Shown: positions 1 through 64,000 of the stretch, one piece after another
How the letters are laid out: every line of letters begins with the position of its first letter
Position numbering within the stretch: position 1 is the stretch's first letter
Assembly (NCBI RefSeq): GCF_001316285.1
Contig: NZ_BBDO01000005.1
Span: forward strand, 62,001 to 126,000
DNA from: Vulcanisaeta sp. JCM 16161
GTDB taxonomy: Archaea; Thermoproteota; Thermoprotei; Thermoproteales; Thermocladiaceae
Length of the DNA stretch: 64,000 bases
Direction: 5' to 3'
Made by a program: the position numbers and the translations under genes
The notes under the pieces: generated by a model
Databases searched by the model: none
What the model saw: the letters and a program-made list of their open reading frames with translations, nothing else
Told to the model about the DNA's origin: nothing

Positions 1-109
1 CCTCGTGCCTAGGGAGCTTGAGGACAGGGTGACCTACGCAATAACAAGCCCAATATTAAAGAGGCTGATGGCACAGCCACAACAGGCGCAGCAAGGTCAA
101 CCTGCCTAA
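1..109 (+). CDS. C-terminal end of an unidentified protein (partial)
   Basis: The frame beginning at base 2 runs open to a TAA at 107-109 and gives about 35 residues ending in a Gln-rich tail (AQPQQAQQGQPA). The gene starts outside the window. A charged helix (PRELEDRVTYAI) precedes the tail. Too little remains to name a family. The Gln-rich tail resembles that of the small protein ending at 901, which is only an observation. Confidence 0.5.
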   Translation, partial: LVPRELEDRVTYAITSPILKRLMAQPQQAQQGQPA

Positions 110-146
110 GGAAGGTTTTTATTTAAGCCCATTGAACATGCACTAA

Positions 147-650
147 ATGGATATATCATTAATCCTAGGCATTGTTGGGCCTATAGTTACCATAGTGACT
201 ATTCTGGGTACGACGCTTTATTGGCTTGGTGGTAAGTTTAGGGAGATTGACATGAGGTTCCAGCAGATTGACGAGAGGTTCAAACAAATTGATGAGAGGT
301 TTAGGCAGGTCGACGAGAGGTTCAGGCAAATCGACAAGAGATTCGAGGAAATCGATGAAAGATTCGATAAGTTAGAAAAGGACCTTAAAAACTACGTTGA
401 CACCAGGTTTGGTGAGCTTAAGGGTTATGTTGATTTGAGGATTAATGAATTGAAGGGTTACATAGACTCAAGAATTAGTGAATTGAAGAACTACGTTGAT
501 GAGAGATTCAACCAGGTTAATACGAGGATTAATAGGTTGGCTGAGGCATATAGTGATTACCAGGAGTTCTTCGTTGAGTACCTCGCTGCCGAGGGCTTGT
601 TGAGGGCTGAGAAGGCTCAATGCTTCGTAACGAGGCTAGGAGGGTCATGA
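147..650 (+). CDS. membrane-anchored coiled-coil protein with heptad and hendecad repeats
   Basis: 167 residues. Residues 5-27 form one hydrophobic segment (LILGIVGPIVTIVTILGTTL), probably a membrane anchor. Then come about six near-perfect seven-residue repeats of the type RFRQIDE (about 30-76), followed by four eleven-residue repeats of the type YVDTRFGELKG (about 83-126). The change from heptads to hendecads predicts a left-handed coil passing into a straight or right-handed one. The C-terminal 35 residues are helical but not repetitive. The ATG at 147 lies about 30 nt after an A/T-rich box (tttttatttaag). The stop overlaps the next start as ATGA, so the two genes are probably translated together. 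Function is unknown; a structural or scaffolding role is only suggested by the coil. Confidence 0.75.
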   Translation: MDISLILGIVGPIVTIVTILGTTLYWLGGKFREIDMRFQQIDERFKQIDERFRQVDERFRQIDKRFEEIDERFDKLEKDLKNYVDTRFGELKGYVDLRINELKGYIDSRISELKNYVDERFNQVNTRINRLAEAYSDYQEFFVEYLAAEGLLRAEKAQCFVTRLGGS

Positions 651-901
651 AGCTCGCCGTCTCCGGCAATCCACTTAGTAAGGAGGAGTGGGATAGGATT
701 AAGGAGCTTCTTGATAAGGATGAATTAACGCTCGAGGAGGCCCTCGAGCTCCGCGAACTCGCCAGAAAGGTGGTTAGGGAGTACGGTGAGTACCCAGAGG
801 CCTGGAAGCTCCATATATACGCGAGCATAATGGTTGGCGAGGCCATTAGGAGACAGTCGCAGCAATCGCAGAAGGGGCAGGAACAACAAAGGCAGTGCTG
901 A
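647..901 (+). CDS. small helical protein coupled to the coiled-coil gene
   Basis: 84 residues from ATG 647, which overlaps the previous stop (ATGA). An in-frame ATG at 620 exists, but the overlap arrangement favours 647. The body is charged and helical (SKEEWDRIKELLDKDE, EEALELRELARKVV) with a conserved-looking YPEAWKLHIYASIM segment, and ends in a Gln-rich tail. No catalytic motif is visible. Its tight coupling to the membrane-anchored coil suggests the two products bind each other. A decayed relative may lie at 21424-21585. Family not recognised. Confidence 0.7.
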   Translation: MKLAVSGNPLSKEEWDRIKELLDKDELTLEEALELRELARKVVREYGEYPEAWKLHIYASIMVGEAIRRQSQQSQKGQEQQRQC

Positions 902-918
902 ATGCGCTAATCCCGGCG

Positions 919-1277
919 CTAATACAGCAATGCCCCCCTCCTCTTCCTAACCAACCTGCCGGTGACCGGATCAACAACTAGGTTTAGCGTCTCTAGGGTT
1001 GTCTGACCAATGAGGACCTTATCCAAGCCATCAATCACCATTACGGGCACAACCTTCCTAAGGCCCTCAACCTCTATCAATGCGGCACTCGCTATATACT
1101 CAACCTCGCCCTTGGCGGTCTCGGCAACATCCCTATAGAACATGGGCAACCCCAACTCATTGGCCAATTCCCTGGCACCGCCGTGTCCGTAGCCCCAGTA
1201 TCGACTAGGGCATCTACATCCTTAATTACGGAACCATCCAACGAACCAATCCTGGCTCTAACCCAGACCTCACCCAT
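919..1277 (-). CDS. retropepsin-like aspartyl protease A, one frameshift
   Basis: Two overlapping reading frames join into about 118 residues. The N-terminal frame (from 1277) carries the catalytic motif ALVDTGATDTAVP; the second frame (ending 919) carries the rest, including VLIGQTTLE and the frequent archaeal ending VVDPVTGRLVRK. The shift lies near 1165-1190. The family is the single-domain, dimer-forming retropepsin type, in which DTGA supplies one catalytic Asp per monomer. Substrate unknown. The gene is last in a minus-strand set with a second retropepsin (2436-2075), HEPN and MNT. The frame break may be sequence error, because many essential genes in the window are broken in the same way. 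Confidence 0.7.
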
Positions 1278-1322
1278 GGCTAATCAAACACCGTGGATTA
1301 AATTAATAAGCCTTTAGTCCGC

Positions 1323-1646
1323 TTAAAAGACCCTAACGGCATTCCTCAGGAACCACGCGTACGGCGGCCTATCCCTATCCCTGGCATTAACGACCTTGAC
1401 ATCGAATAAGTAGGCCAAGTCGCCAAACCTATCCTCGATTTCCTCGATTACCCTGACCTTAACATCCAGTGGATCCCCACCATCAATCACCAGGAGGATG
1501 TCCACGTCGCTTGAGCCCGTGACCCTACCCATCACCACGGAGCCAAAGACGTAGCACTCAACGCCATACCTCCTGAGTATTGGTGAAACCTCATTAATTA
1601 AAGACTTCCAATCCCTGAGCAGCCTAATCCTCCTCATAGGCTCCAT
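1323..1646 (-). CDS. MNT-type minimal nucleotidyltransferase (antitoxin)
   Basis: 107 residues with the nucleotidyltransferase signature GSVVMGRVTGSSDVDILLVI: GS followed by D-x-D, the metal-binding pair of the pol-beta fold. It overlaps the end of the HEPN gene by 13 bp, so both are expressed together in the usual HEPN-then-MNT order. In characterised MntA/HepT systems the MNT partner adds AMP groups to the HEPN toxin and silences it; that role is inferred here from family and order. Start ATG 1646, with a second in-frame ATG at 1637. Intact frame. Confidence 0.85.
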   Translation of the reverse strand: MEPMRRIRLLRDWKSLINEVSPILRRYGVECYVFGSVVMGRVTGSSDVDILLVIDGGDPLDVKVRVIEEIEDRFGDLAYLFDVKVVNARDRDRPPYAWFLRNAVRVF

Positions 1647-2034
1647 AGCCTCCTCACCAATTCGATAATGGACTCGGCAATCCTTAGGGCAATCTCAGCC
1701 CTATCCCTATCGACACTGGGCATTCCATACTGTCCCAGGCTCCTTGAGTCCTCTAGTATTATTAATTCCCTACGATTACCGCTCACAAACGCCCTAATCT
1801 CCTCGCCGGCACTACCTCCTAACTGATTAGCCACGAGCCCCAGTAATGACCTAATGTTGTGTGTCCTTGGCGGCTCAATCCCGAGCTTTATGAGTAACGC
1901 CTTAATTGATAATTGGGCAGCTATCTCGGCATTAACCGCCGCGGCGTTGTAAAACCCCCTCTCAAAAGATACCCTGGCAACCACTAGGTACTCCTCAGCC
2001 TCCTCATGAAATCCTCAGCAACGTCAATGCTCAT
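1634..2034 (-). CDS. HEPN-domain protein (toxin partner), one frameshift
   Basis: From ATG 2034 the frame gives MSIDVAEDFMRR, then shifts near 2000 into AEEYLVVARVSFERGFYN and continues to 1634; restoring one G in the run at about 2003-2006 joins them. The joined product (about 132 residues) matches the HEPN pattern of a helix with ERG-Y-AA..AE.A.QLSIKALL followed by a PRTHNIRSLL segment. The canonical R-x4-6-H RNase motif is not seen, so this belongs to the MNT-associated HEPN class rather than the HepT/DUF86 class. It starts about 40 bp after the stop of retropepsin B and overlaps the MNT gene. Confidence 0.8.
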
Positions 2035-2074
2035 GGAATTATCAAGACATTCCTCCTCATACAGGGTAATAAAC

Positions 2075-2436
2075 CTATTGATGCAAGGCCAAGAGCAGCA
2101 CGCCCATCCTCTCCAGCCGCCCATGGTTGGGTCTATCCTCGGGCTGAAGACTCCCAATATGGTCACCCCAATGAGCACTTGCTCGATCTAATCACCAACC
2201 AAAGCCACGTTAGTCCTCTCCTCATCCATCAACCCAATAACCACCACGTCCTCCTCAAGTATGGTCTCGCCCCTCACCATCATTATCCTAACATGCCTAA
2301 CAATACCGGCAATACTAAGCTCCTTAGCAACCTTCCGAGGAACCACAGTATACGTGACGCCCGTATCCATAGATGCCCTGAACCTGCCAACTCCCTTACT
2401 GCCAATCACCTCGATATCACGTATACGTTCCCACAA
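2075..2436 (-). CDS. retropepsin-like aspartyl protease B, two frameshifts
   Basis: The frame from 2436 carries the active-site motif ASMDTGVTYTVVP. It runs out near 2188; the sequence goes on in a second frame with VLIGVTILGVFSPRIDPTMG (the second retropepsin signature plus the DPTTG-like ending), and then in a third frame ends as GRLERMGVLLLALHQ with a stop at 2075. Protein A has the same arrangement, so the two are paralogues. DTG is kept, but the following residue is Val, not the usual Ala/Ser. Two shifts within 110 bp could mean real decay rather than error. It is first in the minus-strand set retropepsin B, HEPN, MNT, retropepsin A. Confidence 0.6.
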
Positions 2437-2481
2437 TTAACCTGGAGTCATTTGCTCGTTAATACGGTTTTGGAAAGCTTA

Positions 2482-2519
2482 AGTATTGGGGGTGTTACTT
2501 AGTATTGGGGGTGATACTT
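2482..2519 (+). repeat. two tandem 19-bp copies ahead of the ATPase gene
   Basis: agtattgggggtgttactt (2482-2500) is followed immediately by the same 19 bases with one change (T to A, 2501-2519). AAGTA and TACTT at the ends form a short inverted repeat. The ATPase TTG start (2518-2520) lies on the last bases. The duplication sits where promoter and operator are expected, so it could be a binding site. Confidence 0.6.
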
Positions 2520-3583
2520 GCTCTTCAGCACTGAGCCAAAGACGTCGCTGGATGAGCTCTTTGACAGGGAGGTTGAGGTGGAGAGGTTTAGGAGTGGCCT
2601 TAATGAGCGGTTGGTCCTTGTGCTTGGGATTAGGAGGGTTGGTAAGTCCAGCCTTGTGCTTTCTGTCCTTAATTCCCTTGGTATTGACTATGTATTTATT
2701 GATGTTAGGAAGCTCTATGACGACGTCTCGAGGAAGGTACCGGCGGAGAGGATATACGAGGAGCTAAAGTCATCATTACGTAGACTCAGCCTTTGGTGGA
2801 GGATTAGGGATATCATTAGTGAGGTTGATGTATCCCTCGGGCCTGCCAGGCTTAAGTTAAGTGCCTCGAGGATTAGGGATGGCATTGCGAGGATTCTTGA
2901 GACCATTAATAATGCCGGTAGGCGCGTGGTCCTGGTACTTGACGAGGCTCAATACCTCAGGTACTCAACCATAGGCCTTAGGCCATTGCTGGCGTACGCC
3001 TATGATCACCTGAGGAACATAACCCTGGTACTCACTGGTAGTGAGGTCGGCCTACTCAATGACTTTCTGGGCCTTAATGATCCATCATCCGAGTTCTACG
3101 GTAGGTATTACTACGTTGTGGAGCTAAGGCCATTCGATAGGGGGCGTTCCATGGAATTCCTGAGGAGGGGGTTCAGGGAGTTGGGCATTACAGTCGATGA
3201 TAGGGTCATCGAGAGGGCTGTTGATGAGTTAGGCGGCATTGTTGGTTGGCTCGTCTACTTCGGCAGGCTCTACTGAGAGGGGTGAGGATGCGATCAATGA
3301 GGTTAAGGAGGTTGGGGCCAACCTCGTTAGGGCTGAGTTGGAGGAGTTGTTCTCAAGGAGTCGGTATTACCGGTACGTGATGGAGGCCGTCGCAGTGCTT
3401 GGCAGGGCCAGGTGGGGTGACGTGATGAGATACGTAATGGCTAGACTCGGAACAAGGCCAACAAACGCCACCCTCTCCCGGGACTTAAACAACCTGGTCA
3501 AAATGGGGTTCCTGACCAAGGACGGCGATTTATACAGTATTCCAGACCCAATAATTAGGTACGCCGTGTTAAAGATGAGGTAG
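2518..3583 (+). CDS. archaeal STAND-like ATPase, one frameshift
   Basis: About 354 residues across a shift near 3240-3285. The N-terminus LFSTEPKTSLDELFDREVEV is typical of the Arch_ATPase (PF01637-type) family. Walker A is GIRRVGKSS (about residues 41-49); Walker B is VVLVLDEAQYLR (about 139-150); a sensor-like LTGSEVGLL follows. After the shift a C-terminal winged-helix region (ATLSRDLNNLVKMGFLTKDG) ends at 3583. The first possible start is TTG 2518, because an in-frame TGA stands at 2512-2514. Such ATPases are common in mobile and accessory parts of crenarchaeal genomes; the specific role is unknown. It faces away from the toxin-antitoxin set. Confidence 0.85.
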
Positions 3584-3937
3584 TTAATACGATACTTTAC
3601 GTTTTTCACACCGCCCCCTCATTTACCTATGGTGGCCTTATTACTGATGAGGGTATCGTTGGCACCGTGAACACTTCGTTGAACCTCCTTAAAGTGTACG
3701 TAGGCGTGCCAAAAGCTCAAAACCCTCAATAAAGTCTGAGAGGAAGAGACGTGAACCAGGGAATTAGGAGGATCGCCAGTGCCCTTATTAATGTTCCAAT
3801 ATTATTGCCTAAATTGCCTCGTGAATCGGGCGAAGAGGTCCTTAACCTTACTAGGGCTGCGCGTCGTATGGCTTAGCAAAAGGTATTAAAGGCCGTGATT
3901 GGTTATAATACTGGTGGTTCAGGACCTTAAGCAATAA
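3584..3937. other. gene-poor gap with a possible coding remnant
   Basis: 354 bp without a convincing gene. A GTG-started frame at 3751-3876 encodes 41 residues (ending EEVLNLTRAARRMA), and another short open stretch (3625-3730) reads YGGLITDEGIVGTVNTSL in the same direction. Neither has a recognisable family or clear promoter. They may be worn remains of one gene. GTG 3913, in the leader of the next gene, is followed by an in-frame TAA just before TTG 3938. Confidence 0.3.
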
Positions 3938-4744
3938 TTGCTCAAGTTACTTGAGGAGGATGAGGAGTTCAGGCTCATGGTAGCCGCTAAGTTGGGAATA
4001 CTGGATATCCATTCAATGCTTAAGGAGCTCATGAACGCAGTCAATAAGTTAATTGAGGTTGATAGAGGCGTGTTAGAGAACCAGGATAGGATGCTGGACG
4101 CGTTCAAGGGCATTTTAGAGAACCTAGATAGGTTATGGCAGGAGGTTAGGGCGTTGCGTGAGGGTCAGGAGGCCATGAGGAATGACGTGAGTAAATTATG
4201 GGAGGAGAATAGGAGAATCAATGAGAATATTGAGAAATTGTGGCAGGAGGTTAAGGTCTTGAGGGAGGGTCAGAGTAAGTTGTGGGAGGAGGTCGTCAAG
4301 ATTTGGGGTGAGATTAGGGATATGAGGATGGAGCTTAGGGGCCTTAGGGATCTCTACGGTGGTTTATCAAAGTCCGTTGGGTCTATACTCGAGATGAATG
4401 CTAGGCATTACCTACCAGTTTGGGTCAGGAATAACCTGGGCCTTAATATAGGTAGGTTGAGGAGGTTTGTTGTTAGGGGCGTAGTCGAGGTTGACGGTTA
4501 CGCCGAGGTTAATGGGAGAGCCGTGGTCGTTGAGATCAAGGCGACCCTGAGGTTGGACGATGTCCTGGAGTTCGTGAACTCGAAGCTCCCAAAGATCAGG
4601 GAATCGAGGCCTGGCGTTGAGGTGATTCCAATAATAGTCTATGTGAATGAGGCTGAGGATACCGATAAGGCCATCAAGTACGCCAGGAAGAGCGGGGTCA
4701 AGGTGCTCAGGCACATTGGTGAGGACGAATTTGAGGAGGCCTAA
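3938..4744 (+). CDS. coiled-coil PD-(D/E)XK nuclease, copy 1 of 3
   Basis: 268 residues. The N-terminal module LLKLLEEDEEFRLMVAAKLG (about 2-30) is shared with the copies at 29519-30688 and 37966-38706. A coil of LW-E-V-K-L-EGQ-type repeats follows (about 45-145), then a nuclease-like core: VEVDGYAEV, then VVVEIKATL (the D-x(n)-E-x-K signature) and a final alpha/beta part. This is the DUF3782/COG5493-type architecture from memory. TTG 3938 is preceded directly by an in-frame TAA. The other copies start about 4-12 residues earlier, so the true start may be GTG 3913 with an error at about 3935. Substrate is unknown. Neighbours are an ATPase and a HEPN/MNT set. Confidence 0.8.
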   Translation: MLKLLEEDEEFRLMVAAKLGILDIHSMLKELMNAVNKLIEVDRGVLENQDRMLDAFKGILENLDRLWQEVRALREGQEAMRNDVSKLWEENRRINENIEKLWQEVKVLREGQSKLWEEVVKIWGEIRDMRMELRGLRDLYGGLSKSVGSILEMNARHYLPVWVRNNLGLNIGRLRRFVVRGVVEVDGYAEVNGRAVVVEIKATLRLDDVLEFVNSKLPKIRESRPGVEVIPIIVYVNEAEDTDKAIKYARKSGVKVLRHIGEDEFEEA

Positions 4745-4889
4745 CTACCCACGCCCAGCCTAGATTAGACACGCAAGCCTTTAAGCCTTAATTACCGACT
4801 TACTATACATCCCTGCCTACCCCCATTTCCCCAATCTAAAGGGCAGGTCACGGTAGTGCCTTATTAATTAAGTTGGTAGTACTCTATCG

Positions 4890-6012
4890 ATGAGGAGTAG
4901 GGGTTCACTATCGACAATACTCGCCGGAATACTGGTCTTAATCGCCCTACTCATGGGCATCGGCATAGCCATAGAGGTCATGTCGGCGGTAATAACCCTA
5001 GAAAACCTAGCGGTCAACCACGTGAATACCGTCGGCAGGGCAGCAGCCACATACAGTGGATTAATAATCCAGGGAGACACGCTACTAAGCACCAAGGCCC
5101 AGTGACGGTAATAGCGCGGTGACGCCAGGTGGTTTTAAGGCTATGAACATGACAACGTATGAGTACGTAAACAACGGCACAGAGCCCGAACTACTACTGA
5201 CCAATGTCGGGCCCGTGCTACTAGACCCAACCCAGCAGTCGGTTAGTGATGCCAGGTTAGTGAGTGGCGGCATGAACATAATTAGTAACTACCTAAATCA
5301 CTGGGTCGAGGCCGTGGTGGTCACCGGGCAGGGCAGTGAGCAGTTGTTTAGTGGCGTGGTCGTAATGATCAATGACGAGTTCTACCTACTGCACATATCC
5401 AGGGATAATGACCCGAGCTACATCGTCGGCCCACTAATGGGGAGTAACGCCTACGTGATTCATGACTACGGCATTGGCCAGTACGGCTGCGAAGCCCTCT
5501 ACTCATTCCCCTGGAAGTGGTTTGTCAATGAACCGCCGAGTAACACCACATGCCCAGCACCACCACCAGGCCCGGTAACCACACTCCTGTACCAGGGGTA
5601 TTGGCCTGAATTGTCGATAATTCTCATAAACACGACCGCGATAAAGATCGAGGTAACGTTTAAGGAGGGGACCAGATTCTCGGCAATGCCCCAGTACTTC
5701 ACACTGAGTTTCCTGGACCAGGGAAGCGCCAGGTGGTTGAGCCCAACCTGCGTTGGAGCTGGTGAGTACCGGGGATGCTCATTCACAATGGGCGCCATGT
5801 ACTCAACACTACAGCAGAACCTCAATTACAGCATTGTGGTTAACTTCGGCCGGGAGGCACCGAGGAACTACTACCTAATAATGACCATAACCTACGTGGA
5901 TGGCCTACCCAATGAGTGGTTCGTGTGGAACATAACCAATTACTCAGTGGTTAATTACCCAATGTGGCTCGACGCCGGCGGCCCACCAGCTAATGTCTTG
6001 TATGATGGTTAA
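4890..6012 (+). CDS. pilin-like secreted protein with N-terminal membrane helix, one frameshift
   Basis: Two frames (4890-5105 and about 5090-6012) join into about 370 residues. The N-terminus MRSRGSLSTILAGILVLIAL has a short basic stretch followed by a hydrophobic helix, like archaeal class III (pilin-type) signal sequences. The rest is a large beta-rich exported domain with Asn-X-Ser/Thr sequons and four or more Cys residues. There is no C-terminal membrane segment. The break lies at about 5095-5118 (GNSAVTPGGFKAMN reads through in the second frame). TATA-like ttattaattaag stands about 25 nt before the start. Likely a large pseudopilin or surface adhesin; exact role unknown. Confidence 0.65.
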
Positions 6013-6014
6013 GG

Positions 6015-6359
6015 TCAATGGCTCATTAACTCCCTATAGAGCCTGAGCCATGTGTATATTGACTCACCCCCAGCCACAAGCCTATCCCTCAGGACCCTAT
6101 ACGCCGTTGTGTAGCCCCTGAAAACGAGGAATGCATAGAAGGCATTCAACTTCGCCCTATCTCCAGCATCACTACCGAAGTCGCTTAACAGCATCCTCAG
6201 CGTGTGCGCATGCCTAACCCTGACCTCACCCTCCTCGCGGTTCCACCCAGCCACCAACTCACTTATGAAGCTCATGAACTCATCAATAAATCCCAGATAA
6301 TCACTGGGGACCATACTCCTTAAGTACTCCCTATATCTGGTCTCCCAATCCCTGGGCAT
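6015..6359 (-). CDS. uncharacterised small helical protein
   Basis: 114 residues, mostly helical and charged, no membrane segment and no Cys. Visible features are an Arg/Tyr-rich N-terminus (PRDWETRYREYLRSM) and a middle VRHAHTLRMLLSDFG. It is read towards the pilin-like gene and ends 2 bp from that gene's stop (convergent). Frame intact, ATG start at 6359. No family recognised. Confidence 0.6.
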   Translation of the reverse strand: MPRDWETRYREYLRSMVPSDYLGFIDEFMSFISELVAGWNREEGEVRVRHAHTLRMLLSDFGSDAGDRAKLNAFYAFLVFRGYTTAYRVLRDRLVAGGESIYTWLRLYRELMSH

Positions 6360-6542
6360 TGGTTAATCGCTTAATTAACGGGCCTATAAACTAATCGTGC
6401 AGGATACACAGCCTCATTCACCAACTGAACCCGCGCCAGGCCCGGGAAGACTGCCCTAGTGGGTGCTCAATGGGGCGTTGCTACGGATGTATAAAGAGTT
6501 TTTTTCAGGGTTGAAAGTGACTAACGACACGATTACGAGCAC

Positions 6543-6550
6543 TTATAAAT
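6543..6550 (+). promoter_or_regulatory. TATA box of the pilin gene
   Basis: ttataaat stands 27-30 nt before the in-frame ATG at 6573, the spacing expected for a leaderless archaeal transcript. This decides the start at 6573 over the upstream TTG at 6561. Confidence 0.65.
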
Positions 6551-6572
6551 TATTGGGGAGTTGATTGTATGT

Positions 6573-7085
6573 ATGCAGAGTAGAATGAATAGGAGGGGCA
6601 TATCAAACGTGGTGGCTACGATAATACTCATAGCCGTGGCTATAGCGCTGGCTGTGGCGGTGGCTGTGTGGGTCTTCGGCCTAGCAGGCTCAGCGAGTAA
6701 GACATCGACGTTGACTGTTGTAATGGCGCAGTTAACTGGTGTTTCTAGTGGTAAACCCACCTTGACTCTTACGGTAAGTAATCCGTCGAGTAGCTCAATA
6801 TCCATAGTAGCGTTGGTAATAGGGTCATCAACCTGCCAGTCACCAAGTAATAGTCCAATAATACAAATAAGCGCAGGCGCCCAGGGAGAAATTATATTCT
6901 CAGCAAGCAGTTCGACCAATGTAACTTCCTTAACTGTGACGGCACAAGGCAACGGCATAACTATACCAAGCAACTCAACCACATGTAACTCACCAATTAA
7001 CTTCCAAACAGGTGTTCAGTACAGTGGCGAGCTAATAACAGCAAGCGGCCAGACATACCCATTCACAGTAACAGCAAGCTCATAA
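6573..7085 (+). CDS. archaeal type IV pilin with class III signal peptide
   Basis: 170 residues from ATG 6573 (ATG 6585 also fits). The N-terminus MNRRGISNVVATIILIAVAI is a classic archaeal pilin signature: basic residues, RRG/IS processing region, then a long hydrophobic helix (DUF1628/Pilin_N type). The prepilin peptidase probably cuts after RRG. The mature domain is Ser/Thr-rich and beta-rich with two Cys (STCQS and TTCNS) that could pair. A T/C-rich tract follows the stop. The secretion-type membrane protein at 59473-61017 could belong to the same assembly machinery, but no ATPase is in the window. Confidence 0.85.
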   Translation: MQSRMNRRGISNVVATIILIAVAIALAVAVAVWVFGLAGSASKTSTLTVVMAQLTGVSSGKPTLTLTVSNPSSSSISIVALVIGSSTCQSPSNSPIIQISAGAQGEIIFSASSSTNVTSLTVTAQGNGITIPSNSTTCNSPINFQTGVQYSGELITASGQTYPFTVTASS

Positions 7086-7121
7086 TGAACTAGCGCCTTA
7101 AATAAATCGCATTAAAAATTA

Positions 7122-7142
7122 TCCCTCTTTATTTTCTCTTCC
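7122..7142 (+). terminator. pyrimidine-rich terminator-like tract after the pilin gene
   Basis: tccctctttattttctcttcc lies 37-57 nt after the pilin stop. Oligo-T/C stretches are the usual archaeal termination signal. Similar tracts follow the surface genes ending at 14743 and 29393. Confidence 0.5.
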
Positions 7143-7169
7143 ATCTGTAGTGATTAATTTTGGCGTTGA

Positions 7170-7899
7170 TCACCAATGTGTTAATGCCCTGAGTAGGTGC
7201 CTAATCATTAATGCGTGGTTATTGACCCCGGTTATGTGGATCCCATTCTTAATCAACGATTTGTAGAGCGCGTAGTTTGCGTATTCTCTTAAGTGCCTAT
7301 TGCAGTTGTTCCCGTTGCTCCCTAACCTGCGGCGCCCGGGAACCAGGGCGTCATTGACTGCCCAACCATCAATGCGTATATCCCCAGTACGACACCCTCA
7401 TCAACGCACTGCCTAACAGCCCCTGGGACCCTCTCGACAACGCCCAGTAGGTCGTTTATGTACTCATTGACTGGCCTGTGATTTACGACTATGGCTAAGG
7501 TGGGGCCGAAGGCTATTGAGCCACTGTGGACTACCCTTACATGTGGCACACCATCAATCTCCAGGTCCCTAGGCCCAGGCCTCCCACCAACATCCGCAAC
7601 CCCAACCAACCTACTCCCAAGTCTCCTGGCAGTTTCGTAGTACCTCATGAATGAGTCCTCGAGGATCGCCCCATTAACAATCACGTCGCCGGCCTCGGCA
7701 ATACCGAGCATCCTCAGCAGCGCCTCGGCGCCGCCGTAGCTAACGCAGTGAACCTCATCGGCGCCTAACGGCTTATCACCGCAGCGTGGGCATCACTCAT
7801 GAATACTACGGACTCGCTCGGCCTCACGACCTCGACATTGACCCTAAGCACGCCACCAGGACTCCCAGCGCCGCCTGGTATGTAGGTGATCAGCCTCAT
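7170..7899 (-). CDS. uncharacterised protein, two frameshifts
   Basis: Joining three frames gives about 243 residues. ATG 7899 opens MRLITYIPGGAGSPGGVLRV and runs to a stop after HAAVISR. A second frame carries GADEVHCVSYGGAEALLRML through to TPWFPGAAG (stop near 7322), and a third carries RLGSNGNNCNRHLREYANYA to a TGA at 7170. The alternation of beta strands with helices and Gly-rich turns suggests an alpha/beta fold, possibly nucleotide-binding. No family is recognised. Codon use is ordinary, supporting a real gene with sequence errors. Neighbouring genes give no clue. Confidence 0.5.
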
Positions 7900-8028
7900 G
7901 CGTCGCCACCCATAGGTCCTCAATACACACCTTGTTAATCCACAGTCTCCGGCTGACCCGGGTAATAAATAATTAATTCTTAATGAGGATCATGACCCTA
8001 ATCAATTAATTATTCCCCGCCTCAGTCG

Positions 8029-8298
8029 TTAGATGTACTTCCTAGGTTGGTGATGAGTATTCATACTACTGCAGGTCTGATGGTCGAGACATAGCTGATC
8101 AACGTCTCTGCGGTCCCCGTTGAATTGCCTCATCATCAGCGCTATTGAGACCACGGATGCCGAGGACACCATGAGCATTGAGGCCGCGACTAAGGCGTGT
8201 GGGTTCCTGGCGATGAAGCCGAGTATTGTCATGTAAGCGCCAATCATTGCCAGCGCCGTCGTTACCGCCACAAAGGCGTAGTCCAAGAGACCCATCAA
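8029..8298 (-). CDS. small membrane protein with two helices
   Basis: 89 residues from ATG 8298 (or 8295). Two hydrophobic helices at about 4-27 (YAFVAVTTALAMIGAYMTIL) and 33-56 (HALVAASMLMVSSASVVSIA), then a hydrophilic tail with three His near the end. No homologue recognised. It lies between two minus-strand genes with no overlap. Confidence 0.5.
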   Translation of the reverse strand: MMGLLDYAFVAVTTALAMIGAYMTILGFIARNPHALVAASMLMVSSASVVSIALMMRQFNGDRRDVDQLCLDHQTCSSMNTHHQPRKYI

Positions 8299-8350
8299 TA
8301 ATAACCACAGGCCAGGGTTAATAAGATAACCAAGTAAAATAGGTGATGGG

Positions 8351-8513
8351 TATAAATAGGCAGCCTTAAATTAGCCTGGTGTTGGGGGTCACGAGCCGTA
8401 CAACCCTGCAGGCGTCCCTGGGGATATTTCCACAGAGTCTTGGGTTGATGTACATTAATGGGTACGTTAGAGGCAGAAGTAGTAACGGCATGGTTAACCA
8501 GGTTAGTGCGTAG
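8351..8513 (+). CDS. possible leaderless 44-residue ORF with a strong TATA box
   Basis: tataaata at 8351-8358 is one of the best TATA matches in the window. A GTG exactly 28 nt downstream (8379) opens a 44-residue frame to a TAG at 8511-8513 (LQASLGIFPQSLGLMYINGY in the middle). The product has no recognised domain. It could be a real small gene, or the promoter may drive a transcript towards the AbrB relic at 8643. Confidence 0.35.
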
Positions 8514-8642
8514 AACAATGCTAATTACAAAAGTCGGAACTTTTAATTAATGCCTCATTTTTATGCCTAGCTACTCATTCAGGCGCCCTGTTATGCATTG
8601 GTGGCAGCGTTCTTAAATTAATGCTTTGACCCGTTACTATCA

Positions 8643-8890
8643 ATGATTAATTACCTACCGATTGCCGTGAGGGTGTGTATTAATAACCAAGCTTATTCCT
8701 GCCAGTGTTGTTAGGTGTTAAAGACGTTGATTACGTAGACGCGATTGTTAAGTTTAATGAAAGCCTATTGAAATAATTAAAATATTAAAATAATGTTAAG
8801 TTACTTAAGCAACCCGTGGTAGGGGCCTTAATAGGCAGTTCATGATTCCCAGGGAGGTTAGGGAGGAATTTAGCATTAGACTTATTTGAT
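8643..8890 (+). pseudogene. decayed double-hairpin AbrB-like gene
   Basis: Read across two frame changes, this stretch matches the intact gene at 19757-20062 along its length: MINYLPIAVRVCINNQ against NCLPVASKVYVNNQ, then GVKDVDYVDAIVKFNES against GIKDVDYVDVVIKYGGE, then NRQFMIPREVREEFSI against SRQFTIPRDIRERFGI, ending at a TGA. The middle of the protein (about 20 residues) is missing. Deletions plus shifts make this a genuine relic. It shows that the AbrB-like family has been copied at least three times near the surface genes. Confidence 0.75.
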
Positions 8891-8959
8891 TGATTAGGGA
8901 GGAAGAAGGAAAGAAGGAGAAGTGCGTTTTTAATTGGTGAGGCCGCGCCAAAGCCTCAC

Positions 8960-10960
8960 TTATTTGCTGAGTGATGCCAAGGCTGATAGTGCCTGGGCAG
9001 CGCCATAAACATTCAGCTGGCCTAGCCCGGTCACGGGGCTCCACTGATATGGCACTGACCAGTACAGGCCGTTGTCTCCGCCCAGTGTTGGAACATGGCC
9101 CCCGATATGCCGCTGAAGAAGCTCATGGTCGTTATCGTGATATTGCTCACGTAGGCTCACTGGGCATGTAGTGGTATACAAGGTACATACTCGGTGCCAA
9201 GTCACCTATTGTGTAGTCAGTGCCGGTGCCGTATAGGTAGCTCTGTATGGTCGTGGTCATGCCGGCGGTCAATGGCGTTGCCAGGCTTGTGCCGCCTATG
9301 AAGTATGGAGGTATAACGCCATTAAGCACAATAAACACGCCGGTGTATGGGTCAGCGTCAGCGGCAATGTCCGGCACACCCCTCATTCCCACGGTGTTGA
9401 ACCAAATGCCCAGGTCCGGCTCATACACGTACTGCACCTGGTACGGAATACTAATTAACTTCTGACCAGGGGTCTCCGTGAATGTGAAGGAGTAGCCACC
9501 ACCACTACCCCAGACTATGAATGGGTTCCAGTTCCAGGCAGTCTCCATGCGCTGTGCATAACCGCCAATGAATTGGGCGAACAACTCAGTACCACCGACA
9601 CCAGTCACCCATGGGTCGCTGGCTGGGTATAGGACGCTTGGTTCCATGGGCATGTTGAATGCGAACCACTGTACGTCATAGGCACCCCAATCACCCGACG
9701 CTGCAAATGCCCCGATGCCCTCTGCGGCTGCTTGCATGAATATTTCGTCATAGCCGTAGAGTAGGTTGTAACTTGGCGGCGGGTAATAGAACATGTCCTC
9801 CCAGGAACCCCAACTCATGCTAATGAAGTTGGCTAGGGAGTTATTAACACGTACTCTACATCAACGAATAAGTCATCACCAGAGTCCGGGGCAACAACAA
9901 GGAGTATCTTGCCCCAGGGGCCATTGTGTGGGCATACTCAATGTCCAACGCAGTCTCCCATGACCAACCCTCGGCATAGGGCAGGTTATAAGGCGTGAGC
10001 ATCGGCACACCGGTTGGGTAGATGATTGTGCATGAGGCTGGCGGTGGTAGGTAGAATATGCTGTCGAAGGTCGCCAGGTCATTGCAAGCAACGTTCTGGT
10101 AAACATACTGACTGGCCAGCGTGAAGTTAACATCACCAAAGGCATCAACAATGGCTATCGTCAAGCCCTGGCCCGTGTAACCGCTGTAGAATAGTGGCAA
10201 TTCATCATACATCCACTCAAGGCCGATTGGGAACCAGATAACTGCGTAGCCCCACTCCTCCTGGGCACTCCTCAATGCATTTAGGCGTAGGCCATGCCCA
10301 TGAGACTCGGCTTAGCCATTAGGTACTGAGCAATTAACTGGGCCATGTTGAGCCTGGCATAGGCCGGCCTTCCATTAACCCTAACGGCACTACCCAACAA
10401 CTGGCCTGGCTTAGGCCGCTTGGTAGTGGCTCCTTAACAATCATTGGCTGGTACTGAGGCGCCTTACTATGCACCGCGAAGTAACCCAGCGGTATGCACT
10501 CCCCAGCCAGTATCCACTGGGTTATGTTGCTTGGTGCTGATTGTAGGGCTGTTAGGAAGTTGTCCACTGCCGATGCATTGCCCGTGGCCTCAATGAGCAT
10601 TGGGAAGGTGTAGTTGACTATAAGGCCGTTCTGCTCCGCCAGGCTCGTTATGTAACTAAAGACGTAACCCGGCGGTGAATACCACTCAGCAAACTCCTGA
10701 GGAGTAATGAATTCGTGGTAATACGGACTGGATAGATTGTAGTACATTTGGTCTAGGAGGTATAGTAAGCCGTTGGGTGTGGTTACGTTATTTAGCCTTA
10801 GCCACACAATCACGTGACTCAAGTTAGAACCAGGAACACCAGGCACGACCTCAGTGCATGTGAAGTACTGGGGCATTGACTGCTGCGCATGGGCCACTGA
10901 TGCCGTGACTGCCAGGGTTATTACTAGGAACAGAACCACGTAGGTTAATTTCCCCATCAT
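8960..10960 (-). CDS. secreted S53 (sedolisin/kumamolisin) serine-carboxyl peptidase, several frameshifts
   Basis: About 660 residues over at least three frame changes. ATG 10960 opens a signal peptide (LTYVVLFLVITLAVTASVAH). A pro-kumamolisin activation domain follows (to about 10334; SPYYHEFITPQEFAEWYSPP is its hallmark). The catalytic domain has ETALDIEY (Glu and Asp of the triad), SGDWGAYD (oxyanion Asp region), ISMSWG-like SMSWGSWE, the nucleophile motif GGTSLATPL, and a C-terminal calcium-site ending (SPVTGLGQLNV) before the stop at 8960. Such peptidases work outside the cell in acid, which fits an acidophilic thermophile. A box ctttaaagg lies 25 nt before the start. Frames break near 10330, 9840 and 9190. 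Confidence 0.9.
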
Positions 10961-11169
10961 CGAGTAAAGCAATTAAGGCTCCCTTTAAAGCATTACCCTC
11001 ATTTTTAAAGAGGACTCGGTAAACATTGTGAATATGGTCAACGAATGCATAGGGCGTTAGGGCGCCGGTAAAATTAAACTAATACCTTAAAAAAATAATT
11101 TTAATTTAATTAATAATCCACAACACCGAAGTGGGTTACCTTTAAATTCTGGGTGTTGCCCCCTATTCG

Positions 11170-11271
11170 ATGGTTGAGGAGATAACCTGCGAGAGGTGCG
11201 AGCTCAATAATGGAGTCCTAAACTGCAGCGGTTGTAGGGTTAGTGGGAGACCGGCTGTTAGGGAGCGTTAA
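11170..11271 (+). CDS. 33-residue zinc-ribbon-like miniprotein
   Basis: ATG 11170 opens a 33-residue frame with two Cys-x2-Cys knuckles 9 residues apart (TCERCELNNGVLNCSGCR), followed by a basic tail. Its TAA overlaps the ATG of the next gene by one base (taATG), indicating co-translation. TATA-like ctttaaattc lies about 25-30 nt before the ATG. The Cys spacing suits one zinc ion. Function unknown; it may regulate or bind the membrane protein that follows. Confidence 0.6.
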   Translation: MVEEITCERCELNNGVLNCSGCRVSGRPAVRER

Positions 11272-11579
11272 TGGCCATAATGGGCGCGAGTACACTATAC
11301 CTACTCATATCCCTACTAACAACCAGCATATACCAAATACCACTCATCGCAATCCCCACAGCAATCACAATCGCACTAAGCCTATACACAATCTACGCAT
11401 TAAATAAGGGGGTCAGTAAGGCCTTAATCGCCGCGACAGCCACGGCAATAGCCCTCGGACTAGCAACAACGCTAATCATCTTCACAATTGGGTTGAGAGC
11501 CTCGGCAGCAGCCCTGGGCTCGGGCTGGGTAATCTACGGGGTCGGGGCCTACGAACTACTGAGGCTCTCGAGGGCATAA
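11271..11579 (+). CDS. small integral membrane protein with about four helices
   Basis: 102 residues, nearly all hydrophobic. Helices fall at about 3-20, 24-44, 50-72 and 76-97, separated by very short loops; ALNKGVSK forms the one clearly charged loop. It is coupled to the zinc-ribbon miniprotein by a one-base overlap and ends just before the upstream element of the 1,000-residue surface gene. No family recognised. Confidence 0.65.
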   Translation: MAIMGASTLYLLISLLTTSIYQIPLIAIPTAITIALSLYTIYALNKGVSKALIAATATAIALGLATTLIIFTIGLRASAAALGSGWVIYGVGAYELLRLSRA

Positions 11580-11596
11580 ATATATACTTACCATGA

Positions 11597-11689
11597 AATT
11601 ATAAATATTTTATTTATAAGTTCCAACGAATCGATAGGGCGCAGTGGAAAATTCAACGAATGTTCCAAGGGTGTTCTTTAAAAACCCCC
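11597..11689 (+). promoter_or_regulatory. two-block upstream element of surface gene 1
   Basis: Block 1 (11597-11634, centred on tattttatttataagttc) and block 2 (11654-11689, caacgaatgttccaag then tttaaaaacccc) match the leader of the giant gene at 21720-21811 almost base for base. The distance from block 1 start to block 2 start is 57 bp in both. Block 2 contains the TATA-like tttaaaaa about 28 nt before ATG 11707. Block 1 is probably an activator site for coordinated high expression. Confidence 0.7.
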
Positions 11690-11706
11690 AACCCCAAAGC
11701 GTCCTG

Positions 11707-14700
11707 ATGAATCCAAAACCATAACCGGGAGTAGAAAAGTAATAATACCACTAGTAATAACACTAGCGCTGATGATAATAGCGATAGTGGCGTTGGCACA
11801 ACAATCCAGTGTAACGTACATGCCCGTGCTAAACTTCACGCCGGTAAAAGGTACGTCTGGCCAGACAATAACTATTACAGTACAAAACGGCTATTTCTCA
11901 CCATATGCAACCGTGGAAATATACTTTAATAACACCTACATAACATCCGTATCAGCCAACGCAACCGGCGGAGTCTACGCAATCATTCAAGTCCCATATA
12001 ACTTATCAGCCGGCAGTTACAACATAACAGCGATAAGTAATGGCGAGGTTGCTTACTATGAAGGGTATTTATTCAATGAAACCTTCTCGTTAAGCCCAGG
12101 CTTTGGCCCGCCGGGAAGCACCGTTTACTTCACGGGCTTTGGCTTCCAGCCGGGTGAAACGGTTAAGGTGTACTTCGACGGTACTGTCGTCGCCACGGTA
12201 ACGGCGAATAGTTCAGGCTACGTAAGTGGTTCGTTCACGGTGCCGTTAACCGCGACCGTCGGCTCCCAGAAGCCGAACACAGTGGTAGCCGTTGGCCAAA
12301 CCAGCGGCGTCACCTACGTGTCCCTATTCTACGTTACTAATGCTAGTATAACCTTATCAGAGAAAAAAAGCCACAATGGGCACGAATATATACGTAAGTG
12401 GTTCAGGATTCCCAGCAAACCAGTATGTGGTGCTGTGCTTTAACAACATTGTAGTTAACACAGCATACACGAGCTCCAGCGGCACATTCGTAACGAACTT
12501 TACAGTGCCGCAGATGCCAAACGGAACCTACCCAGTGGTGGCGATGGCGTCAATAAACGCAGTACCCATAGGCTCAAAGTGCCCGTTCGTCGGCGAGGCT
12601 TATGAGGGTGGCTACGCAAAAGCGAACCTAACCGTAGTACCAAGCTAGTGGTCAGCACAACAACCACATGCCCACAGTACAGCATTACCGTTACTGGTTA
12701 CGGATTCCCAGCAAACACGTCCATAGCATTACTACTAAATGGCACAACATTACAGACAACAACCACGAACTCCTCCGGTACATTCACGATAACAATAACA
12801 GCACCACAAACACCAGGCACTTACACACTAACCACAAACGTTACATACATGGGCTACCCAACACCAGTCACCATAAATGTCACGCCACCGTACGTACAGG
12901 TCAATGGGCAGAGCAGTGTCTCAGGCATAGTCGGTGGCACAGTAACCGTTAGCGGCGCATGCTTCCCACCAACTAAACCCGTGAACCTATACATAAACAA
13001 TGTTGAGTATCCAAGTGTAACCACGACAAGCTCACAGGGTAGTTTCAGCGTCAACGTGGACCTACCACTACTACCGCCAGGCACGTACACAGTATACGCA
13101 GAAGTAAATAATATACACAGCGTTGTAAATGCCAGCGTAACAATACTACAGCCGCAGATAGTCTCGGTAACACCAACGGCAGGCGGTGAGGGTAGCTGCT
13201 TCGTGATTAAGGGCATAAACTTCGCAAACGCCACGCTCTACAGCATTGCCGTAACCATAAACGGGGCAACCTACACATACGGAGAGTACAGTGAGTACGT
13301 GAATAGGTCATCAGTAGCTAATGCATTTGGAGTTTCCTGTAGTCAAAGTGTTACGTTATACGCGAACGGTACTGTGATACTGCCGGTAATTGTACCCGTG
13401 ACCACGCCCGGCCCGTACACGGTGTACGTCAACTCAACAGTCCACTCATCGTTGATAAGTCCTACTGGCGTCCCATCAACGACACCTGAGGAAATTGTGC
13501 CATCAACCATAACGGCGCCTAACGACACGTTGTACGCAACCACGAGCTTCACCGTGCAGCCCTCCTACATAACCGTGACGCCAACCCAAGTTGTTGGTGG
13601 TCAGCAAATACTAATAACGGGCTATAACTTCTACCCAGGGTCGCCAGTAACTATAATTGTTAATGGCACGAACGTGACGTCGGTAATTGTTGGCTCCAAC
13701 GGTCAGTTCAGCGCCACATACACAGTACCGAGCTACCTAACCAGCGGCGTGCTCTACATTGTGGCTGAGGAGAACTACACAAGCTACATCGCCGGCACCC
13801 CGCCAAACGCTGTCGGTAATGCGACCGCCACCGTCAAGATAGTCAACTTCTACATTGCTGTGCTTGACGACCTAACAAAGCTACTGCAGTGCTGCAGCAG
13901 TGTTAATGCAACGCTACAGCAACTAATGAGTAAGGTGGAGGGGGTGGCCAGTGAGGTTAGTACGGTATACAGCACGGTGCTCAGCATGAACTCCACACTA
14001 ACATCAATCAGCAGTACGTTGAGTAGCATTAGCTCGACACTATCATCAATGCAGAGCACGCTCACGAGCATACAGGGCATGCTATCATCAATAAGCAATA
14101 CATTAACGACGATACAGGGCATATTGACGGCGGACTTCTCAACTGTGATTAGCGACTTATCATCAATGCAGAGTACGCTGAGCACGATAAACAGCAATGT
14201 GCTGAGTGTCAATAGCACAGTGACTTACTATGCTCAGCAGTTGCTGAGTGGTATAAGTAACATACAGAGTATGATACAGGGCCTGCAGACAACACTATCG
14301 AGTCAGTACAGCACGATAGAGGGCCAGTTGGGCGCCATTGGCAGTGGCTGGTTAGTGTTAATAATACCGTTACGTACTACGGAAGCAACATACTGAGTGC
14401 TGTGCAGAGCATTAACACCACAGTGCAGAGCGTTAAGTCGGTGGTGCCAAGCGTGATGACCGGCTACGGAAGCTATACATTCACGGCGCCGGGCACGTAC
14501 ACCATATACCAGAGCTCAACTGTCGGCCAGATAACGGTGACCCTGTACTACACCGGCTACAGCACTGTGTACATCTACGTATACCCAATACCCGGCGATA
14601 CGACGCACGTGGTTAAGCTGCAGGTGACGAGCAGCGCGGGCTACACAGTGACTGTGTCTGGCTGGAGGGTTGACGTATACGTGACGTCGGCATCATCAGT

Positions 14701-14743
14701 CTCGCCAGTCACTGTGTACTACTCATACACCGCAATATCGTGA
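11707..14743 (+). CDS. secreted surface protein with Ig-like repeats and a coiled coil, several frameshifts
   Basis: About 1,010 residues over four frame changes (near 11715, 12365 at an A7 run, 12645 and 14390). ATG 11707 fits the leaderless spacing; the signal helix IIPLVITLALMIIAIVALAQ follows. Six or so beta-sandwich repeats of IPT/TIG type (motifs SGSGFPANQ, TGYGFPANTS, TGYNFYPGSPV) extend to about 13850. A Ser/Thr-rich heptad coil (STLSSISSTLSSMQSTLTSI and similar) covers about 13890-14340, and a final 100-residue beta domain closes the protein. No C-terminal membrane helix is visible, so attachment to the cell needs a partner. Likely an S-layer or cell-surface filament component; it shares its upstream element with the giant surface gene. 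Confidence 0.75.
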
Positions 14744-14783
14744 TGAAACCTAAGGCTTAAAACATCTAAAAACTCAAAATTAA

Positions 14784-14812
14784 TCCTTTCCCCTTCTCCC
14801 TTCTTTTCCTCC
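14784..14812 (+). terminator. long pyrimidine tract after surface gene 1
   Basis: A 29-nt run of C and T only (for example tcctttccccttctccc) begins 41 nt after the stop. It resembles the tracts after the pilin gene and the giant gene and probably terminates transcription. Confidence 0.55.
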
Positions 14813-14881
14813 AGTAATACATGCGCATTAACAATTTATTTTGCATATATGGATTAAGTAAGACCATCCTTCCAAAGACCT

Positions 14882-16906
14882 GATGGGAACCCCACTGAAG
14901 GTTTACGCGGTGATTATCGGATTAATAACCCTAGCCTCACGGCCTTAGTTAATGCCCAGGTGCTCGTGCTACCGCCTCAGGGCCCCTGGCTAAGCGAGAG
15001 CATGGCCATCCAGGCGCCAAGCTACCTGGTGGTGCTACCCGCCGGGTGTAACCCGCAGCAGCCCTACAACCTGTATGTGTTCACGCCGAGCCAATACAGC
15101 GCCTGGGCCTCTGGGGGACCGCGGGGCTATCTACGCGGGGGAGCTAACTAATGGGCCCCGACTGCGGTTTACCTAGGCCCGGGGGAGTACGTCGTCGTGA
15201 TATACCCGGAACCAAGCAATTACAATACCTGCCTATCAATCACTGGGCCTAGCCAGGGCCTGGCCATGGGGCTCGTAAGCCTGCCCAACAACCCAATAAG
15301 CACTGATGAGGCCCTTGGGTACTTCAGTATATCCTCAATAAACGCCTATAGCCAGAACGCCAGTCAGTACGGGGTGCCGCCTGACGGGGCTGGCCTGCAG
15401 TTAAGTGCCGTGGTCGTCCTGCAGCTCGCGACGGCTCAACACAGTACTACCTGGTCCAGGACATACTCAGGCTGGAGACCCAGGGTGGGTACTACTCGGT
15501 GGCCGACGTGGTCTGGAACGAGACCGCCACGCCCAGCACACTAACTGGGGTTGTGGGTAATGGGGAAGTCACGGCCTACGGCGTTGACGAGGCCTACGAA
15601 TACTCAACCCCCTTCAGCACCTACAAACTGCCGCTGAGTGGTTACTTGATCATTGACGTGGCCGTGTCGGGAGGCTCGGCAGTCATAGGCCTCGGCTACA
15701 CCATAATACAGAGCGGCGCCTATAGGCCGCCCCAGGTGGTTTGGTTCGACAACGTAACCATAGCCCCAGACTCCCCAGTGGTCAGTGCCTTCATTGAGGC
15801 GTATAACGGTAGGTTAACGGGCTCCGGGAGACCCATGAGCCTGGAACTGGTTTTTGGGGGTTATGGGAATGGCGAGATAACGACATTCAAAAGCCTAAGT
15901 GCCGAGTTGGCCCTGGCCTACTGGGATGGGTCGGGGTGGGCCTCGCCACCAAGCATCTACGACTACTCCCTAAACCCCGTGGGGTCGGCCACGGACCTGA
16001 GGGTGCTGATGCAGGGGAGCGTGGCCACGGTCAGCACGGGTAGCCAGATCCAGGCCTAATAAGTCCCCAGCCCCGGCCCTGCCCATGACATACATAGCCG
16101 TTTACAACCCGGTCACGAACGGTCTCAACACCACCTACGTAACCCAGCCAATCACTGTGACCCAGCCCTAGACAATATACGTGGGGCCAGGGGCTAGGTA
16201 TGTGCTTGTTGGTTATTATGTGAATGGCGCCTACACGACGACCCAACCCACGATAAGCCCAGCACCTGGTTCACGGCGTATGAAGTGGAGGCCCAGTACC
16301 AGGGGCAGTATCTGATGAGTATAACGAGCCCGTTGCCGATCACTGTGAATGGGGCAACAACCGCAAACTACACCAGCTGGGTCTGGGCTGGCTCCCTTCT
16401 CAACCTAACAACCAGTAATGTTTATCTAACCAACGGAACCATGTTTGCCCCATCGGTGGGTAATGAGTCGATTATCGTATCCTCACCGATAAGTATGGGA
16501 ATTACCTGGACCCCATACTACCTAGTGAATATAACTAGTGAGTACCCGGTCAGTCAATGGGACGCTGACCAGGGAGTACAGCGCCTACGTTAGGGCCGGG
16601 TCGACCATAGTGGTGAGGGCCGATCCCGTGGCGAAGTACCTGGGCCTCGTGATAATGCACCCAAATGCCACGTCGCTGACCATAGTGGTTAACAAACCGG
16701 TCAGGCTATTCATAGCCTACACACCAAACTACACAAACCTGCTCCTGCTCATGTTCCTCATCGCCCTTGCACTGGCCGTCGCCCTAATGAGAGGCGCCTG
16801 GGCAATGGCGAGGACTGGGGCGAGGAGGTTCAGTTATAGGAATGTTGGGTGGGTGGTGACGGCCGTGAACACCAGGCGGGCCTGCGGTGCAGGGGTTAGT
16901 AGGTGA
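14882..16906 (+). CDS. secreted, C-terminally membrane-anchored surface protein, several frameshifts
   Basis: About 670 residues read through at least five shifts. ATG 14882 opens the signal peptide VYAVIIGLITLAS, broken at about 14940, then VNAQVLVLPPQGPW. The exported part is beta-rich and repeats a module: YLMSITSPLPITVNGATTAN is echoed by YLVNITSEYPV then VNGTLTREYSAYV. Near the C-terminus LLLLMFLIALALAVALM forms a membrane helix followed by a basic cytoplasmic tail. The single anchor suggests a stalk or S-layer-associated protein. GC content is higher than in the neighbouring surface genes. No family recognised. Confidence 0.55.
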
Positions 16907-17045
16907 ATTAGGACTTGGGCAGCCAACGCGGCCAGCGCAAGGGCAACCCAAAGGCACTCAAGGCGGCACCGCATAATGTGGTTGCCGGCATGACCCCATT
17001 TAATAGTATTACCCCTAATACATCAACTCAACCTACTACTGCTCA

Positions 17046-17601
17046 ATGCCGAATCCGTTCCTCGCAATCGCCAGCGACACCATCTACTACATTTACAACA
17101 ACTGGGCATTGAGCCGCAGTATAATTGGTCGGTACTATACCTATCGTCAAACCCTCACGGCGTTGGCACCTACCTATCCACCCAGGGCGACGTGTTACTA
17201 CCCCAAAGCTAATCACCATACCTGGTGATTCAGTGGGACCCAGGGTGGCAGAAACCCGGTGAGGTGACGCCAAGCGGGGGCCAATTCAACGTCTGGGTCG
17301 TAAGAAACCCAGGTAATGCCGCCAATGACTTAAGCGTCTACGTAGTGGGCGGCGTGGGTAACGGCCACTTCACCCCGGGCCCCGGCGACTACGTATGCCT
17401 ATCGGTCACCTACGACCCATTGAGAAACGCCGTAATTGCCTACGTGGTCGACCTAAGCACAGGCGCAGCCGCGTTATTAATATACGACCTAGGCAGTGTC
17501 TTCATGCCGCCGATGCCGGCACGTACGTATTCGAGGTCGCAGATAGCACCGGGGCTCTCCATGCTAATTGGGGCGTCGTCTACATTAATTACCAGGGCTA
17601 G
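17046..17601 (+). CDS. beta-rich fragmentary protein, frameshifted
   Basis: Three overlapping open stretches suggest one gene of about 185 residues. The clearest parts are FNVWVVRNPGNAANDLSVYV and YVCLSVTYDPLRNAVIAYVV, then in another frame GTYVFEVADSTGALHANWGV, ending with TAG at 17599-17601. Alternating strands and Gly/Pro turns suggest a carbohydrate-binding or lectin-like sandwich, but no motif proves it. The start is uncertain: ATG 17047 is the best candidate. It converges on the glycosyltransferase at 17635. Confidence 0.4.
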
Positions 17602-17634
17602 TCAATCACGGCTAAACGTATTGGCACCCAATAC

Positions 17635-19613
17635 TCAGTGGGCTGCCGTGGAGCCCCCGAGTATGCTCTCCAGTAACCTCTCATGTGCCTCCTCATCCTT
17701 CATTATACCCTTAACTTCCTCGACGTCTAGCCCCAACTTACTGCAGGTCTCAATCACAAGCTCCGCATAAACCTTCATCATAACCTCCTCAGCGATGAAT
17801 ACGAGCCTACCCAAGTCCTCAACACCCAGTCTCTGGCTACTAACCACCTTATCAACGGTAGGCCTAGTCCAACCGCAATCAACACCCTCCACGGATAACC
17901 CCCTCAAGCGCTTAAGCGACCTGAGGAGCCTTGCATAAATCTCGGCATGCCTCGCCGAGTCCTCGGCAATCCTCCTAAGCACCTCTGAGTACTTCCCATG
18001 CACCTCGGCAAGCCTGAAGTAATGCTTAGCAATGACCCTCTCCAGCTGTATGCCGCAAATGAGCAGCTGCAGTACATGATGCTCGAGGCCCTCGTAGGAC
18101 TGGGAAACCCTCCTAACGGCATTCTCCGGCACAGGAAGGGCAAGGCTAATGTAAAAACCAAGCAATGCCATAACCAACCACCAGCCGGCCCGGAATAAAT
18201 TAATCACGTAGGCATAGAATAAATCACCGCCTGTGTGGATCGCATTAAAAGCCCCAATGACTATAGCCGCCGTTAAGAGGGCGATGATAGCCAGGTAGTA
18301 TGTGTGGTAAGTAGTGAGGTGAACAGCGCCAGTGCCCTTCGGTGTGACCCTAAAACTCTTCCTCCTCCTCAGGACCCACCAAATGAATGCTATGGTGACC
18401 GGTAGGGAAACAACGAATTGAATGCCCTGATGATGCATGAACTCCCTAAGTCCATAACCATACCTACCCATTATTGCTAGATAAGACATTAACGAGGCAA
18501 GGAACACGGGGAAGTACACAATCAGGTAAAGTATTGGGTTTATGCTTAGGAAGAATACCCTGAACATTAGGAATATGCTTGGCGCCAGGATGCCCGCTAT
18601 GGTTAGGATGCTCACGAAGAACCAGTAATAAACGCCATTGATGTAATCTAAGAGTTGTGAGATATTCAACCTGGCATTAAGTAGTTTCTTAATTAATTGA
18701 AAGGTTCCGAGGGACCACCTACTCTGCTACGTTATATAACTCGGTAAGTCCTTGGGTGGCTCGCCACCCCACACAAATGGTAAATCAACGTAGACGCTCC
18801 TGGAACCCCTTTCATGAAGCATGACTGAGGTATACACGTCCTCAGTCACGCTACCCTCGTAAAGGCCGCCAATCGATAATAAATGCCTAACCCTGTAAAT
18901 AGTGCCACTGCCCAGGCTAAACGCCGAGTTCCTCATGTGCCTACCCCTCATTATGACTCTCAGGAAGGGTATTTGCTGAATCCAGGCGGAGAGGGCGATC
19001 GTCGTGTCGAGCCCCGAGTAGTACTGCGGAATCTGCACAAAGGCGACCCTCGGGTCATCGAAGGATCGCATAACATGCTTAAAGACATCAGGCAGAAGTC
19101 TCTGGTCAGCATCCATGATCATCGCGTAGTCATGATCCTCACCAAAGGCCCTGAGCCAGTCATTAATGGCGCCGGCCTTAAACCCCCTCCTACTGCCTCT
19201 CCTGAAGACCTTGAAGCCAAGCCACTCCGCATAGTGACAAGTTCCCTCCTTATATCTTCTCTCGTTGAATCATCAAGTACATAAACGTCGCCTAAATCAC
19301 CAACCGCCGCCTTGGATATTGTGGCGGTCTCGGCAACGAGCCTAGGAGGTTCATTGAATATGGGTATTACCACGGCAACCCTGTAATTACCCGTACCACC
19401 AGTGCTCCAGGCCCTACTGAGCACGGCTTCATCATAATCCCTACCCCTAAGCCAATAAGCAATAAATAGACCCATAGACAGGAAGGAGATGACCATCATG
19501 AGCACTATAAAGTAACCCAGGACAATGCCCCAACCTCTAACATTAATAAGGTAGGTAATAATGAGCGCTATGATGAGGGGTGAAAAGACAATGAATATGT
19601 TGATGGGTTTCAT
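17635..19613 (-). CDS. membrane GT2 (cellulose-synthase-like) glycosyltransferase fused to a ferritin-like domain
   Basis: About 659 residues. ATG 19613 opens two membrane helices. The GT-A domain has VVIPIFNEPP, VLDDST and, after a shift near 19240, MDADQRLL and TEDVYTSVML, the conserved Asp set. An in-frame TAG at 18727-18729 stands exactly at the first Gln of the expected QxxRW motif (then QSRWSLG); the frame stays open beyond it. Five or six membrane helices follow. The last 145 residues are a four-helix ferritin-like domain: LERVIAKHYFRLAEV, IAEDSARHAEIYARLL, FIAEEVMMKVYAELVIE, KDEEAHERLL. The second ExxH is intact, the first reads SxxH. A glycosyltransferase-ferritin fusion is not one I know. 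Confidence 0.75.
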
Positions 19614-19756
19614 CTTAATTTTATGATTTGCGAATGTTAATTTAACTTTTTCCTAAAATCTAATTATAACCTTAATACTTATGCATTGTGTCGGTAAGGT
19701 CAACGCGACCCATGGCAGGTTATTTTGAAAGGATTTAAAAGGGGGTAAGGGAGATA

Positions 19757-20062
19757 ATGAGGTTAATGGGTAATTGCCTACCAGTGGCTTCCAAGGTCTA
19801 CGTGAATAACCAGGTGCTGGTCCCGGCACGCGTCGTTAAGTGCCTGGGGATTAAGGACGTGGATTACGTGGACGTGGTTATCAAGTATGGTGGTGAGGTC
19901 ATTGAGTTAAGAGGTGTCAAGCTTCTCAGGTCTGTGAAGGGCGGCGCTTCGAGGCAGTTCACAATACCAAGGGATATCAGGGAGAGGTTTGGGATTCAGG
20001 CTTTCGACACCGTGGAGATAATAAGCATTAGGCCAAGCGCCCCGCTGAAGCTCACGGGCTGA
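19757..20062 (+). CDS. double-hairpin AbrB-like regulator 1
   Basis: 101 residues. Two swapped-hairpin-like units are visible: VYVNNQVLVPARVVKCLGI (about 13-31) and RQFTIPRDIRERFGIQAFDTV (about 68-88). The second matches the SpoVT/AbrB/MazE DNA-binding pattern. A TATA-like ggatttaaaag lies about 25 nt before the ATG. It is a tandem paralogue of the next gene (about 50 percent identical by eye) and the source of the relic at 8643-8890. AbrB-type proteins act as dimeric transcription regulators or antitoxins. No toxin is adjacent, which favours a regulator, possibly of the surface genes; that last step is inference. Confidence 0.75.
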   Translation: MRLMGNCLPVASKVYVNNQVLVPARVVKCLGIKDVDYVDVVIKYGGEVIELRGVKLLRSVKGGASRQFTIPRDIRERFGIQAFDTVEIISIRPSAPLKLTG

Positions 20063-20127
20063 TCTTTCGACCATAATTGTCAACTCCTCAAGAAATCCTT
20101 TTAACCCGGAATTGAACCTAGTAACAA

Positions 20128-20469
20128 ATGCCCAGGGGCAAGGAGGTTAACGAGCTTCCCTACTGGACGAGGATATACATAAACGGCCAAGTCCTACTGC
20201 CAGCAATGCTGGTCAGGGCCCTTGGTATTGAGTGGGCCCGTTACGCCGACATAGTCATTAGGCATAACGGGAGGTTAATCGAGTTGAGGGGTGTGCATCT
20301 ATTGAGGGCCAGGAGGGCGGCTAGCAGGCAATTCACAATACCGAGGGAGGTTAGGGATAGGTTCGGGATAATGCCGCTGGATGGTGTGGAGATTATCGAT
20401 GTGAGACCACTGAGGACCAGCGAGGTTGGGGGAGGGTCAGTGATTATTCATGAGGGTAATGAGCATTAA
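20128..20469 (+). CDS. double-hairpin AbrB-like regulator 2
   Basis: 113 residues, paralogous to the preceding gene: IYINGQVLLPAMLVRALGI and RQFTIPREVRDRFGIMPLDGV occupy the same positions, but the N-terminus is 8 residues longer and a Gly/Ser-rich tail (VGGGSVIIHEGNEH) is added. It has its own TATA-like box (cctttttaac) about 28 nt before the ATG, so it is probably transcribed separately. The following gene overlaps its end by 11-20 bp. Confidence 0.75.
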   Translation: MPRGKEVNELPYWTRIYINGQVLLPAMLVRALGIEWARYADIVIRHNGRLIELRGVHLLRARRAASRQFTIPREVRDRFGIMPLDGVEIIDVRPLRTSEVGGGSVIIHEGNEH

Positions 20470-20986
20470 CGGCAGCCCGAGGAAATGCCCAGGTAACGCC
20501 GATGGGGTTAAGTTCCTCGGTTACTGGTGCGTCGCCCTAGGCTCCTTCAGGGGCTTCGAGTTAATGTTCCAGGGCGTGGTCGCGGACATTGCCTGGGTAG
20601 CCCTACAGCCAAGACTCGACAACAACGTGGTTAGCTGGGTAATAGAGGACTCGGGGATTGAGAATTACTTCGACACAACACTCGTAACCCCAGGTTGCAA
20701 AACACCAAGCATTGTAGTCCTGATACCCAAGTCCGTTAATGGGTTAATGAAGCTATACGGGCGCGGTCTGGGTGGCGCCAGGCTCATCAATTGCCCATTA
20801 CCTAGGCGCGAGACCTACAGGGCCTGGCTTAGTATAGTCGGTGGGCTTATCAACGTGGTTGGCGTTGATGAATTGCTAAGGCATGCCCTGAGGCACCTAT
20901 TCGGTATTGAGTATGGAGGAGGTGAGGGTGGTGGGCCGAGGGACGTAATGCACGAGTTGGTACAGGCCTTCGGCCTAACCCAGTAA
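20459..20986 (+). CDS. uncharacterised protein overlapping AbrB-like gene 2
   Basis: 175 residues from ATG 20459 (an upstream in-frame ATG lies at 20450). It overlaps the regulator's last codons, suggesting coupled expression. The sequence is alpha/beta in character with four Cys (PRKCPGN, GYWCVAL, VTPGCKTP, RLINCPLP) and a helix LLRHALRHLFGIEYGG before a Gly-rich stretch. No family or catalytic motif recognised. Context suggests a partner or target of the AbrB-like protein. Confidence 0.55.
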   Translation: MSINGSPRKCPGNADGVKFLGYWCVALGSFRGFELMFQGVVADIAWVALQPRLDNNVVSWVIEDSGIENYFDTTLVTPGCKTPSIVVLIPKSVNGLMKLYGRGLGGARLINCPLPRRETYRAWLSIVGGLINVVGVDELLRHALRHLFGIEYGGGEGGGPRDVMHELVQAFGLTQ

Positions 20987-21063
20987 GTAGGCCTGGTGCT
21001 CAATGATTTTCTTTAAATGGTCACGGTGGCTTGGTTTTTAAATACACATTCAATTTATCATTA

Positions 21064-21278
21064 ATGCCCAACCCAAGGCCAGGCACCCACGGCCAATCCA
21101 GCGCCATTGAGGTTGCCTGATAGTGCCGGTGATTATTGCCGCAATTATTATCTTCGTATTCCTAGTGCCCAATTACTCTTACTCGGCTGGTTCTGAGGTT
21201 GATACCTTCCAGTTGAACGCCATGGCCCAGTCGTTGCTTCAGTACATTATTACTAACCCGGGTAATCCGCCTACCTAA
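21064..21278 (+). pseudogene. truncated pilin-like gene
   Basis: ATG 21064 opens MPNPRPGTHGQSSAIEV and meets a stop at about 21118. The next frame continues VPVIIAAIIIFVFLVPNYSY, then SEVDTFQLNAMAQSLLQYII, and ends at 21278. The pattern is that of a class III signal plus helix with the start of an exported domain, like the gene at 4890, but only about 70 residues remain. The short length suggests a real remnant. Confidence 0.45.
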
Positions 21279-21423
21279 GCCAGCTTGGTGTTACAATGGT
21301 AATAACGCATTATTGAATTATTAATTAAGGCGGTGGCCTGCCTTATAGCCAGGTGTTGCTGTTGTGTGTTTTTATGCTTTAGGAATAGAAAGTAATTTAA
21401 ACAACCACTTCATAATACATCGT

Positions 21424-21585
21424 ATGGCCGATGTTGAGGAATTAATTGATAGGGCCTAGGGATCATTATCAATGCCCGGAGGGGCCTCATCGATAAGGAC
21501 GAGGCCCTAGACGCTCTGGGAGTTCCTAATAAACATTGATTACGAAGTAAGGACTAGGTACGCACTAATAAACCCGAGCACTTAA
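21424..21585 (+). pseudogene. small decayed helical ORF
   Basis: ATG 21424 gives ADVEELIDRA then a TAG. A second frame continues GIIINARRGLIDKDEALDAL and, after another shift, EFLINIDYEVRTRYALINPS, ending at 21585. Together this would be a helical protein of about 53 residues. The part around LIDKDEALDAL recalls LLDKDELTLEEALEL of the gene at 647-901, so it may be a distant, decayed relative. Confidence 0.35.
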
Positions 21586-21719
21586 TAGGGAGTGGGGGCA
21601 GTAGTGGGTGTTGGTTAATGGCAGGTTTACGATGAATCAGGGGCGCCGGCGCTGAGCTTCTATTTCACTAGTCATAACCATGTGCGTGAATGGGTATATA
21701 AATTAAATATTTTCTCGGT

Positions 21720-21811
21720 AATTATAAGTATTTTATTTATATGTTTCATCGAGACGTATTATTCCACGGGAATGTACAACGAATATTCCAAGCGTGTCCC
21801 TTAAAAACCCC
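21720..21811 (+). promoter_or_regulatory. two-block upstream element of the giant surface gene
   Basis: Block 1 (21720-21756) and block 2 (21777-21811) correspond to those at 11597-11689, with the same 57-bp distance between block starts. Block 2 includes cccttaaaaacccc, TATA-like, about 25 nt before the GTG at 21826. The sequence between the blocks is not conserved, so the blocks themselves are probably under selection. Confidence 0.7.
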
Positions 21812-21825
21812 ACCGTTAGGGTCAT

Positions 21826-24800
21826 GTGATGACAGGTCTAGGAATGAAAACAGGACTAATTAAACAACTAAAACCACTCACGGTAATAATCGCGTTAATG
21901 GTAATGGGCGTAGTACTCGGGCTTGGACACCCACTGCTTGCGCAGTCCTATGGGCCAACGTCGGTGCCCATACCGCCAGTGACGTATACATGGACCCTGT
22001 ACTGGAACCTAACTGATGCCAGGCTGCCCTACGGCGCCACGCCAGTCAATTCAATAGCAGTTAGTACCTATAACTATTTAATTAATTATATGGTGCCGTG
22101 GTACTTCACGGCAAGTAAATCATTCAGCATATACATAGCCAACGCAACCGACGTCTACTACTGGAACGGGACCCAGTTCATACTCTACTCACCAATAATC
22201 ATGAACGCAACCGCAACAACAAACTCAACAGGCGGTATAACCTGGACCGTCAGTACCACACTGACCAATGGAATAACACCGAGTCAGGTATATGCCAATT
22301 GGACCATTGTGGTTGTACTCAACAACTATGGAGGAGCCAACTGGATGGTATTCAACGTAACATCAACATTCATGGACCTCGCAGACTTAATGGGCAACCT
22401 AACAACAATAAGCACCAGTAGTTACGTACCGGTTTCACCATCAATAGCCTCAAGCCTAATACCGCAGGTAACAACCACCATTACATACGCATTGCCAAAT
22501 GGGACCCAGGTAACGGCCTATGTATACCACCTATTCACCCCCGTATGGGGTGCTGAAACAACGCCAAGCGACTTATACGTAATACTACCAGACCTATACT
22601 TCTTCTTCTTATTTGCTGGTGCATCGGTTAATCCATCAGTTGAGCCTGTGTCACTACCATCAACCGTGCAGTTGCAGGCAATACTGACGCTAGGCACTGG
22701 AGTAGCGGTGTTTGAATCAACCCCGAACAGCACGGTTACCTCGGCATCGCAGTATATATATACGGTCACGTACACGGGCTTCGGCCCAATCTACTACGTA
22801 ACCAACGAATTCAGCGGCCTAAACCCGGCAGATCATAACTACCCAATGGTCACTGCGGAGCCCGTGACCCTAACGGTTAATGAGGTATTCCCAAGCGGCC
22901 AAACCCTAATGCTCTTCAACTACACAACAGCAACCTCTAATTACCAGACAACGCCAGAGTCATTTAATCTGGCCCAGGCATATACATGGCCATCACCGGT
23001 AACCCCAAGTTACACTGTGAGTCTGACGGCGCTCTCAAACGTAGCCCAGGCAGACCCAGACTGGCTCATTGGAGTCCCAGTCATTGAGTTCTATATCGGT
23101 GATGTCTACGACTTAAAGGCCAACCCAATAATCGAAAGCTCACTGACGGTGCCGCCATCAATAACGGCAGAGCCTAACCCAATAGTCGCCAGTAAGCTCT
23201 ATGTAAAGTGGTTGTTGCAGACGACCCCGGTGGCTACCGTAATAAGCGAGAACTACCTGCCGTACTACGAGACATCGCCAGCCCTAGTGCCGGTTGGTCA
23301 ATTCACGGGTACAGGACCATCAACGCCAAGTTTCACAGCCCTGTCAGTATCGCCCGAGGTCCAGATATTCTTCGAGAGCCAGCCAGTATTCACAGCCCAG
23401 ATAACCGGTGCATCGCAGTCATCACCGCTCATACAGTTCATAAACAATATTTACGTATCCCTATTGCCCGTGTTCATAAACCTGACGCAGTACGCACCAG
23501 GCGTACCGGCAACAAGCCAGTTGCAGCTAAGTCCTAACATCGCGAGCCAGGTAACCGTGTATTACGCCTACTCACCGAGTGTTAGCCAGTTAATACAGAC
23601 GGCACCGCCGTCATACGCAACACAGGGTAGTGTCTATTATGCTCAGAATGTCTACGTTACGTACCCAACGGTTTCCCAACTACCGCGGCCTTCGCCACCT
23701 TCCCACCATTCACCCAGTCGGTTGTTTGGGGCGTACTCGTGACCCCACAGGTTAACTGGTTCCCAGCACCACCACTGAGTGGCACGTACAACGCAACCTC
23801 CATGAGCTTGACTGAGAGCGTGACGCAGGAGCAGACCTACTACTACGCCTTCTGGGTGACTTACAACGGCATGACGGTGGGCTATGGACTATTCGAGCTC
23901 GGTTACGAACCGTCAACGACATACTTCTACAACCCAGTTACCGGCGTTACATCGCCATTCACGTACCAGCCGGTCTTCGACGTATACCCAGTGAGCGAGA
24001 GCAATTCAACGCTGCTGTCATTCTACGACAACAGCAGTGAGGTTGGCATAGGCAACTTCCTGGGCGGTGCGCCGGCACAGATAACAACATTGAGCGTTTA
24101 TACCGAGGTTGCCTACATAGCGGTGTCCTACACGGTGTATGACGTGCAATTCCTCAACCTATGCAATGAGACAATAACCACAGGCACCGTTAGCATAAGT
24201 GAGTTAACACCAAGTGGTGCAACTGTCTCATTACCGCCGGTCCAGTTAAGCTCCATGGCGTACATCATGAAGATAACGGCCCCAATAGCAATGCAGATAT
24301 CCTCGGTCTCTGGAGTGCCTTACATAGAGACCATGTCCCCAGTATTCAACTTCACGCTGAATTACTACGGCTACATAATGCCAAGCGTCAGCTACACAAC
24401 GAGGCAGCCCAAGTATAACTACATGCTGACCCCCGGCATCATTAATGTTGTTTACTTCCCGCTAATTGACATTAACATACAGGTGCTGAGCCAGACAACG
24501 CCGCAGTACCCACTGTGGGGCTTTGTTGTGAATATGTATAGTGCAGTGACTGGGCAGAAGATGTGGGAGGCAATAACCAACTCCAGCGGTTATGTCTATA
24601 TAATGAACGTTCCACTTAATGCAAGCTACATACTACCGCAGGGCAAGGCATACGTAATGCTCAAGGTTAGGACAATAAGCCCGGCCACAGACAGTGTCTA
24701 CCCATACGCCTCTGTGTCGCAGCAGTACGGGCAGACGTACCAGGCATATGCAAGCGCCTTGGGAATACCGAGTAGCTACTACGCCTACACGCTTGGTACC

Positions 24801-27800
24801 AGGGGTCCATTCGATGAGGACTTAACAATATACTATGAGCAGTTCTCAGCGCCGGTGACGACAACATGTGGTCAGGTATTCCCAATAACCGTGCCAGTTG
24901 AGAACCTACACATAGTGGTTACTGACCTGAAGGGCAACGTCCTAAGCAGCCAACCAGTCTACCCATGCGCCACGCCGAGCTACTGCCCAAGCTTCTACTA
25001 CAACGTGACGTTGGTACTCGATGACCAGTATAGCCCATACTACCTAGCCAGCCAGTGGCTAAATGGCTACTTCGGGACCTACTGGCTAAACCTGACTGAC
25101 TTCAGGGTTGTTGGGCAGACCTGGATGCAGCCTGAGTATGAGGCCCTGGAGAGTACATTCCAGTCATTAATAGCCGCTGACCAGGCAGCGTACCAGAGTG
25201 GCATGATTAGCCTACAGCAGTTCGCTGAGTGGTATGTTGGTAACTACAGCTACTACACGCTGGCGGCAATGCTGGCCAACTACAGTACATCATCGCCATT
25301 CGCAATATTCACATTCCCGTCGATAGTGCCTCACGAGGGCACGATATTCACGAGACTATTCATGCCAGCCAGGCATTCCAGATGAAGGTCTACTACCTAG
25401 GGCAGGAGGTGTTTAACCAGATAGTCCCGGTGCCACCACCTAACGAGAACGTCATAGTGACACCAACTGGCAAGGTTGAGTACACCACAAGCCCAGTGAC
25501 AGTTTACATAGCCGGGCAGGCAGTCACAATACCGCCAAACGGCACGATAATAATCGAGACCAGCGTATACCCAGTTACCTTCAACATAACCAGCAAGAGC
25601 GGCATATACCCAGTGGGCAACACCTACCTAGCCTAACATTCACGGACGTGCTCTATAGAGAGTACGTGATGCCGCCATACTCAGCACTAAGCACGCCAGT
25701 GGCCCAGAACTACATAAGCAACATATTATACCCATTCAACGTGACTGGCTCAGGACTATTAACGCCATCAGAGCTTGAGTTGCTGACGAAGGGCACGTAC
25801 GCAATTACTGAGACATATCAGACATCAACCGTTAACTATAACCCGGAGGCTGTGGCCAGCGAGGAGCCATTAACTAATGTCTACTCAATGGCTGGTTACG
25901 TACTACCAGACCTAATGGGCTTTGTAGTTAACTCCAGTAGCCCAACAACAAGCCTAACACCGCTATACATGACCAGTATATCCCCGAACGTATTTAGCAC
26001 AACACCAATTGCAGTGGCCTTTAACCTAACCATGGGCATACCGATATACGCCCATGTCGGCACGACAATAACCGCAACGGCATACCCCAACGACACATTC
26101 CTATACGCACCAAGCGTGGCCTATAGTGAGTATAGGCTATTAGTCAATGAGTCGCTGATGGAGCCTGGTGTAGTACCAATACCGGCAGTGATTGATGGCT
26201 CACCAACCACACTAACAGCCAGCCCACTGGCTGGTCTATACCCAACGACGTATGCAGTTGAGGTTTCACAGATGGCGAGCAGCAAGGTCAACTTCACGTA
26301 CTACGCAGTGCCCAACCTAGCCAGCTACAGGCTGTGGGAGGCCTACGTCAACGCCACTGGAATGACCTCAGTCACCAACGCAACAATAGGCATATACGCA
26401 GCCAACACCACTGGTTGGTACTACGTGTACAGCGTTAACGTAACATCAACATTCCAGCAGGCAATGACAAGGACAGTGCCATTATACGTCTACCTGAACT
26501 ACGGCAAGATAACAAGCGTTGTCCAGTCACCGACTGAGGTTGCAGTCGTACTCTACGTATACGGCAGCGGCACCTACTACATACTACCACCGGCCTACTA
26601 CGGAGATCACACGCACATTGAGTACCCACCAATAAGCAGTGGCTTTGGCGGTGTGGTGCACCACTACACAGAGAGCCTGTACACGGTTGCGACGGGTTCA
26701 ATGGCGGGAACAACACAGACAGTAACATTCACGTACCCAACAGTGAATGCCACGTGGTATCCGTACTTCGGAAGCCCACTGACAGTGGTGATACCAATAC
26801 CGAGTAGTGGTGAGGCCGTGTTCGACATGCGTGGTGGGCACCAACAACTGGCGCCTATGGTACGAGGATTGCGAGATTCTGGATAATGGGTACAACGAGC
26901 ACGACGAATGTTGGTTACGGTAGCATAACGCCAGTAATAACACCAAGCCAGTATGTAGCTGGTACAGTATCTCCACTACCTGAGTATGCAATCAGCAGCT
27001 ATGTACTCCTGAACTACATAACACCAAGCGGTGGAGCAACGACAGTATACACCGGCGAGATACCGTATGGAGTGGTTACAAGCAATGGTACACTATACAT
27101 GACAGCCATTGGCGCAGGCACAGGTGGTACATCAGCACCAATGTTAATGTTTGACACACTATTCCCAGAAGACCTATGGAACGTGACTATGAGCGCAATA
27201 CAGGCTGTCAGTGGTGTCTACAACCTAAGGACAGTCGCGCTGGAGAGCGTTGACATATACAACGGCGCCACATTCCCAATAATAGTCACTGGAATAACAT
27301 ACTCAATACCAAGCGGTGCTGGGCAGGTCAGCATATCACCAACCGCTGTACCGCCAAGCACAATGGTGCAGATACCAGTGCAGTACATCTACGGCAGCAG
27401 CTATGAATTCACATCAACGTGGTGCGACCTAGCAACTACACGCCATACATACCAGACCTATCAGCAACCTTCTACTATGAGCCGCCAAACGCCACCTTCT
27501 ACTTAGCCAACGGAACGGCACTGCCATTCACGGTGTACCCGAACGGCCAGGTAACCATTGGACCATACACCTACAGTATAAGCCAGCTGGAGGCGCCGCT
27601 TAAGTCCGTAGCTATCAACTTCACCACGCTATACGCAGGCAGTGAGTTAACGCAGCTCAATACGTCAGTCGCAATACCGCAGTTCGGAGAGAGTGCCGTA
27701 AGTGGTGTATACTATGAGTCATACTACAACGCCACAAGCTCAATAGTTGGTGCTGACTCGTTCGTGCATGATGACCTGCCATATCCAACATACGTATCAC

Positions 27801-29393
27801 TTACCAGTGGCAGGCATGTGTACTGGAACATAGCCGGCTACACAGGACCGCTGGCAAGTGCAAGCAATGACACTGAGGCTAAGCTGTACTTCACATACCC
27901 AACAGTGCCGCTGGCAGCCATTGAGGACTGGGATGGTAGGCCACTACCCAACCAGATGGTTGTTGAGTACGGAGTAGGCACAACGCCAGTGCTCTGTGCA
28001 GGCACTGCGCCGATAGCCATTGACTTCAGCGGCGTTAATGGACAGCTACTGCAGCCACTACCAGCCGGTGCTAATAGGACCGTGGTGTACTGGTACGACA
28101 GCTGCCTACTATACACAATAACCAGCGGTGCCTACCCATACATTGACATATACGACACAAACATAGCCACCGACGTGAGTACACTGGGCAACGCCTTCAC
28201 GGCAACCTCAGTTGAGACCCACGTGTCCCAGCCACCATATACCTAAAGAGCGCCACAGGCACTGGAATACCGGGCGCCCTAGTCGTTGTGTTTGACCAGC
28301 CAACAATGGGCAATGAATTCCTAGGCTTCAACGTAACCGGCACCGACGGCTCAATAACACCAGTCGACTACAGGATATACCCACCAGCCACGAGCCAGCT
28401 ACCGCCAACCAACTACTACCTAGTCGCCTACTACGCGGCCAACGGCACGCCACTCACGTGGCAGGAGATACAGCAGGCAATAAGCAGCCACTCAACGCTG
28501 TACCTAGTGCCTGTATTCGAGAACACCTTCAGCATACAGAGGACTGTAACTGCCACTGAGGCCATTGAGTCCTTCACACTAAGCAACATACTGACCACCG
28601 CAAACATAGTAGTCGTGTTATCAAGCTTCGGCCCAGCGCCTGGCGTTACCCTGAGCTACAGCGTGTCTGAACCCGAGTGCCCAGTGACTATAACCGCCAT
28701 ATCACCTGCATCAACAATTGTCGGTTACACGTACAGTGTGACGCCACTAATGCCATCACCAAGCGTGTGCAAGCCTGTCACGGCAGTGACTGGCTCTGGA
28801 ACGACTAATGCCCAGGGCCAGATAACGACGACGACCTTCGTAACGCCAGTGGCGCCATTCGCGGCTCAGGTAACGATAACGGTGCAGTCATGGAAGGGCA
28901 TACCACTGGCTACACCTACACCTACTACGTAACCAGTAGTAATGCGACGACGCCAATACAGGTGTCTGTGCCTGCAGTTGAGTTGACAGTGACCCCGGTG
29001 AGTGCCAGTGGTGCTCCGTTGACGACGCAGGCGACGGTCAACGTGACATGCAGCGGCGTCCCAATCGCCAGCGGTGTTGGTCAGCAGACGGTGGTTGTCC
29101 CAATACCGAGCAGTGGCTCAATAACGTGTACAATAACTGGTTATAGCTATGGAAAGAGCGCGAGCACCACGGTGACGCTGACGAGTAGCCAGGCTGGGCA
29201 GACAATAACGAAGACGCTAACGATACCGGTGAGCGGCTACTACATACCTGGCGTGGGCTTCGTGCCGGTGAGTACATTCATACTGCTGGCCGTTGTGATA
29301 ATAATCATAATAATACTAATAGTGATACTGCTGATTGAGTACAGCAACTGGAGGAGGAGGAGATTAGCCGGCCTGCTGGGTCCGCCGAAGTGA
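21826..29393 (+). CDS. giant secreted surface protein (S-layer candidate), several frameshifts
   Basis: About 2,520 residues in eight open stretches joined by shifts near 23690, 25383, 25630, 26860, 27420, 28240 and 28900. GTG 21826 or ATG 21829 opens the signal peptide (LTVIIALMVMGVVLGLGHPL, cleavage near AQS). The body is Tyr/Pro/Thr/Ser-rich and beta-rich with dozens of Asn-X-Ser/Thr sequons and almost no Lys or His. The last 150 residues form a distinct anchor: a beta domain, then IPVSGYYIPGVGFVPVST, a long membrane helix and the basic tail EYSNWRRRRLAGLLGPPK. The same module stands alone at 40152-40676. Size, composition, anchor and strong promoter suggest the main S-layer protein; that is inference. 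Confidence 0.8.
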
Positions 29394-29437
29394 GGGCCTT
29401 AAATACATAAATTGCCTCAAAATCACCCTTCCCTCAA

Positions 29438-29470
29438 ATTTTCCTCCTTTCTTTTTCCCACTTCCTCCCC
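29438..29470 (+). terminator. pyrimidine tract after the giant gene
   Basis: An almost pure C/T run (tttcctcctttctttttccc and onward) begins about 45 nt after the stop. It is like the tracts after the two other surface genes, and it separates the giant gene from the TATA box (ccttatatttaac) of the nuclease gene that follows. Confidence 0.55.
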
Positions 29471-29518
29471 ATCTTCAGGACCAACAACCTTATATTTAAC
29501 TCCAGGGATTTAGCATCA

Positions 29519-30688
29519 GTGAGTAGGCAAGCGGATAAAATCAATAGGGATGAGCTGCTCAGGCTTCTTAGGGAGGATGAGGAGCTTAGGCTAGCCGTGA
29601 TGGGGCTGCTTGGCATTACCGACATTCAGTACTCCCTGAGACAGTTAATAAACGCCATTAACAAACTCGCCGAGGCCCAGACCAGGTCTGTCAATGCAAT
29701 GCAGGGTATTGCCGAGGGTGAGGCCAGGATTACGGAGATGCTCGGTAAGGTGACTGACATGTTGGCTAAGATCAACGAGATGATTATGGACCTCGCGGAG
29801 ACCCTGAGCAGGACCATCGACATGGTCGATAAGCTGGCCAAGGGACAGGAGGGGCTGGGTAACGCCATTAAGCAGTTGGCTGACGTACAGAGGGTTACCT
29901 GGGAGGCGGTTAAGCAGTTAATTGATGGTGAGGGCAAAATACTCGACCTACTCAGGCAGTCCCTTGACTCACAGGGTAGGCTTTGGCAGGAGGTAAGGAG
30001 TCTCCAGGAGCAGGTCAAGGCGCTTCAGGAGGGCCAAAACAACCTACTCACCGAGATCAAAAGGTTGGGCGAGAACCAGGTGGCGCTTTGGCAGGAAGTC
30101 AAGAGACTAGCCGATAACCAGGATAGGCTTTGGGAGGAGGTCAAGGCCCTTAGGGAGGTCCAGAATAAGCTCCTCGAGGAGAATAATAAGTTATGGCAGG
30201 AGGTGAAGGCGTTAAGGGAGGAGGAGACTAAACTGCGTGAGGGTCAGGAGAGACTTTGGGAGAGGTATGATAGGCTTGATAGGAAGTTATCAGCAATTGG
30301 CGCCAGGTGGGGTATACTCAGTGAGGACGCCTTTAGGAAGGCCATTGAGGAGTTACTCAGTGGGGCTGGTTATAGGGTTGAGAAGTGGAGTTATAATGAC
30401 GCTGAGGGTTACGTGTTTGGTTACCCAAGCGTTGTCGACCTAGACATAGTGGTTAAGGATAACAAGACCTTCGCAGTGGAGATAAAGTCCTCGGTGAGCA
30501 GGGGCGATGTGATGGCATTCAAGCGCATTATGGAGCTTTACGAGAGGGTCACCGGCAGGAAAGTAGACGCCAGGTACTTAGTGACCTACTTCATTGGGGA
30601 GAGGAATGAGGATGCCGTGATTAAGCTAGCCAACTCCCTGGGGATAAGGATCATAGAGCCTGAGGAATTAACGAAGGGGCAATCGTGA
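29519..30688 (+). CDS. coiled-coil PD-(D/E)XK nuclease, copy 2 of 3
   Basis: 389 residues from GTG 29519, about 30 nt after a TATA-like ttatattta. The shared N-terminal module LLRLLREDEELRLAVMGLLG (about 12-45) is followed by the longest coil of the three copies (about 50-255, with LWQEVKALRE and EGQNNLLTEIK repeats). The nuclease core has EDAFRKAIEELL, VVDLDIVV and FAVEIKSSV: Asp then Glu-x-Lys. The GTG of the HEPN-MNT gene overlaps its TGA (GTGA), so both are made together. This core is of the DUF3782/COG5493 kind from memory. The extra coil length looks like repeat expansion. Confidence 0.85.
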   Translation: MSRQADKINRDELLRLLREDEELRLAVMGLLGITDIQYSLRQLINAINKLAEAQTRSVNAMQGIAEGEARITEMLGKVTDMLAKINEMIMDLAETLSRTIDMVDKLAKGQEGLGNAIKQLADVQRVTWEAVKQLIDGEGKILDLLRQSLDSQGRLWQEVRSLQEQVKALQEGQNNLLTEIKRLGENQVALWQEVKRLADNQDRLWEEVKALREVQNKLLEENNKLWQEVKALREEETKLREGQERLWERYDRLDRKLSAIGARWGILSEDAFRKAIEELLSGAGYRVEKWSYNDAEGYVFGYPSVVDLDIVVKDNKTFAVEIKSSVSRGDVMAFKRIMELYERVTGRKVDARYLVTYFIGERNEDAVIKLANSLGIRIIEPEELTKGQS

Positions 30689-31471
30689 TCTTCATGAGGC
30701 TGAGGAGAATCCTTGACCTGCTAAGTAAGTACTTTAGTGAATTCAGGGATATGCGTAGGAGCGGTGGGAGTATTTACGCGATCGAGAGACTTGCCCAACT
30801 AACAATACAGGCCCTGCTGGACCTGGGCGCAATGCTCGCAATTGAACTCAGGGACAAAAAGCCTGAGACCTATGGTGGTGTTGCCGAGTATCTATCCAAC
30901 AAGCTAGGCCTGGGCGAGGACTTGAGGAGGTTCCTGAGAGGTCTCGCCGGCTTTAGGAATGTGCTGGTTCATGGGTACGCAGAGATTGATAGGGGCCTTG
31001 AGGAGGAGGCGTTTAGGGAGATGGAGGAGAAGCTACCATTAATACTCGAGAAACTCAGCAACTTCATAAGCAGTGTTGGTGATCCGGGGCAATTGAGCAT
31101 TGAGGAGTTGAGGGTTAGGCTAAGGCCGGTGTTTGAGAGGTATGGCGTCAGGTTCGCATTCCTATTCGGCTCGAGGGCCAGGGCCGGGGTGGGTAGGGAC
31201 TACGACATCGCGGTTTCCGCAAGCCTCAGGAGCGCCTGGAGCTCGGCGGGTTAATAGTGGATATAGCCGAGGCGCTGGGAGTAACCGAGGACCTGGTCGA
31301 CGTGGTGCACCTAGAGAGTGCGGGCGCTCGATCCTCTACTCGGTGATTATTGATGGTGTGGTGATCTACGGCGATGAGGATGAGGCCATGAACTACCTAT
31401 GGAGGAGGTATCTGGAGCTCCTGGACATTAACGAGTATGTAAACCACCTAGAAAGGCGCGTAGGCACCTAG
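30685..31471 (+). CDS. HEPN-MNT fusion (HepT-like plus nucleotidyltransferase), one frameshift
   Basis: About 261 residues. Residues 1-130 are a HepT/DUF86-like HEPN domain with the RNase motif FRNVLVHGY (R-x4-H) and AIERLAQLTIQALLDLG. Residues 135-260 are an MNT nucleotidyltransferase: FLFGSRARAGVGRDYDIAV (GS and D-x-D). The frame shifts near 31210-31255 and continues GGLIVDIAEALGVTEDLVDV to 31471. Toxin (RNase) and antitoxin (AMP-transferase) are normally separate genes; here they are one chain. Translation is coupled to the coiled-coil nuclease (GTGA overlap), so nuclease, RNase and antitoxin may act as a unit. Confidence 0.85.
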
Positions 31472-31955
31472 TCAGGGCACCAAGCCGCTGGGTAGTGAGG
31501 ACTAGAACGTGAGCAAATAATCAATAAGCCACGCCGAGGACATAATTAATCACCAACCGAGTTCAGAAATACCCGAGGAAGCCACTGAGCAATTAATGGT
31601 TAATACCGACCATCAAGACATTAAACCCAAAAATAATGAAGGGACAAGGACCCTGCACTAGCGAGGGGCACCTGATAATCGCAGTTTCGCAGATAGGCCA
31701 TTGGGCCGCCCTGGCGAGGATTAGGTTGGGTTTTTCTTCCCTTGTTGCGTTTAGAAATTTCCAAACGTGATGGGCAATGCGTAATTAACCATGACTGCGT
31801 CGTGGCCTGTTGGGCCTTTGTCCATTGTACTTAGTCCCTGCTTCCCGTCTCAGCGTCTTTCGCTTGGCGTGTTAATCCTGGTTTTAACTACCGCTGGGAC
31901 CTACTTAATGAGCTGACCAGACTAAGTATTTAAGGAGCTGATTGGGTTTTAAGAT
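31472..31955. other. gene-poor region with palindromic repeat copy 1
   Basis: 484 bp with no convincing gene. It holds repeat copy 1 (31743-31774) and short open stretches without recognisable families (for example HLIIAVSQIGHWAALARIRL near 31668-31727). The last 35 bp carry the TATA-like taagtatttaagg of the next gene. Confidence 0.5.
31743..31774 (+). repeat. palindromic repeat copy 1
   Basis: The core cgtttagaaatttccaaacg (31748-31767) is an almost perfect palindrome, flanked by tgttg before and tgatggg after. The same unit recurs at 32590-32621 (inverted) and 32792-32825 (direct). Confidence 0.75.
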
Positions 31956-32493
31956 GTGGAAGCGCTCGAGAAACCGCTGCCTAAACCAACCACCGAGGAC
32001 TATGTAATCGCCAGGCTACTGGAGGCCTTGATCGAGGCTAGATTGGCCCTTGAGTTCCTGGGTACTTGTTAGGGATGCTGCTGGTAAGGCCTTCCAGGCA
32101 TGGAGGGCCTTGTTGGCTGCCTTACTGAGGCTCGAGCTTGATAAGCTAATCCAGGTTGCAAGGACTGAGGAGGAGCGTAGGTGGCTAATGGAAAGAGCTG
32201 TACCGAGGATACCAACAAGTAGGATGAAGATGCTCTCCCAAATGCTTGAGGAAATAGGCTACTACGGGCTATCATTCGCAACGGCCATAGCCCTGGAACT
32301 ACATGACTACCAATACAATGGGCCGGACCCAGACCTAGCACTATCGAAATACAGGGACAGGCAGGAGGCGGCAATAGACATAAAACTCCTCATAAAGGAG
32401 CTAGTGAATAGGGTTGAGGAACTTAAACCAAGGACAAAGTGGAGTGACGAGCTCGAAAACACACTAAACGAATTAAGGAAGGCCATTAAATAG
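31956..32493 (+). CDS. PaREP1/PaREP8-family protein, one frameshift
   Basis: About 179 residues from GTG 31956 (about 30 nt after taagtatttaagg) to 32493. The first frame gives TTEDYVIARLLEALIEARLA and meets TAG at about 32070. The second continues LVRDAAGKAFQAWRALLAAL to the end (PRTKWSDELENTLNELRKAI). The pattern ARL-EA...AAGKAFQAWRALLAAL is the hallmark of the archaeal PaREP1/PaREP8 family, first seen as repeated genes in Pyrobaculum aerophilum and related in fold to HEPN proteins. Function unknown. Repeat copies 1 and 2 lie on either side in opposite orientation. Confidence 0.75.
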
Positions 32494-32589
32494 GTCCCGG
32501 AGACTAACATTAATGAGGTGGGCAACTCCGCAAAACCGCTCAAACAAACAACTCCGCTCATAACCAAGGACCAGGCCAACTCTCTACTC

Positions 32590-32621
32590 CTCAGTCACGT
32601 TCAGAAATTTCTAGATGCAAT
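32590..32621 (-). repeat. palindromic repeat copy 2 (inverted)
   Basis: On the minus strand it reads ttgcatctagaaatttctgaacgtgactgag, matching the flanks of copies 1 and 3 (TTGC before, GTGRTGRG-like after). The core TAGAAATTTCT is intact. With copy 1 it brackets the PaREP1 gene as an inverted pair. Confidence 0.7.
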
Positions 32622-32791
32622 AATTAAAAATTCATCACACCCTGAATGATACGCATTACTTCCATGCCGTGCAACATAGCAATAAGCAATGCGGAATACG
32701 CATTCACACAATTAAGTAATGCACCGCCTTACTACTCAGCGGGCGCGGTCGATTAGCGACACGGCACATGATTACATGGATAAGTTGTTGA

Positions 32792-32825
32792 TGTTGCATG
32801 TTTAGAAATTTCTAAATGTGGTGAG
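32792..32825 (+). repeat. palindromic repeat copy 3
   Basis: The core TTTAGAAATTTCTAAA (32801-32816) is a perfect 16-bp palindrome, extended to catg...tgtg. The flanks tgttgc and gtgag agree with copy 1. Confidence 0.75.
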
Positions 32826-32846
32826 TGAAAAATCATTGGACGTGGA

Positions 32847-33014
32847 TTAGCGTACTACATATGCGTCTACTTCCTTCGGCTTTATCCCGTACTTGCTCTT
32901 TAGGAATTTGAGGGCTTGTTTTAGGGCATTGATTGGTGGTTCGACTGGTGAGTGCTTATGCCTAGTCCACCCCTCCTCCTCACCCGCAAAAACCAACTCA
33001 CCATCAACAACCAT
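32847..33014 (-). pseudogene. N-terminal relic of a NodU/CmcH-type carbamoyltransferase
   Basis: The minus-strand frame gives MVVDGELVFAGEEEGWTRHK, then HSPVEPPINALKQALKFLKS and YGIKPKEVDAYVVR before a TAA at 32847. This matches the first 70 or so residues of NodU/CmcH-type carbamoyltransferases (ATP-grasp-free, Kae1-like fold), which should continue for about 400-500 residues. The start of the family domain (GISGGHDASA) is also missing. It is therefore an internal fragment of a once larger gene. Such enzymes modify sugars and antibiotics, consistent with the glycosyltransferase genes beside it. Confidence 0.6.
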
Positions 33015-33057
33015 AAATGACCATTTTACAGACTTATTTTTTAATTAATTATTAACT

Positions 33058-34231
33058 TCACCGAATGTTTATCATCACCGTAGTTTTTTTAATGACATAT
33101 TTAATATTATCCCTAAACCTTTCGTAAGAGAATTCTCTCGCTCTCTCCATTGCTAATCTGCTCATTTTAATAAATTCCCTGTCACTCGTTAAAATCCTAC
33201 ACAGGGCATCTACTGCTTCACCTCTATTTACATACCCATAGCCATACTTACCCATGCTTATTATATCGAACCATGGACCACCAGACTTATGAATAATCGG
33301 CACGGCACCCGCTGCCATGGCTTCGACGACTACTATGCCGAAGGGTTCATTAGGCCTAACGTATATGAAGGCCATGGATCTATTAAGCACCTTATACACA
33401 TCGCTAATGCCTGGGTTAACGAGCACACGAACCTTATCAGCTATGCCTAAATCCCTCGATAGTTCAAGCAGATGCTTTATGTACCCAAGCTCAATGGCAT
33501 TATTAACCGAGCCCATTAAGTAAAGCTTGGCGTCTTTAATACCGCATTTACGAACTGCCTCACCAAATACTGTTATTGTGAAGTCCCAACCTTTAGCAGC
33601 GCCAAACCTGGCGAGCATACTAACAATAGGCTCTTTATCACTCACGTACTTAACGACCCTATCGACATCAACAGGTGGGTATAAAACCTTAGGTGTATAA
33701 CCGAGGGCATCCCTAGAGAGCATTGCCGTGAATAGGCTATTAGCATAGACCCTATCCTCAGCACGAAGTATCCTATAATCAGATAAGGCGCTCAATAATG
33801 CGTGTAGGAACAGCCTATGGGGCTTAAGTGTTAATACAGGCCTTGGCTTAATTGTTGTTATAGCACCATGTATGTAGTAAACATAATTACATTTTTTTAA
33901 TTAATACTTTACTAGCTGGGTAAAGAAATAAAGTGTCAATAAATACTAAGTCATAATTACCATTACTTATTATATTAGCCAGGACGATATTGCCCTGAAC
34001 ATTATTAACTAAGTCGCAGTATGCACCTCCGCAATCGATGATTCCATATTTAATAATATGCGCACCTTTTATCTTAACACCGTGGTAATTCTCAACATCC
34101 CCTGGATTAAATGATGATGGGACCAATATTGAGGTCTCAATACCAAGATCAAGTAAGGCTCTTGTTAATAGCGCATCGAACCTCTGAACACCGCCTATGC
34201 CACTTAATGCCCAGTAAACTAATGCCTTCAC
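33058..34231 (-). CDS. GT4-family glycosyltransferase, one frameshift
   Basis: About 390 residues. GTG 34231 opens ALSGIGGVQRFDALLTRALL, the Gly-rich donor-side loop of GT-B enzymes. The frame breaks at a T7 run (about 33893-33899) and continues to 33058 with SMLARFGAAKGWDFTITVFG and VRPNEPFGIVVVEAMAAGAV, the ExFGxxxxEAMA motif that binds the sugar nucleotide. The last 80 residues complete the C-terminal Rossmann half. Specificity cannot be read. The homopolymer at the break points to sequence error. It is divergent from the glycosyltransferase cluster on the other strand. Confidence 0.85.
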
Positions 34232-34270
34232 AAATAATTTAAATATGCCCTTCCTTTAAAGGGTTATTGA

Positions 34271-35135
34271 ATGGTTACCCTAGTTACGTATTTACCCTTC
34301 TATAGGATTCATGAGATTAATGAATACTTCATGAGAAACGTTGAGATACTAAAGCCTAGAGACGCCATCGCTACATAGACAATGTTTACCATGAGAGACA
34401 AAGAGAAATAATAAGCAGGGTTATACCCAGCGGCATCGAGGCAGGGTGGGTAACTGGCGAAATAGAAATAATACATGGTTGACGATGCTTAGGGATTTCC
34501 ATAACCTAAGTGGCGAGGTTATGGTTGTTGATAGTGATAATGTAGTTGAGCCGTCATTGACGGATGTCCATAAGGTATTAAGTACGCAGGGACCTATATA
34601 CACGATACTTGATGAGGAGGCGTGGAGGAGAAATCCAAGGCATTTCTTAATTAGGAGTCGAAAAATAAACGATATTGAATTACCTGATGGAGTAAGGCCT
34701 GTTTATGCATATAAGGTTTATGATAACTCAATCAGTGGTATGTTTAGGGGCGGCTCAGTATTCTTCATAGGCCCTAAGCAGGTAGTTACCTTCATGAAGT
34801 TACCCGACACTGAATTGATAACTAAGGTTGAAAGGGCATTAAATAGGGTTGATCCATGGTTAAGAAACTTCATAAGTGATGAAACACTTCTCGGTATTGT
34901 GGCGCATTTAATGGGTGTTATAGAGGTACCATGGACAATAGCAAGTCATCATTACCACCACGGCTCAACGCTGGGTAAAGCTACTGAATTACTGGTTGCC
35001 GCTGCTCATCATCAATTCGCCAAGGAGTTATATAGAGAATTCCATAGGCGGGAATTCATTAGGTATAGAATTAAGTATCTTTTATCAACAATAAGAAACA
35101 TAGATAATATTATGAGTGCCGGTGACTTTGAGTGA
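34271..35135 (+). CDS. glycosyltransferase-like protein, two frameshifts
   Basis: About 287 residues. ATG 34271 opens VTLVTYLPFYRIHEINEYFM, with a stop at about 34375; a second frame gives YIDNVYHERQREIISRVIP; a third runs from about 34446 to 35135 with NNTWLTMLRDFHNLSGEVMV and VVDSDNVVEPS. The hydrophobic strand followed by DSD is the metal-binding DxD of GT-A enzymes. TVASHHYHHG-like His-rich sequence (SHHYHHGSTLG) occurs near the end. It overlaps the next gene (GTGA), so both are co-translated. No close family named. Confidence 0.6.
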
Positions 35136-36068
35136 GGGTTTCCGTTATAGTACCTACATATAAAAGGGCTTGGTCATTACCATACTTATTAAATGGCTTG
35201 ATTAATCAATCTATTAAGCCAGTGAAGTGATTTTTATATTAAAGCCGTCAGGCGATGGCAGTGAGGACGTGATTAGGCGTTATGAAGATAAATTGAACAT
35301 AAGGGTCATAATCCAGGAGAGAGGGCATGCGATAGATGCTTATGACATGGGTATTAGGGAGGCTGATGGCGATTTGCTGTTATTCATTGATGATGATGCG
35401 GTACCCCATGAGGATTGGGTAAGGAGATACATAGAATTATTCAGTAAATTGGCAGATGCGGGCGCAATTGGTGGTTTATCGTATAAAGCTTATTTAATTA
35501 ATGGAGAGATTAAATTAACAAATGAATCATTATTTGGTAATGAATCAACGAAAAACGTATTTTACAGGAAACCGCTTAAGGAGCTTTATGATTATTGCCG
35601 TTGGCTATCAATTAGCGGCTTTCCTGGCTCAAGGCCATGCATAAGTCCCGTTATGAAGTCGGTATTACTTAATGGAATGAATATGGGCTTTAAATCTGAG
35701 GCTTTAAAAGGTTGAATTTAAGTAAGGCATATTTCGATAGCAGGAGAGGTTTTCACTTTGAATCTTATATGGCATATTACGTGGTTAAAAGAGGTTATTC
35801 GTCATATCACGTAGTAAGTAATGAGTTTGCACCTATTGTTTGGCATATAGAGAGTCATAGGGAATCATTAACGAGAAAACCAGGCTTTTGGAGCGAATTT
35901 TGGCTTCACTTTGATAGGGCAAGTATGTATTTTAGGCTTAAGAGACTTGGTGCAGACGTATCATTATTGGCTTATCTGGCGGCGAATGCATCACTTATGA
36001 GGAGGAAGCCATTACCTCGCTTATTGGCAACAATTTATGCTTTAATTTATAATTCATTGTTTTTATGA
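35132..36068 (+). CDS. GT2-family glycosyltransferase, two frameshifts
   Basis: About 311 residues. GTG 35132 overlaps the previous TGA. The start VRVSVIVPTYKRAWSLPYLL is the classic GT2 opening; after a shift near 35227 comes IREADGDLLLFIDDDAVPHE, containing the DDD metal site. A second shift near 35713 leads into AYFDSRRGFHFESYMAYYVV and a terminal amphipathic or membrane-associated helix (LATIYALIYNSLFL). Likely transfers a sugar during glycan or N-glycan assembly; donor unknown. Confidence 0.8.
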
Positions 36069-36164
36069 CTAGGCGAAATAACGTTGTTCATGATATCACG
36101 GTATATAATACGCCATATATGGCATGTTGAAATACTTTTAATACTTCAAGGAATTACTGCTGCT

Positions 36165-37428
36165 GTGCAATCTATAGTGGCGCATCGTTATTGGGGAGCG
36201 CCGGGTGGCGGACAGCTCGTCTGCGCCTCTGCGGCTATTGCCCTGGATAAGGCGGGACTTAAGCCCATACTCACTGGTACATTTAAGTTTGACCCTGCTA
36301 AGTACGTTGATTGGTATGGTATTGACATTTCCAGGTATGAGGTTCGTACTTTAATGCCCGTTAACATTAAGGCCTTTGGTTTATGGACTAGGCTTTACAT
36401 GTGGAGACCAGCCAAGGAGGTTCTTGATAGGTTTAGCGTTAAGGTTTTATTTATTGATGATGAGACCTATAAACCATTGGTTAAGTATAGGTCTCGTGGA
36501 TTAAAAATCATTGAGTATATTCACTTCCCGCTTGAGGTTGTTGTTGACCCTAGGTTTAGGGGTAGTGGGCTTGCCTATGGTGAGGATCCGTACATAATGG
36601 AGAGATATGGTAGGTTCCCGATGAATGTTTACTGGGGCGTATTCACCAGGTTGCTGCCTAGGTACCTAAGGGAGAATCCATTCCGTGATGCCGACCTTGT
36701 CCTAACTAATTCTAAGTGGACCGCTGGCGTGGCTAGGATGGTCTATGGTGAGGAGCCGGTTGTGCTTAACCCGCCGATACCGCCGAACATGAGTGTTTTG
36801 GGTTCCGTTAGGGGGTTTGGGGAGAGAGGTAACTTGGTGGTCATGCTTGGTAGGTTTAGTGAGGAGAAGCGTTATCACTGGGTTGTGTCTGAGTTAATGC
36901 CTAGTCTCATTAAGGAGGTGCCCGGTGTAAAGTTGATTATTTTTGGTGGTGCAACTACTAGGACTCAGTTAAGCTACGTTAATAGGGTTGTTGATTTAGC
37001 TAGGAGAAGTGGTCTTAATGTTAAGGTTGTTAGCGAGGGCTCTGTGCTTAGTGAATTAGATAGTGAGCACCAGGTTTACCTGAGGCTTAATGCGCCCAGG
37101 GCTGAGATTAATGAGGTCATGGATGAGGCCAGGGCTTTTCTACACGCCACAATCAATGAGCATTGGGGTATTGCGGTTGCTGAGGCCATGGCTAGAGGCT
37201 TGCCCGTAGTCGTGCATAAGAGCGGCGGTGCTGGAGTGACCTGGCAATGAATGGTGAGGTTGGGCTAGGCTATGAAAACACTGACGAAGCTATTGAAGCC
37301 CTAGCTAAGCTCATGACAGACGCCAAGGCATGGAGTAATTACTCCATGAAGAGCCTGGGTAGGGTTAGGGACATAACCTTCGACAAATTCGTCGAGAGCT
37401 CGCCGAGTTAGTTAGGAAGATCCTATAG
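36165..37428 (+). CDS. ALG11-like GT4 glycosyltransferase, two frameshifts near the end
   Basis: About 420 residues. GTG 36165 gives MQSIVAHRYWGAPGGGQLV and lies about 28 nt after a TATA-like acttttaatac; a longer frame to 36084 has an unlikely leader. The N-terminal GT-B half carries VLTNSKWTAGVARMVYGEEP. The C-terminal half carries LGRFSEEKRYHWVVSELMPS and ATINEHWGIAVAEAMARGLP, the HWGIAVAEAMA motif typical of the ALG11 alpha-1,2-mannosyltransferase group. A break near 37245 continues DLAMNGEVGLGYENTDEAIE; another at about 37398 restores LAELVRKIL with a stop at 37428. A role in archaeal lipid-linked N-glycan synthesis is plausible and would serve the heavily glycosylated surface proteins. 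Confidence 0.8.
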
Positions 37429-37466
37429 TTTTTCGAAGGTTTTTAAGTCAGTAGTACGCAGTATGA

Positions 37467-37973
37467 GTGATGGTTGTTTCACTTGAGTTGCCGAGGGTTA
37501 TTTATGAGAAGGTTAGGGAAAGGGGTTTGGATATTGAGGACCTCGTGATGTATGCACTAATGAATGCTATGCAGTTAGACCCTGGTGAGCTGGCTAGGGC
37601 GAGGCTTGAGCTCGCAGATAAGTACTTAAGCGAGGCCAGAGAATACGTTGGTAAAGGTGATGCCGTCCAAGCCAGTGAAAAGGCCTATAAGGCCGTGGAG
37701 GAGTGCGTTAAGGCATTGGCTGAGAAATTCAACATACCCGAGTACCAAGAGGCCGTGAGGAGTGGCAGGTGGTTCGCTTATTTGCTCGGTAGGGCGGCTA
37801 GGACGTTGAGTGGTAAATTAGGTGAGTCAAGGATTGTTGATGCTTGGTCAAGGGCGTATGACCTACACATGTGGGGTTTTCATGAGGGTAAGTACGGAAT
37901 TGATTATGTAAAGGTTGACATGCCGCTCATTGAGTGGTTCGTGAACTACACCAGGCAGTTAGTGGCTAGGTGA
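37467..37973 (+). CDS. PaREP1-family protein
   Basis: 168 residues, intact, from GTG 37467 or ATG 37470, about 25 nt after ttttaagtc. The pattern LELADKYLSEAREYVGKGDA, then QASEKAYKAVEECVKALAEK and WSRAYDLHMWGFHEGKYGID, is diagnostic of PaREP1 (PF05942-type). The N-terminal 45 residues (VSLELPRVIYEKVRERGLDI) look like a short DNA- or partner-binding extension. PaREP1 folds like HEPN proteins but the RNase motif is not seen. It converges on nuclease copy 3 with an 8-bp overlap of the stops. Confidence 0.85.
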   Translation: MMVVSLELPRVIYEKVRERGLDIEDLVMYALMNAMQLDPGELARARLELADKYLSEAREYVGKGDAVQASEKAYKAVEECVKALAEKFNIPEYQEAVRSGRWFAYLLGRAARTLSGKLGESRIVDAWSRAYDLHMWGFHEGKYGIDYVKVDMPLIEWFVNYTRQLVAR

Positions 37974-38706
37974 GTTCCTCGAAGTCATCCTCACCATGGT
38001 GCTTAACGACCTTGATACCGTTAGCCCTCGCAAGCTCTATGGCCTTGCCCGTATCCCTCGTCTCATTCACATAGGCTATCACGGCAATGACCTCTCTACT
38101 AGCCTTAACACTCCTTAATTTGCTCACTTTATCCACGAAGTCCTCGACATCCCTAAGCCTAAGCGTTGCCTTAATCTCGGCAGCAATCACCTTATTATCG
38201 ACCTCCGCATAACCATCAAACTCGCCAACACCCTCAATCCTAGCTCTCCTAAGCCTATCAACATTAATGCCAAACCTCTCCCTAACCCAATTAGGCAGGT
38301 AATGCCTAACATCACGCTCAACCAAAGCCCCAACAGTCCTAGAAATGCCAGAAAGCTCACGCCTAATACTCCTGTTCTCTTGCCATAGCCTCTCTTGATT
38401 ATCGGCAAGCCTCTTGACCTCCTCCCAAAGCCTATTATTCTCCTGCCATAATTTCTCGATGTTTTCGTTTATTCTCTTATTCTCCTGCCACAACCTGTTT
38501 TGGTCCTCGCGTAATGCCCTAACTTCTTGCCAAAGCTTCTCCTGGTCCTCGGCGAGTCTTTGTACTGTCTTCACCAACTCATTGACCGCATTAATTAATT
38601 GCCTAATTGACGATTGAATATCGGTAATGCCAAGCAGCCCCATCACGGCTAGCCTAAACTCCTCATCCTCCCTCAACAAACGCAAAAACTCATCACGAAA
38701 AGACAT
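37966..38706 (-). CDS. coiled-coil PD-(D/E)XK nuclease, copy 3 of 3
   Basis: 246 residues, intact. Starts MSFRDEFLRLLREDEEFRLA, the module shared with copies 1 and 2. The coil (about 38-115) consists of LW-E/Q-N-R repeats. The core is GVGEFDGYAEVDNKVIAAEI: Asp, then AEIKATLRL with Glu and Lys. It resembles copy 1 more than copy 2 in the nuclease part (RHYLPNWVRERFGINVDRLR against RHYLPVWVRNNLGLNIGRLR). ATG 38706; a TATA-like tttaaataac lies about 20-30 nt before it. The end overlaps the stop of the PaREP1 gene. Confidence 0.85.
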   Translation of the reverse strand: MSFRDEFLRLLREDEEFRLAVMGLLGITDIQSSIRQLINAVNELVKTVQRLAEDQEKLWQEVRALREDQNRLWQENKRINENIEKLWQENNRLWEEVKRLADNQERLWQENRSIRRELSGISRTVGALVERDVRHYLPNWVRERFGINVDRLRRARIEGVGEFDGYAEVDNKVIAAEIKATLRLRDVEDFVDKVSKLRSVKASREVIAVIAYVNETRDTGKAIELARANGIKVVKHHGEDDFEELT

Positions 38707-38744
38707 CCCTATAAGATTTCGTGGATTGGGTTTAAATAACTTAT

Positions 38745-39280
38745 TTATTCATGTCTACACAACCTAAACGCGAGTTTTAGGTCCTCTTGCGTGTTTACAT
38801 TTAGTAGTTCCGTTGTCCAGGGAATTATTAAGGATACCCAGGGTATGACCTCGTGCATAAACTCCAGTCTCTTCACTAGGCTTATTCCTGTGAATCCCAT
38901 TTTGCCGTTTTTCTCGTACATTAGGGTTATCATTGGCGATGTTACGTACGCAGCCATAACCAGGAACCTCTTAATTAATTCCCTGGTTATGAAGGCATAT
39001 CGCTTGGTATGAACATGGTTGGCGCACCAACCATTAACAGGGACTCAAGTAAATCCTTAGAATAATCCGTACCACTGGTTATTAGGACTTCATAACCACG
39101 TTGCCTCGCCCAGTTAATTACCTCGGTATGCCTAGCCGTGGTTGCTATGTACGCTTTACCAAACCCGTTAACCGCTAATGCTACACGCTCAATCATCGAT
39201 TTACCGCAGACATTGATTAATGGCTTATTTGGGTTTAACAGCCTACTCCCCATGCCGCCAGCCATTATCACTATGTTCAT
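38745..39280 (-). CDS. cobY: CobY-like GTP:adenosylcobinamide-phosphate guanylyltransferase, one frameshift
   Basis: About 178 residues. The first frame (39280-38987) has the nucleotidyl-binding start MNIVIMAGGMGSRLLNPNKP and FIPSDMP. A shift at about 38985 leads to FITRELIKRFLVMAAYVTSP and TGISLVKRLEFMHEVIP, then NVNTQEDLKLAFRL. CobY attaches GMP to adenosylcobinamide phosphate in B12 assembly; the archaeal enzyme has this MAGGxGxR...KPL start and the closing NVNTxEDLKLA. ATG 39280 overlaps the TGA of the upstream MobA-like gene (ATGA), so the two are one transcript. Assignment to CobY rather than MobA rests on length and the lack of MobA-specific sites. Confidence 0.65.
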
Positions 39281-40143
39281 GCCTTATCAACACCAAAGGA
39301 GGTTAGTATACGCCTACCGAGTTGCTTAACATTCTCATTAATCGAGTCAAGCAGTACGTGGGCAGCCAGGAAGTGTAGTCCAGCCTCTGCGTAGAGCCTG
39401 AACTCGGGCCACGGATCAGTGGTTATTAATGTGTACCAGAGTGAACCTATGATCTTGCTAAGGTCCTTATTCAAGATATCGTTGATTGTATAGTTTCTAA
39501 TTATTGAAATATCATTTTTAATCAGTCGATCGCTAACGTTAACTACGGTGTTTGTTAAATCATTTCGTGAATTCACATTTACGAGATTTTTTTTAAATCA
39601 ATTCCGTGAGTCAATGGATTTAGAAATGAAATCCTTGGTAATCCCCTGATTAGGTCGAAGATCTTTGACCTACCATAATCAATGAGTAGGTCCATGTACT
39701 GAAGCGCCATGTCTCTCCTGACGGCCATCAAGGCATTCTCCAAGTGCCCATTTGTATATGTACGTAGTTACGTCAAAGTCCCTCAACCCACTCATTAACC
39801 GTTTAAGAGCCTCGGGCGTTATGTATGGCATGTCATTGGGGACTATAATGGCGTAGTCCTCATCACACGCACTAAGTGCTGAGTACATACCTGCAAGTGG
39901 TCCCCTGAGCCTCCCATCATCAAAAACATACTCAGCACTTGGTAATACGGATTTATAATTAATGGCTCTTTCGGCGTTATTCACGGCAATAATGACCTTG
40001 CCGGTCACCTGCGATATGGCGTTGTAGACAAGCCTTATCATCGGCTCATTACCAATCCTATACAGTGCCTTATCAACCCACGGCTCACCACGTACCTGAA
40101 ACCTCCGCGACAAGCCACCGCTCAGTATGATGCCGCAAGCCAT
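39277..40143 (-). CDS. MobA-like molybdenum cofactor guanylyltransferase, two frameshifts
   Basis: About 288 residues. ATG 40143 opens MACGIILSGGLSRRFQVRGE, then VDKALYRIGNEPMIRLVY and VPNDMPYITPEAL, the MobA pattern (GG-S-R...DK...NDMP). The frame breaks near 39750 and continues NGHLENALMAVRRDMALQYM, then an A8 run (about 39588-39595) causes another break, after which VNVNSRNDLTNTVV, the usual MobA end, follows. About 80 helical residues extend beyond that end, which is unusual for MobA. It is the first gene of a pair with the CobY-like gene. An alternative reading is a broader sugar or cofactor nucleotidyltransferase. Confidence 0.6.
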
Positions 40144-40151
40144 CGCTAGCC

Positions 40152-40676
40152 CTACTCAGGCGGTCTTATAAGTCTCGCTAGTCTCTCCCTCCTCCATCTT
40201 GCATATTCTATTAACCCAATGGTTATTAGCACTATGATTATTATCACCGCCACGGCTATGGCTATCAAGGTGCTTATCGGCACAAAGCCTATGCCCGGCA
40301 CGTAGTAACCACTCACGGGTATTACTAAGGTCACAGACACGGTCTCACCACTCTCATTCGCTGTGAGGGTCACGGTCTTGCTCGAGTACACACCAAAGGA
40401 GTAGGCGTAGGCTTTGCAGGTTATTGAGCCAGTACTCGGTATTGGGATCACCGCGCTCATGAGTCCTAGACTACTTACGTTATACCCAGCGCATTGAAGA
40501 CCCACTATTGCGTATTTCGTTAGCGGCATGCCGTTTGCCGAGAGGGCTGTTATGCTTACGTTAACGGCTGGTATGTACACCGGTAACTGAACCTGCTGAG
40601 CATACGAGATTAGGGTAATACCCAGCAACGCCACTAATGCGGTAATAGCCATGACCAAGTACTGGGGTTTTGTCAC
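40152..40676 (-). CDS. stand-alone surface-anchor protein, homologous to the giant protein's C-terminus
   Basis: 174 residues, intact. GTG 40676 opens a signal peptide (VMAITALVALLGITLISYAQ). The exported part (about 30-125) has GSITCKAYAYSFGVYSSKTV and IPVSGYYVPGIGFVPIST, then a membrane helix (about 135-160) and the basic tail EYARWRRERLARLIRPPE. The whole exported and membrane part matches the last 150 residues of the giant protein (there GYYIPGVGFVPVST and EYSNWRRRRLAGLLGPPK). The start context atgtgatgtgac recalls atgtgatgac at the giant gene. It may form the membrane anchor for surface subunits that lack one. Confidence 0.85.
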   Translation of the reverse strand: MTKPQYLVMAITALVALLGITLISYAQQVQLPVYIPAVNVSITALSANGMPLTKYAIVGLQCAGYNVSSLGLMSAVIPIPSTGSITCKAYAYSFGVYSSKTVTLTANESGETVSVTLVIPVSGYYVPGIGFVPISTLIAIAVAVIIIIVLITIGLIEYARWRRERLARLIRPPE

Positions 40677-40848
40677 ATCACATAACTACTCCCTAAAAAT
40701 AAATCACTAACTCACAGGAATTACTTAAAGAGTTGCGTCAGCGCTATTAACCTAAATCACCGCTCATCAAGCCCAGCATCATCACGTAACCACATCAAAT
40801 CATGGTAAGTTATAAATGTTTAGGCCGTAAAATACGGCATTGCCATCA

Positions 40849-41895
40849 TTAAGTCAAGTGCCAATAATTCCTCTGAACACTAACCACGTCTCTAATGACA
40901 GAATTCACGCGCGCCATGACCCTCGGGTCCGTCTGGGTTACCCCCTCATCAACCTCCGCATCCTTATTACTCATGATATCGACTAAAAGCCTTGAGCCCC
41001 TACCCAAAACATCGACGTTATAACCCCCCTCAAGCACAAAAACGACACCCTTAATTCTACCAATCATATCCCTCAATCTCCTAAATATGTGGGCATACGT
41101 ATTTAGGGACAGCCTAAGGTTAGCTATATTATCAAGCATGTGCGCGTCAAATCCCAGGGAGACCAGGATAATCTGCGGCCTAAATTCATCAATTATTGGC
41201 CAAACAATCCTATCCAGAGCCTTCATGTACGCATCATCTGCCGTGAATGGCGGCAATGGAACATTAACATTAAACCCCTCGCCCTCCCCCTCACCGACGT
41301 CATCAATAAACCCAGTGCCTGGATAAATCGTTAGTGGGTCCTGATGAAGGCTTACATATAAAACCCTCGGGTCTTCATAAAATATTTCTTGCGTTCCATT
41401 CCCATGGTGAACGTCGATATCGAGTATGGCAACCTTATTAATACCATGCTCAAGAGCGTAGACTGCCCCAATGGCTACATTATTAAATATGCAGAAGCCC
41501 TGTGTGGGTGCCATTAATGCCCTGCCACCACGGCCAACGTGATGACCAGGCGGCCTAACAACCGCGTAAGCCGCACTCCACTCCCCACCCAACACCTTAT
41601 CAATACCCCTCATAACAGCGCCAACGGCAAGTCTCGCCGCCCTACAGGTGCCCGGACTAACGTATGTATCGGCGTCTATGAAGACGTAACCCATGCCGCA
41701 AGCCTCATCAACCTGCCTTACGTAGTTGGGGTCATGAACCTTAAGTAACCAATCATCAACATTATTAATGGGTCTCTCAATGATGGCGGCATCGCTTATA
41801 GACTTAATAACTGCTAAAATCCTACTCGGGTTCTCGACATGGTTCCTCGGTGGTTTATGTTCTAGGTATGCATTGTCGTAAATTACGCCAATCAT
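40849..41895 (-). CDS. class II histone deacetylase/acetoin-utilisation-type deacetylase
   Basis: 348 residues from ATG 41895 (MIGVIYDNAYLEHKPP, the usual start of this family; longer frames to 42078 lack family sequence). Catalytic features are VVRPPGHHVGRGGRAL, the His pair; ILDIDVHHGNGTQEIF, zinc Asp and His; VSLGFDAH, the third ligand; and LEGGYN, the transition-state Tyr. In the Arg/polyamine-deacetylase family these Zn enzymes remove acetyl groups from amines or proteins; substrate here unknown. It is divergent from the 41953 gene; the 57 bp between them must hold both promoters. Confidence 0.9.
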   Translation of the reverse strand: MIGVIYDNAYLEHKPPRNHVENPSRILAVIKSISDAAIIERPINNVDDWLLKVHDPNYVRQVDEACGMGYVFIDADTYVSPGTCRAARLAVGAVMRGIDKVLGGEWSAAYAVVRPPGHHVGRGGRALMAPTQGFCIFNNVAIGAVYALEHGINKVAILDIDVHHGNGTQEIFYEDPRVLYVSLHQDPLTIYPGTGFIDDVGEGEGEGFNVNVPLPPFTADDAYMKALDRIVWPIIDEFRPQIILVSLGFDAHMLDNIANLRLSLNTYAHIFRRLRDMIGRIKGVVFVLEGGYNVDVLGRGSRLLVDIMSNKDAEVDEGVTQTDPRVMARVNSVIRDVVSVQRNYWHLT

Positions 41896-41952
41896 TATAA
41901 ATGAATTTTTACCATAGTGCCTTATTAATTTACTTGAGATTTCATAATTGAT

Positions 41953-42210
41953 ATGTTCGGTAGGAAAAAGAAGGTGGATCTTGAGGAGCTTCTTCAGGAG
42001 TTGGCGAGTGGCGATGATGGTAATGTTAGGAGTAGGGTGAGGAGGCATGTTGATGAGGATGAGGACTACGGGCAACAAACTAGTGTTAAGTTTAAGGTTG
42101 AGTTTGAGGGTGTTGACGAATTAATAAAGGAGATAAGGTCCCTGAGGGAGTCAATTAATGAGTTGATTAGTTTATTGAAGGAGCAGGAGTCGGCGGTTAC
42201 GAAGAAGTGA
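41953..42210 (+). CDS. small acidic coiled-coil protein
   Basis: 85 residues, intact, start ATG 41953 and stop 42210. A basic N-terminus (MFGRKKKVDLEELLQEL), a charged linker and a C-terminal coil (ELIKEIRSLRESINELISLL). No Cys and no membrane helix. It is separated from the NFACT gene by 41 bp. No family recognised; probably a small conserved archaeal protein. Confidence 0.6.
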   Translation: MFGRKKKVDLEELLQELASGDDGNVRSRVRRHVDEDEDYGQQTSVKFKVEFEGVDELIKEIRSLRESINELISLLKEQESAVTKK

Positions 42211-42251
42211 ATCGTTTTTAAAGGCCTACCGCCACTTAAAACTAAGTTGTA

Positions 42252-44256
42252 ATGCCAGGTCAAAAGAGGTCGTTGAATGTCCTGGACCTATTGGCAATCC
42301 TAACAGAGCTTGGAGTCCTGAGAGATTCAATAATTGATAAGGTGTACACAATGGGCGACTCACTACTTCTTAGGTTTAGGAAGGGTCCTGAGAAGTACTT
42401 CGTAATAGCCAACTCCCATAGGTTTGGATTAACGGGTTACGTCCTTGAGCATGGAGCCGAGGGGGTTACGTCACTTAGGAGGTTGATTGAGGGGTCAAGA
42501 TTGAGAGGCCTTGAGTTATTGAACTTTGATAGGGTTGTTAAGTTGTCATTCGACAATGGTTACTTAGTGATTGAGCTTCTAGAGCCTTGGAATGCAATCT
42601 ACGTGGATGGTGATGGTAGGATTAGGTGGGTTTTAAGGACGTATAGGGGTAAGGACAGGGTAGTGAACGTCGGTCTTGAGTATAAGCCTCCTCCTCAGAG
42701 CTTCGTTAAGCCCATTGATAATCGTGAAAACATTATTAAGGCATTACAGGCTATGACACGATAGGTAAGGCAATCGCCAGGGGTTTGGGCTTGGGTGGTG
42801 AGGTGGCTAATGAAGTGTGTGCCAGGGCGTTGATTAACTGTGATTCTCCCGTCAATTCTATTAACATTGATAATGTGCTGTCCGTAATAACATCAATGAT
42901 TGACAGAATAAGTAGGGGTGACCTGGAGCCGAGCATTTACTATAGTGGTGGTGCGCCAATAACCGTAACGCCAATTAGGTATCAATCGATTAGGTACGAT
43001 TACGTTAAACAGTTCAATAGGTTTAATGAGGCAGTTGATGAGTACTTTCATGAGATTGAGGTTAGGGAGGAATCCGAAAAGAGACTTGCCAGTATTTCCG
43101 GTGAGATTGCTAGGCTTGAGAGGAGTATTGATGAGTTAATCATGAGTATTGAGGGTTTCAGGAAGGGTTCTGAGGAGTTGAGGGTTAAGGCGGAGACCGT
43201 GCTTAATTGGAAGTACGTTGTCGAGGAATTACTTAACGTGCTTAGGAATTACTGGTCCTCCTATAAGGATGAGTTCCAGGAGTTGATTAGGGGTATGGAG
43301 TACCAGGGAATTAGAGTTAAGGGTTTTGAGCCGAGGAGTAAGTCGGTAATTCTCGAGATTAATGGTGTTACCATATCAATACCCTGAATGCGGATGTAGG
43401 CGATGTAATCAATGAGTTCTTCAGTAGGGCTAAGGAGCTCGAGCGAAAGGCGAAGACCGCCGAGGAAAGCCTTAATCAACTTAGGGCACGTATTGAGGAG
43501 CTTAAGGCTGAGGGTGAGAGGATCACGGAGAGTATTAGGGAGAGCTCTGTCCGCGTGGTCTATGGCGCCAGGGAGTGGTTTGAGAGGTTTAGATGGTTTA
43601 TAACAAGCGGCGGCAAATTGGTGATAGCCGGTAGGGATGCGACACAGAATGAGGTTATTGTTAGGCATTACCTCAGGCCCTGGGACATATTCGTGCATGC
43701 CGACATACCGGGCGGCGCAGCGGTGGTTATTAGACTTACGAATTCCAACGACAGTATTAGTGATGGGGACATTCAGGAGGCTGCCCAATACGCTGTTTCA
43801 TACTCGAGGGCTTGGGTCATGGGTTTATCAGTACTTGATGCGTTCTACGTAAGGGGTGAGCAAGTGACTAAGAAGGCGCCGTCGGGTGAGTACCTGGGTA
43901 AGGGTAGCTTCATGATTTATGGAACCAGGGGTTGGGTTAGGAATGTGGAGCTTGGTCTTGGCATAGGTGTGAGGATTGATAATTTCGGTGAGGCATCCAT
44001 TATTCGCCTCATTACAGCGCCGCCTAGTGCGATAAATTCACTAGTTAATTATTACGTTATAGTGAGGCCTGGATCCAGGGATAGGATTGCCGTGAGTAGG
44101 GAAATCTATGATTTATTTAGAGGTAAAATACCTGGAATTACTAAGGTGATTAACCTGAGCCACATTGTTGATGCGGTACCTGGTTCATCAATTATTGAGG
44201 GCATTTACGAGGGAAGCCCAATCCCCTGGGATAAATTAAGGAGCCTTATCAAGTGA
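42252..44256 (+). CDS. rqcH: NFACT-family ribosome quality-control protein (RqcH-like), two frameshifts
   Basis: About 660 residues. The first frame (ATG 42252) is the NFACT-N domain (VLDLLAILTELGVLRDSIID, LRFRKGPEKYFVIAN). After a shift at about 42765-42785 come the HhH-like and coiled-coil parts (IARLERSIDELIMSIEGFRK). After a second at about 43387 comes the rest of the coil and the NFACT-R (DUF814) domain (AREWFERFRWFITSGGKLVI, ATQNEVIVRHYL). RqcH binds peptidyl-tRNA on split 50S subunits and adds C-terminal tails to stalled chains in bacteria; archaeal members are believed to act likewise. The next gene starts 7 bp later. Confidence 0.85.
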
Positions 44257-44262
44257 CCGGCT

Positions 44263-44828
44263 TTGGAGGTTGCCAGACTTAATGCCTGTATTGACCTGCC
44301 GGTAAACGATGATGAGGTTGTGGTTGACTCAATGCTTGGTTGGTTAGTTAGGTGGTTAAGAATGCTGGGTGTTAAGGCCATATATAGCCTGATTTCCGCG
44401 ATTCCGACTTATTGAGTGTTGAGCACCTATTGGTGACTAAGGATAGGGAATTATTTAGGAGGAGGACTAGGCTGAGCCTGTTATTGGTCACGTCGAAGCA
44501 CGTTGAGTGGTTATCGATTCTTTCGATGATCCTTGGTTTCCCATTAACGTTAAATATGGAGCGCAGCCTATGCCCTGTCTGCGGCTCGAGGCTTACTAGG
44601 GTTAGTAGGGATCTGGTGGTTGATAAGGTACCAAGAAGCGTATTACTTAGGCATAGCGAGTTTTGGCTATGTACTGGTTGTGGTAAGGTTTACTGGGTCG
44701 GTAGCCACCACGTACGTATAAGTAAGGAATTGGAAATTGCAGGAAGTATCCAGAGTATGCTAAGTACTCAGTGTGTCGGTAATAATTTACTAGTAATTCG
44801 GGGTAATAAGGAGGGGCATTATATATAA
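44263..44828 (+). CDS. Mut7-C domain RNase with zinc ribbon, one frameshift
   Basis: About 188 residues from TTG 44263. The first frame gives DSMLGWLVRWLRMLGVKAIY (the Mut7-C/DUF82 opening, where the first Asp is catalytic). A shift near 44395 brings DSDLLSVEHLLVTKDRELFR and LVTKDREL, the PIN-like core. Two zinc knuckles close the protein: LCPVCGSRL and LCTGCGKVYWVGSH. The Mut7-C family is a PIN-type nuclease fold. It follows rqcH with almost no gap and may share its transcript, giving a possible link between stalled-ribosome rescue and RNA decay. Confidence 0.8.
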
Positions 44829-44854
44829 ATTGCTGATTATAGCATAATACTGCC

Positions 44855-45550
44855 ATGGAATTGTTCAGACCGCTTAATGAGCAGGAGTACACGAGCCTCA
44901 TTAAGTACCTGAGGGCGAAGATCCTTGAGAGGTTAGGCGTCAAGGCTGATTACGAGATTGACCCAACACACCTGGTCAGGATTGCAGAACTTAAGTTCGG
45001 CGTGTTCGTATCGATAGAGAAGCTCATGTACTCAGACGGCATGATTAAGAGGGTCCTCAGGGGTAGTATGGGTACGATAAGGCCGATAAAGAACCTACTC
45101 GAGGACTCGATAACCGCCGCAATACATGCCGCATTCTATGACCCGAGGTTTTCACCAGTGTCAATTGCGGAGTTTAAGAATTGCGTGCTCGAGGTTACGG
45201 TGGTATCCCCATTAATGGATGTTGACATGGATTGGGTTAGGAGGGAAATGGTGCTTGGTTATCATGGGTTATACATAGTTGATTCAGGCAAGGCAACAAT
45301 ACTACTCCCGCAGAAGGTCGTTGAAATAGCTGAGAATTACTATCAAAGGACGAATAAGCAACTTGGCGTTGATGAGCTCATTCAGGAGCTCTGCGATTCA
45401 CTGAAGATATGTAACCCCACGAGCATTAAGGCGTTTAAGACGCAGATAATATATGAATTACGCCCAGACGGTAATGTAGTTGAGCGTAAACTCTACCTTA
45501 ATAGGCTATTAAACAATAATGTAAAGCCGCAGGCCGTAGTTGGTGGGTAA
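44855..45550 (+). CDS. AMMECR1-domain protein
   Basis: 231 residues, intact. ATG 44855 lies about 25-30 nt after tatatataaat. The family motif LRGCIG-TLEP appears as LRGSMGTIRPIKN, with the conserved Cys replaced by Ser. AAFYDPRFSPVSIAEFKN is the other characteristic segment. AMMECR1 proteins are found from archaea to humans and their biochemical role is still open. The last 70 residues (TNKQLGVDELIQELCDSLKI) go somewhat beyond the usual end. Monocistronic by its own promoter. Confidence 0.85.
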   Translation: MELFRPLNEQEYTSLIKYLRAKILERLGVKADYEIDPTHLVRIAELKFGVFVSIEKLMYSDGMIKRVLRGSMGTIRPIKNLLEDSITAAIHAAFYDPRFSPVSIAEFKNCVLEVTVVSPLMDVDMDWVRREMVLGYHGLYIVDSGKATILLPQKVVEIAENYYQRTNKQLGVDELIQELCDSLKICNPTSIKAFKTQIIYELRPDGNVVERKLYLNRLLNNNVKPQAVVGG

Positions 45551-45618
45551 TAGAATTATTAACGCCATTTTAAACACTAAAGATTTATTAAATCGGCCTA
45601 TATTAAGAATTGAGGTAT

Positions 45619-46338
45619 ATGCCGGTCATGATTAAGTTTTACATGGTTGTGGGTAGGGATGAGGCTTATGAAAACGCCATTAGAGGCGTTGTTACGGAGG
45701 TTAGGGAGAAATTTAAGGGCAGTGAGAGGAGTGTCAATGCTACGTTCATTAGGATAAAGCCTGAGGCCGTTGATGCGGCCCTCAATGCATTAAACATGCC
45801 CGAGAACCAAGTGCCGCAGAACCTAATATACCTAGTTAAGTCGATGAAGCAGGACGGGGTAACGTCACTACCGGCATTGATAATTAACGGTAGGAAGATC
45901 TACGAGGGCCAATTACCACCGCCGGATGTGGTTAGGCAGACTGTCATGGATGAGGTGGCTACGGCGTTATCGCCACCGCAGGCACCACCACAGCCAGTAC
46001 AGCCGGTAGCACCAGCTCAATCACCTCCTCCGCCTCCTCCACCGCCACCAAGCACTCCTCCACCGGTGCAGCCTTCCCCACCTCCGCCTCCACCTCCACC
46101 ACCTGTGGAGACTAAGCAGCAGGTCGAGACAGTAAAGCCTGAGGTCACAGTCACTGAAAAGCCGCAATTGCCATCAATACCCACGATACAGTCGCCATTA
46201 CCGAGTGGCGTAAAGATAGTGGTGGGTAGGCCAAATGATTGCAGGGAATGTATTTACTACGGCGCAAACACAGGTACATGCCTGTTATTCGGGTATAAGA
46301 TAGCTGATCCAACAAGGCCTCCGTGCAAGTCCTCGTAG
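45619..46338 (+). CDS. thioredoxin-like protein with proline-rich linker and C-terminal Cys cluster
   Basis: 239 residues from ATG 45619 (leaderless, about 25 nt after cctatattaag; TTG 45610 is also open). Residues 1-110 look like a thioredoxin fold without a CxxC (PALIINGRKIYEGQLPPPDV is the typical cis-Pro end). A linker of Pro runs follows (about 118-165, including PPPPPPPPP twice). The C-terminus has four Cys: CRECIYYGANTGTC, then PPCKSS. Such a C-x2-C-x10-C-x15-C set could hold a metal or iron-sulfur centre. Long proline tracts are rare in this genome and need aIF5A. Function unknown. Confidence 0.7.
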   Translation: MPVMIKFYMVVGRDEAYENAIRGVVTEVREKFKGSERSVNATFIRIKPEAVDAALNALNMPENQVPQNLIYLVKSMKQDGVTSLPALIINGRKIYEGQLPPPDVVRQTVMDEVATALSPPQAPPQPVQPVAPAQSPPPPPPPPPSTPPPVQPSPPPPPPPPPVETKQQVETVKPEVTVTEKPQLPSIPTIQSPLPSGVKIVVGRPNDCRECIYYGANTGTCLLFGYKIADPTRPPCKSS

Positions 46339-46360
46339 CACTTTTAATTCCTTAATACCC

Positions 46361-46640
46361 TTATAGTATTAAATCCACGGTATCGCCCAGGGCCTGCCCA
46401 GGCAATCCTCGCCTAAACCTGACAAGTAATTGGCCGTGCTTACCCCATACCCTTAGCACGTTACCTATTATTTCAGTTCCTTTTTTTCGACCTCCACACA
46501 ACCCTGGCATTAATGAACTTAGCCGCATCCACCGCTGTTTCAACACCCGGCACTATTATTATCGCATCCCTTGAATAACCAATGGCACCCCTCCTTATTG
46601 AGTATATCCTTGCCTTAATACTCCTTACCTGCGTCGACAC
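46361..46640 (-). CDS. ribosomal protein L35Ae (eL33), one frameshift
   Basis: About 92 residues. GTG 46640 gives VSTQVRSIKARIYSIRRGAI, then YSRDAIIIVPGVETAVDAAK and VVWRSKK; at an A7 run (T7 at 46483-46489 on the plus strand) the frame shifts and continues GTEIIGNVLRVWGKHGQLLV and FRRGLPGQALGDTVDL. This is the full L35Ae/eL33 pattern, ending LPGQALG. A TATA-like atttaaaaattc is about 20-30 nt before the start. A broken frame in a ribosomal protein at a homopolymer is strong evidence that this assembly contains indel errors. Confidence 0.85.
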
Positions 46641-46747
46641 GGTACATACCACAACCCAGAATTTTTAAATGCTACTTTCGTGAATAATCGTAGCCAGGTC
46701 TTTGGAGGAATAATGCTTAAATTCTACAATTAACCTTTGCCTATCGA

Positions 46748-47323
46748 ATGCCGATAGCGAGACTCATTGAGTATAAGATTGCATTGCCATCAGAGCATGC
46801 CTTTGACCTATTGATGAATATCGGCAATGCCGGATACTTCATGCCAATAACCAGGCCGGGAGTAATACCCGCGCCTAAGGTGCCTGGTAAGTATTCAGAG
46901 AAGATTAGGAGGGTTGAGGATATATCCAGGGAGTTAGGTAGGGTATTGAATCAGTACTCAATACCACCACCAGCGACCCCGCATGAGGTTAAGGTAGGCC
47001 TATTTAATGAACTTCTTGAGTACATAATTGAGGATGGTGAGGACCTACTCACGAGGGTGAAGCAATACCTGGATTCCATTGAGGGTATTAGGAATGAGTA
47101 CATGAAATTGAGAGGCATCGTCGATGTCGTGTCATCCGTCGGCAGCATCATTATGGAGAGGTTAAGGCATTTTCTAGTCGATATAGTTCCATTAAGTGAG
47201 GAGGACTTTAGTGAATTTAGAAATGCCATTGTTAATTATGGCGCTGAGGCGCTGCCTGTGAAGGTTCAGGACAGGTTCTATGTACTGGTGATATACCCTG
47301 AATGGGCTAGGCAGGCTTATTGA
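46748..47323 (+). CDS. A-type ATP synthase subunit I, N-terminal part as separate gene
   Basis: 191 residues, intact. It begins RLIEYKIALPSEHAFDLLMN (the N-terminal strand-helix of subunit I/a), continues as a long helical coil (ELLEYIIEDGEDLLTRVKQY, DSIEGIRNEYMKLRGIVDVV) and ends with the strand VQDRFYVLVIYPEWARQAY. This covers the first half of the cytoplasmic domain only. The next gene starts 35 bp later and carries the remainder. A TATA-like gcttaaattc lies about 30 nt before the ATG. The assignment is by pattern, not by a signature motif. Confidence 0.65.
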   Translation: MPIARLIEYKIALPSEHAFDLLMNIGNAGYFMPITRPGVIPAPKVPGKYSEKIRRVEDISRELGRVLNQYSIPPPATPHEVKVGLFNELLEYIIEDGEDLLTRVKQYLDSIEGIRNEYMKLRGIVDVVSSVGSIIMERLRHFLVDIVPLSEEDFSEFRNAIVNYGAEALPVKVQDRFYVLVIYPEWARQAY

Positions 47324-47357
47324 ACGCATATAAATTGTTCAATACGAACCGCTTGAG

Positions 47358-49264
47358 GTGCCTAGCAGTATTGACATAAATTCCATGAGGAATAAACTGG
47401 CGGAGTTGGAGGGTAGGTTGAGGAGGCTTGAGCAGGAGTTCCGGGACTTCCTGGTCAAGGTTAGTGATAGGGCCTACGCAATTATTGACCTTTCAGATAC
47501 AATAACAAACATAGTTAGGCAATACATGGATTCAGCAATACCTGAGGGCAAGGACGTGGGTGATAGGCTAATGCAGTTGGTTAATTCCGTAAGTGACACT
47601 AGGAATAGGATTAGGGAGTTGGAGGTAATACACGAGGCCCTGGGGTATATGAAAAAGGCCGGGATATCCCTTGAGGGCCTTAGTAGGCTTAGAATTAGGG
47701 TGTTCGCAGTTAGGGGTGGTGTGAATGAGGATTACATTAAAGGGTTTATGTACATTAAGCGTGATATCGAGAATACAGACCTATCAATACTCACGCTCAT
47801 AGAGCCTCCGGAGAACCTAGACGTGAGGTCACTGGGTAAGGAGGTTTATGAAATAAGTAAGGATTACCTAATCGATATTAAGTCAGCCTTTGAATTAACG
47901 GGTAGGGAGTTAACGGACTTAAGGTCGAGGCTTAAGGACCTGGAGAGGGAGTATGAGGAGTTTGTGAGGGAGTTTAATGAGGTCTCTACTTATGGGGTTG
48001 ACGGCATTGATAAGGTCGGTAGTGATATCGTGACGATAGCTGGTTACGTTAAGGAGAGCCTATCGAGCAGGTTCGATGACTTGCTAGCATCATTACTTAG
48101 TAAGTTAGCTATAGATGCCAGGGTTAGGAAGGAGAGTAAGGTCGTGTATGTCAAGGAGATAGAGCCGGAGAAAGCACCAACGCTTGAGGAGTATCCGAAA
48201 CCCATCGATGCCTTTAAGAAGATAACGTACATGTACGGAATACCTAAGTACACGGAGATAAGCCCCATAATACTAACCTTCATATTATTCCCAGCCTTCT
48301 ACGGCTGGATGTACCCAGACCTGGGCCACGGCATAGTACTATCCCTATTCGGCTATGCCCTATACAGGTCGCGCTATAAGGGCCCCAACGCTTCCTACGA
48401 TCAATATTCGGCGGAAAGTACTCAATGTGGGGGTTGGTATTCCTGATGGCTGGTATTTGGTCAATAGTATTTACATTTATTGAGAGCGGCACAATATTTG
48501 GGATAGAGGTATTACCTGCACCCTTTAGGCTAGTCCACGTTAGTGGTACGGCATTGGAGGTCCTTTCAAACTCGATCTATGCCATGTTAGCGGTATCGAT
48601 TATGGTCGGTATAGTATCGCTGCTACTGGCCTTCATTCTTAAGGCCATCAACGCCTACAGAGGTGGTGAGAGGGATTTGGCCATCGGATTTTACGTGCCA
48701 CTGTTCTTCTTCTTCCTATTCCTCGTTCTAGCCCTTATGGGTCCCGGGTTCGTACCAGTCATAAGGATTGGTGAGAAGACTCCATTGCTGCAACCGCTGT
48801 ATCCCCTGTTCAATGCAATAAGCGGTCTAGTGTGGTATTGGGTGTATGCCGTATTTGCAATGCTTGCAGTACTAATTTATTCATTGTTTTACTTCAGGGC
48901 TAAGTATAGGGGTGTTCCTGGGTTTAGTGCCGCCCAGTTGGCTGTTGAGGTTAGTGCCGAGGCTGCGATACCGAGCCTCACAAATACCATATCATTCATG
49001 AGGCTGAGTATTGTGGCTATTATGCATGCGGTGTTCACGGCAATGACCTATGCTGGGCAGTCTCACTGGGGCTGTTCACGCCGGCTGGCTTAGCCGTGTT
49101 AATAATATTCAACTTATTAATAATACTTGGTGAGGGATTCGTGGCCTTCGTGCAAAGCCTAAGCTTCACTCTACGAAATGTACACCAAGTTCTTCAGTGG
49201 TGCCGGTATACTATTCATACCATTCACGCTTGGCCTGAGGTGGGTTAGGCTCCTCATAGTCTAA
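47358..49264 (+). CDS. atpI: A-type ATP synthase subunit I, main part, two or more frameshifts
   Basis: About 635 residues. GTG 47358 lies 25-28 nt after gcatataaattg, a good leaderless promoter inside the 35-bp gap, so this looks like a true separate gene. The first 290 residues complete the cytoplasmic coil and globular part (LSRLRIRVFAVRGGVNEDYI). The membrane domain begins ISPIILTFILFPAFYGWMYP with PDLGHG, then shifts near 48400 to YSMWGLVFLMAGIWSIVFTF and through several helices to the essential-Arg region (SLTNTISFMRLSIVAIMHAV). After 49070 the frame changes again, ending EMYTKFFSGAGILFIPFTLG (stop 49264). Subunit I carries protons between stator and ring. Confidence 0.85.
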
Positions 49265-49304
49265 ATCTAAAAAGTATATATAATGCCCTAGTACTTATTA
49301 ATTA

Positions 49305-49778
49305 ATGGCAATTCCACGCGTTAGGGATGTGATGAAGGAGGTCCCCATAACGGTGAGGGATGATGAGCCATTGACCAAGGTCATTAAGATTATGAATGAG
49401 AGAAACATTGGGTCAATAATAATAACTGATGAGGAGGGAAAGGCCATTGGAGTATTTACCGAGAGGGACTTACTAAGGTTGGTCGCGAATAACATAAGCC
49501 TCGACGCATTGACTGTTGGTGATGTTATGACGAGAAACGTCATAGTTGTTGAGGAGGATGCAAGCCTCATAAAGGCTGTTCATATAATGGCTAAGCACGG
49601 TATTAGGCATTTACCGATCATTGACGAGGGTGGTAAGGTCATCGGCATAATATCGATTAGGGACGCCGCAATAGCGCTGGCGAGATTACTCGTTGATATG
49701 GATGTGGAGAAGCTGGGCGTTACAGAGGAGGAGGTGGGCATGATTAGGGATCTCATAAACATTGATGAGGGGATTTAG
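49305..49778 (+). CDS. CBS-domain pair protein
   Basis: 157 residues, intact. Two CBS modules: VRDVMKEVPITVRDDEPLTK with GVFTERDLLRLVA (about 5-62), and VGDVMTRNVIVVEEDASLIK with GIISIRDAAIALARL (about 68-128). CBS pairs bind adenine nucleotides and sense cell energy. A C-terminal helix (EEEVGMIRDLINIDEGI) may mediate dimers. The ATG is about 25 nt after gtatatataatg. Convergent with lysO, 2 bp apart. Confidence 0.9.
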   Translation: MAIPRVRDVMKEVPITVRDDEPLTKVIKIMNERNIGSIIITDEEGKAIGVFTERDLLRLVANNISLDALTVGDVMTRNVIVVEEDASLIKAVHIMAKHGIRHLPIIDEGGKVIGIISIRDAAIALARLLVDMDVEKLGVTEEEVGMIRDLINIDEGI

Positions 49779-49780
49779 GG

Positions 49781-50709
<929 letters not shown>

Positions 50710-50792
50710 ATGATCCTTCTAAAGACCTTACTTTTAATTCTTAACAAATACCTATTTATTGTTGGATTGCGAATTAATAAGTTGAGGAGAAA

Positions 50793-51749
50793 ATGCCCCA
50801 GGAAAACATGGATCTGGAGGATTTGGAGGGTATTGGACCAAAGACGGCGCAATTACTTAAGTCTAAGGGGGTACTCAGCGTTAGGCACCTGGCGCTTTTC
50901 AATCCTGAGGAGCTCATTGAGTTAACCGACATGACGCCTGATAGGGTTGAGAAGATACTAAGGTCCGCAAGGGACATAGTATTCGGCAGTAATAGGGTCT
51001 CAAGGGCAACAGACCTTGCCAAGAATTTCGAGGGTATCACTAGGTTGAAGACCAACGTTAGGGCTATCGACGAATTACTGCAGGGAGGCCTGGAGCCCAA
51101 GGCTATTTATGAATTCGCCGGTGAGTTCGGCACTGGTAAGACCCAGCTTTGTCATCAATTGTCAGTGACTGTTCAATTAGGCCAGGATAAGGGTGGTGTC
51201 GGTGGTGCCGCTGTTTACCTGGACACTGAGGAGGCCTTCTCACCAAATAGAATTATCAATATAGCCCAGAGGTTTGACCTGGACCCTAATGAGGCCCTGG
51301 ATAATATATACGTCATCAAGGTGGTCAATGCCGCGGACCTTGAGGATAGGATTAAGTTCGATGTTGTTAAGCTCGTTGAGCAGGCGAATGTCAAGCTTAT
51401 CGTAGTCGACTCAATAATAGCCCTTTACAGGGCTGAGTTTAAGGGTAGGGAGAGACTTGCCGAGAGGCAGCAAAGGCTTAATTACATACTTGATTGGCTG
51501 ATGAGGATTGCCAAGGTTTATAATGTATACGTCGTCCTCACAAACCAAGTCCTCGACGTCCCAATGGGCTATATTGAGGTTAAGAGACCTGCCGGTGGTA
51601 ATGTACTTGCCCACGCAGTTACACATAGGCTCTTCCTCAGGAAGTCTAAGGAGGATATTAAGGTCATGGAGGTCCTGGATTCGCCAAGGTTACCATTTAA
51701 GGCTAGTGCCATGTTTAGGATCACGGATAAGGGGGTTGAGGACGTCTAG
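50793..51749 (+). CDS. radA: DNA repair and recombination protein RadA
   Basis: 318 residues, intact. An N-terminal HhH domain (LEGIGPKTAQLLKSKGVLSV, 7-60), then the RecA core with Walker A GEFGTGKTQLC, Walker B LIVVDSIIALYRAEF and the L2 region NQVLDVPMGYIEVKRPAGGN. It forms filaments on single-stranded DNA and drives homologous recombination. The ATG at 50793 fits length. Intactness of this gene among many broken ones shows that the errors are scattered, not uniform. Confidence 0.97.
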   Translation: MPQENMDLEDLEGIGPKTAQLLKSKGVLSVRHLALFNPEELIELTDMTPDRVEKILRSARDIVFGSNRVSRATDLAKNFEGITRLKTNVRAIDELLQGGLEPKAIYEFAGEFGTGKTQLCHQLSVTVQLGQDKGGVGGAAVYLDTEEAFSPNRIINIAQRFDLDPNEALDNIYVIKVVNAADLEDRIKFDVVKLVEQANVKLIVVDSIIALYRAEFKGRERLAERQQRLNYILDWLMRIAKVYNVYVVLTNQVLDVPMGYIEVKRPAGGNVLAHAVTHRLFLRKSKEDIKVMEVLDSPRLPFKASAMFRITDKGVEDV

Positions 51750-51799
51750 CTTCGGTTCGTAAATTATTTAATCCATAAATTAATTATATAACCCTAGTA

Positions 51800-52976
51800 A
51801 TGCCTGCGAACCTGCCGCCTGAGGCTAAGGCTAAGTGGTTGAAGGTAATGGAGGCTAAGACGCCTGAGGAGAAGTTGAAGGCGCTAGAGGAATTCCTGAG
51901 CGCAGTACCTAAGCATAAGGGTACGGAGAACCTAGTCCACTGGGCCAGGAGGAGGATGGCTCAGCTTAGGAGGGAGATTGAGGAGAGAAGGGTTAAGGAA
52001 AGGTCACTAAGGTCTGGCGGTGGTGCTAACATCTATGTCGAGAAGGAGGGTGATGCCAGGTGGTTATTATTGGACCGCCATCATCGGGTAAATCAAGTCT
52101 CCTTAGGTGCCTAACAAACGTTAAGGTTGAGCCTGACGATATACCATTCTCGTCAATGGAACCCATACCTGGCATGTTCATTTACGACAATGTCTATTTC
52201 CAACTTGTGAAATTACCCTCAATTAATATTTATGATGTGGACTCGGACGTGAACTCAATGGCGCTCTCGATGATTAGGAATGCGGATAGTGCGGTAATAG
52301 TCCTTGATGCGAGTAGTGACGTTGAGGCTCAATACAGCGCCTTAAAGAGTATCCTGAGGGAGAATGGAATATACATAGTTAGGCCTAGGGGCTTCGTGAC
52401 CATAGAGAGGAGACCCACAGGTGGTATTCAGGTTATTGGTAAGTTAATTAATGGAACTGCCGATGACGTGAAGAAGCTATTGGTTAGTTACGGTATAAAT
52501 AATGCCCTGGTTATGATATATGGTGAGGCCACATTAGATGATGTTGAGGAGTCCATATTCAAGGACATGGTGTATAAGCCTCCCTCCTAATAATTAATAA
52601 GATCGATCTGGCAGACAGCGACTATGTAAAGGATATTGTTGCAAAGCTAGGCAGTGAGCTGTTGGTATTAACTGCATCGCTTAAGAATTGCATCATTGAT
52701 CCAAAGGTGCTTGGTGAGTCATTATTAAGGATCATGGACTTAATAAGGGTCTACACAAAGGAGCCAGACGCCAACACATACTCGCCAAAACCCTTCGTAC
52801 TGAAGAGGGGCTCAACGGTGGGTGACCTGGCCAGGAGAATTCATAGTAGGTTTTATGAGGGGTTTAGGTATGCCAGGGTTTGGAGGATTGATAAGTACCC
52901 ATCAGGCGTCAAGAGGGTTGGTATCAACTACGTCCTTAATGATGGCGACATCGTAGAGATTCACTCATCGCTATAA
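51800..52976 (+). CDS. DRG/Obg-type GTPase with TGS domain, two frameshifts
   Basis: About 391 residues. The N-terminal helical region (KHKGTENLVHWARRRMAQLR) is typical of DRG-type GTPases. After a shift at about 52055 comes the P-loop IIGPPSSGKSSLLRCL (G1), then VKLPSINIYDVDSD (G3 region, diverged from DxPG) and VIVLDASSD. A shift at about 52585 brings INKIDL (G4, N/TKxD). The C-terminal TGS domain (KPFVLKRGSTVGDLARRIHS) ends in VGINYVLNDGDIVEIH. The DxPG region reads DVDSD, which is unusual. DRG proteins act on ribosomes. Confidence 0.85.
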
Positions 52977-53021
52977 TTATTTAACTACTCCTTAATTAAT
53001 TAGCCCAGAGTGAATTAGGTA

Positions 53022-53492
53022 ATGAGTTCGCAGTACAATGAGTGCATTAGGTTGATTAGGGAGGTTCTTGAACGTCTCGAGGCGATTGAGGGAGAGCTTG
53101 ATCTCATTAAGGAGGAGTTAAGGGAATTGCGTGGTCAGGGAGTTACGCGGTCTCAGCAACCGCGGTCTCAGCAATTGGGTGGTGGCTTACTTAAGGCAAT
53201 AAGTAATAATCTATTTCTTGATACGAGGGATATAATGGCTAAGAGACTCCTTAAGAGGTTAATAGATGAGGGGAAGGTGGTGCTGCTCAGGGATGAGACG
53301 GCGAATAGGGAGGTTGTCACGACTAAGGAAATTATTAGAAAATTGCTTAGTAAATTACCAATATCAATTAATGAAATTGATAAGCTTAACGATAGGGAGT
53401 ACGAATTATTAACAATACTGAACAGATTAGGCTATGTGTTACTTAAGGATAATAAGTATGTGGCCTCAGAGGCTGCAAAAGAATTTATTTAA
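53022..53492 (+). CDS. uncharacterised protein with coiled coil and winged-helix-like C-terminus
   Basis: 156 residues, intact. Residues 5-38 form a charged coil (RLIREVLERLEAIEGELDLI). A Gln/Arg linker follows, then a helical domain (MAKRLLKRLIDEGKVVLLRD, TTKEIIRKLLSKLPISINEI, LTILNRLGYVLLKDNKYVAS) that looks like one or two winged helices. It lies 33 bp before the RFC gene and probably shares its transcript. No named family. Confidence 0.6.
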   Translation: MSSQYNECIRLIREVLERLEAIEGELDLIKEELRELRGQGVTRSQQPRSQQLGGGLLKAISNNLFLDTRDIMAKRLLKRLIDEGKVVLLRDETANREVVTTKEIIRKLLSKLPISINEIDKLNDREYELLTILNRLGYVLLKDNKYVASEAAKEFI

Positions 53493-53524
53493 AGAGAAGA
53501 GATGTGAGAGAAAGAGAGTAGTGC

Positions 53525-54506
<982 letters not shown>

Positions 54507-54575
54507 TTTTTTTTACGGAGAGAAAGGTTTATAAATAATTAAACAATACGCGAAAAGCTTTAATAGGGGATATTT

Positions 54576-55583
54576 ATGTCTAACCCCGAACAGGAAAGGA
54601 AGGATCAACAAGGTAGTTCTAATTTATTAAGTAAGTTGAGGGTATCAGGTAAGATTATAGAATTCAAATCTGAAGGTGAGGAGAAGCTCGTATGCCCGTA
54701 TTGCGGATCAACCACATTCATATTTGACTATGAGAATGGTCAGGTAATCTGTGCCAAATGTGGTTCAGTTGTTCTTGAGCATGTCATTGATTTAAGGCCT
54801 GAATGGAGGGCTTTCACGGCTGAGGAGAAGGAGGCTAGGGCGAGCTGGTGGTCCACTTAATAGGTTAACCAGTGAGGCGTTAACGACAACAATTGATTGG
54901 GCTACGAAGGATGCCAGTGGTAAGGAGCTCGACATTAAGAGGAAGCTTGAGATTTTGAAGTATAGGAAGTGGCAGCAGAGGGTTAGGGTTCAGACGAGTT
55001 ATGAGCGTAACATCATACAGGCAATGAATGAGCTGAGTAGGATATCATCACAGTTAGGTATACCTAAGGCCTGTGTTGATGAGGCCATGGGCATTTACGA
55101 GCAGGTATTGACCAAGGGCCTGGTTAGGGGTAGGAGTGTTGAGGCTATTGTGGCTGCATGCCTGCACATGGCCTGTAGGAAGATCGGCATGCCAGGAGTC
55201 TTGATGAGATTAGTCAATACACTAGGGCGAGTAGGAAGGAGGTCGCTAGGTGCTTCAGGCTTATTGCTAGGGAGTTGGGTGTTAGGTTGCCGCTTAGTGA
55301 CCCTAAGCTTTATGTTCCTAGGATTGTGGAGCAATTGAAGCTAAGTGGTGAAATACTTAAGGAGGCCTTGAACATACTCGAGCAGGCAAAGAGGAAGGGT
55401 TTAACGGCCGGTAAGGACCCGGCTGGCCTCGCCGCAGCCGCCGTATACATAGCATCCCTACTTAAGGGTGAGGTCAGAACTCAGAAGGAGGTGGCCATGG
55501 CAGCCCAGGTCACCGAGGTTACGGTTAGGAATAGGTATAAGGAGTTGGCTAGGGAGTTGAACATTAAAATACCAATAAAGTAG
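54576..55583 (+). CDS. tfb: transcription initiation factor TFB, two frameshifts
   Basis: About 335 residues. The N-terminal zinc ribbon is [20 protein letters not shown] then CAKCGSVV, with the B-reader region [16 protein letters not shown]. The frame breaks near 54840 (normal text would be [12 protein letters not shown]), resumes with [20 protein letters not shown] (first cyclin fold), and breaks again near 55195 before [20 protein letters not shown] (second cyclin fold) and [23 protein letters not shown] bridges TBP-bound promoters to RNA polymerase. An A/T box about 25 nt before ATG 54576 is its own promoter. Confidence 0.95.
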
Positions 55584-55632
55584 GTTAAAATCCTTAAAAA
55601 TCAATAATTTTCTTAATCCCCCTGGGATCTAG

Positions 55633-56028
55633 GTGGGTTGTGAGATTTGTGAGTTGATGAGTAATGAGGAATTGATAATAATGAAAAACGAAAGAATAAT
55701 AGTACTCCACAACCCACACCCATTTAATAATGGGCACTTAATAATAGCACCAATTAAGCACCAATCAATTAATGAAATAAACTTATCATTGCTTATTGAG
55801 CTCATGGACATGGCTAAAAAGTTCATTAGCATCCTAGGGAGGGTTTATAACCCGCATGGCTTCAACGTGGGTATTGCACTGGCACCTCATGTGAATATTC
55901 AAGTGGTTCCTAGGTGGAGTGGTGATGTCAGTTTCATGACACTCTTTTACAACGTTAAGGTTGTTCCAGAAACAGTTAAGGAGTCTGTGAGTAAGATAAG
56001 GAGTGTGGTGAGGGAATACGGTCTTTGA
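55633..56028 (+). CDS. HIT-family protein with altered active-site histidines
   Basis: 131 residues from GTG 55633. CEICELMSNEELIIMKNERI and NPHPFNNGHLIIAPIKHQS are the standard HIT N-terminal parts, including the CxxC often seen in zinc-containing members. The active site that normally reads HxHxH reads APHVNIQVVPRW: only the first His remains, the middle (nucleophile) His is Asn, and the third position is Gln as in Ap4A phosphorylases. The protein is otherwise complete. Either the reaction is lost and binding kept, or a single base is wrong (AAT for CAT). Confidence 0.75.
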   Translation: MGCEICELMSNEELIIMKNERIIVLHNPHPFNNGHLIIAPIKHQSINEINLSLLIELMDMAKKFISILGRVYNPHGFNVGIALAPHVNIQVVPRWSGDVSFMTLFYNVKVVPETVKESVSKIRSVVREYGL

Positions 56029-56059
56029 AATTATTGATTTAGTAATATCGATAATAATA

Positions 56060-56389
56060 TTGATTATTGGATTTTCCATATTCACGGCATTAGTTAATGA
56101 TTATAGGATTGTAGTAACAACATCGAGAATACTTAAGAAAAGGGTTAAGGTTTCGGCCTTTCGAGAATTGGTACTGCCGATATACCCATCATTGATCCAT
56201 ATGAGGATTGTCAATGTTAAGTCATTAACAGAGAACATAGATGTTGAGGTTCATGGAAATACGATAAAGGTTATTAATAAGGGAGGCATCATTAGCGACT
56301 CTGAGATAAAGATATTAATTGAGGCAGTGATTATTGGCCGTCTTGGGGATTACCCAGTTAGGGGCACTATCGTATTATCTCCTTACTAA
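56060..56389 (+). CDS. small membrane-anchored protein
   Basis: 109 residues from TTG 56060, with the same frame open upstream to 56012 without a normal start codon (VFEIIDLVISIIILIIGFSI), so the true N-terminus is uncertain. One hydrophobic helix is followed by a soluble part (SLIHMRIVNVKSLTENIDVE, VINKGGIISDSEIKILIEAV). Probably a single-pass protein facing the cytoplasm. It overlaps the end of the 56725-56375 gene by 15 bp (convergent). Family not recognised. Confidence 0.5.
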   Translation: MIIGFSIFTALVNDYRIVVTTSRILKKRVKVSAFRELVLPIYPSLIHMRIVNVKSLTENIDVEVHGNTIKVINKGGIISDSEIKILIEAVIIGRLGDYPVRGTIVLSPY

Positions 56390-56725
56390 CTCTATTATCG
56401 TGACCGTCACGAGCACGTCAAGGATTATGTTTATGAAACATGCTGTGTATAATCCAATGGTGGATGCCGATGGTGTCATTATAGCTAAGACAAGCAATGC
56501 CGTGTCTGCACCTGCTACCGCCAGTACAAGTATTAATGTTATCCACACATTCATAATGAAGGAGTAACTTGCCACAGCCAATAATGAGTAAACAATCGCG
56601 GTCATCAGTATGGCTATTAAGAACTTATTTAATGGATTGAGCATACCCAGGTATGCGAAATCTAGTACTATGAGTATGAACTCCACGTACCGAATTAAGG
56701 CCATGTACGTGAATAACCTATACAT
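56375..56725 (-). CDS. four-helix membrane protein
   Basis: 116 residues, intact. Hydrophobic helices at about 8-28 (LIRYVEFILIVLDFAYLGML), 34-55, 60-82 and 88-112 with very short loops and a basic C-terminus (IELVRR). No motif recognised. Start ATG 56725. Confidence 0.6.
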   Translation of the reverse strand: MYRLFTYMALIRYVEFILIVLDFAYLGMLNPLNKFLIAILMTAIVYSLLAVASYSFIMNVWITLILVLAVAGADTALLVLAIMTPSASTIGLYTACFINIILDVLVTVTIIELVRR

Positions 56726-56825
56726 TGCCCTAGACCTAAGGGCACTGCATTAATTAAGCATTCTCTCAGGTAATGCCATGGGCAGTATTAATACTTATAA
56801 AGGGGGTGTTGGTTACGTACGTGGG

Positions 56826-57161
56826 ATGTCGCAGACAACGCAACCACCAGTATTACCACCACCGGACCCACTTGTTAAGCGACCTAGGTTGATTAGCAGT
56901 GGTGGCGTTTTAGGTAATGAGTGGAGGGTTGGTAGGGGTTACTCAATTGGTGAGGTTAGGGCCGTTGGCTTGACGGTTGATGAGGCTAGGTTATTGGGCA
57001 TTAGGGTTGATGCCAATAGGGACACCGTTTGGGATATCAATGTTCAAAGGCTCAGGGATTGGTTAAATAAGATAATCAGGGGCGAGGCACTACCGCCCGA
57101 GCCCGCACTGCCCAGGGCTATTAGGATTAAGCGTAAGAAGGTAGAGTATTCAGAGCACTGA
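56826..57161 (+). CDS. ribosomal protein L13e
   Basis: 111 residues from ATG 56826, which lies 25-30 nt after acttataaag; the longer frame from 56778 would place the TATA box inside the gene. [40 protein letters not shown] and [20 protein letters not shown] follow the archaeal L13e pattern. L13e is present mainly in Thermoproteota. The C-terminal basic part ([15 protein letters not shown]) suits rRNA binding. A 39-residue basic ORF follows 17 bp later. Confidence 0.85.
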
Positions 57162-57178
57162 CACCCGCTGGACGTAGA

Positions 57179-57298
57179 ATGAGAGGTCTGATGAGTGTTG
57201 GATTAAGGGAAACCCATGTTCATAAGTGGAGGAAGAAGGCTAGGGAGAGGGCTGAGAAGAGGAGACATGAAGCCGTTAGGGCTAAGGGTGGTCATTAG
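57179..57298 (+). CDS. 39-residue strongly basic small protein
   Basis: ATG 57179 (or ATG 57191) opens a frame with 15 Arg/Lys and five His among 39 residues ([20 protein letters not shown]), ending at TAG 57296-57298, one base before the HAD gene's stop. It is 17 bp after L13e in the same direction. Composition and context suggest a ribosome-associated peptide. The frame is free of stops although strand and codon use are ordinary, which favours a real gene. Confidence 0.55.
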
Positions 57299-57299
57299 A

Positions 57300-57995
57300 T
57301 TAAGTGAGCTTACTTATTATCTCAGGCAACTGAGTCAATGAATCTATCTCGTAGAAGGGCTTGACCGGCAATTGCACATTTGTTCTCCTCACAAACACAA
57401 CCTTTAAATCGAGGAACTTAGCGCCAATGACATCCTCAATTAAACCACTAACGATTAGTGCATCGCTTGGCGAAACACCAGCCCTGTTTAGGGCTGCCTG
57501 GAATATCTTGACGGCTGGCTTACCGACCTTCGTTAGGTCTGAGCTTACGACACCCCTGAAGTACCTAAGCAGGTTATTCCTTAGTAATATCTTCTTCGCA
57601 ACGTCGTTATCTAGGTTTGTGAGTATGTACATGGGTATATTCATTTGAGACAGCGTGTCTATGGCGCTCACAACGTCAGGGTATAACTCCGAGGTCTCAA
57701 CAACGAGTGATGATATTGCATTACCAAAGTAGTCAAGCTCCGCCGGGCTTAGGCTTAACGAGTACTTCTTTAGTAGTGATATCATGGTCTCCCTCGCCAA
57801 TTGCCTTAATGACCTGTAAACACCCTTACTTATTAACATGTTATACTTATCCTCCCACTCCTTCCTGAATTGATTGGTCAACTCATCCAATGAGGCCTTT
57901 ATGTTCAATTCATCCTTAATTAGCCTGGCACTTTCAGCCTCAAAATGCGTCAACCTAACCAATGTATTGAGTACCTCGAAAAACAGCGTCTTCAT
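57300..57995 (-). CDS. HAD-superfamily hydrolase with atypical motif I
   Basis: 231 residues from ATG 57995 (TATA-like ctttaaatattc about 25-35 nt before). Motif I, normally DxDxT, reads FFEVLNTLV: Glu replaces the nucleophile Asp and Asn the second. Motif II is YILTNLD, motif III Lys is in KVGKPAVKIFQ, and motif IV VSGLIEDVIGAKF is close to normal. The cap region (about 15-90) is helical. Without the Asp the phosphatase reaction is doubtful. The neighbours give no substrate. Confidence 0.75.
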   Translation of the reverse strand: MKTLFFEVLNTLVRLTHFEAESARLIKDELNIKASLDELTNQFRKEWEDKYNMLISKGVYRSLRQLARETMISLLKKYSLSLSPAELDYFGNAISSLVVETSELYPDVVSAIDTLSQMNIPMYILTNLDNDVAKKILLRNNLLRYFRGVVSSDLTKVGKPAVKIFQAALNRAGVSPSDALIVSGLIEDVIGAKFLDLKVVFVRRTNVQLPVKPFYEIDSLTQLPEIISKLT

Positions 57996-58081
57996 ACGAA
58001 GACCCAAAACTCTAGCTGAATATTTAAAGATTAATGTGCATGGCACCAAACTCTTAAAACGCCGTATTATTAAATAACCAT

Positions 58082-58516
58082 GTGAAGGCTGAGGTTTGGG
58101 TTGAGGTTAGGCCGACGGAGGATGAGGAGAAGGTTAGGAGGGCGTTAAGCAATGTATTTATTTACGATGAAATAAGGATTGAGGAGAGTGAGGGTAAGAA
58201 ATACATAGTTGCCCTTGGGAATGGCTTCAAATCATTAATTAAAGTGCACAACCTAATCAAGGAGCAGGGGATCGAGGACAGCGCACGCACGGTCTTAATG
58301 AAGGGTATTGATGGGAATAGGGTTGTCTTTCACCTACATAAGCAGGCCGCATATGCAGGTGTTCTTACGTTTGTGACCGAGGAGAATGAGAGCCCATTAG
58401 GCCCCATAACGTTTATAGTCGAGACTAACGACCCCAAGAGACTCATTGATTGGTTGGCGCCTAGAACATCGAGGGGTAGGAGGCTCTATGAGGTTCAACC
58501 TCCTGATGATCCGTGA
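58082..58516 (+). CDS. UPF0201-family protein
   Basis: 144 residues, intact, from GTG 58082. VWVEVRPTEDEEKVRRALSN, KSLIKVHNLIKEQGIEDSAR and FVTEENESPLGPITFIVETN fit the UPF0201 family, which has an RNA-binding-like L5/PHP-type fold. Its TGA overlaps the PRPP synthetase GTG (GTGA), so they are co-translated. No experimental role known to me. Confidence 0.85.
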   Translation: MKAEVWVEVRPTEDEEKVRRALSNVFIYDEIRIEESEGKKYIVALGNGFKSLIKVHNLIKEQGIEDSARTVLMKGIDGNRVVFHLHKQAAYAGVLTFVTEENESPLGPITFIVETNDPKRLIDWLAPRTSRGRRLYEVQPPDDP

Positions 58517-59440
58517 AGATAAATTCTAAAAAGGTAGTGGGTTACTCATTAGTCGTGGTGAAGTACCTAGTCGCGTCATTTCCCTGGTCCTCGGACGTGG
58601 GTAATGACATGGCTAACGCGCTGGGATTAACGCATGTGGTGCTTGAGACGAAGCAATTCCCGGACGGTGAGTCATACATTAGGTACCCAATCGATGTATC
58701 GACGTATGACGGCTTAATACTCATACAGAGAGCTTATCCCGAACAAAACACCAGGCTTATTCAGGTAATGCTTGCAGTACATGCAGCGCGCGACTTAGGC
58801 GTTAAGCAGGTCCACGTTGTTCTTCCTTACCTGCCTATTCAAGGCAGGATAGGAGGTTTAGGATGGTGAGCCAGTAAGCCTACAAACAATGCTTTCATTA
58901 CTATCATCGCTTGGTGTATCATCCATAATTACCGTGGATGTCCATAAACCCGAGGCCTTCAGGATAGCCAATACGCAATGCATCAATATTGAGCCCTTCG
59001 AATTATACGCGAATAGGCTTAAAGGAGTTGAAAATGTGGTACTGCTAAGTCCGGACATTGGCTCGCTGTGGAGGGTTAGGAAGGTTAGTGAGTATTTAGG
59101 GGTCCCATTTAGTTATCTTGAGAAGTTCCGTGATAGGGTAACCGGTGAAGTTACCATGAAGCCTAAGGAGCTCGACGTCGCGGGTAAGGAGGTTTTCATA
59201 ATAGATGATATAATAGCGACTGGAGGCACGATAATAGAGGCCACGAAGATCCTAAAGTCCCTTGGTGCAACTAGGGTTCACGCAATCGCGACGCACTGCC
59301 TATTACTTAATATGGCTGATTCAAGGATGTTTGAAACTGGGGTCTCCTCAATAACCTGCTCAAACACAATACCGACAAGGTACTCTGAGGTTAATGTGAA
59401 TCAATTAATACTTAACGTGGTTAGGGGATTAATCACTTAG
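58513..59440 (+). CDS. prs: ribose-phosphate pyrophosphokinase (PRPP synthetase), two frameshifts
   Basis: About 310 residues. GTG 58513 overlaps the previous stop; GTG 58558 (VKYLVASFPWSSDVGNDMAN) gives the family-like length. TKQFPDGESYIRYP is the substrate loop. At about 58835-58870 the frame is disturbed where YSRQDRRFRDGEP is expected (missing T near 58838 and G near 58862). EKFRDRVTGEVTMK and VFIIDDIIATGGTIIEATKI, the PRPP-binding DD-ATGGT loop, are intact. It makes PRPP for nucleotide, His and Trp synthesis. Confidence 0.92.
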
Positions 59441-59472
59441 TGCCTTATTAACCATGTTGGGAAGTAGATTAT

Positions 59473-61017
59473 GTGAGGACACTAAGGCAGGCGGTGATGG
59501 ATTACCTAAGCAGGAAGGCGCTTGTTGGTGGTTATTCATGGAATATTAGTAAGATATCGTCGTTCATCGAGATCTTGACGTACTCGTTAATACCGGCGCC
59601 CCTCATCATGTACCTAATCACTAGGTCATTACTTCTATCACTAATTCTAACGCCAATACCAGCATTGCCTATATTACTTACTTTAACCTGGGCTTCATAC
59701 TCTGTGGATGCCGTTAAGGAAAATATTGAGTGGGAGCTACCATTCTTCATAGTCCTACTGGACATAATACATGATGTTGGTGGTGATATAACCCACGCAT
59801 TTGAGATAAGCGGTAGGGTTGGGCTTAGGTGGTTTGGTAGGGAATGGTCATTGATAAGGAGGTATTCATTAACTACAAATTCAATAACAAGAGCCATGCA
59901 ATTGAGGGCAAGGCTCCATCCAAGTATTGAGTTTCAGAGGTTCATAAATGGTTACGTATCCGTATGGGGCTATAGCGGTGATGTGAGCAATTACGTGAGG
60001 AGTGTCGAGGGTACGTACCTATCAACGTTAAGCAACAGGCTATCCTCACTATCAAAGCAAATAATAGATATAGTGGTAGCCGTGGTATCATCATTGATAG
60101 TGCTAATACTCTTTGTGATAATAACAACAATACTCGGCATGAGCTACGCAATACTGTATATAATGCCCGCCATAGCATTGCTACTACCAGCAGTCATAGT
60201 GAGGGTGTATCAATCAATACCATATATAATACGTATAGACCTAACGCATGATAAAAACACGTACATCACGTTAGGCGTCTCAGCATTAATTACTGCCCTC
60301 CTAATAATGTACCTTGGAATCAGGGGGGTAATATCACTAATGCTACCGCCATTATTACTCTCCGCATTAGTAACCCGCAGGGTCAATGAATTGAGAAGTT
60401 CAATAATGGCATTACCTGACTTAATACGTGACGTGTCAGAGATGGTTAAGGCTGGGGTGAGCATAGGTGCGGCGCTTGAGAGGGTTCTTGACAATCCATA
60501 CCCGCGTCCTTTAATTACGTATTTACAAAGGATTAATCAACTAAATAGTGACGCCAGGGTTGATGGTCCCTGGTTAATGAAGTTCGCAATAGGGGTCCTA
60601 AGGGAATTATCCAACATTGGCTCCCCATCAAAGGCTCTTGATAGGCTTGTTGAGGTGCTTTTAGAGCTTAAGACCATAACAATGGGTATTGAATATGGAT
60701 CAAGGTCGTTACAATTACTTAATTATTCATTACCAGCAATATTTGCTGGGGTTACGTATATAAGCAGGTTCGTCGTTTCAACAATAAGTTCTATTCTCAA
60801 TAATGCGCCTTATGCATTGGTTGGTTTGTCAATACCCAGTATTAACATGGTACTAATGCCTCTGTTAATCACGGCATACATAATAAGTCTATCCGTATCA
60901 CTACTCACATCATTACTTGGTAACCTAACCATAAACCCAACAATTAAGCACGCGCTCCCAATACCACTAACGCTGGCCCTGGTCTTCATGGCCGTGGAAA
61001 TACCCGTGTTGGCGTAA
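59473..61017 (+). CDS. TadC/FlaJ-type membrane protein of a type II/IV secretion or pilus system
   Basis: 514 residues, intact. Membrane helices at about 32-75, 200-250, 270-300 and 425-510 surround two cytoplasmic T2SSF regions: NIEWELPFFIVLLDIIHDVG with AFEISGRVGLRWFGREWSLI, and SIMALPDLIRDVSEMVKAGV with IGAALERVLDNPYPRP. This is the archaeal duplicated-F architecture of PilC/FlaJ-like proteins that work with a secretion ATPase. No ATPase or prepilin peptidase is adjacent. A link to the pilin-like genes at 4.9-7.1 kb is possible. Confidence 0.85.
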   Translation: MRTLRQAVMDYLSRKALVGGYSWNISKISSFIEILTYSLIPAPLIMYLITRSLLLSLILTPIPALPILLTLTWASYSVDAVKENIEWELPFFIVLLDIIHDVGGDITHAFEISGRVGLRWFGREWSLIRRYSLTTNSITRAMQLRARLHPSIEFQRFINGYVSVWGYSGDVSNYVRSVEGTYLSTLSNRLSSLSKQIIDIVVAVVSSLIVLILFVIITTILGMSYAILYIMPAIALLLPAVIVRVYQSIPYIIRIDLTHDKNTYITLGVSALITALLIMYLGIRGVISLMLPPLLLSALVTRRVNELRSSIMALPDLIRDVSEMVKAGVSIGAALERVLDNPYPRPLITYLQRINQLNSDARVDGPWLMKFAIGVLRELSNIGSPSKALDRLVEVLLELKTITMGIEYGSRSLQLLNYSLPAIFAGVTYISRFVVSTISSILNNAPYALVGLSIPSINMVLMPLLITAYIISLSVSLLTSLLGNLTINPTIKHALPIPLTLALVFMAVEIPVLA

Positions 61018-61049
61018 GACTTTAAAAGAGCTGGGAGTTAAGCGTAGTT

Positions 61050-61223
61050 GTGTACGTACCAAGGACCCTGGTTATTGGTAGATGCTGGAGATGCGGCAAG
61101 AAGCTTTTTAAGTATGATGATTACTACGTATGCCCCAAGTGCCATGCAATGTATTGCCCAACATGCGCAAAGAAGACCTTTTATAAGTGCCCAGCGGATG
61201 GAACACCACTAGAGGCTAGGTGA
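61050..61223 (+). CDS. 57-residue multi-zinc-ribbon protein
   Basis: GTG 61050, about 25 nt after a TATA-like ctttaaaag, opens 57 residues with seven Cys in CxxC pairs: GRCWRCGKKLF, VCPKCHAMYCPTCAKK, and YKCPADGTPLEAR. The spacing suits one or two zinc ions in a rubredoxin-like or treble-clef arrangement. The stop lies one base before the ATG of the next gene, so they are one operon. Nucleic-acid or protein binding is likely; no exact family. Confidence 0.75.
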   Translation: MYVPRTLVIGRCWRCGKKLFKYDDYYVCPKCHAMYCPTCAKKTFYKCPADGTPLEAR

Positions 61224-61224
61224 C

Positions 61225-61680
61225 ATGGCCGTCTTAACGGGCTTGATGTCCTTTACAAAGGGGCATGGCATTAGAGCGCTGAGTATTATTGGACCTAATG
61301 GGTTGTTCATATCACAGGCAGTGAATGGAGTATTACTCTCTGCGATAATTAATGAACGTAATTACGTAAAGCTTGATGGCGAACAATTTGAAAAGTTATT
61401 ATTTGCATTCTCACCAATCATTAGTAAGGTAATCAAGTTAACAAACACGAACTATTACACATTCCTCGGCAGGTATACGTATAACGGTGAGAGATTCATA
61501 TATGAGCCTTATGTAGACCTCATGAAGACCGTCACGATAAGTATTACGAGGAAAAGTGTGAGGATAGCGTATGGTGAGAATAAGGTACGTTTAAAGAGGA
61601 CCAGGAAGGGCTACACGCCAAGTAGCATGCTTGAGACGTTGGGTTACATAGTCAGGAGGTTGCATGGTGGTAATGCTTAA
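61225..61680 (+). CDS. uncharacterised protein in operon with the zinc ribbon
   Basis: 151 residues, intact, starting one base after the preceding stop. Contains GLFISQAVNGVLLSAIINER and VTISITRKSVRIAYGENKVR; alternating strands and helices suggest a compact alpha/beta domain. The C-terminus is basic (RLKRTRKGYTPSSMLETLGY). No family recognised. The tight linkage suggests it binds the zinc-ribbon partner. Confidence 0.65.
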   Translation: MAVLTGLMSFTKGHGIRALSIIGPNGLFISQAVNGVLLSAIINERNYVKLDGEQFEKLLFAFSPIISKVIKLTNTNYYTFLGRYTYNGERFIYEPYVDLMKTVTISITRKSVRIAYGENKVRLKRTRKGYTPSSMLETLGYIVRRLHGGNA

Positions 61681-61704
61681 ATCATGTCACAATGATTAAT
61701 CACA

Positions 61705-62202
61705 ATGTCCCAGGGCATAAAGTTCGAGGTAATAGACGTACCAATCCCAGAGGGTACAAACGTAATAATAGGCCACAGCCACTTCATAAAGACCCTCGAG
61801 GATATCTACGAAGCCCTTGTAAACTCAGTACCAAACATAAAGTTCGGCCTAGCCTTCTGCGAGGCATCTGGTAAGAGGTTAATCAGGCATGAGGGCACAG
61901 ATGAGGAGTTAAGGAAACTGGCCATAGAGCTCTGCAGAAGGATAGCCGCTGGCCATACGTTTGTAATTTACCTGAGAAATGCGTGGCCAATAAATGTATT
62001 GAATGCCTTAAAGCACGTGGTTGAGGTAGTGAATATACACGCCGCCACTGCAAACCCTCTTTCAATAATTGTTGCTGAGATAGCCCCTGAGAGGAGGGGT
62101 GTGGTTGGCGTTGTTGATGGTCACTCACCCCTTGGCGTTGAGGGTGATGCCGATATTAAGGAGCGTAGGGATTTGGTTAGGAGGTTTGGTTATAAGCTTT
62201 AG
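61705..62202 (+). CDS. adenosine-specific kinase (PF04008-type)
   Basis: 165 residues, intact. [60 protein letters not shown] and [20 protein letters not shown] are typical of the adenosine-specific kinase family first described from Pyrobaculum. It binds AMP/adenosine; the physiological role is not settled. It overlaps the end of the 62656-62177 gene by 26 bp (convergent). Confidence 0.9.
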
Positions 62203-62656
62203 GGCATTGGGACTTAACGGCATTAATTATTGAAATTAGTCTCTCCCTAAAACCCTCCAGCTCCTTCATTAATTCATTAATCGCCTGCTCAACCAGGGCA
62301 CCTGGAGCTGCATCTGAGGGTAGGGACCTGGCAACACCATCAAGGAATTCCCTGATGTCCGGCGGTAGCATCGGGTAAGCATTTATTAATTGACGGGCAA
62401 CGGCATCATAACCCTGAACCCTCATTAACTCCTTAATGAAATACCTAACCCTGCTCTCCGTATTATAATACTCATCCAGTAAGTTCGTTAGGAATTCTAG
62501 GTCGAGGTTTACGGAGCACTCCTTGTAATTAAGGTCGATAAACCTCAACAACGTAACAATATACCTAATGCCTCTCTCACCAACCGCATGCCTAAACCAA
62601 CCCTTACTGATTAGTTGAGCTACGTAATCCCTAGCCTCAATAACCTCATCAACCAC
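62177..62656 (-). CDS. uncharacterised helical protein
   Basis: 159 residues, intact, nearly all helix: [80 protein letters not shown]. Two Cys and no membrane segment. No family named; some resemblance to HEPN-like helical bundles is not strong enough to claim. Confidence 0.6.
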
Positions 62657-62784
62657 GCAATGCCCAGTTAATGCCCAGTTAAATTCCTAACCATGGCTAA
62701 GCAATTCAGAAAGGGCCATGTGCGTGCTCTGCGTAAGTGCGTAGTCAAGGAAATCCCTAATACCATCAGGATAACCCTCACTCC

Positions 62785-63300
62785 TTACACCCTGCACATG
62801 CCGATAATTAGCATTATAATTATTGTGGTGAGTAAAACGGCCATTACATTACCAATGAGCCCAAAGGCAATGTTATTCTTATCCTCAAAATCATCTATGT
62901 AATTCCTAACATCATTATAAACAGTCACGTAAACACCGTGATCAACCTCAACAGGTTTCAAGAAACCCGGCCTAGCCCTCTCCTCTTCATTACCATAAAT
63001 CAACTTAATCATGTAGGTCTCAGAGACTACACCAGCGGCATCAATGGCATCATCACCATCACCCTGAGAAGCAAAGAGAACCTCGAAGACGTCTCTCATG
63101 AAGCCTGCATTGAATATCCTCGATAATGAAATAACCAGGGAAAGCCTAGGGCCTTTACCCTCCCTCATGAGTGATGCCATGCCGTAGATGACGAAGGAAG
63201 CAACAGCATAACTAATCCTAATAACCTCCTTAACAACGCCATCACCAGCATTGCCAATTAATCCCTTAATAAACTCATCAACGACGGAACTACCCATCAA
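62785..63300 (-). CDS. tail-anchored membrane protein
   Basis: 171 residues, intact. The N-terminal 140 residues are soluble and helical (EFIKGLIGNAGDGVVKEVIR, ETYMIKLIYGNEEERARPGF), and the C-terminus is a membrane helix (GLIGNVMAVLLTTIIIMLII) with a short basic tail (GMCRV). A hydrophobic segment at about 28-42 (YAVASFVIYGMASLM) may be a second helix or part of the fold. Unknown family. Confidence 0.6.
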   Translation of the reverse strand: MMGSSVVDEFIKGLIGNAGDGVVKEVIRISYAVASFVIYGMASLMREGKGPRLSLVISLSRIFNAGFMRDVFEVLFASQGDGDDAIDAAGVVSETYMIKLIYGNEEERARPGFLKPVEVDHGVYVTVYNDVRNYIDDFEDKNNIAFGLIGNVMAVLLTTIIIMLIIGMCRV

Positions 63301-63379
63301 ATAACTCTCGAGAACAGCAAAATAAATCTACCGCCCATATTCAATGAAAAAAAATTTATTTCCCCATAAACAATGCAAG

Positions 63380-63706
63380 AACAGGGACCAGGCCTGGAGG
63401 GCCTACCCAGCCCTCCCCTGGGCAAAACCCAGGCCGATGGGTTCGGAGGCCGAAACCCACGTACTGCCCTATGTGGTAGGTCAGGGACCGCCGGTACCTC
63501 GATGATAGCCGGTCCCCTGGGGCGTCCACGCCGTAGCCGGTCAACCGTAGGGTTGACTGGTTACGGAACCCGGCGAACCGGGTTAGGCCCGGGAGGGAGC
63601 GGCCCTAAGTCGGGGTGGGCGCGTTCAGGGGGTTGCCGGTTGGAGAATGGGCCGGCGAAATCCCTGGCCTGCCGTATAGGGTGGTACGTGGGGTTGGGTC
63701 CCGCCT
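63380..63706 (+). ncRNA. 7S signal recognition particle RNA
   Basis: Very GC-rich for this genome. The ends pair as gggacc (63384-63389) with ggtccc (63697-63702), helix 1. A 27-bp helix 5 is formed by 63471-63497 and 63661-63687 with several G-U and compensated pairs. Helix 6 is gtcaacc-gtag-ggttgac (63539-63556) with a GNAR loop that binds SRP19. Helix 8 contains ggcccgggagggagcggccc (63583-63602), the SRP54 binding loop. This is the archaeal 7S RNA plan with both Alu-like and S domains. Boundaries are accurate to about 5 nt. Confidence 0.93.
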
Positions 63707-63840
63707 TTATCATTTGATTAATCATGGGCATAATAATTCATGGCTCTCAATAGTAATTGGTTATGTAGTCCTTGTATTGAGATTTCTAAATAATTATTTA
63801 TTGTTTCGAATTATTGAAATATAGAGCGTAGTTGGGTTTA

Positions 63841-64000
63841 CTATTCCTTACTTAGGGTTATTTCCTCGATTTCATAATCATCATTGCCCTTCCTAAGTAG
63901 GTCTTCTCTTCTTGTTATTTCCTCGATTATGTTTATTCCGTAGGCTTTACTCAGCATCTTTAATTTAATGCTCCTCTCAATATCTATATCACCCGTGCTC
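63841..64000 (-). CDS. C-terminal end of an unidentified protein (partial)
   Basis: A minus-strand frame enters from beyond base 64000 and ends with TAG at 63841-63843. The visible 52 residues are charged and helical (RSIKLKMLSKAYGINIIEEI, TRREDLLRKGNDDYEIEEIT). Too short to classify. Confidence 0.5.
   Translation of the reverse strand, partial: STGDIDIERSIKLKMLSKAYGINIIEEITRREDLLRKGNDDYEIEEITLSKE

What the first reader, a model, noticed from the sequence alone, without database searches (positions are those of the whole stretch)
3938..38706. Three coiled-coil PD-(D/E)XK nucleases, each next to HEPN-type genes
Copies at 3938-4744, 29519-30688 and 37966-38706 share an N-terminal module (LLRLLREDEE...), a coil of variable length and a Glu-x-Lys nuclease core. 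Copy 2 is translationally coupled (GTGA) to a HEPN-MNT fusion; copy 3 converges with 8-bp overlap on a PaREP1 gene (HEPN-like fold); copy 1 lies within 2.3 kb of a HEPN/MNT pair and an ATPase. Repeated pairing suggests a nuclease plus RNase-toxin module that could serve in defence or stress response. The family architecture (DUF3782/COG5493-like) is known to me only as uncharacterised; the association is inference.
Basis: partly seen in the sequence, partly recalled or inferred. Interest (0 to 1): 0.7.

Follow-up and report, generated by a model that had tools for sequence, protein, structure and literature searches.

The report
Archaeal coiled-coil nucleases with swappable cores
Three related proteins of a hot-spring archaeon, predicted to cut DNA, share a front end but not all the same cutting end; one is encoded together with a toxin-type RNA cutter, and relatives suggest that cutting ends are moved between genes by recombination, a possible way for archaea to vary such enzymes.

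Summary
The three genes are real, at the stated coordinates, with PD-(D/E)XK motifs and models whose cores match NucS/EndoMS. They are not one kind: copy 2 is DUF3782 + PDDEXK_10; copies 1 and 3 carry another core (PaREP7/DUF8196-type).

HEPN pairing holds for copy 2 only. N-module + PDDEXK_10 genes have HEPN/HepT/MNT directly downstream in 8 of 57 cases, other nucleases 0 of 157, control genes 6 of 833. HEPN, HepT, MNT or PaREP1 within 2 kb: 35 of 115 nucleases, against 10% of random control places and 21% elsewhere in the same regions; much of the wider association is island-level, and PaREP1 shows none beyond it. A PaREP1/MNT/DUF1626 neighbourhood is already in print (PMC3710099).

Unexpected: within one genome, genes with different cores share 86-100% identical DNA over N-module and coil. 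In Vulcanisaeta distributa two such genes form a perfect 363-bp inverted repeat; in JCM 11217, a diverged relative, the segment between is inverted, exchanging the cores. This rests on assemblies. Defence function is inferred. The window's own HEPN-MNT frame is broken, probably by sequencing errors.

The parts
3938..4744 (+). Copy 1: N-module (3938-4042, lacking the first residues seen in relatives) + coil + DUF8196/PaREP7-type PD-(D/E)XK core (about 4364-4741, by length analogy with copy 3)
   Evidence: ORF; N-module and core HMM hits; alignments
29519..30688 (+). Copy 2: N-module (29546-29656) + long coil + DUF3782 + PDDEXK_10 core (about 30320-30685)
   Evidence: ORF; Pfam; model; fold matches
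30685..31254 (+). HepT-like HEPN domain (R-x4-H-x-Y) fused to the start of an MNT domain, coupled by GTGA to copy 2; the frame is broken in the MNT part, further matching pieces run to 31456 in other frames
37966..38706 (-). Copy 3: N-module (38584-38706) + coil + DUF8196/PaREP7-type PD-(D/E)XK core (about 37969-38346)
   Evidence: ORF; HMM; model; fold matches
37467..37973 (+). PaREP1 gene, convergent with copy 3 (8-bp overlap)
   Evidence: PF05942 130.7 bits
32050..32493 (+). Second PaREP1-family gene, 1.4 kb beyond copy 2
   Evidence: PF05942 74.0 bits
1634..1984 (-). HEPN (PF05168) gene, 1.95 kb from the start of copy 1
   Evidence: 85.7 bits
1323..1646 (-). MNT nucleotidyltransferase gene overlapping the HEPN gene
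   Evidence: PF18765 32.5 bits, PF01909 27.1 bits
2518..3583 (+). Archaeal ATPase (ATPase_2 hit on the first piece), apparently split into two overlapping ORFs, between the HEPN/MNT pair and copy 1
21826..29393 (+). Pieces of one giant protein (2,520 aa in V. distributa), by eye of surface type, directly upstream of copy 2; synteny marker of the copy 2 site
   Evidence: eight tblastn pieces at 21841-29390 in three frames

Best explanation
These are members of one modular archaeal nuclease family: a conserved N-terminal module of about 40 residues, a coil of variable length, and one of at least four C-terminal PD-(D/E)XK core types. SHOWN by sequence: architecture, catalytic residues, fold of two core types (predicted models), a recurrent operon of the PDDEXK_10 type with HEPN/MNT, and in relatives the same N-terminal DNA joined to different cores. 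INFERRED: the N-module and coil oligomerise the enzyme and bind a common partner or signal, so that whichever core is attached acts under the same control; the core cleaves DNA (close folds NucS/EndoMS). In the copy 2 type the nuclease is translated together with a HEPN RNase kept inactive by its own MNT domain through adenylylation (known for HepT/MntA); failure of that control under stress or infection would free an RNase next to a DNase, giving dormancy or self-killing. Copies 1 and 3 are family members without a proven partner. The N-module/coil DNA is the homologous stretch through which cores are moved.
Against: Only a minority of N-module PDDEXK_10 genes carry HEPN/MNT (8 of 57), so the partner is optional. 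The MNT part has GS-x8-DxD, not the GSX10DXD named for MntA. The operonic V. distributa copy reads D-L-N where relatives read D-L-D. Pattern scans of viral contigs confirmed no member and the copy 2 site is vertically conserved, less typical of mobile defence islands. Foldseek E-values are only 0.004 at best. Both JCM 11217 genes at the inverted locus look frame-broken, and its flanks are only 79-86% identical to V. distributa, so the age of the inversion is unknown. No activity is demonstrated.
Confidence: 0.55

Rival explanations
1. Island co-occurrence: nucleases, PaREP1, HEPN and MNT genes are all expanded paralogous families that accumulate in the same variable regions, and adjacency is mostly incidental.
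For: 21.1% of places elsewhere in the same 20-kb regions also have such a gene within 2 kb; PaREP1 is not enriched near nucleases beyond that (20 of 115 against 14.8%, p 0.43; largest PaREP1 cluster 13 of 41, p 0.08); HEPN and HepT alone p 0.10 and 0.09.
Against: MNT is in excess even against the same regions (19 of 115 against 7.1%, p 0.0007), and the same-strand, immediately downstream HEPN/MNT arrangement is specific to one core type and recurs in distant archaea.
Confidence: 0.3
2. One reading: a general nuclease + RNase-toxin module covering all three copies.
For: All three copies in this window have a HEPN-type gene within 2 kb; 3-fold excess over random control regions.
Against: 0 of 157 nucleases other than the N-module PDDEXK_10 type have HEPN/HepT/MNT on the same strand within 400 bp downstream; the excess over the same regions is only 1.4-fold.
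Confidence: 0.1
3. Housekeeping DNA repair or chromosome-structure enzymes (NucS/EndoMS-like cores on coils), with no link to toxins.
For: Close folds are NucS/EndoMS; copy 2 and 3 sites are syntenic in Vulcanisaeta-type genomes; pattern scans of viral contigs confirmed no homologue.
Against: Very variable copy number, exchanged cores and broken copies are unlike repair genes.
Confidence: 0.15
4. Nucleotide-signalling module: the MNT-type enzyme makes a nucleotide signal that switches on the nuclease, as in CBASS or type III CRISPR effectors.
For: A PADLOC model described as 'Diadenylate cyclase' (C3a181) hits all three nucleases (E 2.2e-28 for copy 2); cores also resemble the signal-activated nucleases Can2, Card1 and NucC.
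Against: Those matches reflect the shared nuclease fold; the model's label does not fit a nuclease and may be a clustering label; MNT here is a minimal domain fused to HEPN.
Confidence: 0.05

Closest known systems
PDDEXK_10 / DUF1626 (PF07788, COG5493) with DUF3782 (PF12644)
   Same: Copy 2 matches both above cut-off. PMC1913061 (passages read) already assigned DUF1626 to PD-(D/E)XK and noted the N-terminal coil; PMC4786415 (passages read) describes crenarchaeal coils of this family.
   Different: The passages read do not mention an N-terminal module shared with other core types, core exchange, or a HEPN-MNT operon.
PaREP7 / DUF8196-type proteins
   Same: Copies 1 and 3: some close homologues are named PaREP7 or DUF8196 in source databases; PaREP7 is plotted as a repeat family in P. 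oguniense (PMC3558965, passages read).
   Different: Predicted here to be PD-(D/E)XK nucleases with a NucS-like core.
HepT/MntA type VII toxin-antitoxin
   Same: PF01934 HEPN with R-x4-H-x-Y plus an MNT domain; adenylylation mechanism from PMC7641770 (abstract and outline read).
   Different: Fused in one chain, GS-x8-DxD spacing, coupled to a coiled-coil nuclease; below NCBIfam cut-offs.
HEPN-T(Parep1/8) neighbourhoods with MNT and REase DUF1626 (Anantharaman et al. 2013)
   Same: PMC3710099 Table 1 (passages read) lists PaREP1/8 genes in operons with MNT and REase (DUF1626). [quoted passage not shown]
   Different: Here the HEPN partner in the nuclease operons is HepT-like or PF05168-type, and the link is quantified by core type.
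hsdS shuffling by DNA inversion (Spn556II; PMC4948785, abstract and outline read)
   Same: DNA inversions among related genes exchange functional domains.
   Different: Here whole nuclease cores are exchanged, in archaea, with no recombinase identified and no population data.
Polymorphic toxins with swapped C-terminal domains (recalled, no call)
   Same: Constant N-terminal part, interchangeable C-terminal catalytic part.
   Different: No secretion module or immunity gene was looked for systematically or noticed.

Membership tests
[quoted passage not shown]
PD-(D/E)XK nuclease superfamily | Conserved acidic residue in helix A, D in strand 2, E-x-K in strand 3 | tested here: met
   Copy 2 E269, D309, E321-K323 (A2; K not invariant in the family); copy 3 E130, D164, E177-K179
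PD-(D/E)XK nuclease superfamily | Metal-dependent nucleic acid cleavage | not testable with these tools
   no assay
PF07788 PDDEXK_10 / PF12644 DUF3782 | Score above curated cut-off, copy 2 | tested here: met
   86.0 and 85.4 bits
PF07788 PDDEXK_10 / PF12644 DUF3782 | Score above curated cut-off, copies 1 and 3 | tested here: not met
   no PF07788 in the rows shown (best 25 of 31 and of 70 by E-value; the last rows shown score under 16 bits, cut-off 21.2); PF12644 22.0 bits for copy 3, under 24.4, and not shown for copy 1
HepT/MntA type VII TA | PF01934 HEPN with RX4-6H motif | tested here: met
   57.5 bits (cut-off 23.5); RNVLVHGY aligned to 7ae9
HepT/MntA type VII TA | NCBIfam HepT and MntA cut-offs | tested here: not met
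   53.2 and 15.4 bits against 60 each, on a broken frame
HepT/MntA type VII TA | GSX10DXD motif in MNT | tested here: not met
   spacing is 8 in the window and in the intact V. moutnovskia relative; motif as given in the abstract of PMC7641770
HepT/MntA type VII TA | RNase toxicity neutralised by adenylylation | not testable with these tools
   no assay
Invertible domain-exchange locus | Inverted repeats inside two genes with different downstream domains | tested here: met
   363 bp, 100%, 2,608 nt between, V. distributa
Invertible domain-exchange locus | Both orientations observed at the same site | tested here: met
   V. distributa against JCM 11217; two diverged assemblies, not one population
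Invertible domain-exchange locus | Mixed orientations within one population; dedicated recombinase | not tested
   no reads held; no recombinase was sought
PaREP1 (PF05942) | Score above cut-off for 37467-37973 and 32050-32493 | tested here: met
   130.7 and 74.0 bits

The most novel reading that the evidence does not exclude
The N-module plus coil is a recombination hinge of an archaeal nuclease-diversification system: pairs and sets of genes share one N-terminal cassette, and inversion or gene conversion in it switches which PD-(D/E)XK core stands behind a given promoter and N-module, giving cells within a population different nuclease repertoires, comparable in logic to hsdS shuffling, with HEPN-MNT attached to one stable version.
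Probability: 0.3. Interest if true: 0.82.

Novelty: new variant of a known kind. Interest (0 to 1): 0.6.

Why it matters
DUF3782/PDDEXK_10, PaREP7 and PaREP1 are widespread in Thermoproteota (a copy 2-type profile matches 165 of 398 genomes) and no function for them is given in the papers I saw. Showing that one core type is operon-linked to HEPN-MNT while the others are not, and that cores are exchanged on a common N-terminal cassette, gives these families a testable role and offers a candidate domain-shuffling locus in a hyperthermophilic archaeon, checkable by one PCR or one long-read run.

Tried and rejected
Enrichment of PaREP1 next to nucleases: rejected beyond island level. Operon link for other core types: 0 of 157. 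Viral carriage: pattern scans with A2 and A1 matched 13 and 16 stretches, none confirmed. Sequence search of solved structures with A2: the 60 of 226 matches shown align to the coil or N-terminal part, so folds were used. P. oguniense population inversion (PMC3558965) considered as a precedent: the ORF at its reported end near 955.7 kb looks by eye like PaREP1, not a nuclease; its other end was not read. The PADLOC label 'Diadenylate cyclase' is not taken as function. A phylum-wide search gave counts but no loci for an operon census.

Rows dropped or special: enrichment used 115 of 117 nuclease ORFs (2 lacked 2-kb flanks). The MNT profiles were extended after a recall check found that HepT-linked MNTs were missed, and PaREP1 after a subfamily was missed. 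In one search, between-genome pairs at 85% or more: 13, of which 9 have the same core and 4 (115-179 bp) another. Same-genome: 14, of which 10 have tail scores of 25-49 (one, in G041, with an uncalled core), three have the same core, one involves a truncated gene. In one search six of the 22 are weak: two same-type genes of G028 (one truncated), a G041 pair with a truncated gene, and two genes with matches of only 49 and 72 bp; 16 remain. Ten further genes have their best N-segment match in the same genome with a related core. In one search, 66 flank-matched pairs from different genomes: 35 same core, 8 different, 23 with a gene whose core was not called; of the 8, four (all with L022) come from a neighbouring gene within the flank and two are one assembly counted twice, leaving three sites. 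At the thiM site 3 of 15 loci cut out have an N-module gene. The control genes come from Thermoproteales only, while 33 of the 57 N-module PDDEXK_10 genes come from the wider set.
Full report
WHAT IS THERE. The three ORFs exist at the stated coordinates. Copy 2 (389 aa) carries DUF3782 and PDDEXK_10 above cut-off; copies 1 and 3 do not. Copies 1 and 3 are 48% identical over 267 residues; copy 2 shares with copy 3 the N-terminal module and part of the coil (47% over 104 residues) and weakly the rest (32% over 237). Some close homologues of copy 3 are named PaREP7 or DUF8196-containing in source databases. A 100% match of copy 3 lies on a 2,291,514-base contig; another protein on a contig of that length is named Vulcanisaeta sp. 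JCM 16161, so the window probably belongs to that strain.

THE NEIGHBOURS IN THE WINDOW. Copy 2 is coupled by GTGA to a HepT-like HEPN domain followed by the start of an MNT domain. That frame ends early here; a 260-aa intact V. moutnovskia relative matches the window in three frames. The giant ORF upstream (2,520 aa in V. distributa) is likewise in eight pieces here, and other genes such as V-ATPase subunit I appear split by eye, so sequencing indels are the likely cause. Copy 3 overlaps a PaREP1 gene tail to tail by 8 bp; a PaREP1 match lies 20 bp from the 3' end of the corresponding nuclease in G001 and G019, and similar places can be read from the tables for G017 and G018; G016 and G020 show none within 2 kb. 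Copy 1 has HEPN and MNT genes 1.95 and 2.3 kb away beyond an ATPase gene.

ENRICHMENT TEST. In 45 genomes of the order, PDDEXK_10 occurs in 38, PaREP1 in 43, HEPN in 45, HepT in 32. From 15 genomes with large contigs I took 97 nuclease-centred 20-kb regions and 40 random ones and scored them with profiles built from the window and fetched relatives, with recall checks. Of 115 nucleases with complete 2-kb flanks, 35 have a HEPN/HepT/MNT/PaREP1 gene within 2 kb; random 800-bp places give 10.3% in control regions and 21.1% in the same nuclease regions at least 3 kb away (p 2.6e-9 and 0.02). Against the same regions MNT is in excess (19 of 115, p 0.0007), HepT and HEPN (7 each) are not significant alone, PaREP1 (20) is at background. 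These p-values treat related genomes as independent. In a clustering of 2,961 genes of these regions the HepT cluster is the top enriched one (9 of 13 near nucleases, uncorrected p 2.9e-4); the largest PaREP1 cluster is 13 of 41, p 0.08. Outside Thermoproteales, 10 of 38 N-module genes with room have such a neighbour within 2 kb, against 518 of 5,000 random places in the same set of loci.

THE OPERON. Counting only HEPN/HepT/MNT on the same strand within 400 bp downstream: N-module + PDDEXK_10 genes 8 of 57, other nuclease genes 0 of 157, control genes 6 of 833 (Fisher p 3.9e-7, odds ratio 22). The eight are three Vulcanisaeta-type genomes with a HepT-MNT fusion, L020 (Thermoproteaceae) and L021 (Thermoproteales), L056 (Hecatellales) and L062 (Methanomethylicota) with a PF05168-type HEPN, and L017 (single-cell crenarchaeote) with MNT then HepT. 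Counting the Vulcanisaeta trio and the L020/L021 pair once each gives 5 of 54, p 2.4e-4. The Vulcanisaeta operon keeps the order giant ORF, nuclease, fusion in all three single-contig genomes examined. Two different HEPN families downstream of the same nuclease type argue against descent of one accident. An earlier paper already lists PaREP1/8 genes in operons with MNT and REase DUF1626 (PMC3710099, Table 1 passage).

THE N-MODULE. N-module hits number 184 ORFs in fetched loci, window included and overlapping regions not merged, behind which lie PDDEXK_10-type (62), type C (40), DUF8196-type (31) and type D (22) cores, 29 unassigned. The four types are my labels from alignments A1 and A2. Types C and D were not modelled; by their motifs they look like further PD-(D/E)XK variants, type C with T in place of K in the rows aligned, as described for some DUF1626 proteins (PMC1913061, passages).

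CORE EXCHANGE. Among 61 N-module genes of 15 genomes, 14 same-genome pairs have at least 85% DNA identity over the N-terminal segment; 10 of them have C-terminal alignment scores of only 25-49, among them 100% over 363 bp (V. distributa), 97.8% over 228 bp (G003), 96.1% over 285 bp (G020), 93.1% over 350 bp (V. moutnovskia) and 93.0% over 345 bp (G043). Between genomes 13 pairs pass the same threshold; 9 have the same core and 4 short ones (115-179 bp) another. For 22 of 61 genes the best N-segment partner is in the same genome on a gene with a different or non-alignable core (16 after leaving out weak and truncated cases); 21 show the pattern expected of plain orthologues. Between Vulcanisaeta-type genomes the N-terminal segments of orthologues compared are about 79-85% identical, so selection alone does not explain 95-100% identity between paralogues.

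THE V. DISTRIBUTA LOCUS. In G016 the order is thiM, N-module with PDDEXK_10 core, two small genes, type D core with N-module on the other strand, right flank gene. The N-module+coil stretches are perfect inverted repeats of 363 bp with 2,608 nt between. In JCM 11217 the flanks keep their orientation while the segment between is reversed: the thiM-side gene has the type D core, the right-side gene the PDDEXK_10 core, and the kinase-like gene is on the other strand. The first bases of each gene stay with the site. At the same thiM site V. moutnovskia has a type C core. A protein from a further assembly (P0139) combines the left-site start MSRNLKDEF with a type D core. In Caldivirga a MAG contig (L050) joins the upstream flank of one MU80 gene to the core and downstream flank of another, with the switch inside the N-module/coil; as a MAG this is weaker. 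Caveats: a 363-bp perfect repeat could mislead the G016 assembly, though the JCM 11217 against V. moutnovskia difference does not depend on it; JCM 11217 is a draft in which both genes look frame-broken; its repeats are only 79% over 148 bp and 96% over 51 bp, and its flanks 79-86% identical to G016, so this is a difference between diverged lineages, not a mixture in one culture.

WINDOW COPIES AND EXCHANGE. Copies 2 and 3 are a convergent pair 7 kb apart; the corresponding genes lie 11-15 kb apart in G016, G019 and G020, each keeping its core type. Their N-modules share 86% over 86 bp, about what orthologues share, so no recent exchange is seen in the window itself.

MECHANISM. Shown: modular build, catalytic residues, operon recurrence, same N-terminal DNA on different cores. 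Inferred: the N-module and coil give oligomerisation and a common control input; the core cuts DNA; in copy 2 a HEPN RNase under MNT adenylylation control (HepT/MntA mechanism, PMC7641770, abstract) is made with it; together they would arrest the cell under infection or stress. Pattern scans of viral contigs confirmed no member, and no activity is tested.

LITERATURE. Searches for DUF3782, DUF1626, PaREP1, PaREP1 with HEPN, COG5493 and PaREP7 returned 2, 2, 4, 2, 1 and 1 papers. In the passages read (PMC4786415, PMC1913061, PMC3710099, PMC2701414, PMC3558965) none reports core exchange on a shared N-module; two listed papers (PMC3789801, PMC4389547) were not opened, and most subscription journals are not held. 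A search for archaea with DNA inversion, phase variation and inverted repeat found 17 papers, 15 listed, bacterial by most titles.

Noticed in passing
window 21826-29393, 30685-31456, 2518-3583, 47358-49093: Genes that are single ORFs in relatives (giant protein, HEPN-MNT) or look split by eye (ATPase, V-ATPase subunit I) lie in several frames here; the window sequence probably carries many small indel errors.
   Followed up: partly
L114:8336-8698 and 11307-11669; L004: Perfect 363-bp inverted repeat inside two nuclease genes of V. distributa, with the segment between inverted in JCM 11217.
   Followed up: yes
L050, L039, L041: Caldivirga MAG contig that joins the upstream flank of one N-module nuclease gene to the core and downstream flank of another, with the switch inside the N-module/coil.
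   Followed up: partly
G030:C1:1792951-1793565, G031:C1:957525-958139, G041:C1:1282629-1283209, G042:C1:350683-351239: Tail-to-tail pairs of two PDDEXK_10 matches a few hundred bases apart in four genomes.
   Followed up: no
copies 1-3: A PADLOC model labelled C3a181 'Diadenylate cyclase' hits all three nucleases (E 2.2e-28 for copy 2); the label looks wrong for a nuclease or reflects a system-level cluster.
   Followed up: no
window 40155-40580 (-): A second, shorter gene matches the C-terminal end of the giant protein found upstream of copy 2 (54.5% identity).
   Followed up: no
L115:9116-10534: The operonic V. distributa nuclease reads D-L-N where relatives have D-L-D at the motif II aspartate, so it may be inactive.
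   Followed up: no
L070 around 955.5-956.0 kb of P. oguniense: An ORF that looks by eye like PaREP1 overlaps the reported end (955,719) of a population-level inversion in PMC3558965.
   Followed up: partly
window 147-650 (+): A coiled-coil ORF with a hydrophobic start and no N-module lies at the window start; no informative family match.
   Followed up: no
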